Assembly (NCBI GenBank): GCA_964035575.1
Contig: OZ037905.1
Coordinates: forward strand, 645,001-709,000
Source: Rhynchopus sp. YZ270_cl-10
Lineage: Eukaryota > Euglenozoa > Diplonemea > Diplonemida > Diplonemidae
Length of the DNA stretch: 64,000 bases
Reading direction: 5' to 3'
How positions within the stretch are numbered: the stretch's first letter is position 1; the number at the start of each line of letters is the position of its first letter. Positions 1-64,000 of this stretch are shown here, one piece after another. The position numbers and the translations under genes are program-made. Under the pieces are notes generated by a model, which had not been told where the DNA came from, made no database searches, and was given only the letters and a program-made list of their open reading frames with translations.

Positions 1-442
1 TCGCGTTTGCCGAATATAAAAATGCGACAAGTGTTTTTTTTTTCTTTTTTGCTGGGCAAGGAAATTAAAGAGAAATGTGTGGCCAGACAATCCTCAGCTC
101 CCTACTGAGCTTAGTCACCTTCATCATACAAAAAAAAAGATAAAAAAATGGCGGCAAATATAGCAAAACGGGGGGGAGGGGAACTGAATGTGGATTTACT
201 GTACACACACACCCTTTTTTAAAAAAAGTGACACAACACTGAACGGAGTGGATCCGAGCCAACCCGAGAAAAAGCAACCTTCCTCAAGAAACACTGCATC
301 AAGATAAATTCCCCCCTTTTTTCCATTTTTTATTATTTATATTTGAGAAGAGATGCACCTTTGTTTTCCTCATTTTTCTGCCATTTTTTCCCTTCTTTTG
401 TGGCATCCAAAACAATTAAGTTGGGCCATGGATGGACAAATA
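1..442. other. Non-coding A/T-rich flank
   Basis: No convincing coding sequence. The stretch holds homopolymer A and T runs and one H1-type hairpin at 88-121. The last two bases (441-442) are the left TA target duplication of the Tc1/mariner element that follows. Confidence 0.6.
88..121 (+). repeat. H1 hairpin copy
   Basis: Contains the stem CTCAG/CTGAG followed by the H1 tail CTTAGTCACCTT. The tail matches other copies, but the stem bases differ and still pair. Confidence 0.5.
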
Positions 443-1841
443 CAGTGTGACACAGAATTAATGGCCGATGACGACATTTTGTAAAAATTGTTATATTATT
501 CTAAAAAATAGGCAAAATTTGACTCATTTCATTGCATTTTCAACTGGCCGTGTATGAAAAGTGTGTGTGTGGGGAAAATATTAACATGGAAATATCCCTT
601 TTTGGTAAAAAAGGGTGTATGTGTAAAAAAATGCAGTGTAGCAGTACAAACGAGTGGGTGCACAAAAATAAATAGAGCATGCATTAGTATTTTGTGTGCA
701 TTCCGTTGGAATTGCGAACTGCGTCTAGGCGTCGTGGCATTGACATGATGTAACGTGCAACGAAGCTATTGTCCATCTTGGACCATTCCTTGTTGATGGC
801 ACGTTTAAGTGCTGACACGTCTTTGGGCTCCCGTTCGTTGACTGCAGTCTGCAGCTTGGCCCACAGGTTCTCAATAGGATTGAGATCAGGGGAGTTGCCT
901 GGCCAGTCAGCTTTAGGGAGGAACGAGAAAGGTTGGGAGGAGAGGAATGCTTGAGTAACGTTCGCAGTGTGGCAGGGTGCCCCATCCTGCTGAAACGTGT
1001 AGCTACTGTCAGGCAGGAGTTCTTTTATTTCTTTGAGCGCTTTCTGTAAGACGAGCGTACGGTACTTCTCTGCATTGAGAGCACCGTCATAGAAATAGAG
1101 CTTCGTCTTACCTCTGGTGGTGATTCCTCCCCAGACGTGAACCTTCTGCGTAGCCCTGACCTTATCAACGGTTGGGGGCGGCTCATCACCATCTGCAACC
1201 CAGACAACATCGTTCTTCTTGCTCACCCGAGAAAAAAGCCAAAAGTCTTTTTCATCGGTGAACATCACCTTTGACCAGTCGGTGTTTCGATGCGTTTCAG
1301 CAAACTCTATCCGGGCAGTGATGTTCTTTTCCGAGAGCTTTGGTTTGCTCTTCGTTTGAACGGGCTTCAGCCCCTTCTCCTTCAGGCACCTGCGGACACT
1401 CTCCCTCGAAATCTGTAGTCGCGACGCTACTTTCCTGCAAGACTGAAACCGCTTGCCCCGCATGTGTCTAACCACCCTATTCTTAACGGTGTCGGTGGTG
1501 GCCGATCTCTTGCGTCCCCTCCCTGGCTTGTCCGAAAAATTCCGCTCTCCAGCGCGGTACTCCTTCACCCACCTACCCAAACTCCTCTTCGCAACGTTCA
1601 GCAACTCCGCCACCTCATCATGGCTCTTACCGCCAACAACGACTAGCGACGCTGCCTGTAGGCGCAACCCTTCCCTCGTGGCCTCAGTGTTCACTTTACC
1701 CTTAACCATTATATTTTTGCTTTTATTGTGTTCCTGGGCGTAAATATTTTATGTTTTGGGGGTGTTTTGAATATGTCCTTGTCAAAATTTGCCGTTTTTT
1801 TATAAAATGTCTTCATCGGCCATTAATTCTGTGTCACACTG
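443..1841 (-). mobile_element. Complete Tc1/mariner DNA transposon (1399 bp)
   Basis: Terminal inverted repeats start CAGTGTGACACAGAATTA at 443 and end with its complement at 1841. The first 28 bases are identical in both arms, and similarity continues to about 45 bases with two or three mismatches. The element is flanked by TA at 441-442 and TA at 1842-1843, the classic target duplication of the superfamily. One uninterrupted transposase frame fills the interior on the minus strand. Near-identical ends and an open frame suggest recent insertion. It could be autonomous, but activity cannot be judged from sequence. Confidence 0.93.
684..1709 (-). CDS. Tc1/mariner transposase (DD37E spacing)
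   Basis: 341-residue transposase that would cut and join the flanking inverted repeats at TA sites. The N-terminal half has helix-turn-helix regions (about 28-52 and 85-112) separated by a GRPR-like basic hinge, KPGRGRKR (61-68), a likely minor-groove or nuclear-localisation patch. The catalytic triad is visible: Asp152 in FTDEKDF, Asp242 in QQDGAPCHTA and Glu280 in SPDLNPIENLW. I count 37 residues between the second Asp and the Glu, so this is DD37E rather than the DD34E of typical Tc1. Length is normal for the superfamily. The frame starts MVKGKVN, close inside the right inverted repeat, and has no internal stop or frameshift. Confidence 0.92.
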   Translation of the reverse strand: MVKGKVNTEATREGLRLQAASLVVVGGKSHDEVAELLNVAKRSLGRWVKEYRAGERNFSDKPGRGRKRSATTDTVKNRVVRHMRGKRFQSCRKVASRLQISRESVRRCLKEKGLKPVQTKSKPKLSEKNITARIEFAETHRNTDWSKVMFTDEKDFWLFSRVSKKNDVVWVADGDEPPPTVDKVRATQKVHVWGGITTRGKTKLYFYDGALNAEKYRTLVLQKALKEIKELLPDSSYTFQQDGAPCHTANVTQAFLSSQPFSFLPKADWPGNSPDLNPIENLWAKLQTAVNEREPKDVSALKRAINKEWSKMDNSFVARYIMSMPRRLDAVRNSNGMHTKY

Positions 1842-1914
1842 TATATTCAATACCATTTTTTCTTTGGCCCGTTTTTCCATGTTCAAGTATTGAACATATT
1901 TGACCTATTCTTTG

Positions 1915-1957
1915 AAAGCTTGGTTGTATTAGTGTGATACAGGATGTGCTTCACTAT
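1915..1957 (+). repeat. H3 hairpin copy
   Basis: Reads AGCTTGGTTGTATTAGTGTG and closes with TTCACTA. The lead-in and outer arms are those of the H3 family; this is a weak, diverged copy. Confidence 0.35.
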
Positions 1958-2281
1958 TTTTGTACTTTGAAAAGACCCCAAAAAATCGATTTTTTTTTCC
2001 TGGGTAGCCGAAAAGTCTCACACACCCACACCATTCTCCAGAAAGGTTGGTTGGTCCTGTCTCTTGTATTAAGAGGTGGGTGGAGGGTGGGGGTGCATGG
2101 ACACGGCATTGACATCACTCCTGGAAGTGCTGCGCTCCCCAGATAAAGTGGAATACACGAAACAAAATGGAAGTTGAAAAGGCAAAAAAAAAGGGGGGGC
2201 CTCCCTCTCTCTCTCAACACAGTAAAGAAGAACAAAGGATGAAGTAGTTCACGGGGTTTGCAAAATAAAGTTTTTTTTTTG

Positions 2282-2338
2282 GCTTGAAATACAAAAAAAA
2301 AATCTCATGACAGTGTACTTTGGCACAATGGTGCACCG
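2282..2338 (+). repeat. H2 repeat copy
   Basis: Begins CTTGAAATACA and continues with CATGACAGTGTAC and GGTGCACCGG, the order seen in H2 copies at 35663, 48357, 53981 and 59597. Diverged copy. Confidence 0.4.
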
Positions 2339-2598
2339 GAAAGGGGGAGAAAAAAAAACGCTTCTTCGTTGAACAATCGCAGATCCCTGAGGAACAAAAA
2401 TTTATTTGTTTTTTTTTTTTGAGACTACTGTCATGGTTGATATTGGCAGGCCGTGATATTTTTTTTTCTTCACAGGATCCTTAAAAAAGAGAGATCAGAG
2501 AGCAAATCTAAAAGGAATAAAACGAAAAAGTAACTTTGTTTTTTTTTTGTTTAAGCCTCACAGTGCTCTAGCCGAAAAACTAAGATAAAAAGCACTCA

Positions 2599-2635
2599 GA
2601 TGAATGTGCTCGTGCACACACGCACACATCGCATC
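2599..2635 (+). repeat. H1-architecture hairpin
   Basis: GATG at the left arm and CATC at the right arm enclose the perfect stem TGTGC/GCACA with loop TCGT. Confidence 0.45.
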
Positions 2636-3459
2636 GCTACAAAACAGTATTACGCCCATGTTATTTCAAACACATCGTTGCCAAAAAAAAAAAGAAAACA
2701 GTTTTGAATAAAGACGGATTCCCTCAGAAGGGCATTTTTAAAAAATAAAATAACATAGAAACTGACGTCAGGATATGGTAAATAAGGGGGAAAAGGGAGG
2801 AGGGGGTTTTGTTTGTCGCACCGCAAAGCCTGTTGTATTTTGTTTTTCCCTCTGTAGTATGGTGTTCATCGTGATGTGAAAAAAGGCAAATAAAAAGCTA
2901 GCGGGCACTGTCAGTTTCTTCTATTTCCCTGTTTGCCAAAAACTAGGTATTTTAAAAAAAAAATGGTCGTTCACTTTAATAAAAAATGCTGGGTAGCAGG
3001 GTACCCGAATACTTTCGCGGAAAACAAAAAAGAGAAAAAAAAAGAATGCAATAACACAACAAAAGACAGTCAGACGACTGGAGCGTCCGTTGTATTATCG
3101 ATTGGTGTCGTGCGATAGCAGGAGGAGTGAAGTGATTGGAGGAAAAAAAAAACAATTTTGTGTCTTTTTTTGTGTTATGTTCGATTTTGTCTAAGTGTAT
3201 ATTGCTTTGTATGTATTTTGCTAATAACGTACGAGAGTGGCAAAAAAAAAGGGGGAGTTTGGAAAAAAAAGGGGGAAAGGGTGATGCTCCGGAGGGGGTC
3301 GATATTGACAGGTCGCTGACAGGTCGTTAAAAGATTTCCGATAGCACCAGGGAAGGGGAGAAAAAACACAGAGGAAAACTGGGTTGCGTACACGCCCAGG
3401 GGAAAAAAACCCCCCGTTTGGTGGAATAAACAGTAAAAAGAAAGAAACGAAAACTGCCA

Positions 3460-3489
3460 GATGAATGTGCCTCTCGTGCGCACAGCATC
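3460..3489 (+). repeat. H1-architecture hairpin
   Basis: GATGAA and GCATC arms enclose TGTGC, the loop CTCTCGT and GCGCACA. It has the same loop as canonical H1 copies but a different, still complementary stem. Confidence 0.5.
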
Positions 3490-4434
3490 GTTACCGTTAT
3501 CGTTTGTCGTGCGGGAATACGCTGGGCTTGAAGTTTTTTTTTTCAAATGCGAGATGCACGCTTCAGTGCTCAGTCACTAAAAAGGTGACCTTCAAATAAC
3601 AAAGCCCCTGACATTGTATTCAGACAAAACAAATAAAAAATTTAGGTGGATGTGCAGTGCTGTGTACATACACGGGCATATTTTTTACACAATGGGGGAT
3701 CGCGAAAGAAACAACAATAAATGGTTCAGAAAGGCAAAGAAATGGGGGTACAAAATAAAAACCCCCATACCCCCCATTTTTGACCCCTGGGCAAAACTGA
3801 TAGCTGATGAACACACATTTCCTCCCCTTGAGGAAAGAGAATACGAGGTGATAAGGGTTGCTTAATCTTTCGAATACGCAGCCAAAAAAAAAAAAAAAAA
3901 AAAAAGAGAGAGAGAGACGGGTAATGGGAAGGTGGATTTTGTTTTGGCGCAAATAAAAAGTGAGGGGAAATTTGATTGTGTTATCAAGATCTGTCTTAAC
4001 CCTTTTCTTTGTATGGTTTCTTATCAAAAAAAAAAAAACATTTCATAAAATGAGAAAGAACAACGTGAAAAGATTGAAAACGGGGCACAACTTTCGTGGT
4101 ATATATTTTAAAAAAAGAACGCTTAGTCACCTTGAAACACCTCAAATGAAATAAGTAGCCCTACACACCCGATAGAAAAAGAAATCACGATTCTAAAAAA
4201 AAGGCTCAAAAAAAAAGGGAGAGGTAATCATACTCAAAACTGCTCAATAAACCTAACAATGGGGGAAAACGGAAAAAGGACAGTACAGAAAAACGAAGCG
4301 AAATTTTGGGTGGTGGTGGTGGTGGAGAGGGTGAGAGGGTGACCCTGAGGAAAATAGAGGGGGTTTTTTTTTTAGTTTATGATCTGTGGCTTTTTTTACA
4401 GTTTGCAATATCCTTTTCATTTTTTTTTTTTTTT

Positions 4435-4485
4435 TTGAAAATTTGGTTGTATCAGTGTAGCCACCCTAGAGTGTGCTCCACTATA
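4435..4485 (+). repeat. H3 hairpin copy
   Basis: Reads GAAAATTTGGTTGTATCAG after a T run, then AGTGTAGCCACC and GTGTGCTCCACTA. Outer arms AGTGTAG/CTCCACT pair. Confidence 0.5.
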
Positions 4486-6334
4486 CTAAACATTTTTACG
4501 TCACCGCAGACGATGATCGCTCTTTCTCTGTCTTTTTTTTTTCTTCTTTTTCTTGTATCGACAATTGCCGAAGTACCACACCATGGTGGGTAACTAGCGG
4601 TCCGTCCTCAATGTTGGACGAAGCCCACAGAAAGGGGGGGAGTTATGACTCAAATATTGGGTGATAACGCGGGCAAAAAAAAAAAGCAAACAAAAGAGGG
4701 GAAGTGGATCTATTCCAACAAAAAAGATATACGCGAGGAAACAAAAACAAAATAAAAATGAATAACTGCGCCTTGCAGGTGCGGTACATAAGAAAAAGAG
4801 AAAAATGTGCCCATCCTCCATCCTCAGGGCAGACGGATATGAAATAAGAAAAGCGAGCCAATCCGATTCGACACTTCATTGACATGCACACCCCGATTGG
4901 GGGGAAAAAAGGATGGATTTTTTTGTTTTTTTTTGCGGCCTGATCCAGACCAGTTTGGTATTTTATTTTCTAGGGGAAACGACAATGTGGACTCTAAAAA
5001 TGTGGATTACGACAATGTGGATTAATAATCCACATTGTCGCATAATCCACATTGTCGTAATCCACATTGTCGCAAAAAATAATCCACATTGTCGCATAAT
5101 CCGGATTCTTGATTTTTTGCCTTCTAAGGTGAGCCTCTGTAATAACTAGACTCTCGAAAATTTTTTTGGTCGCATCCTAAAAGTGCCCAATTTTGCAATT
5201 AAAGCCAGAATTGAGCAGTTTTGAGCCTCTCTGGGGGTCTAAAACGCGTTTTTGCGGGTTTTTTCCACCAAAACACCAGTAATCCACCTTGTCACATAAT
5301 CCGGATTATTGTCGGTAATCCGGATTATTGACTATTTTTGCCTTCTAAGGTGAGCCTCTGTAATAACTAGACTCTCGAAAATTTTTTTGGTCACATCCTA
5401 AAAGTGCCCAATTTTGCAATTCCAGCCAGAATTGAGCAGTTTTGAGCCTCCTACTGGGTACCCAGAGAAGGCACCTTGACAGCAGCGAAGGCGCAAGACA
5501 AGGTATGTAAATATGTTTAACTTTCTGGTGAATATTCAACAAAATAAGGCCGTCGACTCGTATTTCCTCCAAGAGTCTCCAGAACAATATTTTACACCCC
5601 GCCAACTTATTTTTTTAAGAAGTCACCTTCTTTAATTTCCCCACCACTCACAAATTCACTTTTAAACAGGTATCGCAATGAGTGCAACGTCGAGAGTGCA
5701 GAACGAGCGAACATATGGGTAGAAAGGGGGGTGGGAACACTCTGTCGCAGTCACTGCTATTGCCATTAACCCAGGGAGCATAGCTAGTGCAAGAAATTCG
5801 ACTTTGGAAACCTTCCGGAAAGTCTGTCCTCTACTTACGGAGGACTAGACGCAAGAAAATATTGTTTGTTCCCCCAGAAAACCAGTGCACAATTCACACT
5901 CCTTGTGGGTGGTCTTGTTGCCTTTTCGTCATAGTAATTTTGGCCCAGGCATGCTCTTGAAGCATGACAATTTAGTGTGTATGGGGCAGGGTGTTGTTTT
6001 GTTCTGAATTCTCTTTGTTATAACATCTAAGTCAATCGCGGGTGGTGGTTTGTGTAGCGTGAGGCACTCTTTTTAGCAAACTTCCTGCGGCTGCTAAAGT
6101 GTTATTTCTTCGGATTTAACAACGTACAGCGTAACATAGTGGTTTAGCCTGGTCGACACAACCTTTGATAGATACGGGATAACCAACCCCCTTCGACCCC
6201 TCGTGGGTTCACTGAACAAGCCCTAGTGGTAGTTAAACGCGATTGACATTTACATTTCTTAGAGATGAAAGAACAAGATAACACTTCTGTACCCGCGCAT
6301 CAAAATTGTGGAAAACTTTGCACCCCAAACACCC

Positions 6335-6574
6335 TCAACAACGCCCGCCAAAAGGCGCCCCTTGTTGCTGGGAGTTGGTTCTCATGATACCTGCACAGCG
6401 GGCATTCCTCTGAGTCCAACGCATGTTTGGCCTGTCTGCGGCGTTGTACTTCAGGTGCACGAAGACAGGGTCTGGTGGTAAATTTTGCGTAGTACTGCGA
6501 CGTGGTACTGCGTGGGTCTGGGAACCTGGGTACCTGGGTACAGGAAATTTGTTGTGGAAGACATCAACCACCAT
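6335..6574 (-). CDS. Conserved ORF fragment in element A
   Basis: Encodes a C-terminal stretch containing NLPPDPVFVHLKYNAADRPN and ending APFGGRC-stop. The same reading frame is kept in the elements at 14145-14411 and 50964-51305, which argues for a former coding function. I do not recognise the family; a transposase tail is possible. The upstream part of the frame differs between copies, so the true start is unknown. Confidence 0.3.
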   Translation of the reverse strand: MVVDVFHNKFPVPRYPGSQTHAVPRRSTTQNLPPDPVFVHLKYNAADRPNMRWTQRNARCAGIMRTNSQQQGAPFGGRC

Positions 6575-6906
6575 GCATTGAGGAGGGTAAGACAGTGTTC
6601 GCAGTTTCTACCTGATAGCATTACAACATTTAACTTCTCCACGGGGGTCTTGGGCCGTTCACTCGGTTCTACCTTGACTACCGGAAGATATTCTTGAGGC
6701 CTTTTTGGTCTCTAGAATATACGGTCTTCCCGAACGGAGGCACACTTTGTGTGTTACTACGACCTGGCAATTTCCAGCAGTAGGTTAAGTAATCTTTCTT
6801 GTAAATTGTTGGATCATTATCTCCTCAGTGCATGAATGCCCCACGTGACTGGACACTTTTGTGTTTGTCATGTGGAGCTGTGGTTGCTCTTTCACGACTT
6901 TTTTCC

Positions 6907-7043
6907 TGTTCCTGGGTACCTGGACCTGGACCTGGTACCTGGGTACCTGGGTACCTGGGTACCTGGGTACCTGGGTACCTGGGTACCTGGGTACCTGGGT
7001 ACCTGGGTACCTGGGTACCTGGGTACCTGGGTACCTGGGTACC
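6907..7043. repeat. (GGGTACCT)n array, 8-bp unit
   Basis: About 14 near-perfect copies of an 8-bp unit with the palindromic core GGTACC, at one border of the shared cargo. Because 8 is not a multiple of 3 and the unit has no stop in any frame, long spurious ORFs cross it on both strands. Confidence 0.9.
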
Positions 7044-7206
7044 AAGAAGGCAAAAAATCAAGAATCCGGATTATGCGACAATGTGGATTATTTTTTGCGA
7101 CAATGTGGATTACGACAATGTGGATTATGCGACAATGTGGATTATTAATCCACATTGTCGTAATCCACATTTTTAGAGTCCACATTGTCGTTTCCCCTAT
7201 TTTCTA

Positions 7207-8005
7207 TGTCCCTGCATTGTGTTGGAAAAAATAACACCGATACGCGGGGACCGTTTACGCACTATGCACAATCGGAAAGCCTCTCATGTTCCATTCTTTT
7301 CTGTTTAAGAAATGGTAAAGCGGGTTGGAGGTGGTGATCCACATTTCTTTCTTTTTTTTTCCTTTTTTTCCTTTTTTGCCAAAAAGCTTGCTATGCAAAA
7401 GAAAAGAAACAAAATCAAACCCAAAAAGGGAACTGAAACAGTATATGATGCGTTATTCATAAGAAAAAATACACAAAACACAAAACATAAAAGAAAGTAT
7501 CAAACAAGCCCTAATCCGGTGGCCGTATCATGTATTGTGATGGGCAATTACCACAATACAGCCACCACTATAATACGATGCTGTGATTAGCCATCCTTGG
7601 AAGAGAGAAAAAAAAAATCTGTCTTGCGTTATGACCTGCGAACTACGTCCCACCTGATTTTGCCCCAAAAAAAAAAACGGGATTCGGGCCTATACGGCCT
7701 CTACGCAGCCTGTACGGGCCTATACGGCCCTTTACGCGCCTTTACGCGCCTATACGCGGGGCCGAAAATCCAGAAAAAATTTTTTTTTGGGTGGGTTCTA
7801 GTGGGGGAAATTTTGTGGGTGAGGGTTGGGGTAACGTAAAAATGTTGGGAGTGGGTGCCCAAACCCTGAAACTTCACGCACATCTTCAGAATCCCCTTCC
7901 GGAGGGACAGAATGTCACACGCTCGCAACACCCCTAAAATCGACAAAATGGATATCCCTCTTTCTCACACCGGGGTTGTTGCAACCGTTGCATAGAGGAA
8001 GGTAC
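7207..8005. other. Non-coding interval
   Basis: No supported gene. Contains T-rich tracts and a cluster of about 10-11-bp CCTATACGCG-type repeats (7684-7768) that is repeated downstream at 9653-9745. Confidence 0.5.
7684..7768 (+). repeat. CCTATACGCG-type short tandem repeats, first cluster
   Basis: Degenerate units of about 10-11 bp (GCCTATACGG, GCCTTTACGC, GCCTATACGC) ending GGGGCCGAAAAT. A second cluster in the same orientation lies at 9653-9745, so the two bracket the reverse-transcriptase fossil. Confidence 0.7.
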
Positions 8006-8009
8006 CCGT

Positions 8010-9150
8010 TTGGTTGCTTCTTATACAAGTCAGAGTAGCACGTATGGGGATTCTGCTGCAAGTACTCCTTCACCAACGAAGTGTGTGGATAAGTCCGACG
8101 CTTCGCGAAGGAAGGAGTACAACACTACCATTCAACGATTTAACAAAATCATTGAATGGACTGCTAAACACTGGGCCGGGTGCAGTGGCCGCCTCAGAGA
8201 CCCTTGTCATCGACACCCCAACGTGGTTCCCTTTGCGGAAAATTTCGGCAGCTCGCTTCCATAACTTGTTCGCCAAGATCTTGCCAATCAGACGGCGTGT
8301 CGCGTCCTCTACTGCAATCGGCGCACGTCATGTCGTCGGTCATCCTGATTGCCAGGTGCGAACATCAGCAACGCTGATCTTCGGGCGAAAGAGCTGCTTC
8401 GTCGTACGACGGTGGCAATGGCGTTATGCGGCCACCACTACGAGGCGATTCGGCCGGTGGGGAAGGTGGACTTACCAGAGGAACAAATGATGTGTCGTCG
8501 GACTTGATGAAGAAAGCGACGCTGAACCCGGGGCCTCCTTGGCCACCTGAGGATACACGCGCGTAAAATGAGTATGTCCTGGACCACATCTTCTCCTTCG
8601 GATTTAAGAATCCAACGCTCTGGATGGGATACAGGACCAGCCGAAGTGGACACCGGGGATACTTTGGATGCGCGCCAGAAGCGCTCTCGAGTGAAGGTGG
8701 CAGCGGGACTCCCACGCCAGGCCTTGACTTCCCTCACCAGCGATGGTCTCGCCCCGTATAGACCTGCAACGTTTGCCAAGCTTAAGGGCAAGCACCCTAC
8801 GGCGCCCCTACCTTCTGTGCATGGGGACATGAAGAACCCCTCTGGCCCCGCCGACTTCACCACCAAAGAGGTCATGGCAGCAATCACCAGCATGCCGCGA
8901 GCCACTACAGGTGGCCCGTCAAACCTGACAGATTCACTCCTCCGCACCTTGTGTGTTGTGCAACCAAAAGCACACCCCTGGCACGCTTACTGCCCTGGCG
9001 AAGGTGCTGTCATCACTGGCAAAAGGCGAGGCTCATCGATCGATCGCAACTTTCTTCGCTGTGCCAAGCTAGCCCTCATGAAGGTGTCATGAGGGCCAGC
9101 CTGGCGATGCGCTCTCTCGGTGGATTGATTGGCATCAAAGGCACTGCAAA
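8010..9150 (+). pseudogene. Decayed reverse-transcriptase-related fragment
   Basis: Higher-GC, coding-like sequence with pieces of the segment that precedes the reverse-transcriptase core in many retroelement polyproteins (a KHPTAPLP-like stretch, then VMAAITSMPRATTGGPSN). It is a broken, partial copy with several breaks and no complete catalytic core. I cannot assign it to an LTR or non-LTR family. It looks old. Confidence 0.45.
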
Positions 9151-9246
9151 GTAAGACCACCTTGCATTACGTCTCTTCGCATTTAGGCGCAACCTCAACA
9201 TCGTCATCGTCCAGTCGGTGGGTAGGACGGTGGAGAGGAGCGCCTA

Positions 9247-9314
9247 GCACATGACTGCAGCCAAACGGTCCTTCACCCCGAGGGGTGGATGGCCGCTAGG
9301 CTGCAGTCATGTGT
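9247..9314. repeat. 68-bp imperfect palindrome
   Basis: GCACATGACTGCAGCC at 9247-9262 pairs with GGCTGCAGTCATGTGT at 9299-9314 (15 of 16 positions), with a 36-bp spacer that contains the inner pair CACCCC/GGGGTG. Confidence 0.7.
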
Positions 9315-9652
9315 GAGGGTGTGCCACGGTGGGCTCGGACTTCCGCCAGAACTTTGTCGACCTCATGTGCCTGATCTCCGTACTCTGCGGACGAAGTGGC
9401 ATCAACGCATCCACCACAACTGGTTGTGAGGGAAGTATTCCTCAAAGAAATCCCAGTCGTCACACAGCCCCCATGCCCAGTCGTCGTCTCCTTCTACGAT
9501 CTCGTCATCCCAGAAGGCGACCTCCTCATCCTCCGCTTGGCGCAGTGGTGATGCCCGAACAAAGCGGGGCCGAAGGTGTCCCAGGGAGAGGGAAAAGAGT
9601 GGCTTTGGCAGGTTGTGGGGGGATATATACACGTATAGAGGGGAAAATGCGT

Positions 9653-9745
9653 GGGGATGTGCCTTTACGGACCTATACGGGCCTATACGGGCTTATACGC
9701 GCCTATACGAGCCTATACGCGCCTTTACGCGCCTATACGCGGGGT
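9653..9745 (+). repeat. CCTATACGCG-type short tandem repeats, second cluster
   Basis: Nine or so units such as GCCTATACGG and GCCTTTACGC ending CTATACGCGGGG, in the same orientation as the cluster at 7684-7768. Confidence 0.7.
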
Positions 9746-10128
9746 AAAAATCAGGTGGACGTCGTTCAAAAGAAAAAAAAAAATCAAAAGAAAACAATCA
9801 AAAATAGAACTGATGGAGAAAGTACTGTCTGTCTGTCCACACTTCTGTGTGATATACACGTAGAACCCCATCAACCCTGTTTTTTTTTTTTTTTTTTTGT
9901 GTACTTCTATGTGAAGTGCATCACGAGGGTACGTCATGGTTGTAAAAAAAAAGAAGAAGAAATAGAAATAAAACGAAACAGTCTACGTATGAATAGAGGA
10001 GTAGGAGTAGGAGAAGGAGAAGGTTTTAGCGCAAAAGAACCTATTTTGCCCGAAAATCTTCAGAAAGACCCTAAAAAAACCCCCCACCCAGGACCACATG
10101 GGCAAGATCGTATCAAAGAAAAGATGGG

Positions 10129-10165
10129 TAAGATGAACCTAAGCCTCTCTGTGCTTAGTCATCTT
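10129..10165 (+). repeat. H1 hairpin, best-paired copy
   Basis: AAGATGA (10130-10136) pairs perfectly with TCATCTT (10159-10165). The inner stem CTAAGC/GCTTAG is also perfect, and the loop is CTCTCTGT. Confidence 0.75.
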
Positions 10166-10675
10166 TAAAAGAATTTGCTTTTTTGGGAGGATAACTGCAA
10201 CTACCCATGACTTCGCGTGGCAGAAGCTTGGTGTAGCATCTCTCTTGGCGGGGTGGCTTATCACGTAAAGAAATCAAAAAAAAAAAAAAAAAAAAAAAAA
10301 AAGGTCTCGTGTCCTGGCGGACAGCAAAAGAAAAACAACACGGATTAATAAGAAAAAAGACATTGTGCACATCTGTGCGACAATAGCCCCTCGGCTAAAA
10401 AACACAAAATGGTTTGCTTTGGATTGTTTTAAAAAAAAAGGGGGAGGGAAAAACCTGTTTCTGTTTCTGTTTCTCGGGCGGGGGGGGTTGTGCGTTTTGT
10501 TGGGATAAAAATATTGGAGTTTTTTATTTTTGAGGAAGGAGAAGGGAAGTGGGGTTCGTTTTCGACATGGAACAGATGAACGATAAGGATGGGTATGTGT
10601 GGGTATGCAGGGTAGCCCTTTGTTCTCGGAAAAAAACAGCAAAATTCTGGATTAATATTCCCGTTTTTTTCCCCT

Positions 10676-10735
10676 TTGTTTGCGGAGCAAAGTATAATAA
10701 AAATGGCGCCGCAGGCGAAAAATTTAGGGTACGTG
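10676..10735 (+). repeat. H6 motif pair
   Basis: TTTGCGGAGCAAA hairpin followed by AATGGCGCCGCAGGCGAAAA and TTTAGGGTA. The same paired arrangement occurs at 23246, 31447, 31553 and 37603. Confidence 0.6.
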
Positions 10736-10769
10736 GAGCGTTTTCCGGGGGGGTGAATCGCGCTAAATC

Positions 10770-10846
10770 GGGTGTCATCGGCCGTCATCGGGCGTCATCG
10801 TGCGTAATCCTGAGTAATCGTGCATAATCGGGAATCATCGTGCTAG
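10770..10846 (+). repeat. CGTCATCGGG-type degenerate repeat, left
   Basis: About seven units related to CGTCATCGGG (also CGTAATC and CATAATCG variants). The same type of repeat resumes at 11494-11560, on the other side of the 9-bp minisatellite. Confidence 0.7.
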
Positions 10847-10956
10847 GGGAATTTTTTTTTTCCTCGGTGAAATCCTTGGTGAAGCTTTTAAACACCGGCA
10901 TTTGCATTTTCGGAATCCGTCCGGCCAGTGTTGGGGTCAATTTGCCGAAATGGACA

Positions 10957-11472
10957 AGTACACACAGTATACACAGTATACACAGTATACACAGTATACA
11001 CAGTATACACAGTATACACAGTATACACAGTATACACAGTATACACAGTATACACAGTATACACAGTATACACAGTATACACAGTATACACAGTATACAC
11101 AGTATACACAGTATACACAGTATACACAGTATACACAGTATACACAGTATACACAGTATACACAGTATACACAGTATACACAGTATACACAGTATACACA
11201 GTATACACAGTATACACAGTATACACAGTATACACAGTATACACAGTATACACAGTATACACAGTATACACAGTATACACAGTATACACAGTATACACAG
11301 TATACACAGTATACACAGTATACACAGTATACACAGTATACACAGTATACACAGTATACACAGTATACACAGTATACACAGTATACACAGTATACACAGT
11401 ATACACAGTATACACAGTATACACAGTATACACAGTATACACAGTATACACAGTATACACAGCACACACAGT
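10957..11472. repeat. (GTATACACA)n minisatellite, about 57 copies
   Basis: An almost perfect array of a 9-bp unit; only the last units (GCACACACA) deviate. The unit has no stop codon in most frames on either strand, so several long artificial frames (HSI, QYT, VYT, CIL repeats) arise; none is likely to be a gene. The homogeneity implies recent expansion. Confidence 0.95.
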
Positions 11473-11493
11473 ACCCAAAAAAAGAAAAAACGT

Positions 11494-11560
11494 AATCGTG
11501 CTGTCATCGGCCGTCATCGTGCGTCATCGGGCGTCATCAGCCGTCATCGGGCGTCATCCC
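11494..11560 (+). repeat. CGTCATCGGG-type degenerate repeat, right
   Basis: Six or seven units such as CGTCATCGGC, CGTCATCGTG and CGTCATCGGG, the same type as at 10770-10846. Confidence 0.7.
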
Positions 11561-11830
11561 ACAAACCCTAAAACGCTCCAGTACGGTGTAAAAATGTAGC
11601 TTTCACGCTTGCGAAGCAACGAAAAGTGATGCCGCAAGCAAAAAAAAAAAATGGGCACAGCCCTGGACGGTGCAGGATTTGTTTGTCAATTTTTTTCCCC
11701 CCCAAAACTCTTGCTTTTGAGAGTTTCGGCCATTTTCACCACACGTACCGCGTTTCCTCCCCTGATTTTATTTTAGACCACACATACCGCCAGGCTATAG
11801 GAGGGGTGGGGGGAAAGTAGCCTGGCTTAG

Positions 11831-11864
11831 TAAGATGAACCTAAGCCTCTCGTCTTAGTCACCT
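11831..11864 (+). repeat. H1 hairpin copy
   Basis: TAAGATGAACCTAAGC, CTCTCGT, CTTAGTCACCT: canonical H1 with a shortened right inner arm. Confidence 0.6.
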
Positions 11865-12718
11865 AAAAAAAAAATGAGGTTTTTTTTTTTTGTAAAAAAA
11901 GCAGCACTGTGGAGGATGAAGTAATGTTGAAGGGGGAAAACAGTTGGCCTTCTTTTATGCAAGAAACGCCTGTCGGACACAAAATGAGGGGGATTCAAAT
12001 ATTTTTTTTTTCTGTCTCGCTGTGGCGGAAGATGCAAGGAAAGGGGGGTTTGCAGCTGGTTTGCAATATCATTTGAGTGATAACAACGCGTGGGTATGTA
12101 CATTTTGCATTACAGTAGGACAATGGTAATATTGTCGACCAAAAAAAAGTCACGACAAGAAAACCCCAAAAATCCGCCAATATTATTTCGCCAAGTTTCT
12201 TGTCCTACAGTAGCCTATCATATCCACTCTGGTGACACACCCCTTCCCCTCCCCCTTTTTAGACATAGCTATTTTCTTTTTTTGGTTGGGGAATTCGTGT
12301 AATTGCGTGCACTCAAACCCCACTTTCCTGGTACTTCATTATTATTGCTTTGTTTTTGCTTCCGCCTAGAGGGAGACGAGACAGATTCATTGCCATTTTG
12401 TTTCTAAGAAATATGATACAGGGTGGGTTGAGATGAGGTGTACGTTCTTAATGACCCCCTTTTTTTTGCTTTGCATTTTCAGTCGCTGAAAAGTACAACT
12501 CACTTTACCAAAAGGGGGGAATTTAAAAAGCTGGGGGGGTTGGAAAAAGAGGGGGGTAAACTTATCATAATAAAACCCCCAAAGATGACAGGACCTCTTG
12601 AAAACCTTGAGCAAAAAATACGTTGTGTGCAGCAAAAAAGCAGCCTAACAAAATACACTTTTCGCCAATCAGGCTAACATGCTGCTAAACGCTAAGATCG
12701 GTGTTTTTTTTTTTTTTT

Positions 12719-12765
12719 TTGAAAACTTGGTTGTTTTAGTGTAGACACCCAAAGATGAACACCAC
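12719..12765 (+). repeat. H3 hairpin copy
   Basis: T run, GAAAACTTGGTTGTTTTAG, then TAGTGTAGACACC and ACACCACTA; outer arms TAGTG/CACTA pair. Confidence 0.5.
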
Positions 12766-13283
12766 TATTTTTTTATTACTTCTCTGAACCAATAACCGAC
12801 CGTTTTGTTTTTGCCCTTTGCAGTGGTGAGATTACGAATGCAATATTTAAAAATAAAATAAAATTATAAAATGAACCTAAGCATTGCTTTGGTTTACCTA
12901 ACGAACGAGGTAGCTGCGGATAGGGGGGGAAAATGTGTCAATAAAGAATTTTTGGTCTGACTTCTAATATAAGCACCCAAGGGGGGCGAAGAAGATACTT
13001 CAGAATCAAAATATAAAATAATATCAAAATAAAAAAAAAAAAGTAACAATAGGCGTTTGGCAAAAAATGAAACCACAAAGCTCATGAGTCACCTTAAACC
13101 TTAAAAATTTGGAACGGAGTTTTGAAAGAAGGGGGTTTTTTTGTGGGAGTTGAAAAAAAAACATGCATTTTACCTCTGCTGGCTTCAGGTGCTCAGATTT
13201 CCCGACAAAGCAGATACACGATAGTATTTTTAAAAAAATATAAAAAAAGAGGAAATAAAAAACAAATAATGTTTGGTATACGA

Positions 13284-13314
13284 TACCTTAAACTCTCTCT
13301 GTGCTTAGTCACCT
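13284..13314 (+). repeat. H1 hairpin copy, diverged
   Basis: Reads TACCTTAAACTCTCTCTG and ends GTGCTTAGTCACCT. Only the right arm and loop are well kept. Confidence 0.45.
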
Positions 13315-13459
13315 GTCAGAAAAAAAGCATTTGGAGAGAGAGAGCGAGAGAAAGAGGAAGGTAGTTCTAAGAATAACGCTAAATACTAAAGTAAAAATGT
13401 CAAAAAGAACCCCCCTCGCTCTGCCAAAGAAAAACTAATAGAATGTGTAAAAAAAACAA

Positions 13460-15148
13460 GGGTGAAAGTCAAATGTATACACATATACACAGGGTTATAG
13501 TCAGATCTATACACTCATTGTATATACAATTGTCAATTGTACATACAATTGTATAGAAATTGTATAGATCTGACTATTTGATGTACAATCCCAACTTTTT
13601 TTATAGTCAGATCTATACAATTTATGTACAATCCCAGTATACACTAGGTCGTACACAAATTGTATAGATTTGACTATACAAAAGTCAGATCTATACAATT
13701 TTTGGATTGTACACTCGAGGGAGATTGTACACGCCATACCCAGGTACCCAGGTACCCAGGTATACGGTACACTGGATACAAGGATAAAAGTCATGAAAGA
13801 GCAACCACAGCCAACCCGCCAGTCACTGAAAAGTGACCAGACAGTCCACTTGACAAACACAAAAGTGTCCGTCGCGTGGGGCATTCATGCACTGAGGAGA
13901 TAATGATCCAACAATTCACAAGAAAACATTACTTAACCTACTGCTGGAAATTGCCAGGTCGTAGTAACACACAAAGTGTGCCTCCGTTCGGGAATATCGG
14001 AGTTATAGAGTCCTAAAAGGCCTCTGCCGCTAGTCAAGGTATAACCGAATGAACGGCCCAAGACCCCCGTGGAGAAGTTAAATGTTGTAATGATTTCAAG
14101 TAAAATGCGAGCACTGTCTTACCCTCCTCAATGCATGGTGGAAGATGTCTTTCACAACAAATATCCTGTACCCAGGTACCCAAATTCCCAAACCCACGCA
14201 GTGGCACATGACCGCAAGTGTGAGTGACCCACACATGAGGGAATGCGACACTACGCAAAATTTACCACCAGACCCTGTCTTCGTGCACCTGAAGTACAAC
14301 GCCGCAGACAGGCCAAACATGCGTTGGACTCAGAGGAATGCCCGCTGTGCAGGTATCAAACGTGAGAACAACTCCCAGCAACAAGGGGCGCCTTTTGGCG
14401 GGCGTTGTTGAGGGTGTTTGGGGTGCAAAGTTTTCAAACGCCCAGGCGAATCCACTATGTTACGCTGTACGTTGTTAAATCCGAAGAAATAACGCTTTAG
14501 CAGCCGCAGGAAGTAAGTAGTGCCTCACGCTACACAAACCACCACCCGCAATTGACTTAGATGTTATAACAAAGAGAATTCAGAACAAAACAACACCCTG
14601 CCCCATACACACTAAATTGTCATGCTTTAAGAGCATGCCTGGGCCAAAATTACTATGACGAAAAGGCAACAAGACCACCCACAAGGAGTGTGAAATGTGC
14701 GCTGGTTTTCTGGGGGAACGCAATATTTTCTTGTGTCTAGTCCTCCGCGAGCAGAGGACAGACTTTCTGGAAGGTTTCCAAAGTCGAATTTCTTGCACTA
14801 GCTACGCTCCCTGGGTTAAATGGCAATAGCAGTGACTGACTTCTGAGAAAAATCGGGTGTGCGAAACCCAATTTCCATTTTTTTGTGTATAGTCCTGTAG
14901 GGGTGGGTGTGTGTGTGGGTAGGTGGGTAGGTGGGAGGCAACAGCCAGAAACCTGGCCAAATCCTGTGTACTGGGATTGTACATAAATTGTATAGATCTG
15001 ACTATAAAAAAAGTTGGGATTGTACATCAAATAGTCAGATCTATACAATTTCTATACAATTGTATGTACAATTGACAATTGTATATACAATGAGTGTATA
15101 GATCTGACTATAACCCTGTGTATATGTGTATACATTTGACTTTCACCC
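13460..15148. mobile_element. Long-TIR (Mutator-like) non-autonomous element B
   Basis: Inverted ends of about 190 bp or more: GGGTGAAAGTCAAATG at 13460 and its complement ending at 15148. They are rich in AGATCTATACAATT words. A perfect 9-bp duplication AAAAAACAA flanks it (13451-13459 and 15149-15157). The cargo is the same as in element A but inverted relative to it, and the TIR sequence is unrelated to A. Element 50108-51994 has these same TIRs with the cargo in the opposite orientation. No transposase domain is recognisable. Confidence 0.87.
14145..14411 (+). CDS. Conserved ORF fragment in element B
   Basis: 88-residue frame containing MRECDTTQNLPPDPVFVH and WTQRNARCAG, ending APFGGRC-stop. 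The tail is nearly identical to frames in the elements at 4973 and 50108. The shared frame argues for selection or very recent common origin. The family is unknown and the start is arbitrary. Confidence 0.35.
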   Translation: MSFTTNILYPGTQIPKPTQWHMTASVSDPHMRECDTTQNLPPDPVFVHLKYNAADRPNMRWTQRNARCAGIKRENNSQQQGAPFGGRC

Positions 15149-15365
15149 AAAAAACAAAAAAAAACAAAAATTTAATAAAAACAAAATATGGTCTACAATA
15201 GAGAACAGACACTTTGAGTATGCTGAGTTTCCCCAAGATCATTTTTTTTTTTTAAAATTGTGTTGACTACCTACATCAACTGGGTAAAGATAGCAATGTC
15301 GGGCGAAGCCTACGTACAGAAGAATACGCACCATTTTCTTGTTTTTTTTTTGATAAATTGTCAGG

Positions 15366-15412
15366 AGTAGTGTAGTTGCCTCGGGTTGTGTTGCCACAGC
15401 TGTGCAATCTCC
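15366..15412 (+). repeat. H3 hairpin copy
   Basis: AGTGTAGTTGC at the left pairs with GCAATCTCCACT at the right. The inner TTGC/GCAA differs from other copies but keeps pairing. Confidence 0.5.
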
Positions 15413-15550
15413 ACTTTTTCCCACCACCCCCTGTGACATGGACAAATCATCATGCCAGACAGAAAGAATTATTCAAAAAAATGGTTAAGATTATTTAGCG
15501 ACAGAAATATGGAGTTGCCCATCTGCATCTCCTTATAAAAAAAATGAGAG

Positions 15551-15765
15551 GTTTATAAGATGAATCTACACGGCGGGGTTGTGTCACATGTGACACTGTC
15601 ACCGTCACACTGTCACAAGTCGTGTGACAGTGTCACACAGGTTTCTGAGAGGGTCACGGTGACACCCTCACAACATGTTGCATAGCATTGAAAGTTGCAC
15701 ACCCTCAGCTGTGTAACAGGTGTTCCACAGCCCCACCGTTTAAGCATCTCATGCTAAGTCACCTT
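15551..15765 (+). repeat. H1 hairpin interrupted by a MITE
   Basis: The left part, GTTTATAAGATGAATCTA, ends at 15568. The right part, TAAGCATCTCATGCTAAGTC then ACCTT, resumes at 15741. Removing 15569-15742 restores an ordinary H1 copy. Confidence 0.7.
15569..15740. mobile_element. 172-bp MITE inside an H1 hairpin
   Basis: Ends CGGCGGGGTTGTG and CACAGCCCCACCG are inverted repeats with two mismatches. TA occurs at 15567-15568 and 15741-15742, consistent with a TA target duplication. The interior is rich in GTGTCAC/GTGACAC palindromes. No coding capacity. Confidence 0.65.
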
Positions 15766-16757
15766 TAAACAAAAAATCATGACATTGTCCTTGACCTTTA
15801 TCTTGACCGCTTCTTGCGCCAAAGCGTCAAAGCGTCAAAACGGCCAACCATCCAATACTTTCTTTTTTTTTTGCCCGAACTCCTATCTGACCGACGGAAG
15901 AACAGCACACAACAGACTGTTGACAGATGAATATGGTAAGTTATCAAACAGTCTTTGTGCTCTACTTGTCTTTTCAAAAACTAAAACCTTGACCTATCGA
16001 CACAAAGTTAAAAACGACTTGGCTTCTCTGTTTTTTTCGTTGCTTTTTATTTTGGGGTGTAGTCTCACATGATAGCGCATTTCTGATACAGTCTCCCTCA
16101 TCGACTCCAGAAGACCCCAGAAACACATGCCTGCAGACCGCTCACTCACACACAAAAAAAAACAGAGAATCAACAAAACAGGTGGCATAAAATAGGAACT
16201 CTGATAGGTAAGTAAAAGGGGAAAAAAAAGGTTTTTTAGTTGATTGCACAATTCCCCTGTTGGAGGGGTGATTGGCGAACCGTATCTGAGGAACTATTTC
16301 TCCTTTAAGCTACGCTTGTAGGTATTTAAAAAAAAAAAAAAGTCTCAAAATTAAAGTAAAGGGGTTTGTCATAGATACAGAATGCGCATTCTCTAGCTAT
16401 GGTTTGTTTGTTTTGTTTTTTTGTTTTTGCTACTCTGTTTGTTTTGTTTTGTATTTCATTGTACTTTGTAAGTTGATCTCAAAGTATTAAAGTAAACGGG
16501 GGGTGGTGAGTCATGAAGTGAAAAGTCAAAAAAAATAAAAATAACGCGGTGATGTTTATGTAATAAGGGGAAAGAAGGGGGAGGGGGGAGAGAGAGGGAG
16601 AGGGAGAGGGGGGGGTTCGAAAATATAAAAAAAGGGGACAAAAAAAAAAATGCGAAACATGGAACAGCACATATTTCATAATAATAATAAAAGGGGAGGG
16701 GGGGAGTTTCAAGGGGAGTGAATAACGTTTTCTGGATTTTTTTGTTTTTTTTTTTTT

Positions 16758-16804
16758 TTTGATCTTTTTTAGTGTAGCCGCCTTTCAGACAGTCTTGCAC
16801 TATC
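16758..16804 (+). repeat. H3 hairpin copy
   Basis: T run, then TAGTGTAGCCGCC and AGACAGTCTTGCACTATCAC; outer arms TAGTG/CACTA pair. Confidence 0.45.
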
Positions 16805-16873
16805 ACTTTGTTTTTTTGAACAATAGGTGCTATCGGGACAACGAAGCGAATATAAACATTGTTTCATATACTA

Positions 16874-16903
16874 ACTATTCTACTGAATAGAAGGTATAAT
16901 AGG
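16874..16903 (+). repeat. H5 box
   Basis: Contains CTATTCTACTGAATAG (stem CTATTC/GAATAG, loop TACT) followed by AAGGTATAATAGG. Also found at 18244-18276 and 54319-54350. Confidence 0.6.
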
Positions 16904-16929
16904 CATAAACATAATAAAAAGTATTTCAA

Positions 16930-17778
16930 CATATGGGTCCGTCCGGAAACCCTCCTGGTAAGATTCATCCTTTTGGGGTTTTTTGAGGTTTTTCTGCTCA
17001 AAACACCCAAACAACCCAATTTTTTGATACCCACCATACACCTACCACCCCAGAGGGCATATTTTGGGCATTTATTTTTGTTTATTTCCCCTCCCCCCCT
17101 TTTTACTTATATTTTTTTACGTATTTTTTGGAAGAAAAAAACGTGGCAATGACAGCAGTGAAGTTCACTTTTTTGTCGAGAAACACGGTAAGAATGGGTG
17201 CGACGCACACTTGGTGTCGTTTCGAACCCTCTCTCTGATGATTCTTGTTGTCAGGAGATCCTTACCGTAGGGGTCATTGTCGGTGCCCTGCGCGAGCTTC
17301 CCCACACAGAGGCCTTTGTTATCTCATTCCCTCGTACTCATACGTATCAGTGCACCCTTCTTTCCATCAATCTCTTTTCGTCTGTGTACTGCTACCCGAG
17401 CAACGGTCGTGTCATTTCAGCTAGCGTGTACTCTGACACGGAGGGAACCTGTATTTACTATGGAGTCTCCACATCCAAGGTGACCCGCAAAGCAAAAGTC
17501 CCTGGCATTGATCCAGTAGATTTGACAGAGGTCAATGAAACCTTGTCAAGGCGGCATGGCAGGATTAAGAGAAAGAGAGAAGAGATCCAGAAGAACGACA
17601 ATAAAAGGCTGAAAATCTGATTTAAAAAGCGAAAATATAGCCTCAGACCCCCCAAAAAACCTATTTTCATATCAGAATATCACCTAGATGCACTTTTTGT
17701 GGGGGGCATCATCAAAAAAACCCAAAAATACCCAAAAGGATGAATCTTACCAGAGGGGTTTCCGGACGAGTCCATATG
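16930..17778 (+). mobile_element. 849-bp inverted-repeat element carrying a small spliced ORF
   Basis: The left end CATATGGGTCCGTCCGGAAA and right end TTTCCGGACGAGTCCATATG are inverted copies. The match continues inward for about 50 bp through AGATTCATCCTTTTGGG. The interior holds one coding unit of two exons (17149-17620). No clear target duplication could be fixed. No transposase is recognisable, so the element is either non-autonomous with captured cargo or encodes an unknown small protein of its own. Confidence 0.75.
17149..17620 (+). CDS. Two-exon small protein (134 aa) in an inverted-repeat element
   Basis: Exon 1 is 17149-17187 (13 codons from ATGACAGCAGTG). A 67-bp intron with donor GTAAGA and acceptor TTGTTGTCAG follows. 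Exon 2 is 17255-17620 and ends in TGA. The splice is phase 0 and removes the out-of-frame region cleanly, which supports a real gene. The product begins MTAVKFTFLSRNTEIL, has a mixed hydrophobic and aromatic middle with three Cys, and ends in a highly basic tail (RRHGRIKRKR and NKRLKI) that could be a nuclear-localisation or nucleic-acid-binding signal. I recognise no family. It is the only coding unit between the element's inverted repeats, so it may be element-borne. Unlike the host genes here, its donor is GTAAGA rather than GTATGY. Confidence 0.55.
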
Positions 17779-18117
17779 CATTCAATAAATTGATAGCACA
17801 GGAGGAAGGGATCAAAAAAAATGTTCCCAATTTTCTTTTTTTTTTTTTAATACGGGGCAATACAACATTACTTTTTTTTTTTGGAAAGGTCGGTGTTTTG
17901 TATTATATGATTGAACAACGGCGTGGGTGGATGGGTTTGTTTGGTGCGAATTTTTGGGGTTTTTTTTTTCTTCTGTGAATTCATACCTATTCTCCTCGAA
18001 CGGCCTGGGTGGGGAAGAACGGAAACAAAACAAAAAAAAAAAAAAATTGAAACAACAATATTATGAAAGAGCACCGATCGACGTCATCTTTCAATGGGCA
18101 ACAAATTATTTCAGATA

Positions 18118-18236
18118 CCGTATTCGTACAAAAATTATCGACCGTAAAAAAAAAAGGGTTGAACTTCCAGGAAAAAAAATCCAGAAAAGGTCGAACAATT
18201 AGTACGGTCAATAATTTTTTTTTTGTATGAATACGG
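18118..18236. mobile_element. 119-bp TA-flanked MITE, CCGTATTCGTAC family
   Basis: Inverted ends CCGTATTCGTACAAAAATTAT and the complement (with TATGAATACGG), flanked by TA at 18116-18117 and 18237-18238. A second copy lies at 52486-52588 and a relative at 59293-59403. Confidence 0.8.
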
Positions 18237-18243
18237 TATCTCA

Positions 18244-18276
18244 CTATTCTACTGAATAGAAGGTATAATAGGGGCA
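18244..18276 (+). repeat. H5 box
   Basis: CTATTCTACTGAATAG followed by AAGGTATAATAGGGGCAC, immediately next to the MITE. Confidence 0.6.
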
Positions 18277-18507
18277 CTAAGGCAAAAAAACGCCCCATCC
18301 TACCCAAATGTCGCCTCAAATCCATCAAAGAACTTGCTTGCCTATTTTTTTTTTTGCACTCAATAGCACCCTTTTTTGAAGGAATTCATTTCGTTCAAAT
18401 AATATCTAACACCACCCTTATTTTTTTTTCGTTTCTGAGGTACATTTGTTGTATGGTCTCTTAGGATACTTCTGCAAAAAAAACAAAAAAAAAAAAAAAG
18501 TTGAAAA

Positions 18508-18593
18508 AGTGCAAAAACGCCTCACCGTTCGTCGGGCAGACGCAGGGCACTGGTTCTCCGCGGGTTATCGAACCCCAGAGAGCACTTCATATA
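18508..18593 (+). repeat. H4 repeat copy
   Basis: AGTGCAAAAACGCCTCACCG, a CAGACGCAGG box, TCTCCGCGGGTTATCGAACC, then AGAGCACTTCAT. AGTGC/GCACT closes the unit. Copies at 48065-48163 and 56274-56345. Confidence 0.6.
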
Positions 18594-18864
18594 AAAAAAA
18601 TGCAAAAAAAATACCATATTCCCCACAAAATCACATGAACACCGAATCGTGTTGAGGCATGGAACAACAGCCTCTGCCGTCTTTTTCCGAAGACAGCTGG
18701 AAACAGGGATATGAACTCTCTCCCTTTTCCCCCCACCCCAGCCCCTTTACCCCTCCCCCTTAACCCAATACGCTGTCTCTATCCTTAGAAACCCGCAAAC
18801 CCAAAATGCATTGCGCACTTTTTTTTTTTTTTGTAGTCGGTTGTGCAATCTCCACTCTCTTTTT

Positions 18865-18915
18865 TGAAAAAAAAATTGGTTGTGTTTAGACACCGAATGG
18901 CGATGTCCACCTTTT
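18865..18915 (+). repeat. H3 hairpin copy
   Basis: AATTGGTTGTGTTTAGACACC and GGCGATGTCCACC. The inner arms ACACCG and GGCGATGT can pair. Confidence 0.4.
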
Positions 18916-19021
18916 TGTTGACCTCCGAATTCAAAATTATGAAGAGAGCAGGAGAGGGTCAAGCATCTTGGGGATCTGCAGCCCTTTCGACCTGTTGGGA
19001 AGTGAAAATATAATAAAAGTT

Positions 19022-19062
19022 ATAACATTTAAGAGGACCCGAATCCTCTACTTAGTCACCTT
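19022..19062 (+). repeat. H1-tail hairpin with a replaced stem
   Basis: Stem AGAGGA/TCCTCT (19032-19037 with 19044-19049), loop CCCGAA, then the conserved H1 tail ACTTAGTCACCTT. It lies about 200 bp beyond the predicted end of the Gln-rich gene. Confidence 0.6.
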
Positions 19063-19265
19063 ATGTCGAAACGGTGCTCCGGTATTGATAAGCCATGTAT
19101 AGGAGTACGTGACCCACACCGCGAAGGAACGCGGGCAATCAATCAGCGCGGGGAAAACGCGAAAGGTGCGGATGACCGGCAACGGACTGGAGGATCCTAT
19201 GTGCTTCGACGACCGCACCGTCACGACGCCAAAGGTGGCCACTGGCCACAAATTAAACAAACGTT

Positions 19266-20803
19266 CATACGCAGCTGCGGTAAAGTGCACAAAGGGCAAG
19301 GAGAAGCTTATTTTCACCCCATTCGCTTTATTACGGATGTCAAAGAGAAATAATAAATGAATCTCTTTCTCCGAAGAATATCTTCTACGTTCCATCCCCT
19401 CTTTCCCCCCTACATACCCCTGGAGAGCCTTTGCACGTCTTTCCGAAATGGACAGTTTAGGTGCCTCTACCTGCTTCTGCACTGCGGGCAGGTCGTCTGT
19501 CTCGTTCACCTCACCCAGGCCCTGGAAGGACGCCCACATCCCCGTAGAGTCGAGAGGCTTCGCCTGTGCAGTGGGTCCTCTGTTCCACCCAGCACCCTCC
19601 GTTTCAGCCTTCGCTTGCGGAGCAGGCATGGGCACGTCGTCAGCACATAATTCAATCTGTAGTTTGGTATTTTAAAAAAATGCCGAGGTGTAAAACTGGA
19701 GAAGAAAAACAAAAAAAAATGCATACCGCCTGGAGCGTTGCAAGCAGCGGTGTGATGACAGTTTCATCCACAAGGTCTTCCTTAACCTGAAGCGCGCCGA
19801 GCAGGTCAGCTGCGTCTGCTGCTGCCGCTGCGGCTGCATCCTCATCCTGGGGGAGGCCCTTTGCGGTGTTGTGGACTGCGATGAAGGGCATCTTCGAGCC
19901 CACCTCGCCCCTCTCTGCCAGCGGCGACGACGTCGACGTTGGTGTCGTGGACGGTGTCAGGCCTTGGTAGGACCGTGTGGATGTGGGTGCCTCCTCCTCC
20001 TCCTTCTCCTTGTCCTTGTCCTTGCTGTCTTTGTCCTTATCCTCGCACAGCACCCCATCGGGAACGTGAGACCCCACCCAAAAGCGCTGCACACACTCCA
20101 GCACCACACCCGACCCGGGCTGCCCTTCGAACATAATCGCACGGCGCAGCTTTCTGTTCATGCCTCCGGGGTACAGCCAGCCGCTGTGCACGAAGGGGGC
20201 TGCGGGGGAGCGGGGCTGGCCTTTGCTTCTTCCGGTACCTTTTTTGGCGCTGGTGGGGGTTGTGGTGAGCGAGGTAGCACTTGGGGTAGCGGCGGCTGTG
20301 GGGGAGGTGGTCTGCTGCTGCTGCTGCTGCCACATCTGCGCTTGGGCTGCGTTGATGCTAGCATGCGAGGGGGAGGTCACCCTCACACGCTGCTGCTGCT
20401 GCACCTGCTGCTGAACCTGCTGCTGCTGCACCTGCTGCTGCATGCTCTGCATGTTAGCGACTGCGACTGCATGAGTGGGTGACGGCACTGCTGCAGGCGG
20501 CACTGTAACACACATTGGCTGCGTTGCAAACCCCATCTGCTGCATACCGGCATGCGTAGGGGACGGCACTGTGATGACAGAGTACACCTGCTGCTGCTGC
20601 TGCGGCATCTGAGCCAGCACGCCCTGCACTGCCGTGGGAGTAGTCGGAAGGGATACACGCTGCCCCGCCACAGCACCCGGCGACGTGGTTGTCATCTGCG
20701 GGTACGCCGCCTGCTGCACGTACTGCATCTGCTGCATCGGCACCATCTGAGGCTGCATCACCTGCTGTGTCCCCTCGCAAAACCTGCTAGTAGGCATCGC
20801 CAT
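19266..20803 (-). CDS. Gln-rich low-complexity protein, three exons
   Basis: Exon 1 (20803-19727) encodes 359 residues from MAMPTSRFCEG. Exon 2 (19656-19418) follows a 70-bp intron with donor GTATGC and acceptor AAACTACAG. A third tiny exon (about 19274-19266, acceptor TTTACCGCAG) gives a stop three residues later, but this last junction is uncertain and an alternative end lies further down. The N-terminal half is rich in Gln, Pro, Thr and Val with poly-Gln tracts from CTG/CAG runs. About residues 195-265 look ordered (HSGWLYPGGMNRKLRRAIMF). A KDKDKDSKDKDKEKEEEE charged tract and an Ala run follow. I recognise no domain. The composition resembles transcription or RNA-binding cofactors, which is only a compositional inference. 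Confidence 0.65.
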
Positions 20804-21120
20804 CGAAAAGGGAGAAAGGGAAGAGTTGAGAGGAAAATGTATGTGTACAAAAAAAAAAAAAGAAAAAAAAACCGACCCTCAAAGGGGGGAAGGGAAAGTG
20901 TTAGGGCAAAGCAATCGAAGAGAACCTAACGTTTGTTGTATATATATTTTTTGTTGTGTGAAGTTGGGTTGCCTGTTTTTGGGGTTTCTTGGGTGTAGGG
21001 AGGGGAGGGATGGGGAGTATTACGTTTTTTTTTTTTTTTTGTTGTTTTAAAAAATACGTTTCTTTTTTCATTAATATACCCGTCGAGGCCTCAACCTCTC
21101 TATCCCCCTTCCTTTTCACA
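20804..21120. other. Intergenic spacer between two minus-strand genes
   Basis: 317 bp without coding signal, with A and T runs at 20850-20870 and 21026-21040. It must hold the 3' end of the upstream gene (21121) and the promoter of the Gln-rich gene; no clear TATA element was identified. Confidence 0.5.
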
Positions 21121-22252
21121 TTAGGGCATATGGTTGTCATATGGATTCGCGTCTTCGGTTTCAGAGTACGTTTTGTGCCGCCCTTTGGGGCTTTTAAAAC
21201 CCCTTGCTGGGATGGTTTCCGGTAGCGCCCCATTCTTGTCGTAATTAGTCGCTTTGCCCATAGCGCCTGGCACAAATGCTTTGGTCATTGCGCGCATCGA
21301 TTCTCCGAATACTTCAGTCATTCCGAAAGCGCTGAGCTGCTCTTCAGGTTTGCCGCTTTTGGACATGTGGAAGACGGCTTCGAGGTCCATGTTTGAGTCG
21401 AAGGTTTCAATGGGGGGCACGCGTCGGATTTGACTGCAAATGCGCTTCAGCACCTCAGGGCTTCTGTCCAGCTCCCGTCCCGCCTGCTCGTAGTCCAGCT
21501 TGCCTTCGCTTTGCAAGTCCATCAGCTCCTCAAACATCCGGTTCGTGAGTCTATTATCACCCTCCTCCACCCCATGCAGTGTGTCGTACTCTGACGGTGC
21601 GATCGGAATATCCTGCTGGATCTCCACTTCGATCAGTCTCTCCGAAAAATGCCAATATTGATCCTGATTAGGGGGATAATAAAGGGGTTAAATTTTGGTG
21701 TGAAAGGGGGGTGCGATAAAGTGCTATTTGGGGTCAGCCATCCCAAAACTCGACTCTTACAGTCGCCAACTGATCTTGATTACTCGACTAGAAAAAGGGG
21801 GGAAGATTATTTTCGTTGAACGCAGCCAAAAACAGTGTATGAGATCTGAATTTTGGCGCAAGTGATTTTTAAAGGGGAGGAGAAAATAGTCGGTATCAGG
21901 CGATTAAACGTTGGCTTTATTATCTCGAGTTTCTAATAACACTACGTGTAAGGAAAAATTTTATGACTCTTTATTGAAAATCAGATAGCCTAATTTTCAC
22001 GCAGGGATGTGATTTTCAAGAGTGATTATACTTCAAGCGCAAATTTGGTTGGTTCTCTGTATTGCTTTGGCTTTTGTTGTTTTTGCCAAAAAAAAAAGCA
22101 GGAAAAAGGCAGTGAGGGGGAAGGAGGAGGAGGAGGGAGGAGGGGGAGGAAGAGATCCATACCTTCTCGCCGGTGCTAATACTTTGGTCCGCCTGTTCGC
22201 TCCATTGATCGATAGGGAGAACGGACGACGCGGGTACACCGAGACGTTGCAT
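21121..22252 (-). CDS. Unrecognised 219-aa protein, three exons including a micro-exon
   Basis: Exon A 22252-22163 (30 codons, MQRLGVPASSVLPIDQW), donor GTATGG. Exon B 21787-21761 is only 27 nt (SSNQDQLAT), acceptor TTTTCTAG, donor GTAAGA. Exon C 21663-21121 starts DQYWHFSERLIEVEIQQDIP and ends in TAA. All three junctions are phase 0. An acceptor-like ACAG directly before the start (about 22265) hints at a 5'-UTR intron or a further upstream exon. The protein is acidic and mostly helical in character (LTNRMFEELMDLQSEGKLDY, then AGRELDRSPEVLKRICSQ) with a Gly/Pro/Lys-rich tail. No family was recognised. Confidence 0.7.
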
Positions 22253-22265
22253 AGTGTCCCTGTAA

Positions 22266-23335
22266 AAAGAAGGTTATTTATTTTTCCCGCAATGCATACT
22301 TATCGCTAAATACGCCGTTTTTCCCGAAAAATTTTAGAATCCCACGCCCAATTTCTTTCTTTTTGGCAAAAAAAAATTTTTCGCGCTTCGCGCGAAAAAG
22401 GTCCTCAGAAGCTCAATTCCGGAAACAAATACGGGGGGAGCGACGTTTTCCAACTCCTCCGCCATCAGCAGGAACACCTCCGTTTTCTCTTGAATCTGTG
22501 ACGCTTGTTGCTGAGAAACAGGGCAACAGCGCGTTCAAGAATACCCCCTATCTTTTCAGTGTTAAACTCGTGGCGAAGCCACGGTACGCAACATTTCTAA
22601 AAAATGCGCTTACAATTGCACCTTTTTTTACAGCCAAACTATGTCATGGAAAGGATGGAATGCAAGCTTGCGCCGCAGGCGCATGGTACGCTACTTTTTT
22701 CTTTGCCCTTATCCTTCTTTCTCACTCCTTCCCAAAGGTTCTGGCGAAGCCACGGTACGCAACATTTCTTTAAAATGTTGACATAAAATGGCACTTTTGT
22801 TGGTAACTATCGTCCAGTTCGGTAAATTTTACTTCCATATTTTACTAAAACGAAAGTTTCTAGCGAAGCCACGGTGCGCAACATTTCAAAAAATTGCGCT
22901 TAAAATTGCCTACTATGTCGCGGGAAGGGTGGGTTGCAAGCTCGCGCCGCAGGCGCACGGTACGCTACATTTTTCCTTTCACCATGCTGCATCTTCCTTT
23001 TCCGGTAAAATAGAAGAAATTTGCGGGTTTGCGGGTTTACGAGTAAAAATAGAATTCTGTGGGGGGTAGGTGAGAGGTGGGCGGAGCCCCCACTCCTCAC
23101 CTAACCTCACCCCAGCCTCAATCCAAAACCCAAATTACCACGTATGGACACGTACGGATTCCACCTTTTCAAAACAATTCACGTATGGATTTCCATACGT
23201 TCCACACGTGGAGCGTAATCCCTGTCACCAGAGTCACTCAACGAACCCTTTTTTGCGGAGCAAAAAATGAAAAAATGGCGCCGCAGGCAAAAAAAATTAA
23301 GGTACAGGATGCAACCCAGTTCCCCAGGTGCATAT
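22266..23335. other. Repeat-rich interval with GCGAAGCCACGGT repeats
   Basis: No supported gene. Contains the hairpin CGCGCTTCGCGCG near 22380-22393. Three diverged units begin GCGAAGCCACGGTACGCAAC or a close variant (about 22570, 22743, 22863), each followed by an A/T stretch. Two of them are followed by GCGCCGCAGGCGCA. The same GAAATGTTGCGTACCGTGG box occurs inverted near 36371. A cluster of ACGTATGGA words lies at 23138-23220 and an H6 pair at 23246-23305. Confidence 0.55.
23246..23305 (+). repeat. H6 motif pair
   Basis: TTTTTTGCGGAGCAAAAAA hairpin, then AATGGCGCCGCAGGCAAAAA. The surrounding 110 bp (about 23225-23330) recur inverted at about 31400-31515, on the other side of the LINE. Confidence 0.65.
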
Positions 23336-24418
23336 CCTGAAAGGAAATTTGTTGCCCGAGGGAAATTTATTGCCTGAGGCAAATTTATTGCCTGAGGGAA
23401 ATTTATTGCCCGAGGGAAATTTATTTCCTGAGGGAAATTTGTTTCCTGAGGCAAATTTATTTCCTGGGGCAAATTTATTTCCCGAGGGGAAATTTATTTC
23501 CTGAGGGAAATTTGTTTCCTGAGGGAAATTTACCTGGGGCAAATTTATTTCCCGAGGGGAAATTTATTTCCTGAGGGAAATTTATTTCCCGAGGGGAAAT
23601 TTATTGCCTGAGGCAAATTTATTGCCCGAGGGAAATTTATTTCCTGAGGGAAATTTGTTTCCTGAGGCAAATTTATTTCCTGGGGCAAATTTATTTCCCG
23701 AGGGGAAATTTGTTTCCTGAGGGGAAATTTATTTCCTGAGGGAAATTTATTTCCCGAGGGAAATTTGTTTCCTGAGGGAAATTTATTTCCCGAGGGGAAA
23801 TTTATTGCCTGAGGCAAATTTATTGCCCGAGGGAAATTTATTGCCTGAGGCAAATTTATTTCCTGAGGGAAATTTGTTTCCTGAGGCAAATTTATTTCCT
23901 GGGGCAAATTTATTTCCCGAGGGGAAATTTATTGCCTGAGGCAAATTTATTTCCCGAGGGAAATTTATTTCCTGAGGGAAATTTGTTTCCTGAGGGAAAT
24001 TTATTTCCTGGGGCAAATTTATTTCCCGAGGGGAAATTTATTTCCTGAGGGAAATTTATTTCCCGAGGGGAAATTTATTGCCTGAGGCAAATTTATTTCC
24101 CGAGGGAAATTTATTTCCTGAGGGAAATTTGTTTCCTGAGGCAAATTTATTTCCTGGGGCAAATTTATTTCCCGAGGGGAAATTTGTTTCCTGAGGGAAA
24201 TTTGTTTCCCGGGAAATTTATTTCCTGAGGGAAATTTATTTCCTGAGGGAAATTTATTTCCTGGGGCAAATTTATTTCCCGAGGGGAAATTTGTTTCCTG
24301 AGGGAAATTTATTTCCCGAGGGGAAATTTATTGCCTGAGGCAAATTTATTTCCCGAGGGAAATTTATTTCCTGAGGCAAATTTATTGCCTGAGGCAAATT
24401 TTTTTCCTGGGTAAAAAA
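23336..24418. repeat. About 60-copy palindromic minisatellite, 18-19-bp unit
   Basis: Tandem array of units like AAATTTATTTCCTGAGGG with variants TTGCCTGAGGC and TTTCCCGAGGGG. Each unit is nearly self-complementary around CCTGAGG and GGAAATTTATTTCC, so single strands can fold into strings of small hairpins. Copy variants are shuffled along the array rather than graded. Minus-strand frames (NFPSGNKFPSG, PQEINFPQ) cross it without stops, but it has no start context or partner exons and I treat it as non-coding. Confidence 0.9.
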
Positions 24419-24532
24419 AATTTCTTTCCGGCCGATTTTTTTCTTTCTTTTGGGAAAGAAAATCGCCACGTACCACGGCTAGTTAGCTACAAGTATGCCG
24501 CAATGTAAAAAAAAAAAAAAAAAAAAAGAAAA

Positions 24533-24573
24533 GTTTATAAGATGATCCTAAGCCTCTCGTGCTCAGTCACCTT
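24533..24573 (+). repeat. H1 hairpin directly behind the LINE
   Basis: GTTTATAAGATGATCCTAAG, CCTCTCGTG, CTCAGTCACCTT. It begins 11 bp past the ORF2 stop (TAA, 24584-24586) in LINE orientation and is followed by a TTTTC-T-run, as in H1 copies at 40751 and 58854. Confidence 0.75.
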
Positions 24574-24583
24574 ATCATATTCG

Positions 24584-27500
24584 TTATCGCACAGCTTCAG
24601 CTGCGCTGGCTTCTACAAGTTTGTTGTCAGGGATGATGTCATTTCCCCAGCCGGAGTTCGTAATTTTGGCACGTACGATGACGTGTTCGAGCATGTGCAT
24701 AGTGTAGCGCGGGTACGTAAAAACTGGGCGACGGTCGTAGCCAATAAGTCCGGGTGCGCCAATGGACCGGAGGCCCCGTGAGGAGGAGATGGCAGATGCA
24801 GGAAATGGGTTTTGAATCCCAAGGGCTTTGCACAGGCGGTGAAGCTTGTTGAGCAATGTGCGCAAGGCGGCGGCCCGTTCTCTAATGTTAGAGGTTGGCC
24901 GGAGAACGTAGATCCTGTGGAAAATTTCCAGGTCAATGGCAAGTTCCACGCATGTCACAGGCAGGTTGGCGGTGCTCCATTTCAGGGAGGAGGCCCATAG
25001 GAGCATTTGCTTCAGTTCGCGGCGCTTCTGCTTGCATCTCGGATCATCGTCCTTCCCAAAGAAAGGGGCGAGCTGCCGGTAGATGGCCTCCTGGTATGGG
25101 GGCGCATCGAACACTTCAAAGTCCATACGCCATGGGTGGCGTGCAGGCGCTGTGGTCGTCCGCGAGGACAGGTGATCATCTACTGCGGTGGTGACGTCCA
25201 GCAGGTATCTCTGCATGTCGGTTACTACGTGCTTGGGCGTGTTCGTGGGAGCTATGCCATGCATAGCCAGGCAACTCGGGGTGTTCGGGCCGATCCTGTC
25301 GAGGAGAGGGCGGTGCGCTTCCTTCACGTTAGCAGACACAGTGTGCGGGCAAGTCCACAGCAGGTGCTTCGCCAGCCCGGAGGTTGGTGTGAGGCATAAG
25401 GGGCACTGATTCACTTCGAGGTGTATGCCACCTCTCTTTGTTGACTCGTATAGGCACAGCACCGTAGGGTGCGCGTAGAGTATCCCATCGCAGATGATAC
25501 GTCGGAGGCGGTAAGCTAGCAGGGGGTGGGACCACTGCAGTTGGTCGTGCAGGTACGTGGTGTCGGCGAGGTTGACACCGTATTGAGCGCCGTCGTAAGT
25601 CGGTCTGTCCAAGGCAAGATCTGTGAACTTCTGTCGTCGGACGATTTCGCGAATGGCGTGGTGTCGTTCACCTGGCGCGAGAAGACCTAGGGCGTGTGTC
25701 TTCTCTTCTTCCACGGGGGCACTCGAGAGCTCCGTAACGGTTGTTAGGTCGTCACACCATCTCACGCCTGTCAGTATGCTAGTGGAGGTCATGTTGCCGA
25801 CCGGCCCGTGGGGGCGGAAGTCCCAGCCTCCTCCTGCGTTGTACCTCTTGTGTATCGACAGGCATCGTTCTCTCAGTGTTGCGTCAAATGCTATGTGGTC
25901 AAGCACGACGTTCATGGACCGGTTGCAGATGATGGCAGCCGGGTCAGTGCGGTGGCTCTTCAATAAAACGGTGCGTATTGCGAGGCCTGCGCGTGTCCCA
26001 TAGTCACTGCCCCAGAGGCAGGTGTTGACGGCGGTGGAGAGTTCCTTCAAGCTAGACTGCGAGGGCAGAGCGTACGGGACCTCATACAGCGCACCCGGGA
26101 GGATGCATTCTGACACAATTCTATACTTGTGGTAGAAAGCCAGCGGCATACATCGTAGGCGTTGCAGGGCTGCAATGGCCTTGCGGACTCGTTCCGGAGA
26201 GGAGCGTCGAGAGTGCTTCGAGCAGTAGAGGTAGACCCCTAGGATCTTGACCTTCACCAGTGTTTTGTACCTGTGACCTGTGTTCGAGACAAGAGTGCTG
26301 GTGAAGCTCTCACGTGATCCAAATGCAACGGTTTTGGTGTCGTTAAGTTTCATTCCGGTGATGGCACAAAACCTCTCCACAATGCGCAGGCATGGCTCTA
26401 AGCTGTTCATCGACTTCCGTGACAGGAGGGTGATGTCGTCCGCGTACGCACGTGAGCAGGTGTTCTTGCAGCTGTCCAGGTCCTTCAGCAGCACTGCGAC
26501 GAGCGCATTAATCAAGACGACGCTGATGGGGCATCCTTGGAGGATGCCGTTCGTCACTCTGAACGGGGTACCCACGCCAAGTGGAAGCTGGAACCTACGT
26601 TGAAGTTGCTCGTACATGGTGCGGAGCGGCTGCAGAATGCGGGGGTGTAGCCCTAGTCGTGCTGCGAGCTCGAGGGTAAGCTTCTGGGGGACACGGTCAA
26701 AGCACTTAGCAAAGTCAAGTGCCAGGCCGTACAGCGGTTCTCCGCCAGACAGTGCGTCTTCCAGCTGCGTGCAGATGTCGAACAGGACGTTGTGAGCCCC
26801 GTGGCGAGGGCGGAAGCCGTGTTGGTCCTTGTGAACCCAGGTTTCTTGCCACTTCTGGATACTACGTACTCGTGCTGACGCCCAGAGTCTGTAGACACTG
26901 CTCGTCACGGTGATCGGGCGGTGGTCCAGCGGGTCCTTTCCCTCTCCCTTTGGTATGAGAGTCACGATCGCAGTGAGCAACGCTTCAGGCCACGTGCCGG
27001 ATTCTTCGATCTCGTTGAACGTTTTGGCAAACGCATTCAGCAGGACCACAGGAAGGCGCTTCAGCTCACCCATGCGCCACCCATCGACACCACATGCGCC
27101 TGACTTCTTCTTACTCTGCAGAACGCGGTCCAGGTCCTCCCCAGTGAGAGGGAGCAAATCCATGTTGTGCTTCGCTACATGTTTCCCAAACACAGCATCA
27201 AAGTCGTCATACTCCGGTTCAGGGCACTCGCGGTAGAGCTGGAATACAGATTTCCACTCTTCCTGGAGGATGGCATCCATCTCTTGTGCGTTGGCCGTCA
27301 GGGTCCCGTCTCTTCTAGCCACAGCCAGCAGATCGTCCGGCAGGGTACCCCTGCAGAAGGCCGTGAGCTTCTTCCGGTCCACGTCGAAGTTGTGCACCGC
27401 CTTCAGCTTCAGTTGCTTTTCCCTGTAGACTCGATTGTCCCTGCCCAGGTCACTCGCCAGTGTCGCAGAGGAAGTGTGGAGGTCCGCTGCTAGCGTCAGC

Positions 27501-28972
27501 TGCTCTGCTATGCCCAGGGGAAGTTCGTCCACAGACAGGTCACGCACACGCAGTTCCTTGCATTTCCGGAGTGTCGATGCCCACAGGCAGTAGGTCTTGT
27601 GCTCCATCACGGTGAACCCCCCATTCGCCAGTCTCTTTAGTTGAATCTGGAGCTCCAGAGACATATTCGCCAGGCGGGCCAGCTCCACCTGTCGAGGGGG
27701 TGCTGCACCTGTCGAGTATTTCGTCGTCGGGGCTGCGATCGTTTTCTGCACCGGCTGCCTCACCTCACCACGGCCACGGTGGCCACGATTCGTGGGGATG
27801 CCATCGTCTCTCGCACACAGAAGTAGGTACTCCTCACTAGCCTGCGACACCGCATTCCACATGTCATGTACGTCCAGACGTGCTTCAGCTTCGTGGAAGC
27901 CCTTCGCAGCCAGGAGAGCGGCGCATTGTGCTGATCTCTGCACACTCAGGTCAGGCTTCACCATCGACAGATCCTTCGGCACAACAAATCGGTAGACTAG
28001 TTGTGTGAAGGCGGCAAGAGAGAGCTCCACAGTGACAGCGCTGTGCTGCGGTACTCCCACGTGGTGCGTCGTACACCTGGACAAAGCAGCGGCCGCCACC
28101 TCATTCAGCAGTACGTGGTCAATCCGCGTACCTTCAGAGTCGCGTCGCATGAAGGTTGGAGGAGGGACACAACCGAGCCTTTGGGCCTGCACCACAGCAG
28201 CGTCAGTCCACCCAGACTTCACCGCTTCCCGCAGAATGTACGACGCAGAGACAGAGGTGTTCAGGTCACCGCACACAACCACCGGCACGTCCTTCCCTAG
28301 TGCATTAGGCATGGTGTTGAGGACGCAGTGCAGAAGTTTCTCGCGATCCTTCTTCCTCCCTCCTTTAGAGCCTGAGTGAGCGTACACGTTGAAGATATAC
28401 AGGAACACGCCTCCCGCCCCCAGGGCCAGACGCGTGAGCTGTATCCTGTCGTGGAACAAGTTGATGTCGGTCAACGTGTTGTCATGGAATGCGCTCGAGG
28501 GTCTGCGCACTAGTGTGGCTACACCGCCCCTCTCCGCAATGGTGGGGTGGCGGATACCTGCAAGCATGTATCCAGGCTGCGGTCTGCCCCATAATGGCTT
28601 CCAGACAGGCGGGAGGTCGGTTTCCATCCTGCGGGCACCTTCTTCCGTCAGCTTCACTTCCTGCAGGCAAAGCACTGTGCTGTTCAACGCAAGCGTGCAG
28701 GCAGCGTGGTTCGCGTATGATGTTACGTTGCAGGTGGTGACTGTTATGCAGCCTTCGCTTGCAGGTGGTACGGCAGACAAAGGTGGTCCTGTGCTGGCGG
28801 CAGCGGTGCGCTGTTTCTTCGCTGCTGGTGGGCCGGCTGTGCGGTTGTTGTGCGTACCGGTCTTGCCAGATGGCTTGGCTTTCTTGGGTCCGGGGTGTGG
28901 GTGAACGCTACCGGATGTGACAAGTCGCTGCTGATTCGTAGTTGACACGTGTTTAACGTGTTGCGGCTCAAG
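24584..28972 (-). CDS. LINE ORF2: APE endonuclease, reverse transcriptase, zinc knuckle
   Basis: About 1,460 residues that would nick target DNA and prime reverse transcription of the element RNA. Counting from the GTG codon at 28948, the order is: basic Pro/Lys-rich leader with a 2A-like HPHPGP (16-21); APE endonuclease (about 70-310) with CLQEVKL, the GDLN motif near 224, RIDHVLL near 277 and HSAVTVEL near 304; reverse transcriptase with LIPKGEGKDPLDHRP, ALDFAKCFD (about 744), LQGCPIS and AYADDITLL (about 834); then CPLCLTP...HLLWTCPH near 1180-1205, a CCHC-type zinc knuckle. There is no ATG before the endonuclease. The first in-frame Met (about residue 106) falls after the catalytic Glu motif. 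The frame is continuous with ORF1 across one UGA, so read-through or reinitiation is likely. Confidence 0.92.
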   Translation of the reverse strand, partial: LEPQHVKHVSTTNQQRLVTSGSVHPHPGPKKAKPSGKTGTHNNRTAGPPAAKKQRTAAASTGPPLSAVPPASEGCITVTTCNVTSYANHAACTLALNSTVLCLQEVKLTEEGARRMETDLPPVWKPLWGRPQPGYMLAGIRHPTIAERGGVATLVRRPSSAFHDNTLTDINLFHDRIQLTRLALGAGGVFLYIFNVYAHSGSKGGRKKDREKLLHCVLNTMPNALGKDVPVVVCGDLNTSVSASYILREAVKSGWTDAAVVQAQRLGCVPPPTFMRRDSEGTRIDHVLLNEVAAAALSRCTTHHVGVPQHSAVTVELSLAAFTQLVYRFVVPKDLSMVKPDLSVQRSAQCAALLAAKGFHEAEARLDVHDMWNAVSQASEEYLLLCARDDGIPTNRGHRGRGEVRQPVQKTIAAPTTKYSTGAAPPRQVELARLANMSLELQIQLKRLANGGFTVMEHKTYCLWASTLRKCKELRVRDLSVDELPLGIAEQLTLAADLHTSSATLASDLGRDNRVYREKQLKLKAVHNFDVDRKKLTAFCRGTLPDDLLAVARRDGTLTANAQEMDAILQEEWKSVFQLYRECPEPEYDDFDAVFGKHVAKHNMDLLPLTGEDLDRVLQSKKKSGACGVDGWRMGELKRLPVVLLNAFAKTFNEIEESGTWPEALLTAIVTLIPKGEGKDPLDHRPITVTSSVYRLWASARVRSIQKWQETWVHKDQHGFRPRHGAHNVLFDICTQLEDALSGGEPLYGLALDFAKCFDRVPQKLTLELAARLGLHPRILQPLRTMYEQLQRRFQLPLGVGTPFRVTNGILQGCPISVVLINALVAVLLKDLDSCKNTCSRAYADDITLLSRKSMNSLEPCLRIVERFCAITGMKLNDTKTVAFGSRESFTSTLVSNTGHRYKTLVKVKILGVYLYCSKHSRRSSPERVRKAIAALQRLRCMPLAFYHKYRIVSECILPGALYEVPYALPSQSSLKELSTAVNTCLWGSDYGTRAGLAIRTVLLKSHRTDPAAIICNRSMNVVLDHIAFDATLRERCLSIHKRYNAGGGWDFRPHGPVGNMTSTSILTGVRWCDDLTTVTELSSAPVEEEKTHALGLLAPGERHHAIREIVRRQKFTDLALDRPTYDGAQYGVNLADTTYLHDQLQWSHPLLAYRLRRIICDGILYAHPTVLCLYESTKRGGIHLEVNQCPLCLTPTSGLAKHLLWTCPHTVSANVKEAHRPLLDRIGPNTPSCLAMHGIAPTNTPKHVVTDMQRYLLDVTTAVDDHLSSRTTTAPARHPWRMDFEVFDAPPYQEAIYRQLAPFFGKDDDPRCKQKRRELKQMLLWASSLKWSTANLPVTCVELAIDLEIFHRIYVLRPTSNIRERAAALRTLLNKLHRLCKALGIQNPFPASAISSSRGLRSIGAPGLIGYDRRPVFTYPRYTMHMLEHVIVRAKITNSGWGNDIIPDNKLVEASAAEAVR

Positions 28973-30898
28973 TCACTGGCTGTTGCCGAAGCACGTGGCA
29001 CAGATGAGTGCGTCGCATCCTGGGCACTTCTTCGCACCGTGGGACACCGGTATCGAGCTAGTACAGCATGCACAAGTGGCGTCCGTTGCCTTCACTAACA
29101 CTGTGCCCGCCTGTGTCCAGTCGTGCACATGCGCATCCTCCTCCTCACCCCCCGACGAGTCGGCGTCAGGCAGATCCACGTCCTCTTTCATATCCTCCCT
29201 GTCCCGGGACCGTGAGAGAGAGAACATTGCGGTTCCCAGCCTTTGGAAGATGGAGGTCGGAGCGTCTGCTGTTGCCGGTGTCGGTGTAGGCGCAGGCTGG
29301 CCGGACGCAGAACGCTTCACGCCCCTGATCGTATTGGTGGGGTCGGGGCTCAGTGGCGGGAAGTCCTCCATCGAGAGGGTCACCTTCTGCTTTCGCACTG
29401 TCCCGATGAACTTCATGGCTTTGCTCTTCTTGTTGCGCAGAGCCTCCTTGGTGCATGGTGTGACATGGAGTGACGACTTGCTACCGCGGCGGAAGACCGA
29501 CCATTGGGGGGCAGTCGTGCTCTCGACAATGATCACTAAGAACCTCCCCGATCGGTACGTCTTGCGGGAGGCGCACTCCCACTGCGTCCTCAGCGAGCGC
29601 ATCACATCATCCGCCTCCTCTGTGGAAGAGGCACCACGCACTTCGTACAGCTGTACCGCTTCGTCACGAGGTTCGCACGCCAAGTTGCCACCTGCTGTGC
29701 GGAACTTAGGCAGGTCGTCGATGCTGCTCATCCTCAAACCGTACCGATTGCCGGACCAAACGACACCATCGCTCTTCACCGCTTCGTGCACACGCAGCGC
29801 ATCCTTCACCGTCGCCTCGGACTTGAACCAGAAGACAGGCTCTGCATACCCTCCCTTCACATACGATGTAGTGCGCCAGAACACACCGTACTTCCCACTA
29901 CTGCGCAGCAGGTCCATCTTCCTCTCCGCTGGCACGCGCACTGATACCAGGGCCTGGTCCTTGTAGTCGAAGAGGTTGAATATGCGGTTATGCGCAGTAA
30001 CCACATCCAGCTGCTTCGTAGCACGCTTCACCAACGCCGCCATGGCGGAGTCGCGGGTCTTCTTGTCGGCCAGAAGTTTGACCGTCGAGGCGCTGAGGGT
30101 CTTCTTCTCGACAACCGCGTGGATCACGGTGGTGGAGTCCGTCACCTCCGCTTGCGCATACTGCAGCTTCGGCGTCGACTGCACTCCCACGTACCAGAGG
30201 TACACGTCGCGGCACACGGTCAGGTCTCCTTTGCTAAAGAGCATAGGATCCTTGTGCTCCTCCTTCGGTGACGCGGACAGAGGCCTGAAGGAGAGTACCG
30301 CGTAAGCTCCGCCGTTCAGCTTTGCCAAGCCCTTCAAGCGGGTCACCCACTCAATCCGCTCTGCCTCTGTTGCGTCTTTGGGCAGAAGGATTACCCCGTT
30401 TGCTGGTGGTGCGTCGCCGTCAAAATCAGCGGGCACCTTCACGGGGATGCCCCAGTCCTCCTGCCGCAGTTGCAGCGCCTGCGTCGCTGGGGGCTGCGTC
30501 GGGGCACCTGCCGTTCTCTTTGCTGCCGAGGAGTTGGTCCGGGTGTCCTTCACGTGGACCCAGGCGTTCTTCTTCTTCGGTGCCTTCGGTGCGGGCTTCT
30601 TCTTAGCCTCTTTGGGTGGTGAGGTATCCATTTGCTCGTCTTCGTCGTTCGTTGTAGGGGTGTTGTTGTTGTTGTTGTTGTTGTTGCTGTTGCTGTTGCT
30701 GTTGCTGTTCGTTGTAGGGGGTGGCGCCGTGTCCAGCCTTGCCCGTTTAGCGGGGGCGGGGCCAGCGTCCTCGTCGTCAAAGGCGAGATCGAGGAGTAAC
30801 TCCAAGATCGCGATGAGCCGCTGGCGCACGAGAGGGGACTTTGCCTTAGTCTTAAGGACCTTGGCCTTCTTCAGCAGCTCCTCGAAGCTTGAAGACAT
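28973..30898 (-). CDS. LINE ORF1: nucleic-acid-binding protein with C-terminal zinc cluster
   Basis: 641 residues from MSSSFEELLKKAKVL. ORF1 proteins coat LINE RNA and act as chaperones. Visible parts: an N-terminal Lys/Leu-rich helical segment; an Asn/Ser low-complexity tract (about 60-80) encoded by TTG repeats on the plus strand; a basic KKPAPKAPKKK stretch; a long mixed alpha/beta middle (about 150-500) that I cannot assign; an acidic segment; and a C-terminal Cys cluster (C609, C612, C625, C628, C633, C636 with H620) that probably binds zinc. The stop is UGA in the context CAG-UGA-CUU-GAG, and the next codons continue in the same frame into ORF2. Confidence 0.88.
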   Translation of the reverse strand: MSSSFEELLKKAKVLKTKAKSPLVRQRLIAILELLLDLAFDDEDAGPAPAKRARLDTAPPPTTNSNSNSNSNNNNNNNNTPTTNDEDEQMDTSPPKEAKKKPAPKAPKKKNAWVHVKDTRTNSSAAKRTAGAPTQPPATQALQLRQEDWGIPVKVPADFDGDAPPANGVILLPKDATEAERIEWVTRLKGLAKLNGGAYAVLSFRPLSASPKEEHKDPMLFSKGDLTVCRDVYLWYVGVQSTPKLQYAQAEVTDSTTVIHAVVEKKTLSASTVKLLADKKTRDSAMAALVKRATKQLDVVTAHNRIFNLFDYKDQALVSVRVPAERKMDLLRSSGKYGVFWRTTSYVKGGYAEPVFWFKSEATVKDALRVHEAVKSDGVVWSGNRYGLRMSSIDDLPKFRTAGGNLACEPRDEAVQLYEVRGASSTEEADDVMRSLRTQWECASRKTYRSGRFLVIIVESTTAPQWSVFRRGSKSSLHVTPCTKEALRNKKSKAMKFIGTVRKQKVTLSMEDFPPLSPDPTNTIRGVKRSASGQPAPTPTPATADAPTSIFQRLGTAMFSLSRSRDREDMKEDVDLPDADSSGGEEEDAHVHDWTQAGTVLVKATDATCACCTSSIPVSHGAKKCPGCDALICATCFGNSQ

Positions 30899-31446
30899 TT
30901 TGTGATGCCGATATGTGTCGGGGGGGAAGAACTCCTAGTGACCCTTCACAAGCCGCACCACGTAGGGGGGGGTTGACAAACACCAAGGCGGCAGGGGCGG
31001 GGGGGGAGGGGAAACCAAGGTGCCAGGGTGGGGGGTGGGGGGCGGGGGTAGGGGACGGGGGGAGTGATTGTCAGAGGGGGGTTACGTAGCGAGACCAATG
31101 AAGTACAGTACAATGAAGTACAGCAAAAAAAGATGGGTTTTGTCAGGCCTGTTTCTAAATCCGGTCCCCGTCCCCAGATTTGGGAAAATAAATTTTTTTC
31201 CCGCACTTTTTTTCCCGCCGTCTCTACTGCGTTTTAGGGGTTCACAGGGGCTCAGAGGAGCCCGAGAAAAAATACCACGTGTCTGGATGAGACCGCTCAT
31301 GCAAAATAACCAGTTTTTGGGGGAGGGAAAAAAAAGGGGGGGAGGGGTGCCGAATCCAGAACGGCCCCCCACCATCACCAAGTCCCCCTGTGGTTGAACG
31401 GGAGTACCTTGGGGAAGTGGGTTGCTGACCGCACCATCCAGGCTGT

Positions 31447-31509
31447 ACCTCAAATTTTTTTTGCCTGCGGCGCCATTTTTCATTTTTTGCTCGCAAAAAA
31501 GGGTTCGTT
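31447..31509 (-). repeat. H6 motif pair, inverted
   Basis: TTTGCCTGCGGCGCCATTTTT then TTTTTTGCTCGCAAAAAA, complementary in order to 23246-23305. Extended similarity includes GGGTTCGTTGAGTGACTCTG. Confidence 0.6.
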
Positions 31510-31552
31510 GAGTGACTCTGTGGTGTAAAAAGCTAGATTTTTACACCGTGCC

Positions 31553-31607
31553 CTAAATTTTTTTTGCCTGCGGCGCCATTTTTGTGTATTTTTTTTGCTA
31601 CGCAAAA
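31553..31607 (-). repeat. H6 motif pair, inverted
   Basis: CCCTAAATTTTTTTTGCCTG, CGGCGCCATTTTTG, then TTTTTTTTGCTACGCAAAAA. Confidence 0.6.
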
Positions 31608-32240
31608 AGAAATACAGTCCATCTGTTCCCAATGTCTTCCCTGGTCAGCAGCGCCGAAAATTATCTCATGGACCACACTTCACTGAGGCGGTGCACGAAC
31701 CAATGGTTCATTTTCTTTCAATTCTGCCTCGATAAAGAAATCTCTGAAACTCATACAGAAAACAGTGGTAGTTTTTCCCAGAGACCACAAAGTGAGGTGG
31801 GCAAACGCCACTTTCGGAGGATTACTGCAGCCCTGGCCAACCTGGAGCCCCCCATCACCCTCGTCGAGGCACAAGTACCCCCTCCACCATTCTTCCACAC
31901 TATCCGTGAGGACGATTTTGCGCTGCGTATGAGCAAGGGGCCAGCCCATATCAGCTTTGTCTACAAATCCCTCCACCCATCACTCAAATATGGCCCAGAT
32001 TGTGTTCAAATGGGTCAAATTTTCACAGCGCTTCCCAAATTTGTCATGGAGGCGGGCGCAAAGCGCAAAAAAACCCCGAAAAAGGGCACAAAAATCACAC
32101 AAAAAAGACGCGAAAAGGGCGGGAAAAGGGCGGGAAAAAAACCGGTCCCCAGCCGAAAAAACCCCGGAAAATAGGCCCGTCACGGTTCAGGCCTGGGTTT
32201 TGTTTGTGCGTTCAAAGCCGGAAAACAAAAAGGTAAAAAA

Positions 32241-32726
32241 AACAAGTAATTGCTATCGGAAAAAAAACCGGGTGTGCTGTGGAACTCCACTCTGAAAAAA
32301 ATATAATCTACAACACGCCAGCATTCTGCTCTTCTGCCGGTATGCTAAAACACTCTTCGTACGCTGGACCCACTGGGATGCCTGCATCTGAAACTTTTAA
32401 ACAGTGGGGCTGTCCTCTTCGTCCAGCACCATCTGCTCGATCGCGATATTGGACGTAGTCTCGGCAGGCTCGATAACCATTCGCTCGGGCGGCCTCGGCA
32501 TGTTCCAGCTCGTTGTCGTCCACAGGCTCCCACGCATCGTCGTCGTCATCAGAGCAGTGCGGAAGGAACACATAATGCACAGACGACAACACGTCGTCGA
32601 TGACACCAGGCATCGTCACATCAGCACCTCCAGAAAATCGCAAGGATGCTATGGTGGTTTCGAAAATCGCGCGGAGTTATCCACAGCACACCCTATTTTT
32701 TTTCTTAGCAATTAGTTGTTCTTGTT
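32241..32726. mobile_element. 486-bp inverted-repeat element, copy 1
   Basis: The left end AACAAGTAATTGCTATCGG with GGGTGTGCTGTGGAACTCC matches the reverse complement of the right end (GGAGTTATCCACAGCACACC ... CTTGTT) over about 45 bp with a few gaps. A second copy at 57524-57932 has the same ends. The interior has a minus-strand ORF of 111 codons. In both places the element is followed by a satellite-like tandem array. Confidence 0.7.
32308..32643 (-). CDS. Small acidic ORF inside the 486-bp element
   Basis: 111 residues beginning MRFSGGADVTMPGVIDDVLS, with a DDDDDAWEPVDDNELEH acidic patch. The related copy at 57612-57818 keeps the DDAWEAVDDNELEHAD part but is otherwise diverged. It could be an exon or remnant of a transposase N-terminus; I recognise no family. 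Confidence 0.3.
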   Translation of the reverse strand: MRFSGGADVTMPGVIDDVLSSVHYVFLPHCSDDDDDAWEPVDDNELEHAEAARANGYRACRDYVQYRDRADGAGRRGQPHCLKVSDAGIPVGPAYEECFSIPAEEQNAGVL

Positions 32727-32821
32727 ATTGTTGTTTTCCACACACCTTCCTTCAACCCTTGTAGGATCAGTTCGTATTTTTTTCGCGAAAACATGAAATT
32801 ACACATTTCAAGAGAACAAAA

Positions 32822-33790
32822 AATTAAAAAGGGTTCGCCCCCTCAATGGGACGCCGTAAACCATAATTCCTCAGTGTCAGCCGCATCATTTCAATGAAAC
32901 CAAAAAGTGGCTTATTTGCATTTTTGGGCTCCGCCCGTGCAGCGGTGGGGTCATTTCGGAAAATTGGACAATTTTTTGACCACTTAAATTTTGAGAAATA
33001 TGAGCCCGGTTCCTTATACGTGGGGCCCATTTTTGGCCAAATTTTTCTCAAAATCGACGAAATTAAAATTAGACCCCTTACCCCCCCCCAGAATCATTTC
33101 AATACACTACCTGTATTGGTTGCTGACGCGTGTATACAGGAAGGTTGGGAAAAGTGGCTTATTTGCATTTTTGGGCTCCGCCCGTGCAGCGGTGGGGTCA
33201 TTTCGGAAAATTGGACAATTTTTTGACCACTTAAATTTTGAGAAATATGAGCCCGGTTCCTTATACGTGGGGCCCATTTTTGGCCAAATTTTTCTCAAAA
33301 TCGACGAAATTAAAATTAGACCCCTTACCCCCCCCCAGAATCATTTCAATACACTACCTGTATTGGTTGCTGACGCGTGTATACAGGAAGGTTGGGAAAA
33401 ATTAAAAAGGGTTCGCCCCCTCAATGGGACGCCGTAAACCATAATTCCTCAGTGTCAGCCGCATCATTTCAATGAATCCAAAAAGTGGCTTATTTGCATT
33501 TTTGGGCTCCGCCCGTGCAGCGGTGGGGTCATTTCGGAAAAGTGGCTTATTTGCATTTTTGGGCTCCGCCCGTGCAGCGGTGGGGTCATTTCGGAAAATT
33601 GGACAATTTTTTGACCACTTAAATTTTGAGAAATATGAGCCCGGTTCCTTATACGTGGGGCCCATTTTTGGCCAAATTTTTCTCAAAATCGACGAAATTA
33701 AAATTAGACCCCTTACCCCCCCCCAGAATCATTTCAATACACTACCTGTATTGGTTGCTGACGCGTGTATACAGGAAGGTTGGGAAAATG
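32822..33790 (+). repeat. Satellite-like tandem array, about 250-bp unit, three copies
   Basis: The unit begins AGTGGCTTATTTGCATTTTT, continues GGGCTCCGCCCGTGCAGC and GACCACTTAAATTTTGAG, and ends TACAGGAAGGTTGGGAAAA. Copies start near 32904, 33154 and 33482. The third is preceded by a second copy of the 80-bp lead-in (32822-32900, 33400-33478) and has an extra partial duplication. Copies are nearly identical. A related but distinct array lies at 58030-58823. Confidence 0.9.
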
Positions 33791-35064
33791 TGCCAAACTG
33801 AAGGTTGCTGTGGTTAATTGAGTACTCAAAGCAAGCTTCTGTCTTTTTTTCAATCCGTTTTGTTTGACCCCGCAGCGCTGCCTCCAATCTTTTTAGAATT
33901 GACAAACAGGTTGTTTTATCAAACAAAAATGTAATTTCCGTTGCTTTTTTTTTCTTCTTTTTGCCGGGATTTTTTCTCCCCCAAAATAGTGTCTCAAAAA
34001 TACGAGAGGGGGGTGCCTCTCCCCCTCAGGGGGGAGGGGACATACTTGTAAGCGAGGTACTGTCTCTGCTGGTAAAGGTTCAGTCGAAGTGCGTTGGTTA
34101 CGTCCTCTGGGTTTATCTTGCTGTTTGCTGCATGCTCCTCTTCGATTTGGCTGTACGCCGCATACAGTTCATCGGGGTTAATATGGTGAGTATTATTCGT
34201 GATGGCTGCAATGGCATTTTGCTCACCGTTCTTTTCAGAATACGTACTTGAAATCCGAATGTCGTTGCGGTAGAACTCTCTGGTTTGCTGTGGGGGGGTA
34301 TTTTTGTTTTGTTTGTTTGTTTCAGTATAATAATTAGCTTGAATTCTTTGATTTTCCCCATAATTATGGGGATCAGGGGTCCTTTTCTGCTCTGGTCACA
34401 GAAACATCACAAAAAAACGTAGTGATTTGTGTCGAGGGCACTGTATGAATACAGAGCCCTCAACAAATAGTTGGGTCACCACCCCCCTTTTGCGGGCTGG
34501 TCTCTACCAGGGCGCTTCATTTGAGTAATACCTCCCACTGCTTAGGGTCCGTAAACCGCCTGTTTGCTTCTCGCTGCACCCCTCCGGCAGTCATCTTACC
34601 CATCCTTCCGCCCATTGTGTCAGAATACCCTGTTGTAATAGTGTGTGCAGTTGAAGAAACAAGAGGAATATTTTTTTTTTATAGGTCAAACGCAGTTGAC
34701 AGGGGAAATGCTACGGTCGCTCTAACTGTTTTCACCCTCATCTGTGCTCCTCCCTTCTCACACACCACTTTCTGTACTTCAGGACTTTCATTTTCTTACC
34801 TTTTCTATTTGGCTCTGTTTTTGCAAAGTGGAAGCGTACAACTAACAAACTCTCCCCCTGTTTCGTTCCCGTTTTTCCTGTGTGGGCGAAGATAGTTATT
34901 GACACCGTAGTATTTTGATAGAATTGGTGCGGCTGAAGGGGGGTGCTATTTTGTGCTATTTTGGGGTCGACATCGTCAGCCACACCATTAGAAGTTAAAT
35001 GTTGAAAGCAGTTGAAGAAGCGAGAGCAGAGAGAGGAGGGTGAAAAGGAAATTATTTGTTATCC

Positions 35065-35099
<35 letters not shown>

Positions 35100-35893
35100 A
35101 CGAATGCCTAAGGACCCGCATTGGGGAACCTAGGGGTCTGTACTCAATATTGGCCAAAGCCTTTTTTGTACGGAAGGAAAAGACGTCAAGTCGTCCTGAA
35201 CCCTTGAGAGCAACTTTTATGAAAACCCCTTTCACCAGACAAAGATTTCTCGCGAGTGTAAAACACTCCGGTACTTCCTGTCGCAAGGGGGTTGTTTGTA
35301 GTCTACGGGGGGGTTTTTTTGCCGCCCTTGTGGTAAAAAATGAAGTACGCAGTACTCTACCCTCGTACAAAAAAAAACAAAATCGCGCATGATAAAGAAT
35401 TTGCATTGTTTCTGTGCAAACAAGGGAGTGTGAAAAAAAGGGCTAGGAACTACTTTGGGACACTGACGTATTTTTTTTCCCCCCTTTTTTGAAGAAAAAT
35501 AAAATATGTCAGCGTTACTACAGATTCTACTTTTTGGAAAGGAAAATTTTTTGTTTTGTGCGTAAGGCGTGTAGTAAATATTCTGTTGATATTTTTTATT
35601 ACTGCAATACGCTCCCACTGACTGGCTGTGAAGAGGAAATCTCTTTGAGGCCAAAAAAGTTGACTTGAAATACAGTCCTCGTGACTGAGTGTACCTTTGG
35701 TACATGACTGGTGCCCCGTGGGAAGACCAACCATGCAGTCCTCCAAAAAACGGAAAGGGCTGAATACCTGAATGGCATTAGGAAAGAGATGTGGGCTGAT
35801 GCGCACTGAAACAGCCTTCTTCTACACGAAAGATACAAAATAATCTAAAGCTGCCAAATTTGTATCAACAAAAGGCGGCAAAAAAAAAAAACA
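33791..35893. other. Gene-free interval
   Basis: No supported gene. Includes a CTCCCCCT/AGGGGGGAG palindrome near 34019-34038, a run of 30 or more T near 35066-35098 and an H2 copy at 35663-35722. Frames at 34521-34895 and 35232-35705 are not supported by domains or splice signals. Confidence 0.45.
35663..35722 (+). repeat. H2 repeat copy
   Basis: CTTGAAATACAGTCCTCGTG, ACTGAGTGTACC, TTTGGTACATGACTGGTG. Two stems are visible: CAGTC/GACTG with loop CTCGT, and GTACC/GGTAC with loop TTT. Confidence 0.6.
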
Positions 35894-36444
35894 GTCCATG
35901 GTGTGGCTAAATCCAGTACAAAAACAGCACAAAAGAATCACAAAAGAAGTACAAAAATTACACTTTATTTTGGGGGTGTTTTTCGCGAAAAATTATTTCC
36001 CTGTATAAGCTTTTTGGGGGTCAGGGTCGGGGGGGGAATTTTTTTTGGCCTACAAAAAATTGGGGAATTTTTTTCTTCTTCGATTCTCGAGAGTCCGTGC
36101 GTGCTGTGATGGGGTCACTTTGCGCTGAGAAATGAGTATTTTTGACCTAAAATGCATGCATCAGTTTTTACAGGGCATTTTCAGGTTTGGTGTAAAATAT
36201 GGTCAGTACTTGACCACTGAGGGTAAAGTGCAAGGTGAACGTGGGGGCAGTTTGCATAGCTGCGAACTTTGCTGCATGTTGTGGCCCACCATTTTACAAA
36301 TACTAGGTAAAATTTACGGAACTGACGATAATTACCAACGACAGTGCCAATTTATGTCGACATTTTTCAGAAATGTTGCGTACCGTGGCTTCGCCAGGAA
36401 CTTTTGGGTGCCATGACTTGGGGCGATTGGGAAAGTACGAATTG

Positions 36445-37426
36445 CAGGGGAGTTTAAAATATCGGTTTACCGGTTTCAAAAACCGAAAAATTCGGTTTGA
36501 GGATTTTGAAAAAAAAAAAAAAAAAAAGCTATAGAAAATCTGGATTTTTGAAAAAAAAAATTTCCTCGTAACAGGGTTTCTGGCCAGAAAAATCCTGTTT
36601 TTGCAGATAATGTGACCCCACCATTTGACGGACGGAGTTCGGAGAAGCCAAACATGAGTGAGAGAGGAAGGGGAAGTGAGGCCCTGAGGGATAACCCCAT
36701 CCCTCAAAAATTCCTTAACACTCTGTGTTAAAGTTTTTAAGGTTGCTTTTGCTACGCACCCTGTACCTACACCCCCCCATACGGGGTCCACCAAAAATCG
36801 ACATTTCACGCAGAGGCACCAAAGTGTAAGATTTTTTCGGTGTTGGAAAGATTGGGCCAAAAAATGAGGTATTTAGAATACAGTTTTCCGAGAGATTTGT
36901 TTTTAATTCCTATTTTCGTGTCGCGACTTTACGTGGGAAACGCTTTAGAAACGTGCGTTCCGTAAGGCAAAACGGGCGTTTTTCACCGAAAACCACCAGA
37001 CCCCTGTACGTGACGCCGGAAACGCACTTGCGGGGTATCGAAGGTGGGCTGCGGTTTGTAACCACTCGTTGCGTTGCTTGGGTTCCGTTCGATGAATTCA
37101 GATCGGTTGCGTTGTGTTGGATGCGTTCGTGGGTGCCTGTTCGTTTCTGTTCAGATCTTTGCGTACATCAACCACCATCAAGAGGGAGCGTTAATGATCA
37201 GCAAAACTAAATTCTTGCTATTTACAACCCGCCTCAAAAATTCACTTTTTGTAAGAAATTTTTTTAAAAAGGAACAGAAATCGAAAAAAGTTGTTAAGGG
37301 ATGAAGGGTGGGGGGTGGGGCCCGTGGGGGGGCGAGAAAGCTCGGAATTCGCTTTTTTTTGCCCAAACCGATTTTTTACCTCAAACCGAATTTTTTGAAA
37401 AAAATCCAAACTTTTAAACTCCCCTG
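36445..37426. mobile_element. Non-autonomous hAT-like element (982 bp), nested
   Basis: Inverted ends CAGGGGAGTTTAAAA and TTTTAAACTCCCCTG are perfect over 15 bp. The 8-bp target duplication ACGAATTG is perfect (36437-36444 and 37427-37434). CAGGG-type ends with an 8-bp duplication are diagnostic of hAT. No transposase frame, so it depends on a partner element. Confidence 0.88.
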
Positions 37427-37494
37427 ACGAATTGGTACCAAAAATAAAAAAAAACCCCTTTTTTAGGGTATACAAAAAAAGTACAAAAGAAGTA

Positions 37495-37834
37495 AAGGGG
37501 CCCCCCGAATAAGTTCTTTATTTGGGGGGTGTTTGCTCGAAGAATAAAAGAAGTTATTTGGAATCGAAGTTATTTGGGGGGGAAGTTATTTGGGCAAACA
37601 CCGTACCATAAATTTTTTTCGCCTGCGGCGCCATTATATATTGCTTTTTTTTGCTCCGCAAAAAAAAAATACACAGTACCCTATCAGTTTGGGGGAAATT
37701 TTGAAAAATAAAAAAGGAAGTGGGAGGGGGCGAAGTTATTCGGTAACTTTTTCGGCACCTAAAATCTGGAAAAAAAAGAAGTTATTTGGGAAAATACCTA
37801 TTATTTGGGGGGGAACTTATTCGGGGGGCCCCTT
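37495..37834. mobile_element. 340-bp TA-flanked MITE, nested
   Basis: Perfect 22-bp inverted ends AAGGGGCCCCCCGAATAAGT and complement, flanked by TA (37493-37494, 37835-37836). The uninterrupted form of its insertion site, AAGAAGTACAAAAATTACAC, is present at the left end of the outer element (about 35956-35975), giving a filled and an empty site in one window. The interior carries GAAGTTATTTGGG repeats and an H6 pair (37603-37669). Confidence 0.88.
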
Positions 37835-37878
37835 TACAAAAATTACACTTTATTTTTGGAGTTAGCCACACCAGTCCA

Positions 37879-38461
37879 TTTATTTTCTTTTGAATTGCCT
37901 CTGAGCTACGTCAATGATGACACACAGAGCAAACAATCCTGCTGACCAACGGCCAAAATTATCCAAGTTGACTTGAAATACAAAGCCCTCTCGTGACAGT
38001 ATACCATTTTAAAAAAAAAACTGTAAAGAGCACAAAGTGTTTCCATTCCGAATAACTACGTCAATAGACAGCACTGCACAATACATTTTTGTTTTCCACT
38101 GTAACCTACTATGCAGGATGTGTTTTTTTGTTTGTTTTTAAAAACACGTGAAAAAAAAAAATTGATAAGATGAACGCTCTGATTGCTTCACCAGCTGTAA
38201 AAGAGCTATACTTGTTTTTTTTTTTTGACATAACCTCTCAACCACCTCCGTTTTTTTGTTTTTTGAAAACTTGGAAAAATCACGTGTCGCAACAGAATAT
38301 ATCCACGCCACGCCCACCCTCCGCCCAGCTTACTTCCATTTCGCGGTCTACGTTGAGATGTCCTACTCCCGCTACCGCTCGTCAGTCAACGAAACGGGTA
38401 TAATTGGAACACAAGGGAGCAACTCTTTGTGTGAAGTAAGTGGGTTTTTTTTTTTTAAATT
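37879..38461. other. Spacer downstream of the bestrophin-like gene
   Basis: Contains a partial H2 copy at 37971-38012 and an H1-like arm (ATAAGATGAACGCTCTGATT) at 38165-38184. No gene seen. Confidence 0.5.
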
Positions 38462-39502
38462 TCAACATTTTTTTTTATATCCCTTCTTCCTTCTCTGTGT
38501 ACCTGCTGAACAGAGGTCGATTCTGGCGATAATGTTTTTCTCGAAATCGGCAAGGTCAAAGTCGTTGATATCATTTCCGAAGGGGTCTTCAAGCTCACTG
38601 CCGATACGGAGGAGGCCAAGCAGGAGAAAGGATGTGACGGCGATGAAGGGGATGGCTGTGTAGCGTAGGTCGCTCACTGCAGCGGGGATGAGGGAGAGCA
38701 GAAACGCCCAGAGAACCAGACGCGACAGATGCATCCACGGGAACGGCAGAAGCGTAGCCGTAAGCTGCACCATATCCATCCACACCAAATGCAGCCCCGA
38801 AATCCCTTTCCAAAACTCTACATAGCGTGCCTGCGATACCCCCACCTCCAACCCGTCCAGCTCCCCTCGCAGCCACGTCAACAATATAACACACACCCCA
38901 TGCGGCGATTCGCACCTCACATCCTCATACTCCAGCGCTGTCAGAAAGGGTTGCAAAAAGGACACAGATTGGATGTGAGCTTCTGGGGCTCTTCCATTCA
39001 TATCTGTTTCCTCAGTAGTGTTATGTGGCTGCATGGCGATAACATCCCAATAGCCCTGTACATCACGCAATACAACCATGATCAGGCATTTTGTATACCG
39101 CATGACGTTGTCCGAGAATGCCGTTCGCGTTGGGTCTGAATCGTTCTGGAGGGAGGAGGCTAGCGAGCAGACCTCGCTGCTGTGGTGTGCCAGGCTGCTG
39201 AGAAGGGTGCGTCCCTCCCAGTAGCGTTGATACGCATTTGAACAGCGGAACACCAAGAGAAAGGAGACCGGGGTGAGAACGATCTGGTGCCCCACCACGT
39301 GGACATCTATCCGGTGCACCTCCCCATCGAGCACGGCAACCACAGCAGTGAGCACTGCCAGGACAACCACCTTCGTAAACACATCGGACCATACGGTACC
39401 CACAACGCTGACCAACACCCGCGCACTCCCCCTCAACCCAGTCGCCCACAAAGGGTATTCCTGGATATGACGTCGGGAGACAAAATGGGGGTCTTCTGCC
39501 AT
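38462..39502 (-). CDS. Bestrophin-family (UPF0187-like) anion channel
   Basis: 346-residue integral membrane protein. Bestrophins form pentameric chloride or bicarbonate channels; some algal members sit in thylakoids. Family signatures: LLVFRCSNAYQRYWEGR (about 80-96), the equivalent of the LLxFRTNxSYxRWWEGR block; PFPWMHLSRLVLWAFLLS, matching the conserved PFP before the last helices; and ELEDPFGNDINDFDLADFEK (about 302-321), the diagnostic acidic EDPFGxDxNDxxLD segment that forms the cytosolic calcium-clasp region. Four hydrophobic stretches are visible. It is read as one exon from MAEDPHFVSRRH; no transit peptide is evident, so its membrane is unknown. The last 25 residues are basic and may include an unspliced end. 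Confidence 0.88.
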   Translation of the reverse strand: MAEDPHFVSRRHIQEYPLWATGLRGSARVLVSVVGTVWSDVFTKVVVLAVLTAVVAVLDGEVHRIDVHVVGHQIVLTPVSFLLVFRCSNAYQRYWEGRTLLSSLAHHSSEVCSLASSLQNDSDPTRTAFSDNVMRYTKCLIMVVLRDVQGYWDVIAMQPHNTTEETDMNGRAPEAHIQSVSFLQPFLTALEYEDVRCESPHGVCVILLTWLRGELDGLEVGVSQARYVEFWKGISGLHLVWMDMVQLTATLLPFPWMHLSRLVLWAFLLSLIPAAVSDLRYTAIPFIAVTSFLLLGLLRIGSELEDPFGNDINDFDLADFEKNIIARIDLCSAGTQRRKKGYKKKC

Positions 39503-39839
39503 GTCTGTTTGCTCAGATAAGAGGTATTTTTCGCCCCCCTACCGTTCCAAGCTATCCTGAGGGAAACGGTTCGATGGGTCTTTCCCCTTTTCCCAGCTTG
39601 GGCGAGAGCGATTTGCTCAAAACACCGCAACGGCCCTCCGACTCCAATCGCCTAAGCACCCACCTTAGGCGATTTCTGGGGCTGTTGTGCTCAATATTGG
39701 CCTATTTTCCCCCCCTTCTTTCCATAAAGGACATGAATTGTGTACTGTAGGAAGAGGGGAGAATGGGTTATTATGATGTGTGAAGTACAGCGGTATCAAA
39801 AGAAAGGGTCCAAAGAGGGGTTTTTTAGAATAAGTAAAT

Positions 39840-39889
39840 TTGAAAACTTGGTTGTATTAGTGTAGCCACTCTAGTGTGCTCCACTATAA
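39840..39889 (+). repeat. H3 hairpin copy
   Basis: TTGAAAACTTGGTTGTATTAG, AGTGTAGCCACTC, TAGTGTGCTCCACTATA. AGTGTAG/CTCCACT outer arms plus CCAC/GTGTG inner pairing. Confidence 0.6.
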
Positions 39890-40233
39890 AAGTAAATTTA
39901 TTTAAAACAAAAAGGCACTCCATATCCAAAACAAGGGGGGTGTCTAGAGACAAAAACAGGTTTCTGTATTGGGTTGAAAGTATGGGGGGAAATGACTTTT
40001 TTTTTGGCTTCATGCAACAATAAAACAAAACAAAAAAAGAGAGGCCGCTTTAAACGGGAAAAAATGAAAAAAAAAAAAAATGAAAAATGAAAAATGAGGA
40101 AAAAAGCTCTCAAAGAAAAGAATCTTTCAAACATTTCTTCTCTCTTGTTTCGTAGCTATCCTATAATTTCTTTTGGGATTGTTGCTGTGTTCATCTTTTT
40201 TTCCCGACAAAAAAAAAAAGGGAGGGGAGGGGA

Positions 40234-40277
40234 GAAAGTTTAGTAAGATGGATACACCCCTCGGACCAATCTTAAAA
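40234..40277 (+). repeat. H1-architecture hairpin, diverged
   Basis: TTTAGTAAGATGG ... CCCCTCGG ... CCAATCTTA. AAGAT/ATCTT and GG/CC pair around a CCCCTCGGA loop. Confidence 0.35.
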
Positions 40278-40750
40278 CCCTCAGGTTTTTCTTTTTGTAG
40301 TTGCACTGTTGTTGCTTTGGGTGAGAAGAAGAGAGAGAAAGGAAAAATAACATAAAAATAAAATGAAAGCTCAACTATAAGATCCGCACCCAAGACGCAT
40401 GTCTGGGCCACAACCATTTTTTTGTTGACTATTTTCTTGAAAAATATACATTCATCATTTTTTTTGTTTCTTTCCCCATCTCTCGCATCCCCATCCCCTC
40501 TTAAATTTTTTTTTTTTGCCTTAACGTTGTGAGACACCCCGACCACGTTTAATTTTTCAAAAAGGTGAATTCCCCCCTCTGTTTTTTGTTATATTTTTTT
40601 GAAAGTTTTATTGCATCCACACATCACCAGTCTGAAGACGGGTTTTTGCACACATTTTTTTTTTCCCTCTTTTAAGCCCCCCCCTATTAACCACAACATT
40701 CCTCCTCATTTCTTGTTTCTTCTTTTTGCAAACTTCATGCAAACAAAAAA

Positions 40751-40790
40751 GTTTATAAGATGACTCTAAGCATCTCGTGCTTAGTCACCT
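40751..40790 (+). repeat. H1 hairpin copy, downstream of OST1
   Basis: GTTTATAAGATGACTCTAAG, CATCTCGTG, CTTAGTCACCT. CTAAGC/GCTTAG inner stem. It lies about 300 bp past the OST1 stop and, read on the OST1 strand, is followed by a T run. Confidence 0.7.
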
Positions 40791-41085
40791 CAAAAAAAAG
40801 GTACACACACACACACACACACACACCGTCCCTTTTTTCCATATCACCCTCGAGAGGGGAGGGGACACACAACACGTTCACAATCCATCCTCCTCCTCTC
40901 ACTGAGAGCGCAAAACAAAAGAAACACTTTTTTTAAAAATCTACAAAAGACCCCTTCTCTTTCCTCTTTTTTTTGTTGTTATCCTTTTTTTCCAAACTAC
41001 CCCCATAAATCCTATACGTTTGTTCGGTTACCCTCCTTTTTTTGTTTGTTTCTTCTTCCTCATCTCCTAAAAAAATAAACTAAAA

Positions 41086-43348
41086 TCAGTTCAGCTTGGT
41101 GAACGCAATAATCGAGAGGAAGAGGACCATGAAGGAGGTCACGAGGTAGAAGGGTTCCCAGACGAGGTCTGCGCTGCCGAAGGTGAAGGTGATCTCGAGC
41201 TCCTCGCTGCGCTCGGGGGAGGCCAGGAGTTTGTCCTTCAGCACAACCACGGTACGGCCAGAGTAGTCAAGGTACGTCGCACGCTTCTCCACAGTGAACT
41301 CAACCGGGGAGCCACCAAGGGTCACCTCGGGTGTCGGGACACCCTCGGGGAGGATGACCTCGACAGTCATATCCTCAACGAACAGATCCTTGATCGGCGA
41401 TGCGTACGGCACCTTCAGCTTGTTCACGCTCCCCGACGACGCCATCGAGAACTGCAGCGGCAGGTTGTACCCAAAGTAGAACCTCGTCTTCCAGCCCCCG
41501 AACAGCGGGAACCTCTGGGTAAACTGCACCTCTCTGGTGCCCTTCTCAAGCTCCTTGGCGTATCCGACAGTGGAGGTCGAGATGTTTCCAATGTCGTCTC
41601 TGAAGTAGATGTCCTGAGCGGCAGCAGGAAGGCGTGCGGTGAGGGTCGTGAAGGAGGAGGGTGCGGTCTTGCCTCCAGGCTTGGCGTAGTCGAGTCTGCT
41701 GAAGGTGCCCTTCAGCTTTGCGCCGTTGTGCTCGATGCGGTACCACTCCTCGACAGCGAGGTTGCCCCACATGCTGACCTCGAAGACACGCTTCAGGGAC
41801 GTGGCCTTGCAGAAGGCTTTGTTGTTGACGCCGTGGAAGCGCAGCGGTGCGCCAGAGAGGGGCTTCACATCCTTGTAGGGACCGTATGTGATGGTCGACC
41901 CGGAGTGCGCAACAGGTGAGGTCTCCTTCGAGAAAGAATCCACAGCGGGGCTCGCAAGCGTGACAGTGGTGGTCTGTGTCTTGGTCGTGTAGGGCGACAG
42001 GAAGTACGCGTTGTCGTTGAAGTCCACACGCTGGTTCTCCGCCTGCCGAACTGTGTGTTAGAAAAATTTAAAAGATGTGCAAAATGGCAAACCAAAAAGG
42101 GGTGCTAAAATCCGCAAACCTTCAATATCAATAATATTTTTGAAGGTGGCACCATTTGGTCAAAAGGCATCCGAATTACCCAAAAAAAAATGGGATGGCA
42201 ACATACCTGACGCAGGGAGAGGGCGCAGCGCGTCTGCCAGCGAGACACGGAGCTTGATGTAGCCGACCTCATTCGACGCAACTGCAGGGGCGAGGTGCAT
42301 CTTGAAGATCACGTTGTCCCCCTTCTCCTCAACACGGTCGTACTTGACCTGGGTGTACCCGTTTGCTCCCTTGAAGCTGTGATGGGATGGGGGTAGTGGC
42401 CCGAGTCGGGGGGTGCAAACAAAGCCGTCGCCACATACCTGACCTTGAGCATCGCAATGCTGCTGAAATTGCTTGCCGGGAGTGCAAACAAATACTCAGA
42501 CTGCGCGCTGGATGCATCGTTAAGGGCGTGGACTGTGTAGGGGGTTTTTTTTTTTAGTATTGAATTATGATGTACTTTCTAAACGGGAGTCTGGGGTTTC
42601 CAGAGCTGTTATGCATGAAGTTTCCCCGGTTCGACTTGCAGCTGGGAAAAAGACGAAGGACAAGGTTTCTGTTGAGAAATAAATTAGATGCACTGAACTC
42701 CTCAATGCCTCCTCTATACAGCAAAACCTTTGATGGTTCTTCGCCGGCGGCAGCGCCGACAGAAGTGGAAGTACGCACCGTGACGTCTTTCCTGTTTGCG
42801 GTAGTTTCTGCCAAGCGTGGGGCCTCGTTGGCGAAGGCGGAGTTCGAAGCTACAGTCCTCGACAACGACTGGGTGGCCGTTGATGCAGATGCGACGTCTA
42901 AACGAGCTCCATTTGTATCCGATTCAAAGCTGATGTTTGCGTTCTACTCGCGCGCGAGAACAGAGGCACCTGAATCGATCACTTCTCTTCCTGCAGACCG
43001 GACATAAAGGAACGAATTTCAGCGGCAACAAAACAAAATCTGAGCTCCCCCCTGAAAGAAGTGCCGGGAGGGAGGGGGGGCAGGAATGCTAAAGTCGACA
43101 GATTTGAAAAGCAAAACGGCGAAACGGCGATGAATTTTTTTTTTTTATTATCCATACAAAACCTGGCGAAACAGCATTTCGCAAGATGCCTGGAGGGTGG
43201 GTGTGGGGTCTGATTATTATTATTATTTTTGCATACTCGTGATGGTGGTTCTCACAATCGCATTGCTAGCATCAATCTTTCTGGTGACCTCCTTGTTCAC
43301 CCACGCGGACGCCCCCACCAGCAGGCATGCCAACAGCAATGCCCTCAT
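41086..43348 (-). CDS. OST1: Ribophorin I / OST1, oligosaccharyltransferase subunit
   Basis: 446-residue ER membrane protein of the complex that moves glycans to Asn of nascent proteins. Exons 43348-43237, 42532-42439, 42376-42207 and 42050-41086; donors GTATGC, GTATGT, GTATGT; acceptors CTACACAG, CATCACAG, CACACAG. Joined in phase, they give a continuous reading through TTITIHALNDASS. A signal peptide (MRALLLACLLVGASA) precedes VNKEVTRKIDASNA, matching the ribophorin I N-terminus. Family blocks: YFLSPYTTKTQTT, RDDIGNISTS (about 276-285) and FPLFGGWKTRFYFGYNLP (about 306-323). One C-terminal membrane helix ends AFTKLN, so the long cytosolic tail of animal ribophorin I is absent, as in yeast Ost1. 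Intron 1 (704 bp) contains an opposite-strand open frame. Confidence 0.95.
42567..43007 (+). CDS. Open frame inside OST1 intron 1, opposite strand (uncertain)
   Basis: 146-codon frame (MMYFLNGSLGFPELL...) lying wholly within the first OST1 intron on the other strand. Its GC and codon character look more coding than the rest of the intron, and an antisense frame over the same region is also open. No domain or homolog was recognised. It could be a nested gene, a remnant of inserted DNA or chance. Confidence 0.25.
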   Translation: MMYFLNGSLGFPELLCMKFPRFDLQLGKRRRTRFLLRNKLDALNSSMPPLYSKTFDGSSPAAAPTEVEVRTVTSFLFAVVSAKRGASLAKAEFEATVLDNDWVAVDADATSKRAPFVSDSKLMFAFYSRARTEAPESITSLPADRT

Positions 43349-43733
43349 TGTTTTATTTTTCCTCTCTTTTTTTCTCTGTAAGGGGGCGATGGATTTGGTT
43401 TGAAGGGACACACAGACACACAGACACACACACACACCAATCCTTTTCCCCGAAGTTTACGGATCTAGTTGGCCGACTTCCCTTACCTACATTGTTCTGT
43501 CGGCCAGAGGCTTTTAGCCTAGGAGACCTATTGCGGTTAACGGTACGGCCTGATGCAAGAGAAGGCCATCTCCCCTGTTTTTTTTCCCATGCATTTCCCT
43601 ACCCCCAAACAATATACCCGCTCTGGGGAACTGCCCTGCTTTCTTTCAACAAAAAAATATCCTTTTTTTTTTCCTTTTTTTCTATAATCACAGAGAAACA
43701 AATACTTCTAAAAAATCTATCCCCATTTTTTTT
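43349..43733. other. Spacer between OST1 and the coiled-coil gene
   Basis: 385 bp without gene. Contains (CA)n-like CACACAGACACACAG at about 43409-43437. It must include the OST1 promoter. Confidence 0.5.
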
Positions 43734-44216
43734 TTAATAAGACGGACCGTAGAGAGGAGGCGCTTCACCTGGGAGGGAGACTGTGGAGGGGTGATTGTAG
43801 AATTCATCAGAGGCGTAGGGTGATGCGGCGGAGGGGGGGTCGCGGGGGCGCCAGTCCGCAAGCTTGGCTGCGGTGCTGTCGAAGCGGATGGTCTCGATGC
43901 GTTTGTCGATACAGCCTTGGTGGTCGATGAGCTGCTGCCGGTACTGCGCGGCAAGTTGCTTCTGGTACTCCATCACCCTCGTCTCCAGCCCCTGCACCCT
44001 CTTCACCACAGCCTCCCGCTCTGCAGCCCACCCTTCCCTCTCCCGTTCAATCCGCTCGCACAGCTTCTGATACCTCCCATCGTCCTCAACAGAACGCTGC
44101 TTCCTATTCAACCAGTCAATCACAACAACAACCGCTACAGTCGCAACACTGTTCGCAATCAAACACATTAACATATGCGTATCAACCGCGACCTGGTCAT
44201 TATATACATCACCCAT
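43734..44216 (-). CDS. Small single-pass coiled-coil membrane protein (160 aa)
   Basis: Starts MGDVYNDQVAVDTH. A hydrophobic segment LMCLIANSVATVAVVVVI (about 16-33) is followed by the basic stop-transfer RKQR, then a heptad-rich, strongly charged helix (about 45-100: RYQKLCERIEREREGWAAER and on) and a Pro/Ser/Tyr-rich tail ending LYGPSY. The layout suggests an N-terminal membrane anchor with a cytosolic coiled coil. No family recognised. One exon; the start fits the first ATG after a T run on the plus strand. Sits upstream of OST1 on the same strand. Confidence 0.6.
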   Translation of the reverse strand: MGDVYNDQVAVDTHMLMCLIANSVATVAVVVVIDWLNRKQRSVEDDGRYQKLCERIEREREGWAAEREAVVKRVQGLETRVMEYQKQLAAQYRQQLIDHQGCIDKRIETIRFDSTAAKLADWRPRDPPSAASPYASDEFYNHPSTVSLPGEAPPLYGPSY

Positions 44217-44320
44217 TTTTTTTACCTTTGTTGATGTGGAGAAAGGGTGGGATATTGAATAAAATTATGGAAAAACGGGGGAGGAAAGTTGTGCAAAAAG
44301 GTCTCTCTGGACGGCACTGT

Positions 44321-44551
44321 GCACGACGGTGAAGTATAGTACATTACAAGTGAAGTTACTAGTAACGTTACAAGTGAAAAACCGTTACAAGTGAGTTACA
44401 AGTGGGTTACATGAATTGCAGGCAAAATCAGGTGGTAACTGGTGGGTTACAAGTGGGTCACAAGTGAGCTACAAGTGGGTTACATGTAACAAAAGTTACA
44501 TGTAACTCACTTGTAACTCCACTTGCAGCACCCGTTACTTCACCGTCGTGC
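44321..44551. mobile_element. 231-bp foldback element
   Basis: Perfect 16-bp inverted ends GCACGACGGTGAAGTA and complement. Between them are about ten variants of GTTACAAGTGGGTTACA in both orientations, including the palindrome GTTACATGTAAC twice (about 44479-44506). No clear target duplication. Non-coding. Confidence 0.7.
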
Positions 44552-45048
44552 GAACCGTGGAGAGGGGGAGGGGGGTATTTGGGATGTATGGTGGGGGAAA
44601 AGGGGGGGTTTTGGGTGTGTGTGTGGGGGTCGTCACCTCTCCTCTTTGTGTTTTATGCATTAGCATACATTTTGTTCGGGCGCAGAAATAAAAAAAAAAG
44701 CAAAGCTCAATACTTACCGCAAAACAGTAAGTATTAAACAAAGCTAGTAAGCTAACAAGAATAGGCTAATATCAGCCCTTGGGGAAAATCTCAGATTTTA
44801 TTAGCTTTTGTTGGCCTATTTTTAAGGGTATACCATGTACTCTTCCCCCCCCCCAAAAAAAAAAAAAGAGAGAAAATAAAGAAGTTGCAGTACGCCTCAC
44901 ATATGCCGTCACCTGAAAGGGTAAGGAGACTGTGGAAAATACCCAATATTTTTTTCCCCCCCACGGCGTTGAGCGCACAAAACTGCCCGATATTTGAAGA
45001 AAAATCTTAGATGCTAGATTTGCAAAAAGAGAACAGGATCGTATCGGT
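44552..45048. other. 3' flank of the aldo/keto-reductase-like gene
   Basis: No gene seen. A strong hairpin AATACTTAC...GTAAGTATT lies at about 44709-44736, some 310 bp beyond the stop codon of the upstream gene. G-rich and T-rich runs fill the rest. Confidence 0.45.
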
Positions 45049-47523
45049 CTAATTGGGCACGTCCTCTTTGATGAATGAGGGCAGGTTGTCTGGGTCATCC
45101 TGTAGGGGTATTTAGTGATAAGTAAAGCAAAATAAAGGAGAACTTGAGGACGCAGGCACTGTAAATGTGTTGTTGTTGTCTTTGCATACCAAATTGTAAA
45201 GCTTCCCGGAAAATCCGGCTTCCTGTGCCTGCTTCTTGCCCAGCTCCTCGATTTCTTCTTTAGACTTTCCTTTGATCTCTTCTGGGGTCTCGCCCGTGGT
45301 TGAGTAGGTTTTGTCTTTTATGCACGTCAAGAAGGAGGTTTCTGAGTGTGTGAACAAACCGCCCATGACTGCGACAGGAAGCGGCTCGAGGAGCTGTGTA
45401 TTCCGGGAGATGAGAGAGTCCAGATACAGCGGCGAGCGCATGCAGCACGACACCGACGTCATCAGGTTCGTCGACAGAACAGAGTTCATCGCCATCTGCG
45501 CCAGCTCATTCCCCAGGAAGTGGTCTCCCAGGCAGCTCTCAATCGACGCCTTCATCCGCTCCCCCTTCACCGCATGGATGTATTTCAAATACTGTGAGAA
45601 CACCAAAAACAGGTCTTCATTCGTTTTCCTGTATTTGCTGGTCCAGGTTTCCAACACGGTGTCCTTTGAGCTGGCAATCGATCTCAGGCAGTCGACCAAG
45701 ATGCCTCTGTACCTTCCTGTGATGAATTCATCGAATTGGTAGAAGTTGTCGAGGAACTTCGAGGCCTGGATGAAGGAGCGCCCTGTGTGGTAGAGCTCTG
45801 GGGCGGGGCGGAGGACGGTGCCCTCAAGCAGACGGTCGCCTTGCATCTCGAGCATGGTGAGGCCCTGGATAATTTGCGGGAGACGCTTCTCGAACTCCTT
45901 GAGGGTCGCAGCACGCTGGTGGTCGACGTACCGCTGCTCCTTCCCCTTGTAGTCGTACGTCGACAGCGGACGCGACGTGACGCAGCCGATGTTGCGATCC
46001 TTCAAAAACTGGAAGATGCTCTTCTTCCCCTCGTCCGTGCCGTCGCCTTCGCCAATCTTCGAGAGCAGCGCACTCCGTTCCGTCAGGTTAAACGGGAACC
46101 CAACCAGCTCCAAATGGTGCTTCTCGTAGCCCATCCGTTTCGCGGCTTCTTCTGCAGCCTTCAGCACCAAGCGGATGTCCAGGTATTTGTTGGTCGTCTC
46201 TTTGTTACCCCACAGCTTGTGGGAGTCGATCCCGTAGCGCCCGATGACACGCTTCAGGACAAGCGTCTCGAGACGCGTGAAGGCAGCGACCAAGAAGTCG
46301 AAGACGTCCTTGTCCTCCGTGCATACCGCTGACACAAGGTGCACCGAGTCCCACATCAGAATGTCGATGTAGTTCATCCCAGTCGAGCCAAGGAAATCCA
46401 TCGCACCCCGCTGCAAGCAGTCGGGGTCCCCCGTCCAGTAGTGTCCAAGCTTCCCGTTGACACGCAGAAGGCCGGAAAGCTTCAGCAAACTCGCGTCATT
46501 AATTTTGTCGATATCAAGGGAGGGCCGGCCCGGAAGGTAGTGACGGAACTTTTTGTTCATTACGTCCCCCAGATCCTCGGGTGTTCCCAGGATGTGCCGG
46601 TCCTGAAGAGTAAAGGTGAAAAACATGAAGGATAATGAATAATGAAAATAATGCGCCAAAGGCGAGAACAGTTGCACGTCTGTGCACACATCGTTAAAAG
46701 GGTACAGACATCACTCAAATGGAATGCCCACTTTGGGCTTCATTCTCTTCTCCCTCTCTCTTCCTACATACGTTTCGTTCGCCTGTTTTGAAAGAAACAC
46801 CAAGATCGGGCACACAGGTGGGGACTGTCGTGTCTGGCCCGTAGACTCCGAACCTGCGGGGGTGTGGTCAGTTGTGCATACATGCCGTAAATACATAACA
46901 TAATTTTCCGAAACATACTCTCGCGAGGTAGGAATCTTCGAGAAGTCCGGGGCAATGATGTTGATCTCTGACCAGGGGCGGAAGAGGACCCATCCGACAC
47001 GCACCATGACAACGATATTCGTCCTCGAGATCTCCCGTGTCGTGCAGATCTTCTCCTTCGCCATGCTTGAGAACGATGTCACGCTGTCGGAATCGCAGCC
47101 TTGTATATCGAAGAAATTCACCCCCGATTTGAGACAGGTCCCGAGAGTCATAATGTGCTCCCCTGTAAAGTGGTTCAACCGTTTGCACGCCATGCTGATG
47201 GCCGAGACTTTGAGGTCTGTTCCCGGGAGGGTCCGCACCCAAGCCTTGTCGGTCGACACATTGCGCTCCGTAAAGAAGAGTTCGGTCCCTCGGGGGGTCG
47301 CTTTCCCCATCAGGGCGGAATAGTCGGCCTCGGCTCCCTGCCCCATCATCGTTTCCATCGTCATTGCCGTAGGAGGTGCCTTCTCGGCGGGATGTATACG
47401 AATGTTATCCATGTCCTCATCGATTGCAGCGGTCAACGAACTGCCTTTCTTCTCCGAGCAATACTTCCTTTGACTCCCACATTGCAATGCCACACGAATG
47501 TGTGTGTTTAAGACACGCTTCAT
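45049..47523 (-). CDS. Aldo/keto-reductase-fold protein with long C-terminal extension
   Basis: About 701 residues in three exons: 47523-46882, 46602-45190 and 45099-45049. Donors are GTATGC in both introns, acceptors TACTCTTCAG and CCCCTACAG, all junctions phase 0, ending DDPDNLPSFIKEDVPN. A basic N-terminus (MKRVLNTHIRVALQC...RKYC) could be an organelle presequence. AKR-like blocks: SAISMACKRLNHFT, LKSGVNFFDIQGCDSD, YIDILMWDSVHLVSA, FTRLETLVLKRVIGRYGIDS and LELVGFPFNL. The Tyr, Lys and His of the usual Asp-Tyr-Lys-His catalytic set are not found where expected (GCDSD in place of the usual Tyr-Gly motif, MVRVGW for TKxG, MWDS for IHxP). A roughly 250-residue helical C-terminal half has no domain I know. 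It may be a non-catalytic or redox-sensing relative. Confidence 0.7.
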
Positions 47524-47865
47524 ATTGCCTGGAAAAAGGTTTTGTGTTGTATTTGAAAGGAAGAAGAATCGAAAATGGAGGAGGAAAGGAGGGGAGGAGA
47601 GAGGAGGCGATATGATTTAATCCATGGTGGATCTGCCCTGATTAATTTAAAACAAAAAAGAAAAAAAAGGAGGTATAGGGGCAAGGCGTTGAAGGATGGA
47701 GGGGGGAAGAGGAGAGGGTGTTGAAAATAACCATAACTAAATCCGAAAAGAAGGGGAAAGATTGTCTTCAATATGAAGTGCTGGGGGAAAAGGGGGTGAG
47801 AGGAGAGAGGGGAAAACTTGAAAACATAACAATGTTGCGATGATCCAAAAAAAAATTCAAATTAT

Positions 47866-48004
47866 GGTGCTCCTGAAAACCCCCATTTTGCGTACTTGGT
47901 GCGTACTTGTTGCGCACTTTGTGCACAAAAAAAAAAAAAAATACAGGAATACCCTATATTGCGTAGTTGTTGCGTACTGGGTATTTTTTTATTTCAGGAG
48001 CACC
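47866..48004. mobile_element. 139-bp MITE, GGTGCTCCTGAAA family, copy 1
   Basis: Inverted ends GGTGCTCCTGAAA and TTTCAGGAGCACC. AAATTAT flanks both sides (47859-47865, 48005-48011), a likely 7-bp duplication. The interior has GCGTACTTGTTGCGCAC words. Second copy at 55413-55563. Confidence 0.82.
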
Positions 48005-48064
48005 AAATTATAAAATCGATAGTCCTCCTCGTCGAGGTGTTATATAATAATTATGATGAAGTTG

Positions 48065-48163
48065 AAAATGCAAACGCCTCACCGTACACCGGCGGATGCA
48101 GGCACTACTTAGCTCTTCTCCGCAGGTCATCGAATCCTAGAGGGGGCACTTCATATAAGAGAA
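48065..48163 (+). repeat. H4 repeat copy
   Basis: CAAACGCCTCACCG, GGATGCAGGCACTAC, TCTCCGCAGGTCATCGAATC, GGCACTTCATATAA, in the same order as at 18508. Confidence 0.55.
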
Positions 48164-48356
48164 TGTTTCATCTGCAACACTTTGGAAAATCTACCCTTTG
48201 TCTTATCCAAGCAATTGACGAACTCTTGAAAACAACTATGCTTCAGTGTGTAAACCCCTGGACAGTTTAATGTCTTATTTAAGACCCAAAAGAGAGAGAC
48301 ATCGGAAAGAGGTAAGAGAATGATAGCCTCAGGCGATCACCTTCAAATAAAAATTT

Positions 48357-48417
48357 GGCTTGAAATACAACAGCCCTCATGAACAGTGTACCTTTGGTAC
48401 ATGACCGGTGTATCGGG
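48357..48417 (+). repeat. H2 repeat copy
   Basis: GGCTTGAAATACAACAGCCC, TCATGAACAGTGTACC, TTTGGTACATGACCGGTG; stem GTACC/GGTAC. Confidence 0.6.
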
Positions 48418-48577
48418 GTGGGGGAAAAAAAGAGCATGGTGAAGTTGCTGGTGCAAACCCCCTGCAGATGCGGGTTTGCAACTCAACAGGATATCGACAG
48501 AACTGATGCATTTGTATAGGGGAAAGTAGATCTGCAAACAGAGCTTTCGTGAGGGCGGGGTCGGGCCCCAAAATATA

Positions 48578-48618
<41 letters not shown>

Positions 48619-49106
48619 GTGCGTTTGATGGACTCTTTTAGTCCTAAGTCCAAATACAAACACGGCTCAAAAATAAACCAAAAATAGAGACAACATGAGT
48701 ACAACTATTGCCAGTGCGCAACTGTTGCATTTTAATTTAATCAACATTACATACAGCACACGGAAACGACAGCCCAATCCTTGAAAGTGATTAGAGACCT
48801 GAGTAACCTTTGTAGAAGCACCGGGTCGGAACAGCCTTTACAAGAAGAACAACGGGGGTTTTAAAAAGAAAGCGTGAGGACGTACCTCTCTCTGCACATA
48901 TTTTTCCAAGAAAAAATGATGCGGTAAAAAGAACCTTCGGGGGTACAACGGTGAAGGGAAACCCGTATCTGAATCACTAAAAAAACCAAAAAAAAAAAGA
49001 AACAGAAATTTCAGAAGAGAAAAAAAAAATACTCTGAAAATTAATTAAGCACCCACTTCTCGCTGGAAGAGAGCTACACTACTAAAAGAATAAAATAAGA
49101 ACCCTT

Positions 49107-49137
49107 GATGAATGCATCTTACCCACATACATCTTTT
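49107..49137 (+). repeat. H1-architecture hairpin
   Basis: GATGAATG and CATACATC arms around CATCTTACCCA. Outer pairing only. Confidence 0.35.
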
Positions 49138-50963
49138 GAAAGAAACACGCAAAAAAAATCGAAAGCAGGACAAATAAAATAAAATAAGAACCAGACGTGG
49201 TGATGCAATAACTTACGTTCTAGGTTTTCTCGAAAAAAGCAAGCCAGGGTGTGAGGGGGGAAATTCGAGGTATTGCCGTGCCCTACCACTCCCCTGTATG
49301 TGACAAAACGTTTTGGTCTATTTCCTTTTAGTCTACTCCTCAATAAAAAGAGAGAAATCGTCAAAATAGTTGAAAATATGAGTTTAACGGTGCACACAAC
49401 TCAAAAAACCCCCCTGAACAAGAAAATTGTGCAAATATAAAAGGGAAAAGGTTGGTAAGAGTCTCAAAAAATGCTTACATCTAGAAAATGAAACGTTGAA
49501 AATACAAAAAACGACTTCACCGTTCATCGGACGCAAAGCGCTGAAAGAAAGAAAGAAAAAATAGACGGGGGGTATCAATTAAGCTACCTCGCCTTGTAGA
49601 AGTAATGCAATTCGTATTCGTTCGTTCTGTCACACAGCGGTGAGTGTGGGGTTTTTGAATGGGTTTTTATGAAGTTTTTGTTATGTTTGCTTTGTGCTCT
49701 TGTTTTGTTTTGTTTTGTAACATGTTAGCTTTGCGGTGTGTGTGGGGGGGGGGAGAAATCGGTTGCAAGGTGTGGGGCTGTGGTGTGTGTTTTCTGGTTC
49801 CTTTTTGCACAGTCGCTCGTTGGTGATAATAAATCCCATCCGGTGGCGAAGGGAAAAAATAAACATAAAACACAGTTTCGTTCAAGGTTGTTGAAACCAC
49901 CCACGTTGTGCACCCCAGCTCAAACCCCTATAATTATGTTGAAACATCGAACAGCACAGAGGGGGAAGAACTGTTATTGTCGGTTCGAGTTTTCAGAGAA
50001 AAACGATGATTGTCGAAATTTTTAATAAAAATCTGACGTTCCATGGCTAGCCAAAGCCTTGTTAAGATGCACCCCCTCTAACTTTGTTAGTGTCGAGTTT
50101 TATTTTTGGGTGAAAGTCAAATGTATACACATATACACAGGGTTATAGTCAGATCTATACACTCATTGTATATACAATTGTCAATTGTACATACAATTGT
50201 ATAGAAATTGTATAGATCTGACTATTTGATGTACAATCCCAACTTTTTTTATAGTCAGATCTATACAATTTATGTACAATTTCAGTGTACACTAGGAACC
50301 ACACACCCACCCACACCCACCCCCAACAGGACTACACCAAAACAATGGACATTGGGTTTCGCACACCCGATTTTTCTCAGAAGTCAGTCACTGCTATTGC
50401 CATTTAACCCAGGGAGCATAGCATTGCAAAGAAATTCGACCTTTGGAAACCTTCCGGAAAGTCTGTCCTCTGCTCGCGGAGGACTAGACACAAGAAAATA
50501 TTGCGTTCCCCCAGAAAACCAGCGCACATTTCACACTCCTTGTGGGTGGTCTTGTTGCCTTTTCGTCATAGTAATTTTGGCCCAGGCATGCTCTTGAAGC
50601 ATGACAATTTAGTGTGTATGGGGCAGGGTGTTGTTTTGTTCTGAATTCTCTTTGTTATAACATCTAAGTCAATTGCGGGTGGTGGTTTGTGTAGCGTGAG
50701 GCACTACTTACTTCCTGCGGCTGCTAAAGCGTTATTTCTTCGGATTTAACAACGTACAGCGTAACATAGTGGATTCGCCTGGTCGACACAACCTTTGATA
50801 GATACGGGATAACCAACCCCCTTCGACCCCTTGTGGGTTCACTGAACAAGCCCTCGTGGTAGTTAAACGCGATTGACATTTACATTCCTAGAGATGAAAG
50901 AACAACACAACACTTCTGTACCCGCGCATCAAAATTGTGGAAAACTTTGCACCCCAAACACCC

Positions 50964-51305
50964 TCAACAACGCCCGCCAAAAGGCGCCCCTTGTTGCTGG
51001 GAGTTGTTCTCATGTTTGATACCTGCACAGCGGGCATTCCTCTGAGTCCAACGCATGTTTGGCCTGTCTGCGGCGTTGTACTTCAGGTACACGAAGACGG
51101 GGTCTGGTGGTAAATTTTGCGTAGTGTCGCATTCCCTCATGTGTGGGTCACTCACACTTGCGGTCATGTGCCACTGCGTGGGTTTGGGAATTTGGGTACC
51201 TGGGTACAGGATATTTGTTGTTGTGACATCTTCCACCATGCATTGAGGAGGGTAAGACAGTGCTCGCATTTTACTTGAAATCATTACAACATTTAACTTC
51301 TCCAC
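50964..51305 (-). CDS. Conserved ORF fragment in element C
   Basis: Third copy of the frame with NLPPDPVFVYLKYNAADRPN and the APFGGRC terminus. Here the frame extends to 113 codons from MEKLNVVMISSKM. Function unknown. Confidence 0.35.
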   Translation of the reverse strand: MEKLNVVMISSKMRALSYPPQCMVEDVTTTNILYPGTQIPKPTQWHMTASVSDPHMRECDTTQNLPPDPVFVYLKYNAADRPNMRWTQRNARCAGIKHENNSQQQGAPFGGRC

Positions 51306-51609
51306 GGGGGTCTTGGGCCGTTCATTCGGTTATACCTTGACTAGCGGCAGAGGCCTTTTAGGACTCTATAACTCCGATATTCCCGAACGGAGGCACACTT
51401 TGTGTGTTACTACGACCTGGCAATTTCCAGCAGTAGGTTAAGTAATGTTTTCTTGTGAATTGTTGGATCATTATCTCCTCAGTGCATGAATGCCCCACGC
51501 GACGGACACTTTTGTGTTTGTCAAGTGGACTGTCTGGTCACTTTTCAGTGACTGGCGGGTTGGCTGTGGTTGCTCTTTCACGACCTTTATCCTTGTATCC
51601 AGTGTACCG

Positions 51610-51717
51610 TGTACCTGGGTACCTGGGTACCTGGGTACCTGGGTACCTGGGTACCTGGGTACCTGGGTACCTGGGTACCTGGGTACCTGGGTACCTGGGT
51701 ACCTGGGTACCTGGGTA
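51610..51717. repeat. (GGGTACCT)n array, 8-bp unit
   Basis: About 13 units, the same repeat as at 6907-7043 and at the same border of the shared cargo. Element B has only two or three units at the equivalent place (13738-13763). Confidence 0.9.
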
Positions 51718-52485
51718 TGGCGTGTACAATCTCCCTCGAGTGTACAATCCAAAAATTGTATAGATCTGACTTTTGTATAGTCAAATCTATACAATTTGTG
51801 TACGACCTAGTGTATACTGGGATTGTACATAAATTGTATAGATCTGACTATAAAAAAAGTTGGGATTGTACATCAAATAGTCAGATCTATACAATTTCTA
51901 TACAATTGTATGTACAATTGACAATTGTATATACAATGAGTGTATAGATCTGACTATAACCCTGTGTATATGTGTATACATTTGACTTTCACCCTTTATT
52001 TTTTATTTTTTTGCTGAAAAAAAAACTGGGGAAAGTCGCAAAAAAAAAAAAAAAAAAGAAGAAAAAATACAGGCACATTTTAGTAGTCGGGCAGAGAACA
52101 TCTCCTCCCCTCACTCCTTCCCTTTGCCGTTTGGTTGGTTGGTTGGTGGAGGGGAAGATTGTATGGGACAGACGCAATCTCCAACGTCGTAGGCCATAAA
52201 ACGCAATAAAAATGATGTTCTGTTTTTATTTCCGTCAAAAAAATGATAGTCAAAAAGAGCAGGGGGGGAAGGCAATATCGTGCTAATCTCAATTATTAAA
52301 CCTTGCTCCCCCCATTATCAGCTACTTTCAATTTTTTTCGTTATTTTTAGGTCTGAAAAAAAAAAAGGGGGGGGGGGTGTGCAACCCACATAGGTGCAGC
52401 CCCAAGGAAAGAACACAGTGTGTGCGTCGATCCCATGGGTGATTCACCTGAATTCCATAAGGGCTGATTGTATCTGGGGGAATTA

Positions 52486-52588
52486 CCGTATTCGTACAAA
52501 AATTATCCGTAAAAAAAGGTTGAATTTCCAGAAAAAAATCCTGAAAAAGGTCAAACATTATTACGGTCCACAATTTGTACGAATACGG
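52486..52588. mobile_element. 103-bp TA-flanked MITE, CCGTATTCGTAC family
   Basis: Ends CCGTATTCGTACAAA and TTTGTACGAATACGG; TA at 52484-52485 and 52589-52590. The interior has GGTTGAATTTCCAGAAAAAA, matching the copy at 18118. Confidence 0.82.
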
Positions 52589-52814
52589 TACTACGGTTTG
52601 TCTAGGCTGAGTCGTGAATTTCTACGAAACTGTGTAGCTCGCAAAAAAAAAAAAATGAATAAAAATACATAAATTAGAATAGAAAAATTGAATTTTGATA
52701 ATGTGCAGGCACCTCGAGGTGGGTGATAGGGGGAAAATGTGGGCTTCATTGGTTGATGGATAGACAGGAACATGTCCTGCCACTGCTGGGTGAACAAAAA
52801 TAAAAGGGGGTTAG

Positions 52815-52843
52815 AAGATGACTATGCCTCATGCATACATCTT
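52815..52843 (+). repeat. H1-architecture hairpin with a different stem
   Basis: AAGATG/CATCTT outer stem and TATGC/GCATA inner stem, both perfect, loop CTCAT. Confidence 0.6.
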
Positions 52844-53676
52844 CACGGGGAAAAACAAAGAATGACGGTGGAGCTTGCACAGGTGGCAACTACACTATTC
52901 CAACAATTTTTCAAAAAAAAAAAAAAAAAAAAAAAAATAGAAACTTAACACTCATCGATAAAAACCCCCATAAAAGAGAGGTTATGGTGAAACGCACACA
53001 CCTCGACCTGTTTGGTGAGGAGGTGGCTCTGCAGCGCGGTTTGTCCCCCAAAACCGCAAAAAGGGTGTGTTCAAACATGATTTTGTTTCTATTTTCCTTC
53101 ATTTCATGAGGTGACAAAAAAAATAATGAACCCCACACACCCATGGAACGAGCATCCACCAAGCCTCCATTCTCACCAGAACGAACACCATCCCTTCTTT
53201 TTTTTTGGAGACTTGGAGACAAATCACCACCAAACAAAAAATAACCCCCCCACCTTTTTTTGCGAAAAGTTGCCATTTTTGCAAAAAATAAATCCCCTTT
53301 CTGGTGGGAAGACATGCCACATTGTTTCTCTTCCATCTGGGGGGTGGGGGGACATTGAAACATCACTCTTCTACGTGAAAAAAAAAATGGGAGAGAAAAA
53401 ACAGAAACCAGAGCGCCCAGAGAAAAAACGAACAACAAAAGATACACATACAGAAAAGAAAAGAAACGGTGATGGAAGACTGAGGGTTATGGGTACGGGT
53501 GTGATAGGCAAGCGAAGCAGAGCAGAAGGTAGGTTTTGTGGTCTTCGGGGGAAGAAACACGGGATGGGGTTTTTGGGATTGAGGGGGTTGGAAATATGGG
53601 GGTGGGAAAAGTTGTAAGATAAACCTCAGCAGGACGTAGTCCATAAAGATGCACCTTTCAAAAAAACCAAATTTGA

Positions 53677-53714
53677 AATTGAAATACAAAGCCCTCTCGT
53701 GGCAATGTACCCTC
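53677..53714 (+). repeat. H2 repeat, left half
   Basis: TTGAAATACAAAGCCCTCTC, GTGGCAATGTACCC. The right half is missing. Confidence 0.45.
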
Positions 53715-53730
53715 ACAACAAAGAAAGCTT

Positions 53731-53764
53731 TGTACAATGAACACCTCTCGTGTTCATACATCTT
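53731..53764 (+). repeat. H1-architecture hairpin with a different stem
   Basis: ATGAACAC/GTGTTCAT is a perfect 8-bp stem with loop CTCTC, then ACATCTT. The ACGAGAGG loop word (reverse strand) is conserved with canonical H1. Confidence 0.65.
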
Positions 53765-53980
53765 TGAAGAAAAAAAAAAGCAAAATGCAACCCGGAGGGT
53801 CGCTGAGTTCTTATTATATTGTGGTATCGATCAATCACCCTCCTCGAGGCCACGTTCTGTCCGAATGTTTACCCAAAAAAAAATTGACTACAGTGGCTTT
53901 TGATGCAGGCACACACACCCCCTGACCGACCCATGCACGATGCCATCCGGATACGATAGATGAAAGCACAAAAGACTTGA

Positions 53981-54032
53981 AATACGAAAAATCTCTCTAC
54001 CTTGGTACAAGACCGGTGCACCGTGGGGGAAG
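53981..54032 (+). repeat. H2 repeat copy
   Basis: CTTGAAATACGAAAAATCTC, CTTGGTACAAGACCGGTGC, ACCGTGGGG. Confidence 0.5.
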
Positions 54033-54318
54033 GGGGGGAAGGTCTCTGAGAGTTTTTATGTGTGTATAGTGTCGGGCACGTATGGAGAGTGTTCTTCCTT
54101 TTCCCAGATACTGCGTTTGCCGAAAAATCAAGATCGCCACCAAAGAAAGTTATGGTGTGTTCCAGGGTACCGGAGCGACACAAATTTTTCATTTCAATTC
54201 ACCACTCTTCACAACAACATAGCGACTGTGTTTGTGAAAAGTTGTGAACTTTCGTTGAAAACCCGTTGTGAAGTCCACCCCCGGAACTCACCAACTTTAT
54301 GAAATTCTTTCCTATACT

Positions 54319-54350
54319 TTCTATTGTACTGAATAGAAGGTATAATAGGG
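54319..54350 (+). repeat. H5 box
   Basis: CTATTGTACTGAATAGAAGG then TATAATAGGG; one change from the copies at 16874 and 18244. Confidence 0.55.
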
Positions 54351-54793
54351 TGCACTAAATGTACTCAAAAAAATTTTTTTTTCTTTAGGTGGGTCGTTAT
54401 AAAAAAAGAGCACAAAAAAACAGAGAACAAAACAATACAGGAAAACTTAGAAAGTGCCTAAAAAAATGCTTCGAAGGATCAATATAAGTCATTCTTGGTG
54501 GGCACTTATTTTAACAATTTTTTGTAAAAAAAAAAGCCCAAAAAAAAAATTGCTAGAGAGAGTTCCTGTGCCTGGTTTGGCTTGTTGCATTTACAAAAAA
54601 ATGCGGTTTAATTGTTCATATCTTTTCCAAAGTGTGACAATGTTCCCTGACTGACTATAACACCTACCTCATAATAAGTTCTATTTGCAAGAGAAAGTGT
54701 AAGGGAGGATTATGTACGCACATTTATTGTTTTCTTTTGAATGCGCCCTTTGGGAGCGCGGAACGCAAGAAAAAAAAAAAAAGGAGAAAAAAA

Positions 54794-54818
54794 ATGAAGT
54801 ACGTCATTCGTACACATC
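54794..54818 (+). repeat. H1-architecture hairpin
   Basis: GTACG/CGTAC perfect stem, loop TCATT, with ATGA and CATC at the outer arms. Confidence 0.4.
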
Positions 54819-54843
54819 AAAAAAAAAGGAAAACGTTGACAAA

Positions 54844-54876
54844 ATAATCCTAAACCTCTCCTTGCTTAGTTATCTT
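54844..54876 (+). repeat. H1 hairpin copy
   Basis: ATAATCCTAAACCTCTCC, TTGCTTAGTTATCTT; diverged. Confidence 0.5.
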
Positions 54877-55412
54877 CAAAAAAAAAAGGGGCAAGATGAT
54901 ACTATTTTCGTCACCTTGAAGAACAAAGAAAAAAAATGAGTAGGGTGGGGGCGTGGGGGGGGTGACACTTTGTTTCCTTACGCAGAAACAATGTGTATTA
55001 AATTTTGAGGAAAAAAAATATGCAGCAAAGGCAGAAAAACTTCGTGCAGGCATTTTTTTTTGGAGATCAAATATAAATCAGCCAACACTTTACAGCAGTC
55101 TTTTCAGTGCCCAAGAAAAGGCTCCCTTCTTTTGGTATTGCCAGAACCATCTTATCCTTTCAGGAGACGGTAGCGTCAGCTTTGGAGCACAGTAACCCTT
55201 TGTTGAGAACCACTCCGATGTGAAGTCATCAGAGATCCCATGAGGGTGTCCTTTCCATTGGAAAGGGGGGGCGTAAGGGGATGGGTGGTGAGAGGTAGGT
55301 CCTAAGGAGGGACCTTTTGAATAAGGAGGATCAATAAGTCGAAGGACAATGTGCAATTTTTTTTTTTTGTATGAAACACGGTGAGGAAGAGAAAAAAAAA
55401 AAAGAATAATTT

Positions 55413-55563
55413 GGTGCTCCTGAAAACCCCATGTTGCGTACTTGCTGCGTACTTGTTGCGCACTTTGTGCACGAAAAAAAAAAAAAAATACAGGAATACC
55501 CTATATTGCGTACTTAGTGCGTAGTTGTTGCGTACTTGGTATTTTTTTTATTTCAGGAGCACC
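55413..55563. mobile_element. 151-bp MITE, GGTGCTCCTGAAA family, copy 2
   Basis: Same ends and interior as 47866-48004 with one extra internal unit. AATTT occurs on both sides. Confidence 0.8.
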
Positions 55564-56273
55564 AATTTTTAAAAAATACTTTTTCCCCCCCTTCTCTGAA
55601 ACTGCACATCCACAAAAAAGAAACTGTAGTTTTGATGCGGACACCTCCGACTGACCCACGATGCCAGCCATCCGGATGAAAGCAAAAAAAATGGGAGTGT
55701 CGAAACACACGGTTGACAAAATAAAAATCCTCTAGAAGTGGGGGAAGGATGGGCGGGAGTTTTTGTTCAGTTGTTAGGGCATCTGAACAAAAAAAAAATC
55801 TTTTTTTTTTTCAGTTCTGGGGGTAGTGGTGGTGGTGGTGGTGTGGTCTCCCTGTTGCGGCAATTCCAGCAAGGTTCAGTCCTGTTTTTTGGGAAAGAAA
55901 ACCGACACAATCTATTCTGCAGCGTGTTGCGTTCTATAGTAGCTTTTTTTATACTTTATATTATGATACTGATATTGTTAAATTTGATACGCGCGCTTCA
56001 TCGTTTTTCATGCATCCACAGAAAATTTGAAATGAACAAGATGATCTTATAAGGAGTTTGTCTATCCATGTCTTTTCAAAAAAAGAGAGAGAGAGGGAAA
56101 AAAAAGACACCCTGATGAAGAAAAACGACAGAAAGAACAAAAAAGAAAAACTTTGTTTCATATCCATTATTTTCTGACGAAAAGAAGGTATATGAAGAAA
56201 AACTTTAAAAAAAGATAACTGTAGTGCAATATTAGCAAAAGCAAGGCCCAGAACAAAGTGAAGTTGAGAGAGT

Positions 56274-56345
56274 GCAAACCAGCGCCCTCTGGGACGCAGG
56301 TGTGCACTGACGCCTCTGCTCCGCAGGGTTTCCGAACTCCCCCGG
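56274..56345 (+). repeat. H4 repeat copy
   Basis: GTGCAAACCAGCGCCCTCTG, GACGCAGGTGTGCACT, GCTCCGCAGGGTTTCCGAAC; the third copy of the unit at 18508 and 48065. Confidence 0.5.
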
Positions 56346-56360
56346 AGTGTATGAAAATAG

Positions 56361-56403
56361 AAGTTTATAGGATTAACCGAAGTCTTACGTGATTAGCCAC
56401 CTT
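56361..56403 (+). repeat. H1 hairpin copy, diverged
   Basis: AGTTTATAGGATTAACCGAAG ... TTAGCCACCTT; arms recognisable, stem weak. Confidence 0.35.
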
Positions 56404-57181
56404 GATCACACTCGAAATCGAAAGAAAAACCCCCACACACCATGAAATTTGGGTCAAAAGTACTCTTGATTTTTAAAACCACCCCAGGAAAGACGAAGCA
56501 CGTTCCTTGTTTTTTTTTTTCCTCCTCCCCTCGCTGAACGAAGGGAAGAAAAAAAGACATAGAGAGAAAGGTTGTTGGGAACCTGGCCTTAGCTTGGTCA
56601 CCAAAATATGTGGGGGAGGGTGTGTTAAGGCTTTTTTTATTTCTATTTCGCGCAAAAAAGGTGGGCATTTTTATTTAGTTGGGGAAATACAAAGATGATG
56701 CTGGTTTCTTTAATTTTTTATCTATTTTTCTTTTTTTTCTTTTTCTTTTTTGTGTCCAGTTTTCGTTTCTACGCTTTGGTGTTGGGAAATATCCGATATT
56801 GTACGAGCGTTATCATTTCACGGACAAGACCTGGGCTGCGAAGAAGGAAAATGCAACAAAACGCACTTCTGGTCTCTCGGGAAACGAGGACAGTCAGGAA
56901 CGGCCTTAACAGGATGATATGCGGTGTAAGTTCTGCTATTGCGTGTGGGTTTAAAAAAAAAAACACACATTGCCACACACAGTACCATGTACACCTGCTG
57001 ACCCTAAAGGTTTGGTTTTGGGGGGGGTGTGGCAACAACAAACAGCCTCCTCGAGGAAATGGCTTCTTTATTTGCACACACCCATAAGGGTTCTCTTGTT
57101 GGTTGCTTCGTTCAACATATTCGGTGCGTTGTGTTTCGTATTCAAAAAAAAGGGGGTAATTGCAAAAAATAAAAGAAAAGT

Positions 57182-57204
57182 GGATAAGATGTCTTAGTCA
57201 CCTT
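57182..57204 (+). repeat. H1 arms without a stem
   Basis: GGATAAGATG directly joined to TCTTAGTCACCTT, as if the central hairpin had been lost. Confidence 0.45.
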
Positions 57205-57494
57205 AAATCTTTTGTTAAAGAAATGAAACGAGGCTAAGAATAAAATAAAATGTCAAAAAAAAAAAAGGGTGCAAACCTGGGAGGCAGGCACAAAAGGAAC
57301 AGTGTGTCCTATGAGAGGTTTTTGTTATGTGTTTGGCTGTTCCGCATTTTGAGGGGGGAGAAGACTTGTTTTGTCTCTAAAGGGTGGGTAAGATGGCGTT
57401 CCTGTGTCTGTTCACAAAACGCTAATCGCTCCACTTCCTGGTCCGTACAAGTAATGTCACGCAATACCGTAGCCATAAAGCAATTAAGATTTTT

Positions 57495-57523
<29 letters not shown>

Positions 57524-57525
<2 letters not shown>

Positions 57526-57932
57526 CAAGTAATTGCTATCGGAAAAAAAAATGGGGTGTGCTGTGGTTATGGGGGGACCCACACTCCTGAACACCGCCCT
57601 GTAGAAATAATCTACACTCTGCTCTTCTGCAGGTATGCGAAAACGCTGCCACAACCACTGGGACGCCTGCACTTGAAACGTTCAAGAACGGGGGCTGTCA
57701 TCCTCAGACCCCTCTTCGTCCAGCACCATTTGCTCGATGGATGGTCGGCGTGTTCCAGCTCGTTGTCGTCCACAGCCTCCCACGCATCGTCGCCGGAGGA
57801 GGAGTGTGCAAGGAACACAGACGACTAACTGTCGTCGATCACACCATGCGCATCAGTACCACCCAGCAAAGAAAAAAATCGCACAGAGTTTCCCACAGCA
57901 CACCTCGCTTTTTTTCCTAGCAATTCCTTGTT
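57524..57932. mobile_element. 409-bp inverted-repeat element, copy 2
   Basis: Same ends as 32241-32726 (AACAAGTAATTGCTATCGG, and TAGCAATTCCTTGTTTTGTT at the right). Shorter interior; the ORF is reduced (57612-57818, minus). A long A run abuts the left end. Confidence 0.7.
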
Positions 57933-58029
57933 TTGTTGTTGTTGTTTTCCACACACCTTCCTTCAACCCTTGTAGGATCAGTTGCTATTTTTTTCTAGAA
58001 AACTTGAAATTACACATTTCAAGAGAACA

Positions 58030-58823
58030 AATTAAAAAGGGTCCTTATTTGCGTTTTTGGGCTCCGCCCGTGCAGTGGTGGGGTCAATCTCGAAAATTGG
58101 ACAATTTTTTGACCACTTAAATTTTGAGAAATATGAGCCCGGTTGCTTATACGTGGGGCCCATTTTCGGCTAAAATTTTCCTCAAAATCTGGTTTTGTAA
58201 AATTGACCCTTTACTCCCCCCCCACATCGATTTCAATACTATACCTTACTTCACCTACGGTTACCCTTACAGGGGGGGTGAAGGAAGGTAAGTTGAAAAG
58301 GGTCCTTATTTGCGTTTTTGGGCTCCGCCCGTGCAGTGGTGGGGTCAATCTCGAAAATTGGACAATTTTTTGACCACTTAAATTTTGAGAAATATGAGCC
58401 CGGTTGCTTATACGTGGGGCCCATTTTCGGCTAAAATTTTCCTCAAAATCTGGTTTTGTAAAATTGACCCTTTACCCCCCCCCCCACATCGATTTCAATA
58501 CTATACCTTACTTCACCTACGGTTACCCTTACAGGGGGGGTGAAGGAAGGTAAGTTGAAAAAGGGTCCTTATTTGCGTTTTTGGGCTCCGCCCGTGCAGT
58601 GGTGGGGTCAATCTCGAAAATTGGACAATTTTTTGACCACTTAAATTTTGAGAAATATGAGCCCGGTTGCTTATACGTGGGGCCCATTTTCGGCTAAAAT
58701 TTTCCTCAAAATCTGGTTTTGTAAAATTGACCCTTTACTCCCCCCCCACATCGATTTCAATACTATACCTTACTTCACCTACGGTTACCCTTACAGGGGG
58801 GGTGAAGGAAGGTAAGTTGAAAA
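58030..58823 (+). repeat. Satellite-like tandem array, about 264-bp unit, three copies
   Basis: The unit starts GGTCCTTATTTGCGTTTTTG and ends GGTGAAGGAAGGTAAGTTG. Three copies are almost identical to each other. The first half is homologous to the 32822-33790 unit, while the second half is different, so each array homogenised separately. Confidence 0.92.
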
Positions 58824-58853
58824 AAAAAATTAGGGGGGTGCTAAAAAAGAAAA

Positions 58854-58893
58854 GCTTATAAGATGAACCTAAGCCTCTCGTGCTTGGTCACCT
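58854..58893 (+). repeat. H1 hairpin copy
   Basis: GCTTATAAGATGAACCTAAG, CCTCTCGTG, CTTGGTCACCTT; preceded by AAAAGAAAA as at 24533. Confidence 0.7.
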
Positions 58894-59292
58894 TGAAATA
58901 AAAATTACTGGGGCGAGAAAAAAAAAGGTTAAGATTTAGGACGTACCTCGCGTTTTCACACAGATCTTTTACCACTGAAGGAGTCGGTTCTTAAGCAATC
59001 ATCAGTAGCCACTCTTTTTTGTGAATCATAAAAAAAGCAAATTTGATACAATGGACCTCTTATATCTTTCAAGGGAACCTCTCTGCTTGACCCAAAGGCT
59101 GCCAAGTGAACGGAACGTTTGGACATTGCAAACACATGCCGGCCCTTCTCTGCGTCAAGACACGCATTGAGGGGTTTGAAAGGATTTTTATGAAGTTTTT
59201 TTGTTATACTATTTTTTCTTTGTGCTCTTGTTTTGTTTTACGCGTTGAAGGGGGGGAGACCTCAGAAGAAGGCTATTTTTAGAAATACAGTA

Positions 59293-59403
59293 ATCGTAAA
59301 ATGTACCGTAAAAATGTGCTAAGTTGCCAACAGAAAAAACACCCCTCCAAAAGTTCCTGATTTTTTCCGGTCCAGAATAGTTACGGTCTATATATTTTAC
59401 GAT
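59293..59403. mobile_element. 111-bp TA-flanked MITE, related family
   Basis: Inverted ends ATCGTAAAATGTACCGTA and TACGGTCTATATATTTTACGAT, TA at 59291-59292 and 59404-59405. The internal CCGTA and TACGGTC resemble the family at 18118. Confidence 0.7.
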
Positions 59404-59507
59404 TAAGGCAACCGAAGCAAAGTGTGAATGCGAAAAGCACCGCGTCTCATCAAAGAAAATAGTTGAACCGTGCTAACAACGCATCTCAATCGAGAGAAAG
59501 AAAACCC

Positions 59508-59538
<31 letters not shown>

Positions 59539-59596
59539 GGTAGAAAAATGTGTCTTTCAGCGCACACCCATCTAAACCGGGGATAAATAAAGTTTA

Positions 59597-59660
59597 CTTC
59601 AAATTCAAATCCCTCTCGTGAACAGTGTACCTTGGTATATGACCGGTGGACCGGGTAGAC
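59597..59660 (+). repeat. H2 repeat copy
   Basis: ACTTCAAATTCAAATCCCTC, TCGTGAACAGTGTACC, TTGGTATATGACCGGTGGAC. Confidence 0.55.
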
Positions 59661-60126
59661 CCCCAACCATGCAGTCCTACTTCTGATGAATGTTCTGTAC
59701 AGGGATTCCTGATATTAAAAACAGCACAGAAGTCCATAAGTTGATACCGCAATACACAAAAAGGCAATGTTTTTTGTTTTCTTTTGATGGTGAAACAGAA
59801 GGGAAGAATAATGTACAGACAAGCGGAAGAATATAACCCAGAAAACAAAAACAAAACAAAGCATCCTTATAGGCTGGTTGCTTTTGCGTTACGGCAACTG
59901 TAGTTATTTCTTGGGGGAGCGTCTTTCCACTGCCTTGTTACTGTCCTGCCTCTAACCTAGCCCATCCATCTTCTCATTGCTTTTTGTATTTGAAATCTTG
60001 ATCAATGATCTGAGACTCAAAATGCTCAGATACCTTGCAAAAATTTTTTTTTCATAGCGAAAGAATGAAAAATGGTTAAAAGTTGCCCTTTTCAGTACAC
60101 ACGCTTTTATTGTTCTTTTTTGTTGA

Positions 60127-60172
60127 TACTTTGTTTAGTGTAGCTGCCATAAAAGACAGTCTCCACTATCAT
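60127..60172 (+). repeat. H3 hairpin copy
   Basis: TACTTTGTTTAGTGTAGCTG and AGACAGTCTCCACTATC; outer arms AGTGTAG/CTCCACT. About 230 bp past the RING gene stop. Confidence 0.5.
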
Positions 60173-60394
60173 TGTTTTCTCTAATGATTTTGGTTTGGGA
60201 ACAGGGGGGGGGGAGTAAAAGAGCTGAGGGAAAGTGGAGGAAGTGAATGCGTTCTGAAAAAAACTTGAAATACGACAAAAAAAAATGATGGAAGAGAAAG
60301 AAAAAAAACGAAAACGTTAATTTTTTTTTTTGCGCCATGCAAGAAAAAAACCCCCTCCTCCCATTACCCCCCCCCTTCTCCCCAAAAAACCCCC

Positions 60395-61864
60395 TTACAA
60401 AGAGTTCCTTTGTGCGTTCACTGCTTCGAGAAGCGGTTGAAGACAGACCCTGCACTGTCTCGGGGAAATGCTCACACATGACACACAGAGGGTGTGCTTG
60501 CAGACAAACTTCCGTGCCTCGGGGCTTCCACATACTATACATCTTACTTGCGCGGAAGCTGCGATCTGCGATTTGATAGGACTTTGTTTTCGAGGACGCG
60601 GTTGATAACCTGTAGAGGAGCGACGACGACCGATGGAGCGGGTGGGGCTTAGCGCAGATTTGAGGTGACCGACATCTCTGACTGGAAGACGTGGTGGTGG
60701 CGTATCACGCGTCGAGCGTGCCGACACAATGTCGACCTCAGAGGACACCACCACACTCTTCCGCAGCGGTGACAGAGAGCGCGCTGGGCGTTGCTGCGCG
60801 CCGTTGTCTAGCAGGGAGGAGGCTGTCAAACCAGGAGCAGGCCCTGCCACCGGGCTGTTCGTTGTTCGTTGTGCCGTCTCTTGCCCAAGAGACGGTACAA
60901 CCTTAGTAGGTCTGCGGGCTTGCGACTGTAGGTTCTGCCCCGCAACGCTCCCAGGCAGGCTAGTTGTGGTATTGCTCAATGCATGTTGATACGCCGAAGT
61001 TGACGACTCGACCCCAAGGTTGTTCGACTGCATGCTATAGTTCGACCGATTCCTCGACAACCCTGACTGCGACAACTCCCCTATGCGCGTAAAGGGGTCG
61101 GCTGCAAGAGGATGCGACGTACTGCCACTCCCACTCACAGCAAGGCTGACACTCATATCACCTTCGTGCATGGGGTCCAATGCGATGGTGGTGAGCGGGG
61201 AAGGGTGTGGCGAGTCTTGAAGGTCTGTATAGTCGAAGGAGACGGTACCTGGTTCGTAGACACGGCTTGTTGTATTACAGCAGCATTTTGTGATATCCGG
61301 GAAGAGAAGAAAGAGTCCCTTCAGAAGACAGAAGAAGGCAGGAAGGGAGAGGCACAACACTGCTGCGTATATGAAAACACGGCCTAGAATGGCTAACATC
61401 TCGGCGCCGGGATCGTCAACAAGAAATTCTGCACAGTCGTTTGTGAAGTCGTTCACGCAGGATTGCGCACAGTCTTGCGCTCGGACCCAACAAGTAAAGA
61501 CCTCACCTTGGTCGTATTGAGGGAGTTCGTCAAAAGGGCTGCATTTTGACTTCATCTCAACCCAATGGTCATCGCACCAGCCACCCTCGCCGTCGACAAG
61601 GATGCGAGCGTAGTACGCAAGGCTCGACCCACCCCCGCTGCAGCTGTTGTGCTGCCAATGGTCTTTGAACCCCGTCGGGGTGTCCATCTTGCACTGCAGT
61701 TCCTCATGGTCGTGCCGCAGGTTGTACCCGCACAGCAGAAACACAAACCCTAAGATGATACAGCATGCCACAATCACGAATACAGGTTTCCCCTTTTTCA
61801 ACCCCTTCGGTTTTTCTGGGGTGTCATCTCGGTCGGCTGCGGCTGCGCTTGTGTGCACAGCCAT
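60395..61864 (-). CDS. Two-pass membrane protein with C-terminal RING finger
   Basis: 489 residues from MAVHTSAAAADRDD; a frame-extending Met 48 codons upstream would add a poor Pro/His tract and is less likely. Membrane helices at about 27-47 and 158-188 enclose a loop of about 110 residues with eight Cys (58, 75, 97, 108, 125, 132, 136, 144), an even set suited to disulfides in the ER lumen or outside the cell. A long Ser/Thr/Pro-rich cytosolic region follows. The last 50 residues contain C-x2-C-x9-C-x-H-x2-C-x2-C-x7-C-x2-C (CIVCGSPEARKFVCKH on), a C3HC4 RING. RING proteins usually act as E3 ubiquitin ligases, so a membrane-anchored ligase with a Cys-rich sensor loop is a reasonable inference. 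Single exon. Substrate unknown. Confidence 0.8.
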   Translation of the reverse strand: MAVHTSAAAADRDDTPEKPKGLKKGKPVFVIVACCIILGFVFLLCGYNLRHDHEELQCKMDTPTGFKDHWQHNSCSGGGSSLAYYARILVDGEGGWCDDHWVEMKSKCSPFDELPQYDQGEVFTCWVRAQDCAQSCVNDFTNDCAEFLVDDPGAEMLAILGRVFIYAAVLCLSLPAFFCLLKGLFLLFPDITKCCCNTTSRVYEPGTVSFDYTDLQDSPHPSPLTTIALDPMHEGDMSVSLAVSGSGSTSHPLAADPFTRIGELSQSGLSRNRSNYSMQSNNLGVESSTSAYQHALSNTTTSLPGSVAGQNLQSQARRPTKVVPSLGQETAQRTTNSPVAGPAPGLTASSLLDNGAQQRPARSLSPLRKSVVVSSEVDIVSARSTRDTPPPRLPVRDVGHLKSALSPTRSIGRRRSSTGYQPRPRKQSPIKSQIAASAQVRCIVCGSPEARKFVCKHTLCVSCVSISPRQCRVCLQPLLEAVNAQRNSL

Positions 61865-61984
61865 ACTCTGAAGGGGGTGGTGGTGGTGGTGGTGTTGGGG
61901 AAGGGGAAGAAGGGGGGGGTGGTGGAGGAGAATGATAAAAAAAGGAATATTCGAGGGACTGAAGTACACGGCGGGGTCCGCACA

Positions 61985-64000
61985 CCCCGAGGGTCCGTAA
62001 AACGGCATGTTAGGAGGGTCCCTCTTTACGGAGTGTCATTACGTACCCTAGGGTACGTAATTACGTACCCTAGGGTCCGTAATTACGGAGCCTCCCAGGG
62101 AAAGGGACTCTCGAAAAATTTTTTTTGCCCCCGTTTAGGGCTAATTTCGACGATTTGAGGCCATTAAAAGCAAAATTTGGCACTTTTGAGCATCTGTGGG
62201 GGTCTAAAACGCAGTTTAGAGTACCACAATTTTTAGTGGGTTTTACCGAAAACAAGTCAATTTTTGGTCCGAAAAAAAATTTTTTTTGACATCACAAAAT
62301 TGCCCTTGGTGGGACTATGTGTGTGTTTGGTCCGTGTGTGTGGGCGAAAAATGCAAATATAGCTATTTTTAACTTTCACACACAATTTTAACGGGTTTTA
62401 CCTGTGTACCTGTGTACAGCTTATTTGTTGTGAAAGACATCTTCCACCATGCATTGAGGAGGGTAAGACAGTGGTCGCAGTTTGTACTTGATAGCATTAC
62501 AACATTTAACTTCTCCACGGGGGTCTTGGGCCGTTCACTCGGTTATACCTTGACCAGCGGAAGAGGCCTTTTTGGTCTCTAGAATATCCGGTATTCCCGA
62601 ACGGAGGCGCACTTTGTGTGTTACTACGACCTGGCAATTTCCAGCAGTAGGTTAAGTAATCTTTCTTGTAAATTGTTGGATCATTATCTCCTCAGTGCAT
62701 GAATGCCCCACGTGACTGGACACTTTTGTGTTTGTCATGTGGAGCTGTGGTTGCTTTTTCACGACTTTTTTCCTTGTACACCAGTGTATCGTGTACCGGG
62801 GTACTGGGCCGAAAATACACCAGTACCCAGGTGCCTGGGTGCCCAGACACACCACTGTACCCAGAATCCAGTCTCCCACCCAGAAAACCTACTCATACAC
62901 CAGAAAAGTGAAAATAGCTACTCGACCAGAAAAGTAGCTGGGAAAAGTTCAGAAAAAGCCAGAAAATTTCAACAAAATGCATTTTTAGGTTCTCGAAGAC
63001 ACTGGGTACTGGGTACTGGGTACTGGGTACTGGGTACTGGGTACTGGGTACTGGGTACTGGGTACTGGGTACTGGGTACTGGGTACTGGGTACTGGGCAC
63101 CCAGAGAAAGCACCTTAAAAGCAGCGAAGGCGCAGGTTACGGGGAAGACAAGGTATGTAATTATGTTTAACTTTCAGTTACTAGTGAAGATTGAACAAAA
63201 AAATGCCGCATGTTTCAACTTGTTCGTGTTTTCAACTCGAAATAAACGCGTAATGTTCACACTATTAAATAGCTATTTTTTTACGCACCAATCATTTTGT
63301 GTCACCTCATGACATGAAGGAGGAAATAGAAACAAAGCATTTTGAACACACTTGCGGTTCTGGGGACGAACCGCTCTGCAGAGCCACTCCTCAGGTCGAG
63401 GTGTGTGCGTTTCACCACAACCTCTCCCATGGGTTTTATCGTGTGATGAGTGTTACGTTTCTATTTGGTTCCACAGGCGCTCGTTACCTGCTTCACATAA
63501 TTCACCTCGCTTCACTCGAACCATTTGTGCAGCAGGTCACTCTCTCGACCTGTAGCGTGGAAAAAATCTATCTTATTTCACGGCAATAAATAGCCTTTTT
63601 TATTAACCTCACCTTTCCCGACTACTACGTTTGTATACCATAACTTAATCACACCCCACATTTACACTTATCACAGGATCGTGAAGTCTGAACTGCACCC
63701 GCGATTGCGATGAGAAGCTTCACCGCGGTCCGACATTCAACAACTCAAAATCTACCCGCATCAATCTATTCTGAGTTTGCGGACGAAGATCTGGGTGGAG
63801 GGGGGTGGGTACACTTAGTCAGTCACTGCTATAGCCATTAACCAAGGGAGCATAGCTAGTGCAAGAAATTCGACTTTGGAAACCTTCCGGAAAGTCTGTC
63901 CTCTGCTTGCGGAGGACTAGACACAAGAAAATATTGCGTTCCCCCAGAAAACCAGTGCACAATTTACACTCCTTGTGGGTGGTCTTGTTGCCTTTTTGGT
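61985..64000. mobile_element. Long repeat with the same cargo as elements A-C, cut by the window end
   Basis: Starts with palindromic TTACGTACCCTAGGGTACGTAA words (about 61985-62095), then a CTCGAAAAATTTTTT ... GGGGGTCTAAAACGC block also found at 5153-5247 in element A. 62400-62790 matches element A about 6520-6910. After a TACTGGG array, 63100 onward matches the other end of the A cargo (about 5455 on). The order is therefore permuted relative to A. The right end lies outside the window. Confidence 0.65.
63001..63097. repeat. (TACTGGG)n array, 7-bp unit
   Basis: About 14 perfect units ending GGGCACCCAGAGAAAGCACC. Element A has one such unit at the equivalent place (TACTGGGTACCCAGAGAAG, 5453-5471). 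Confidence 0.9.

Follow-up and report, generated by a model that had tools for sequence, protein, structure and literature searches.

Dispersed hairpins in the genome of the diplonemid Rhynchopus: probable 3′-terminal stem-loops of a LINE, lying in the sense of the genes

In stringent LINEs of zebrafish, the loop of the stem-loop is specific and the stem is exchangeable, as reported in PMC4176376. Most SIDER2 retroposons of Leishmania are oriented as their transcription unit, according to PMC2424063. Here we describe hairpins from Rhynchopus that share features with both. In open-licence PMC, queried by terms other than the letters of loop or stem, the titles and abstract beginnings among the matches listed leave diplonemid hairpins of this kind undescribed.

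A first-pass annotation had noted dispersed hairpins in the window (the whole 64-kb stretch of DNA analysed), and these are indeed present. Family profiles give 22 matches, 22 of 22 on the same (minus) strand, a count that is not independent because the profile seeds included window copies. The window matches the strict pattern AAGATGA-N10-35-TCAYCTT five times, where 0.03 matches would be expected; the five correspond to four places, since one palindromic place is counted on both strands. A similar arms pattern with a gap of 5–30, applied to the whole genome (152 Mb), yields 2820 + 2801 matches, far above the 36 + 32 of a reversed control. The seven hairpins named in the annotation were all found as written, and the profiles recover six of them (54794 is missed).

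The arms AAGATGA/TCAYCTT, supposed to be common to the set, hold for part of it and fail for the rest; the copies form three families (F1, F2 and F3), all of which have the loop CACGAGAGG. Written in gene orientation, the predominant form is AAGGTGACTAAG-CACGAGAGG-CTTAGGWTCATCTT-ATAAACTTTTCTT. F2 and F3 carry the F1 loop on other stems, F3 joining it to a SINE-like body and a stem unlike that of F1. The observed F1 copies are mostly the hairpin alone (∼ 48 nt), and extrapolation gives about 50,000 genome copies for the three families combined. By eye, the loop columns are as variable as the stem columns. On the strand as written, the arms contain an A-C opposition; on the opposite strand, AAGGTGA and TCATCTT pair through a G-U, and the functional strand is therefore probably the opposite of the one originally given. 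The window copies are listed below; each is a profile match unless other evidence is stated.

2278 to 2327, minus strand: F3 tail, degenerate
2586 to 2622, minus strand: F2 hairpin, TGTGC/GCACA
3443 to 3493, minus strand: F2 hairpin
10130 to 10165, minus strand: F1 hairpin
11830 to 11867, minus strand: F1 hairpin
13277 to 13314, minus strand: F1-like, weak (15.4 bits)
15741 to 15768, minus strand: F1-like, weak (19.1 bits)
19028 to 19064, minus strand: F1-like, inner stem differs
24526 to 24573, minus strand: F1, hairpin at the 3′ end of LINE-H with its pyrimidine tail, AAGGTGACTGAGCACGAGAGGCTTAGGATCATCTT + ATAAACTTTTCTT (from LINE-copy comparison and fold)
35653 to 35714, minus strand: F3 (SINE-like), body upstream
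37965 to 38007, minus strand: F3 tail
40741 to 40794, minus strand: F1 hairpin
48347 to 48411, minus strand: F3 copy
52806 to 52844, minus strand: F2 hairpin, TATGC/GCATA
53671 to 53712, minus strand: F3 tail
53721 to 53768, minus strand: F2-like hairpin, ATGAACAC/GTGTTCAT (11.1 bits)
53971 to 54022, minus strand: F3, degenerate
54825 to 54878, minus strand: F1, degenerate
56353 to 56406, minus strand: F1, degenerate
57169 to 57206, minus strand: F1, loop and 3′ stem lost
58843 to 58898, minus strand: F1 hairpin
59582 to 59652, minus strand: F3 (SINE-like), body upstream

At the gathering score, Rfam gives no match in the window, and no tRNA genes were found there. One F1 hairpin forms the 3′ end of a 6.6-kb element, LINE-H (24526–31095, minus strand), which comprises the following parts.

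24584 to 28948, minus strand: ORF2, 1454 aa, APE-type endonuclease and reverse transcriptase (Exo_endo_phos, 2.6e-13; RVT_1, 1.9e-24)
28973 to 30898, minus strand: ORF1 candidate, 641 aa, directly upstream of ORF2
31096 to 31110, minus strand: spliced-leader remnant (TACTGTACTTCATTG) at the 5′ end

ORF2 holds both the APE endonuclease and the reverse transcriptase of a non-LTR retrotransposon, and its closest named relatives are Diplonema papillatum proteins (∼ 45% identity over residues 560–1060). The ORF1 candidate has no Pfam match. In 23 of 23 LINE-H copies checked (the window copy and 22 fetched), the hairpin is terminal, directly past the ORF end, and these hairpins are identical with the exception of one A/G site; flank divergence begins immediately 3′ of ATAAACTTTTCT. 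The LINE hairpin folds with −12.7 kcal/mol (z −3.77), and a 3′ stem-loop owned by the element in this way is a feature of stringent-type LINEs. The F3 fold is not better than its shuffles (z −0.60). Spliced-leader sequence is joined to 15 of the 19 LINE-H 5′ regions examined, 37 nt of it in three. Flank repeats in those 15 copies reach 8.47 compared with 6.80 in swapped flanks (0 of 200 swaps reach the observed value), and the copy on C24 shows a clear 26-nt target duplication outside the hairpin. Upstream of some hairpins lie LINE tails that have been cut down to 22–106 nt, so that 5′ truncation (the tails) and target duplication (the LINE-H flanks), both features of LINEs, are present. For the short copies as a set, target duplications are not significant (6.72 versus 6.36, sd 0.20; the maximum of 20 swaps is 6.86).

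Judged from sequence, the hairpins are probably the stem-loops at the 3′ end of the RNA of LINE-H, a LINE system of the stringent type, and of its short relatives. The constant junction between LINE end and hairpin would also be expected if a site-specific LINE had landed beside hairpins already present, but the 23 LINE-side hairpins are uniform except at the one A/G site, the general population is very diverse and the C24 duplication is external to the hairpin; we regard this origin as highly improbable. As candidate parents of F2 and F3, we considered other reverse transcriptase families, taking in eight and leaving out five. One copy of each with 1.8 kb fetched showed no such hairpin, and the element end is unrecognisable in several.

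Stem changes had been read as compensatory and thus as the mark of a structure that matters. Compensation is evident between families and between F2 subfamilies, weak within F2 and absent within F1. In F2, 11 cells are changed on both sides compared with 5.2 after shuffling. This count is reached in 2 of 500 shuffles and in 16 of 5000 whole-arm swaps; two of five measures do not exceed shuffles. F1 has one double change versus 1.3 by swap, and of its 29 deviating cells, 12 are paired and 17 unpaired. Since compensation within families is weak or absent, single copies drift. Stem changes are thus no more paired than drift would give in single F1 copies; for the source families, this does not hold. 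The data support a structure that matters as RNA in the role of a retrotransposon 3′ tail, and not as a function of every dispersed site, which is disfavoured for F1, where pairing is lost as drift predicts.

Genes run outward from a single strand switch on 33 of 33 switching contigs. The window, 30 kinase loci and four sampled loci contain 70 sense hairpins and no antisense hairpin (48:0 without the window), and none of the 70 lies inside a sense ORF of at least 200 aa, though such ORFs span 37% of bases. Two weak antisense matches (13.5 and 11.0 bits) occur in loci chosen by hairpin. With kinase and helicase genes as a ruler, the sense:antisense counts are 14:0 for LINE-H, 54:2 for exact F1 38-mers and 52:1 for F2, all three exceptions being on C2. 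The SINE body gives 47:8, all eight in C1/C2 intervals where the families agree among themselves. Hairpins, SINE bodies and LINE-H follow the gene strand apart from a few doubtful matches. Tc1 is mixed (24:23). Other LINE families, when pooled, show a mild sense excess (32:23; 2:0 for each of k, l and n), so the hairpin is not alone in leaning somewhat to sense.

In the kinase loci, 25 hairpins flank the gene on its 3′ side and 12 on its 5′ side. These positions, the sense-only placement outside long ORFs and the reported role of Leishmania SIDER2, mainly in 3′UTRs, as expression determinants (PMC2323293) would suit host cis-regulatory RNA elements (3′UTR or processing signals) retained per site, one of which the LINE captured. 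Nevertheless, the hairpins are spread widely, at 36 to 1326 nt from the kinase stop codon, only 18 of 30 loci have any hairpin, F1 pairing decays as under drift, the loop is to the eye just as variable as the stem, and one hairpin is common to all LINE-H copies checked. We therefore consider such an origin improbable.

F1 copies sit in T-rich surroundings, and TTTTCTT tracts number 135 sense and 69 antisense; this ∼ 2:1 asymmetry is too weak for pure composition to cause the orientation. An expected antisense lean of poly(A)-tailed LINEs was rejected: family a (3:8) fits, but d (2:2) and i (3:1), both with A-rich ends, do not. Selection against antisense copies, rather than insertion, is an unlikely source of the bias: antisense signals might upset processing of polycistronic mRNA, and the mild lean of the other LINEs fits, but the count is already 54:2 (both exceptions on C2) among exact F1 38-mers, which are presumably young, and antisense Tc1 and antisense full-length LINEs of other families exist.

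Our best reading is a LINE/SINE system that recognises the conserved loop and whose insertion senses the direction of transcription or of the replication fork. The LINE protein would recognise the loop and whether a stem is there, leaving stems free to change if still paired. The RNA would prime with its pyrimidine 3′ end (UUUUCUU) on the A-rich strand in a T-rich tract. Synthesis may often stop at the base of the hairpin; alternatively, a small hairpin RNA may serve as template. Either would leave ∼ 48-nt copies, which would drift once inserted. Because the T-tract asymmetry is only ∼ 2:1, target choice would also have to read direction, either from transcription, by way of the exposed non-template strand or trans-splice tracts, or from the fork. 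More tentatively, and with more doubt than confidence, we suggest that the ∼ 48-nt hairpin RNA may be a retroposed unit of its own, among the smallest retroposons, and that LINE machinery may read transcription or replication direction at the target; tens of thousands of copies would hence mark chromosome-arm polarity, with one strand switch per chromosome.

Near-absolute retroelement orientation over whole chromosome arms is unusual and far stricter than expected. A single LINE/SINE system lies sense-only in a genome where Tc1 and other LINEs are mixed and where genes switch strand once per switching contig. This offers a natural experiment on what target-primed reverse transcription senses, the direction of transcription or that of the fork. 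Tails with a conserved loop and variable stem also provide an evolutionary dataset on RNA recognition by LINE proteins.

Among known systems, integron attC sites have similarly conserved ends around a variable paired core, but the hairpins here belong to a LINE, and the analogy drawn earlier is not needed. The Diplonema papillatum LINEs, the closest named ORF2 relatives of LINE-H, resemble it in protein sequence. Leishmania SIDER1 and SIDER2 are likewise numerous, short and degenerate, and lie in intergenic or 3′UTR DNA; SIDER2, however, is ∼ 500 bp long and has a 5′ signature of 79 bp, whereas F1 is ∼ 48 nt and defined by its 3′ hairpin. In the L2-clade stringent LINEs (UnaL2, ZfL2-1 and ZfL2-2), as in LINE-H, the stem-loop is the LINE's own 3′ part, a likeness in the 3′ tail. 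Those LINEs also have SINE partners with a common tail; here, F3 is only SINE-like and its stem differs. Unlike UnaL2 and ZfL2, the present system has the loop ACGAGAG, a pyrimidine 3′ end with no tail repeat seen, a spliced-leader host, many hairpin-only copies and near-absolute sense orientation.

The hairpins named in the first-pass annotation are present in the window, where their arms pattern occurs five times against 0.03 matches expected. The window lies on contig C73; the genome comprises 152 Mb in 126 contigs. A similar arms pattern has 2820 + 2801 matches genome-wide, compared with 36 + 32 for the reversed pattern. Three families share the loop CACGAGAGG on the gene strand:

F1 (gene strand): AAGGTGACTAAG-CACGAGAGG-CTTAGGWTCATCTT
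F2 (gene strand): AAGATGTGTGTG-CACGAGAGG-CACATTCATCTT
F3 (gene strand): tail with loop CACGAGAGG, in many copies preceded by a SINE-like body with GTAGGACTGCATGGTTGGG or a near variant

F1 and F2 both fold well relative to shuffles (z = -3.77 and -4.05, respectively), and F3 folds no better than shuffles (z = -0.60). F2 includes a subfamily with A-U replacing a G-C pair. The window also holds a Tc1/mariner-type transposase ORF of 341 aa (684-1709) and large tandem arrays at 10957-11473 (9-mer, 57 units), 23343-24409 (18-mer, 59 units), 6911-7043 and 51611-51717 (8-mers CCTGGGTA/GTACCTGG) and 58034-58824 (261-mer, three units).

The F1 hairpin forms the 3' end of LINE-H, the LINE of the window (24526-31095, minus strand; ORF2 24584-28948), whose protein has its nearest named relatives in Diplonema papillatum. 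All 22 further LINE-H 3' ends examined carry the same hairpin, one A/G site aside, and then ATAAACTTTTCT, beyond which the flanking sequences diverge. The copy on C24 has a target duplication of 26 nt, and LINE-H flanks (set of 15) are more mutually repeated than swapped flanks. Since leader sequence stands at the start of 15 of the 19 LINE-H 5' regions examined (37 nt of it in three), the template is evidently a trans-spliced mRNA. The full leader CAACGATTTCTAAAGCTACAGTTTCTGTACTTCATTG, which is similar to the diplonemid spliced leader, is seen at three LINE-H ends. Leader and LINE-H protein relatives together make a diplonemid host probable. The spliced-leader motif has 739 copies in the genome (control, 0); among about 100 matches listed of these 739, it lies in repeated small arrays, for example at C1 1.39-1.50 Mb.

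Some hairpins are preceded by 22-106 nt of LINE tail sequence, and the majority of F1 copies examined are not preceded by a LINE end. One lies upstream in 11 of 40 close F1 48-mers, a set drawn mostly from loci fetched by the hairpin pattern, hence biased to complete hairpins, and with two copies counted twice. In unbiased loci, 28 sites loosely match the F1 3' half; the 5' half is found in 19 (chance match rate 16%), and LINE sequence upstream is clear in two, with three more LINE-like by eye. The hairpins are probably the structured 3' tail of a LINE/SINE system, of a kind already known; new here are the conserved ACGAGAG loop, the very many hairpin-only copies and a sense orientation that is nearly absolute along the arms of chromosomes.

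At E < 0.1, the window, 30 kinase loci and four sampled stretches (201,553 bases) contain 70 merged hairpin hits, 70 sense and none antisense to the genes; none falls within sense ORFs of at least 200 aa, which span 74,250 of these bases. Excluding the window, whose choice rested on the finding itself, the ratio is 48:0 in 137,553 bases, extrapolating to about 53,000 copies in the genome, and 18 of the 30 kinase loci have at least one hit. F1 alone gives 24:0 outside the window; its seeds came from elsewhere, and those of F2 and F3 partly from counted loci. Loci fetched for a hairpin hold 93 merged sense hits (91 distinct) versus two antisense ones, which score low at 13.5 and 11.0 bits; one of these two resembles an unrelated repeat.

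Kinase and helicase genes served as strand marks genome-wide. Among the 68 contigs with at least two such genes, 33 have a single change of strand, from minus to plus, 35 have no change and none has any other pattern; genes therefore run outward from one switch, as read on contigs, which may not equal whole chromosomes. In the window, the non-mobile genes with a Pfam match (bestrophin and ribophorin I) are both on the minus strand, as are the kinases flanking it on C73. Unidirectional arrays, each with between five and 120 genes, are described for D. papillatum (PMC10161547).

Orientation of elements relative to the gene marks (sense, antisense, unplaced)
F1: 54, 2, 44 (100 matches listed of 184)
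F2: 52, 1, 47 (100 matches listed of 383)
LINE-H: 14, 0, 13 (of 27)
SINE body: 47, 8, 45 (100 matches listed of 920)
Tc1 (DDE_3): 24, 23, 48 (of 95)
LINE a: 3, 8, 9
LINE b: 0, 3, 2
LINE c: 1, 1, 4
LINE d: 2, 2, 2
LINE e: 7, 3, 4
LINE i: 3, 1, 4
LINE j: 5, 2, 2
LINE k: 2, 0, 3
LINE l: 2, 0, 8
LINE m: 4, 1, 3
LINE n: 2, 0, 3
LINE o: 1, 2, 5

All 11 exceptions among the F1, F2 and SINE matches listed lie within C1 1.28-1.32 Mb and C2 1.16-1.40 Mb, intervals without a marker gene. Because the hairpin and SINE families agree with one another there, these copies more probably mark a pair of arms without marker genes than genuine antisense insertions. With hairpins and SINE bodies added, C1 (2.98 Mb) and C2 each show two minus-plus units (minus-plus-minus-plus) and C3 to C11 one each; fused chromosomes or a misjoin are candidate readings of the double polarity.

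Two other LINE families have distinctive positions. LINE f has 13 copies at an RT E-value of 2.9e-29 and one at 1.4e-26. By hand-picked strand marks, all 12 copies marked on both sides lie in strand-switch intervals, with a minus mark on one side and a plus mark on the other, in both orientations:

C3, 1.156-1.190 Mb: four copies
C12, 1.178-1.208 Mb: two copies
C14, 0.806 Mb: one copy
C36, 0.839-0.893 Mb: four copies
C41, 0.415 Mb: one copy

For the other copies listed, on C87 and C91, a strand mark is available on a single side; LINE f is a candidate switch-region or centromere retroelement. LINE j, with frames as long as ~3,390 aa, appears to lie near contig ends in at least four cases (C34:5622, C77:8626, C83:13816, C60:1351324/1356888); its copies on C24 (1.43-1.45 of 1.65 Mb) sit farther from the end.

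Outside ORFs and hairpins, TTTTCTT occurs 135 times sense and 69 antisense, T runs of at least 10 nt 107 and 94 times, and pyrimidine runs of at least 20 nt 88 and 37 times. Asymmetries of 2 to 2.4 are too small to produce 48:0, and the orientation therefore needs more than T-tracts. Although the other LINE families in the list above, pooled, also lean mildly sense (32:23), selection is unlikely to account for all of the polarity, since exact and presumably young copies are already polar and other elements do occur antisense. That a site-specific LINE inserts beside existing hairpins seems very improbable. In Leishmania major, each chromosome is reported to have one main replication origin (PMC12890776); if the same is true here, forks travel in the direction of transcription and the two influences cannot be separated.

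The compensatory stem changes proposed in the first-pass annotation hold for F2 on three of five measures against shuffles, but not for F1. Among 29 distinct F2 copies of one length class, chosen on their outer arms only, paired cells make up 92.0% versus 90.0% in shuffles (2/500 reach this), 11 cells are changed on both sides versus 5.2 (2/500) and the covariation score is 0.134 versus 0.102 (3/500); of 52 deviating cells, 25 still pair. Neither the number of F2 pairs with a double change (113/500) nor that of pair types (270/500) is above shuffles. For F1, 145 of 162 cells are paired versus 142.8 by arm swap (393/5000 reach this), with no excess of double changes over arm swap. Together, these results indicate that the source elements preserved the structure and that their copies drifted afterwards. 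This agrees with zebrafish LINEs, in which stems are exchangeable provided that the loop is kept (PMC4176376).
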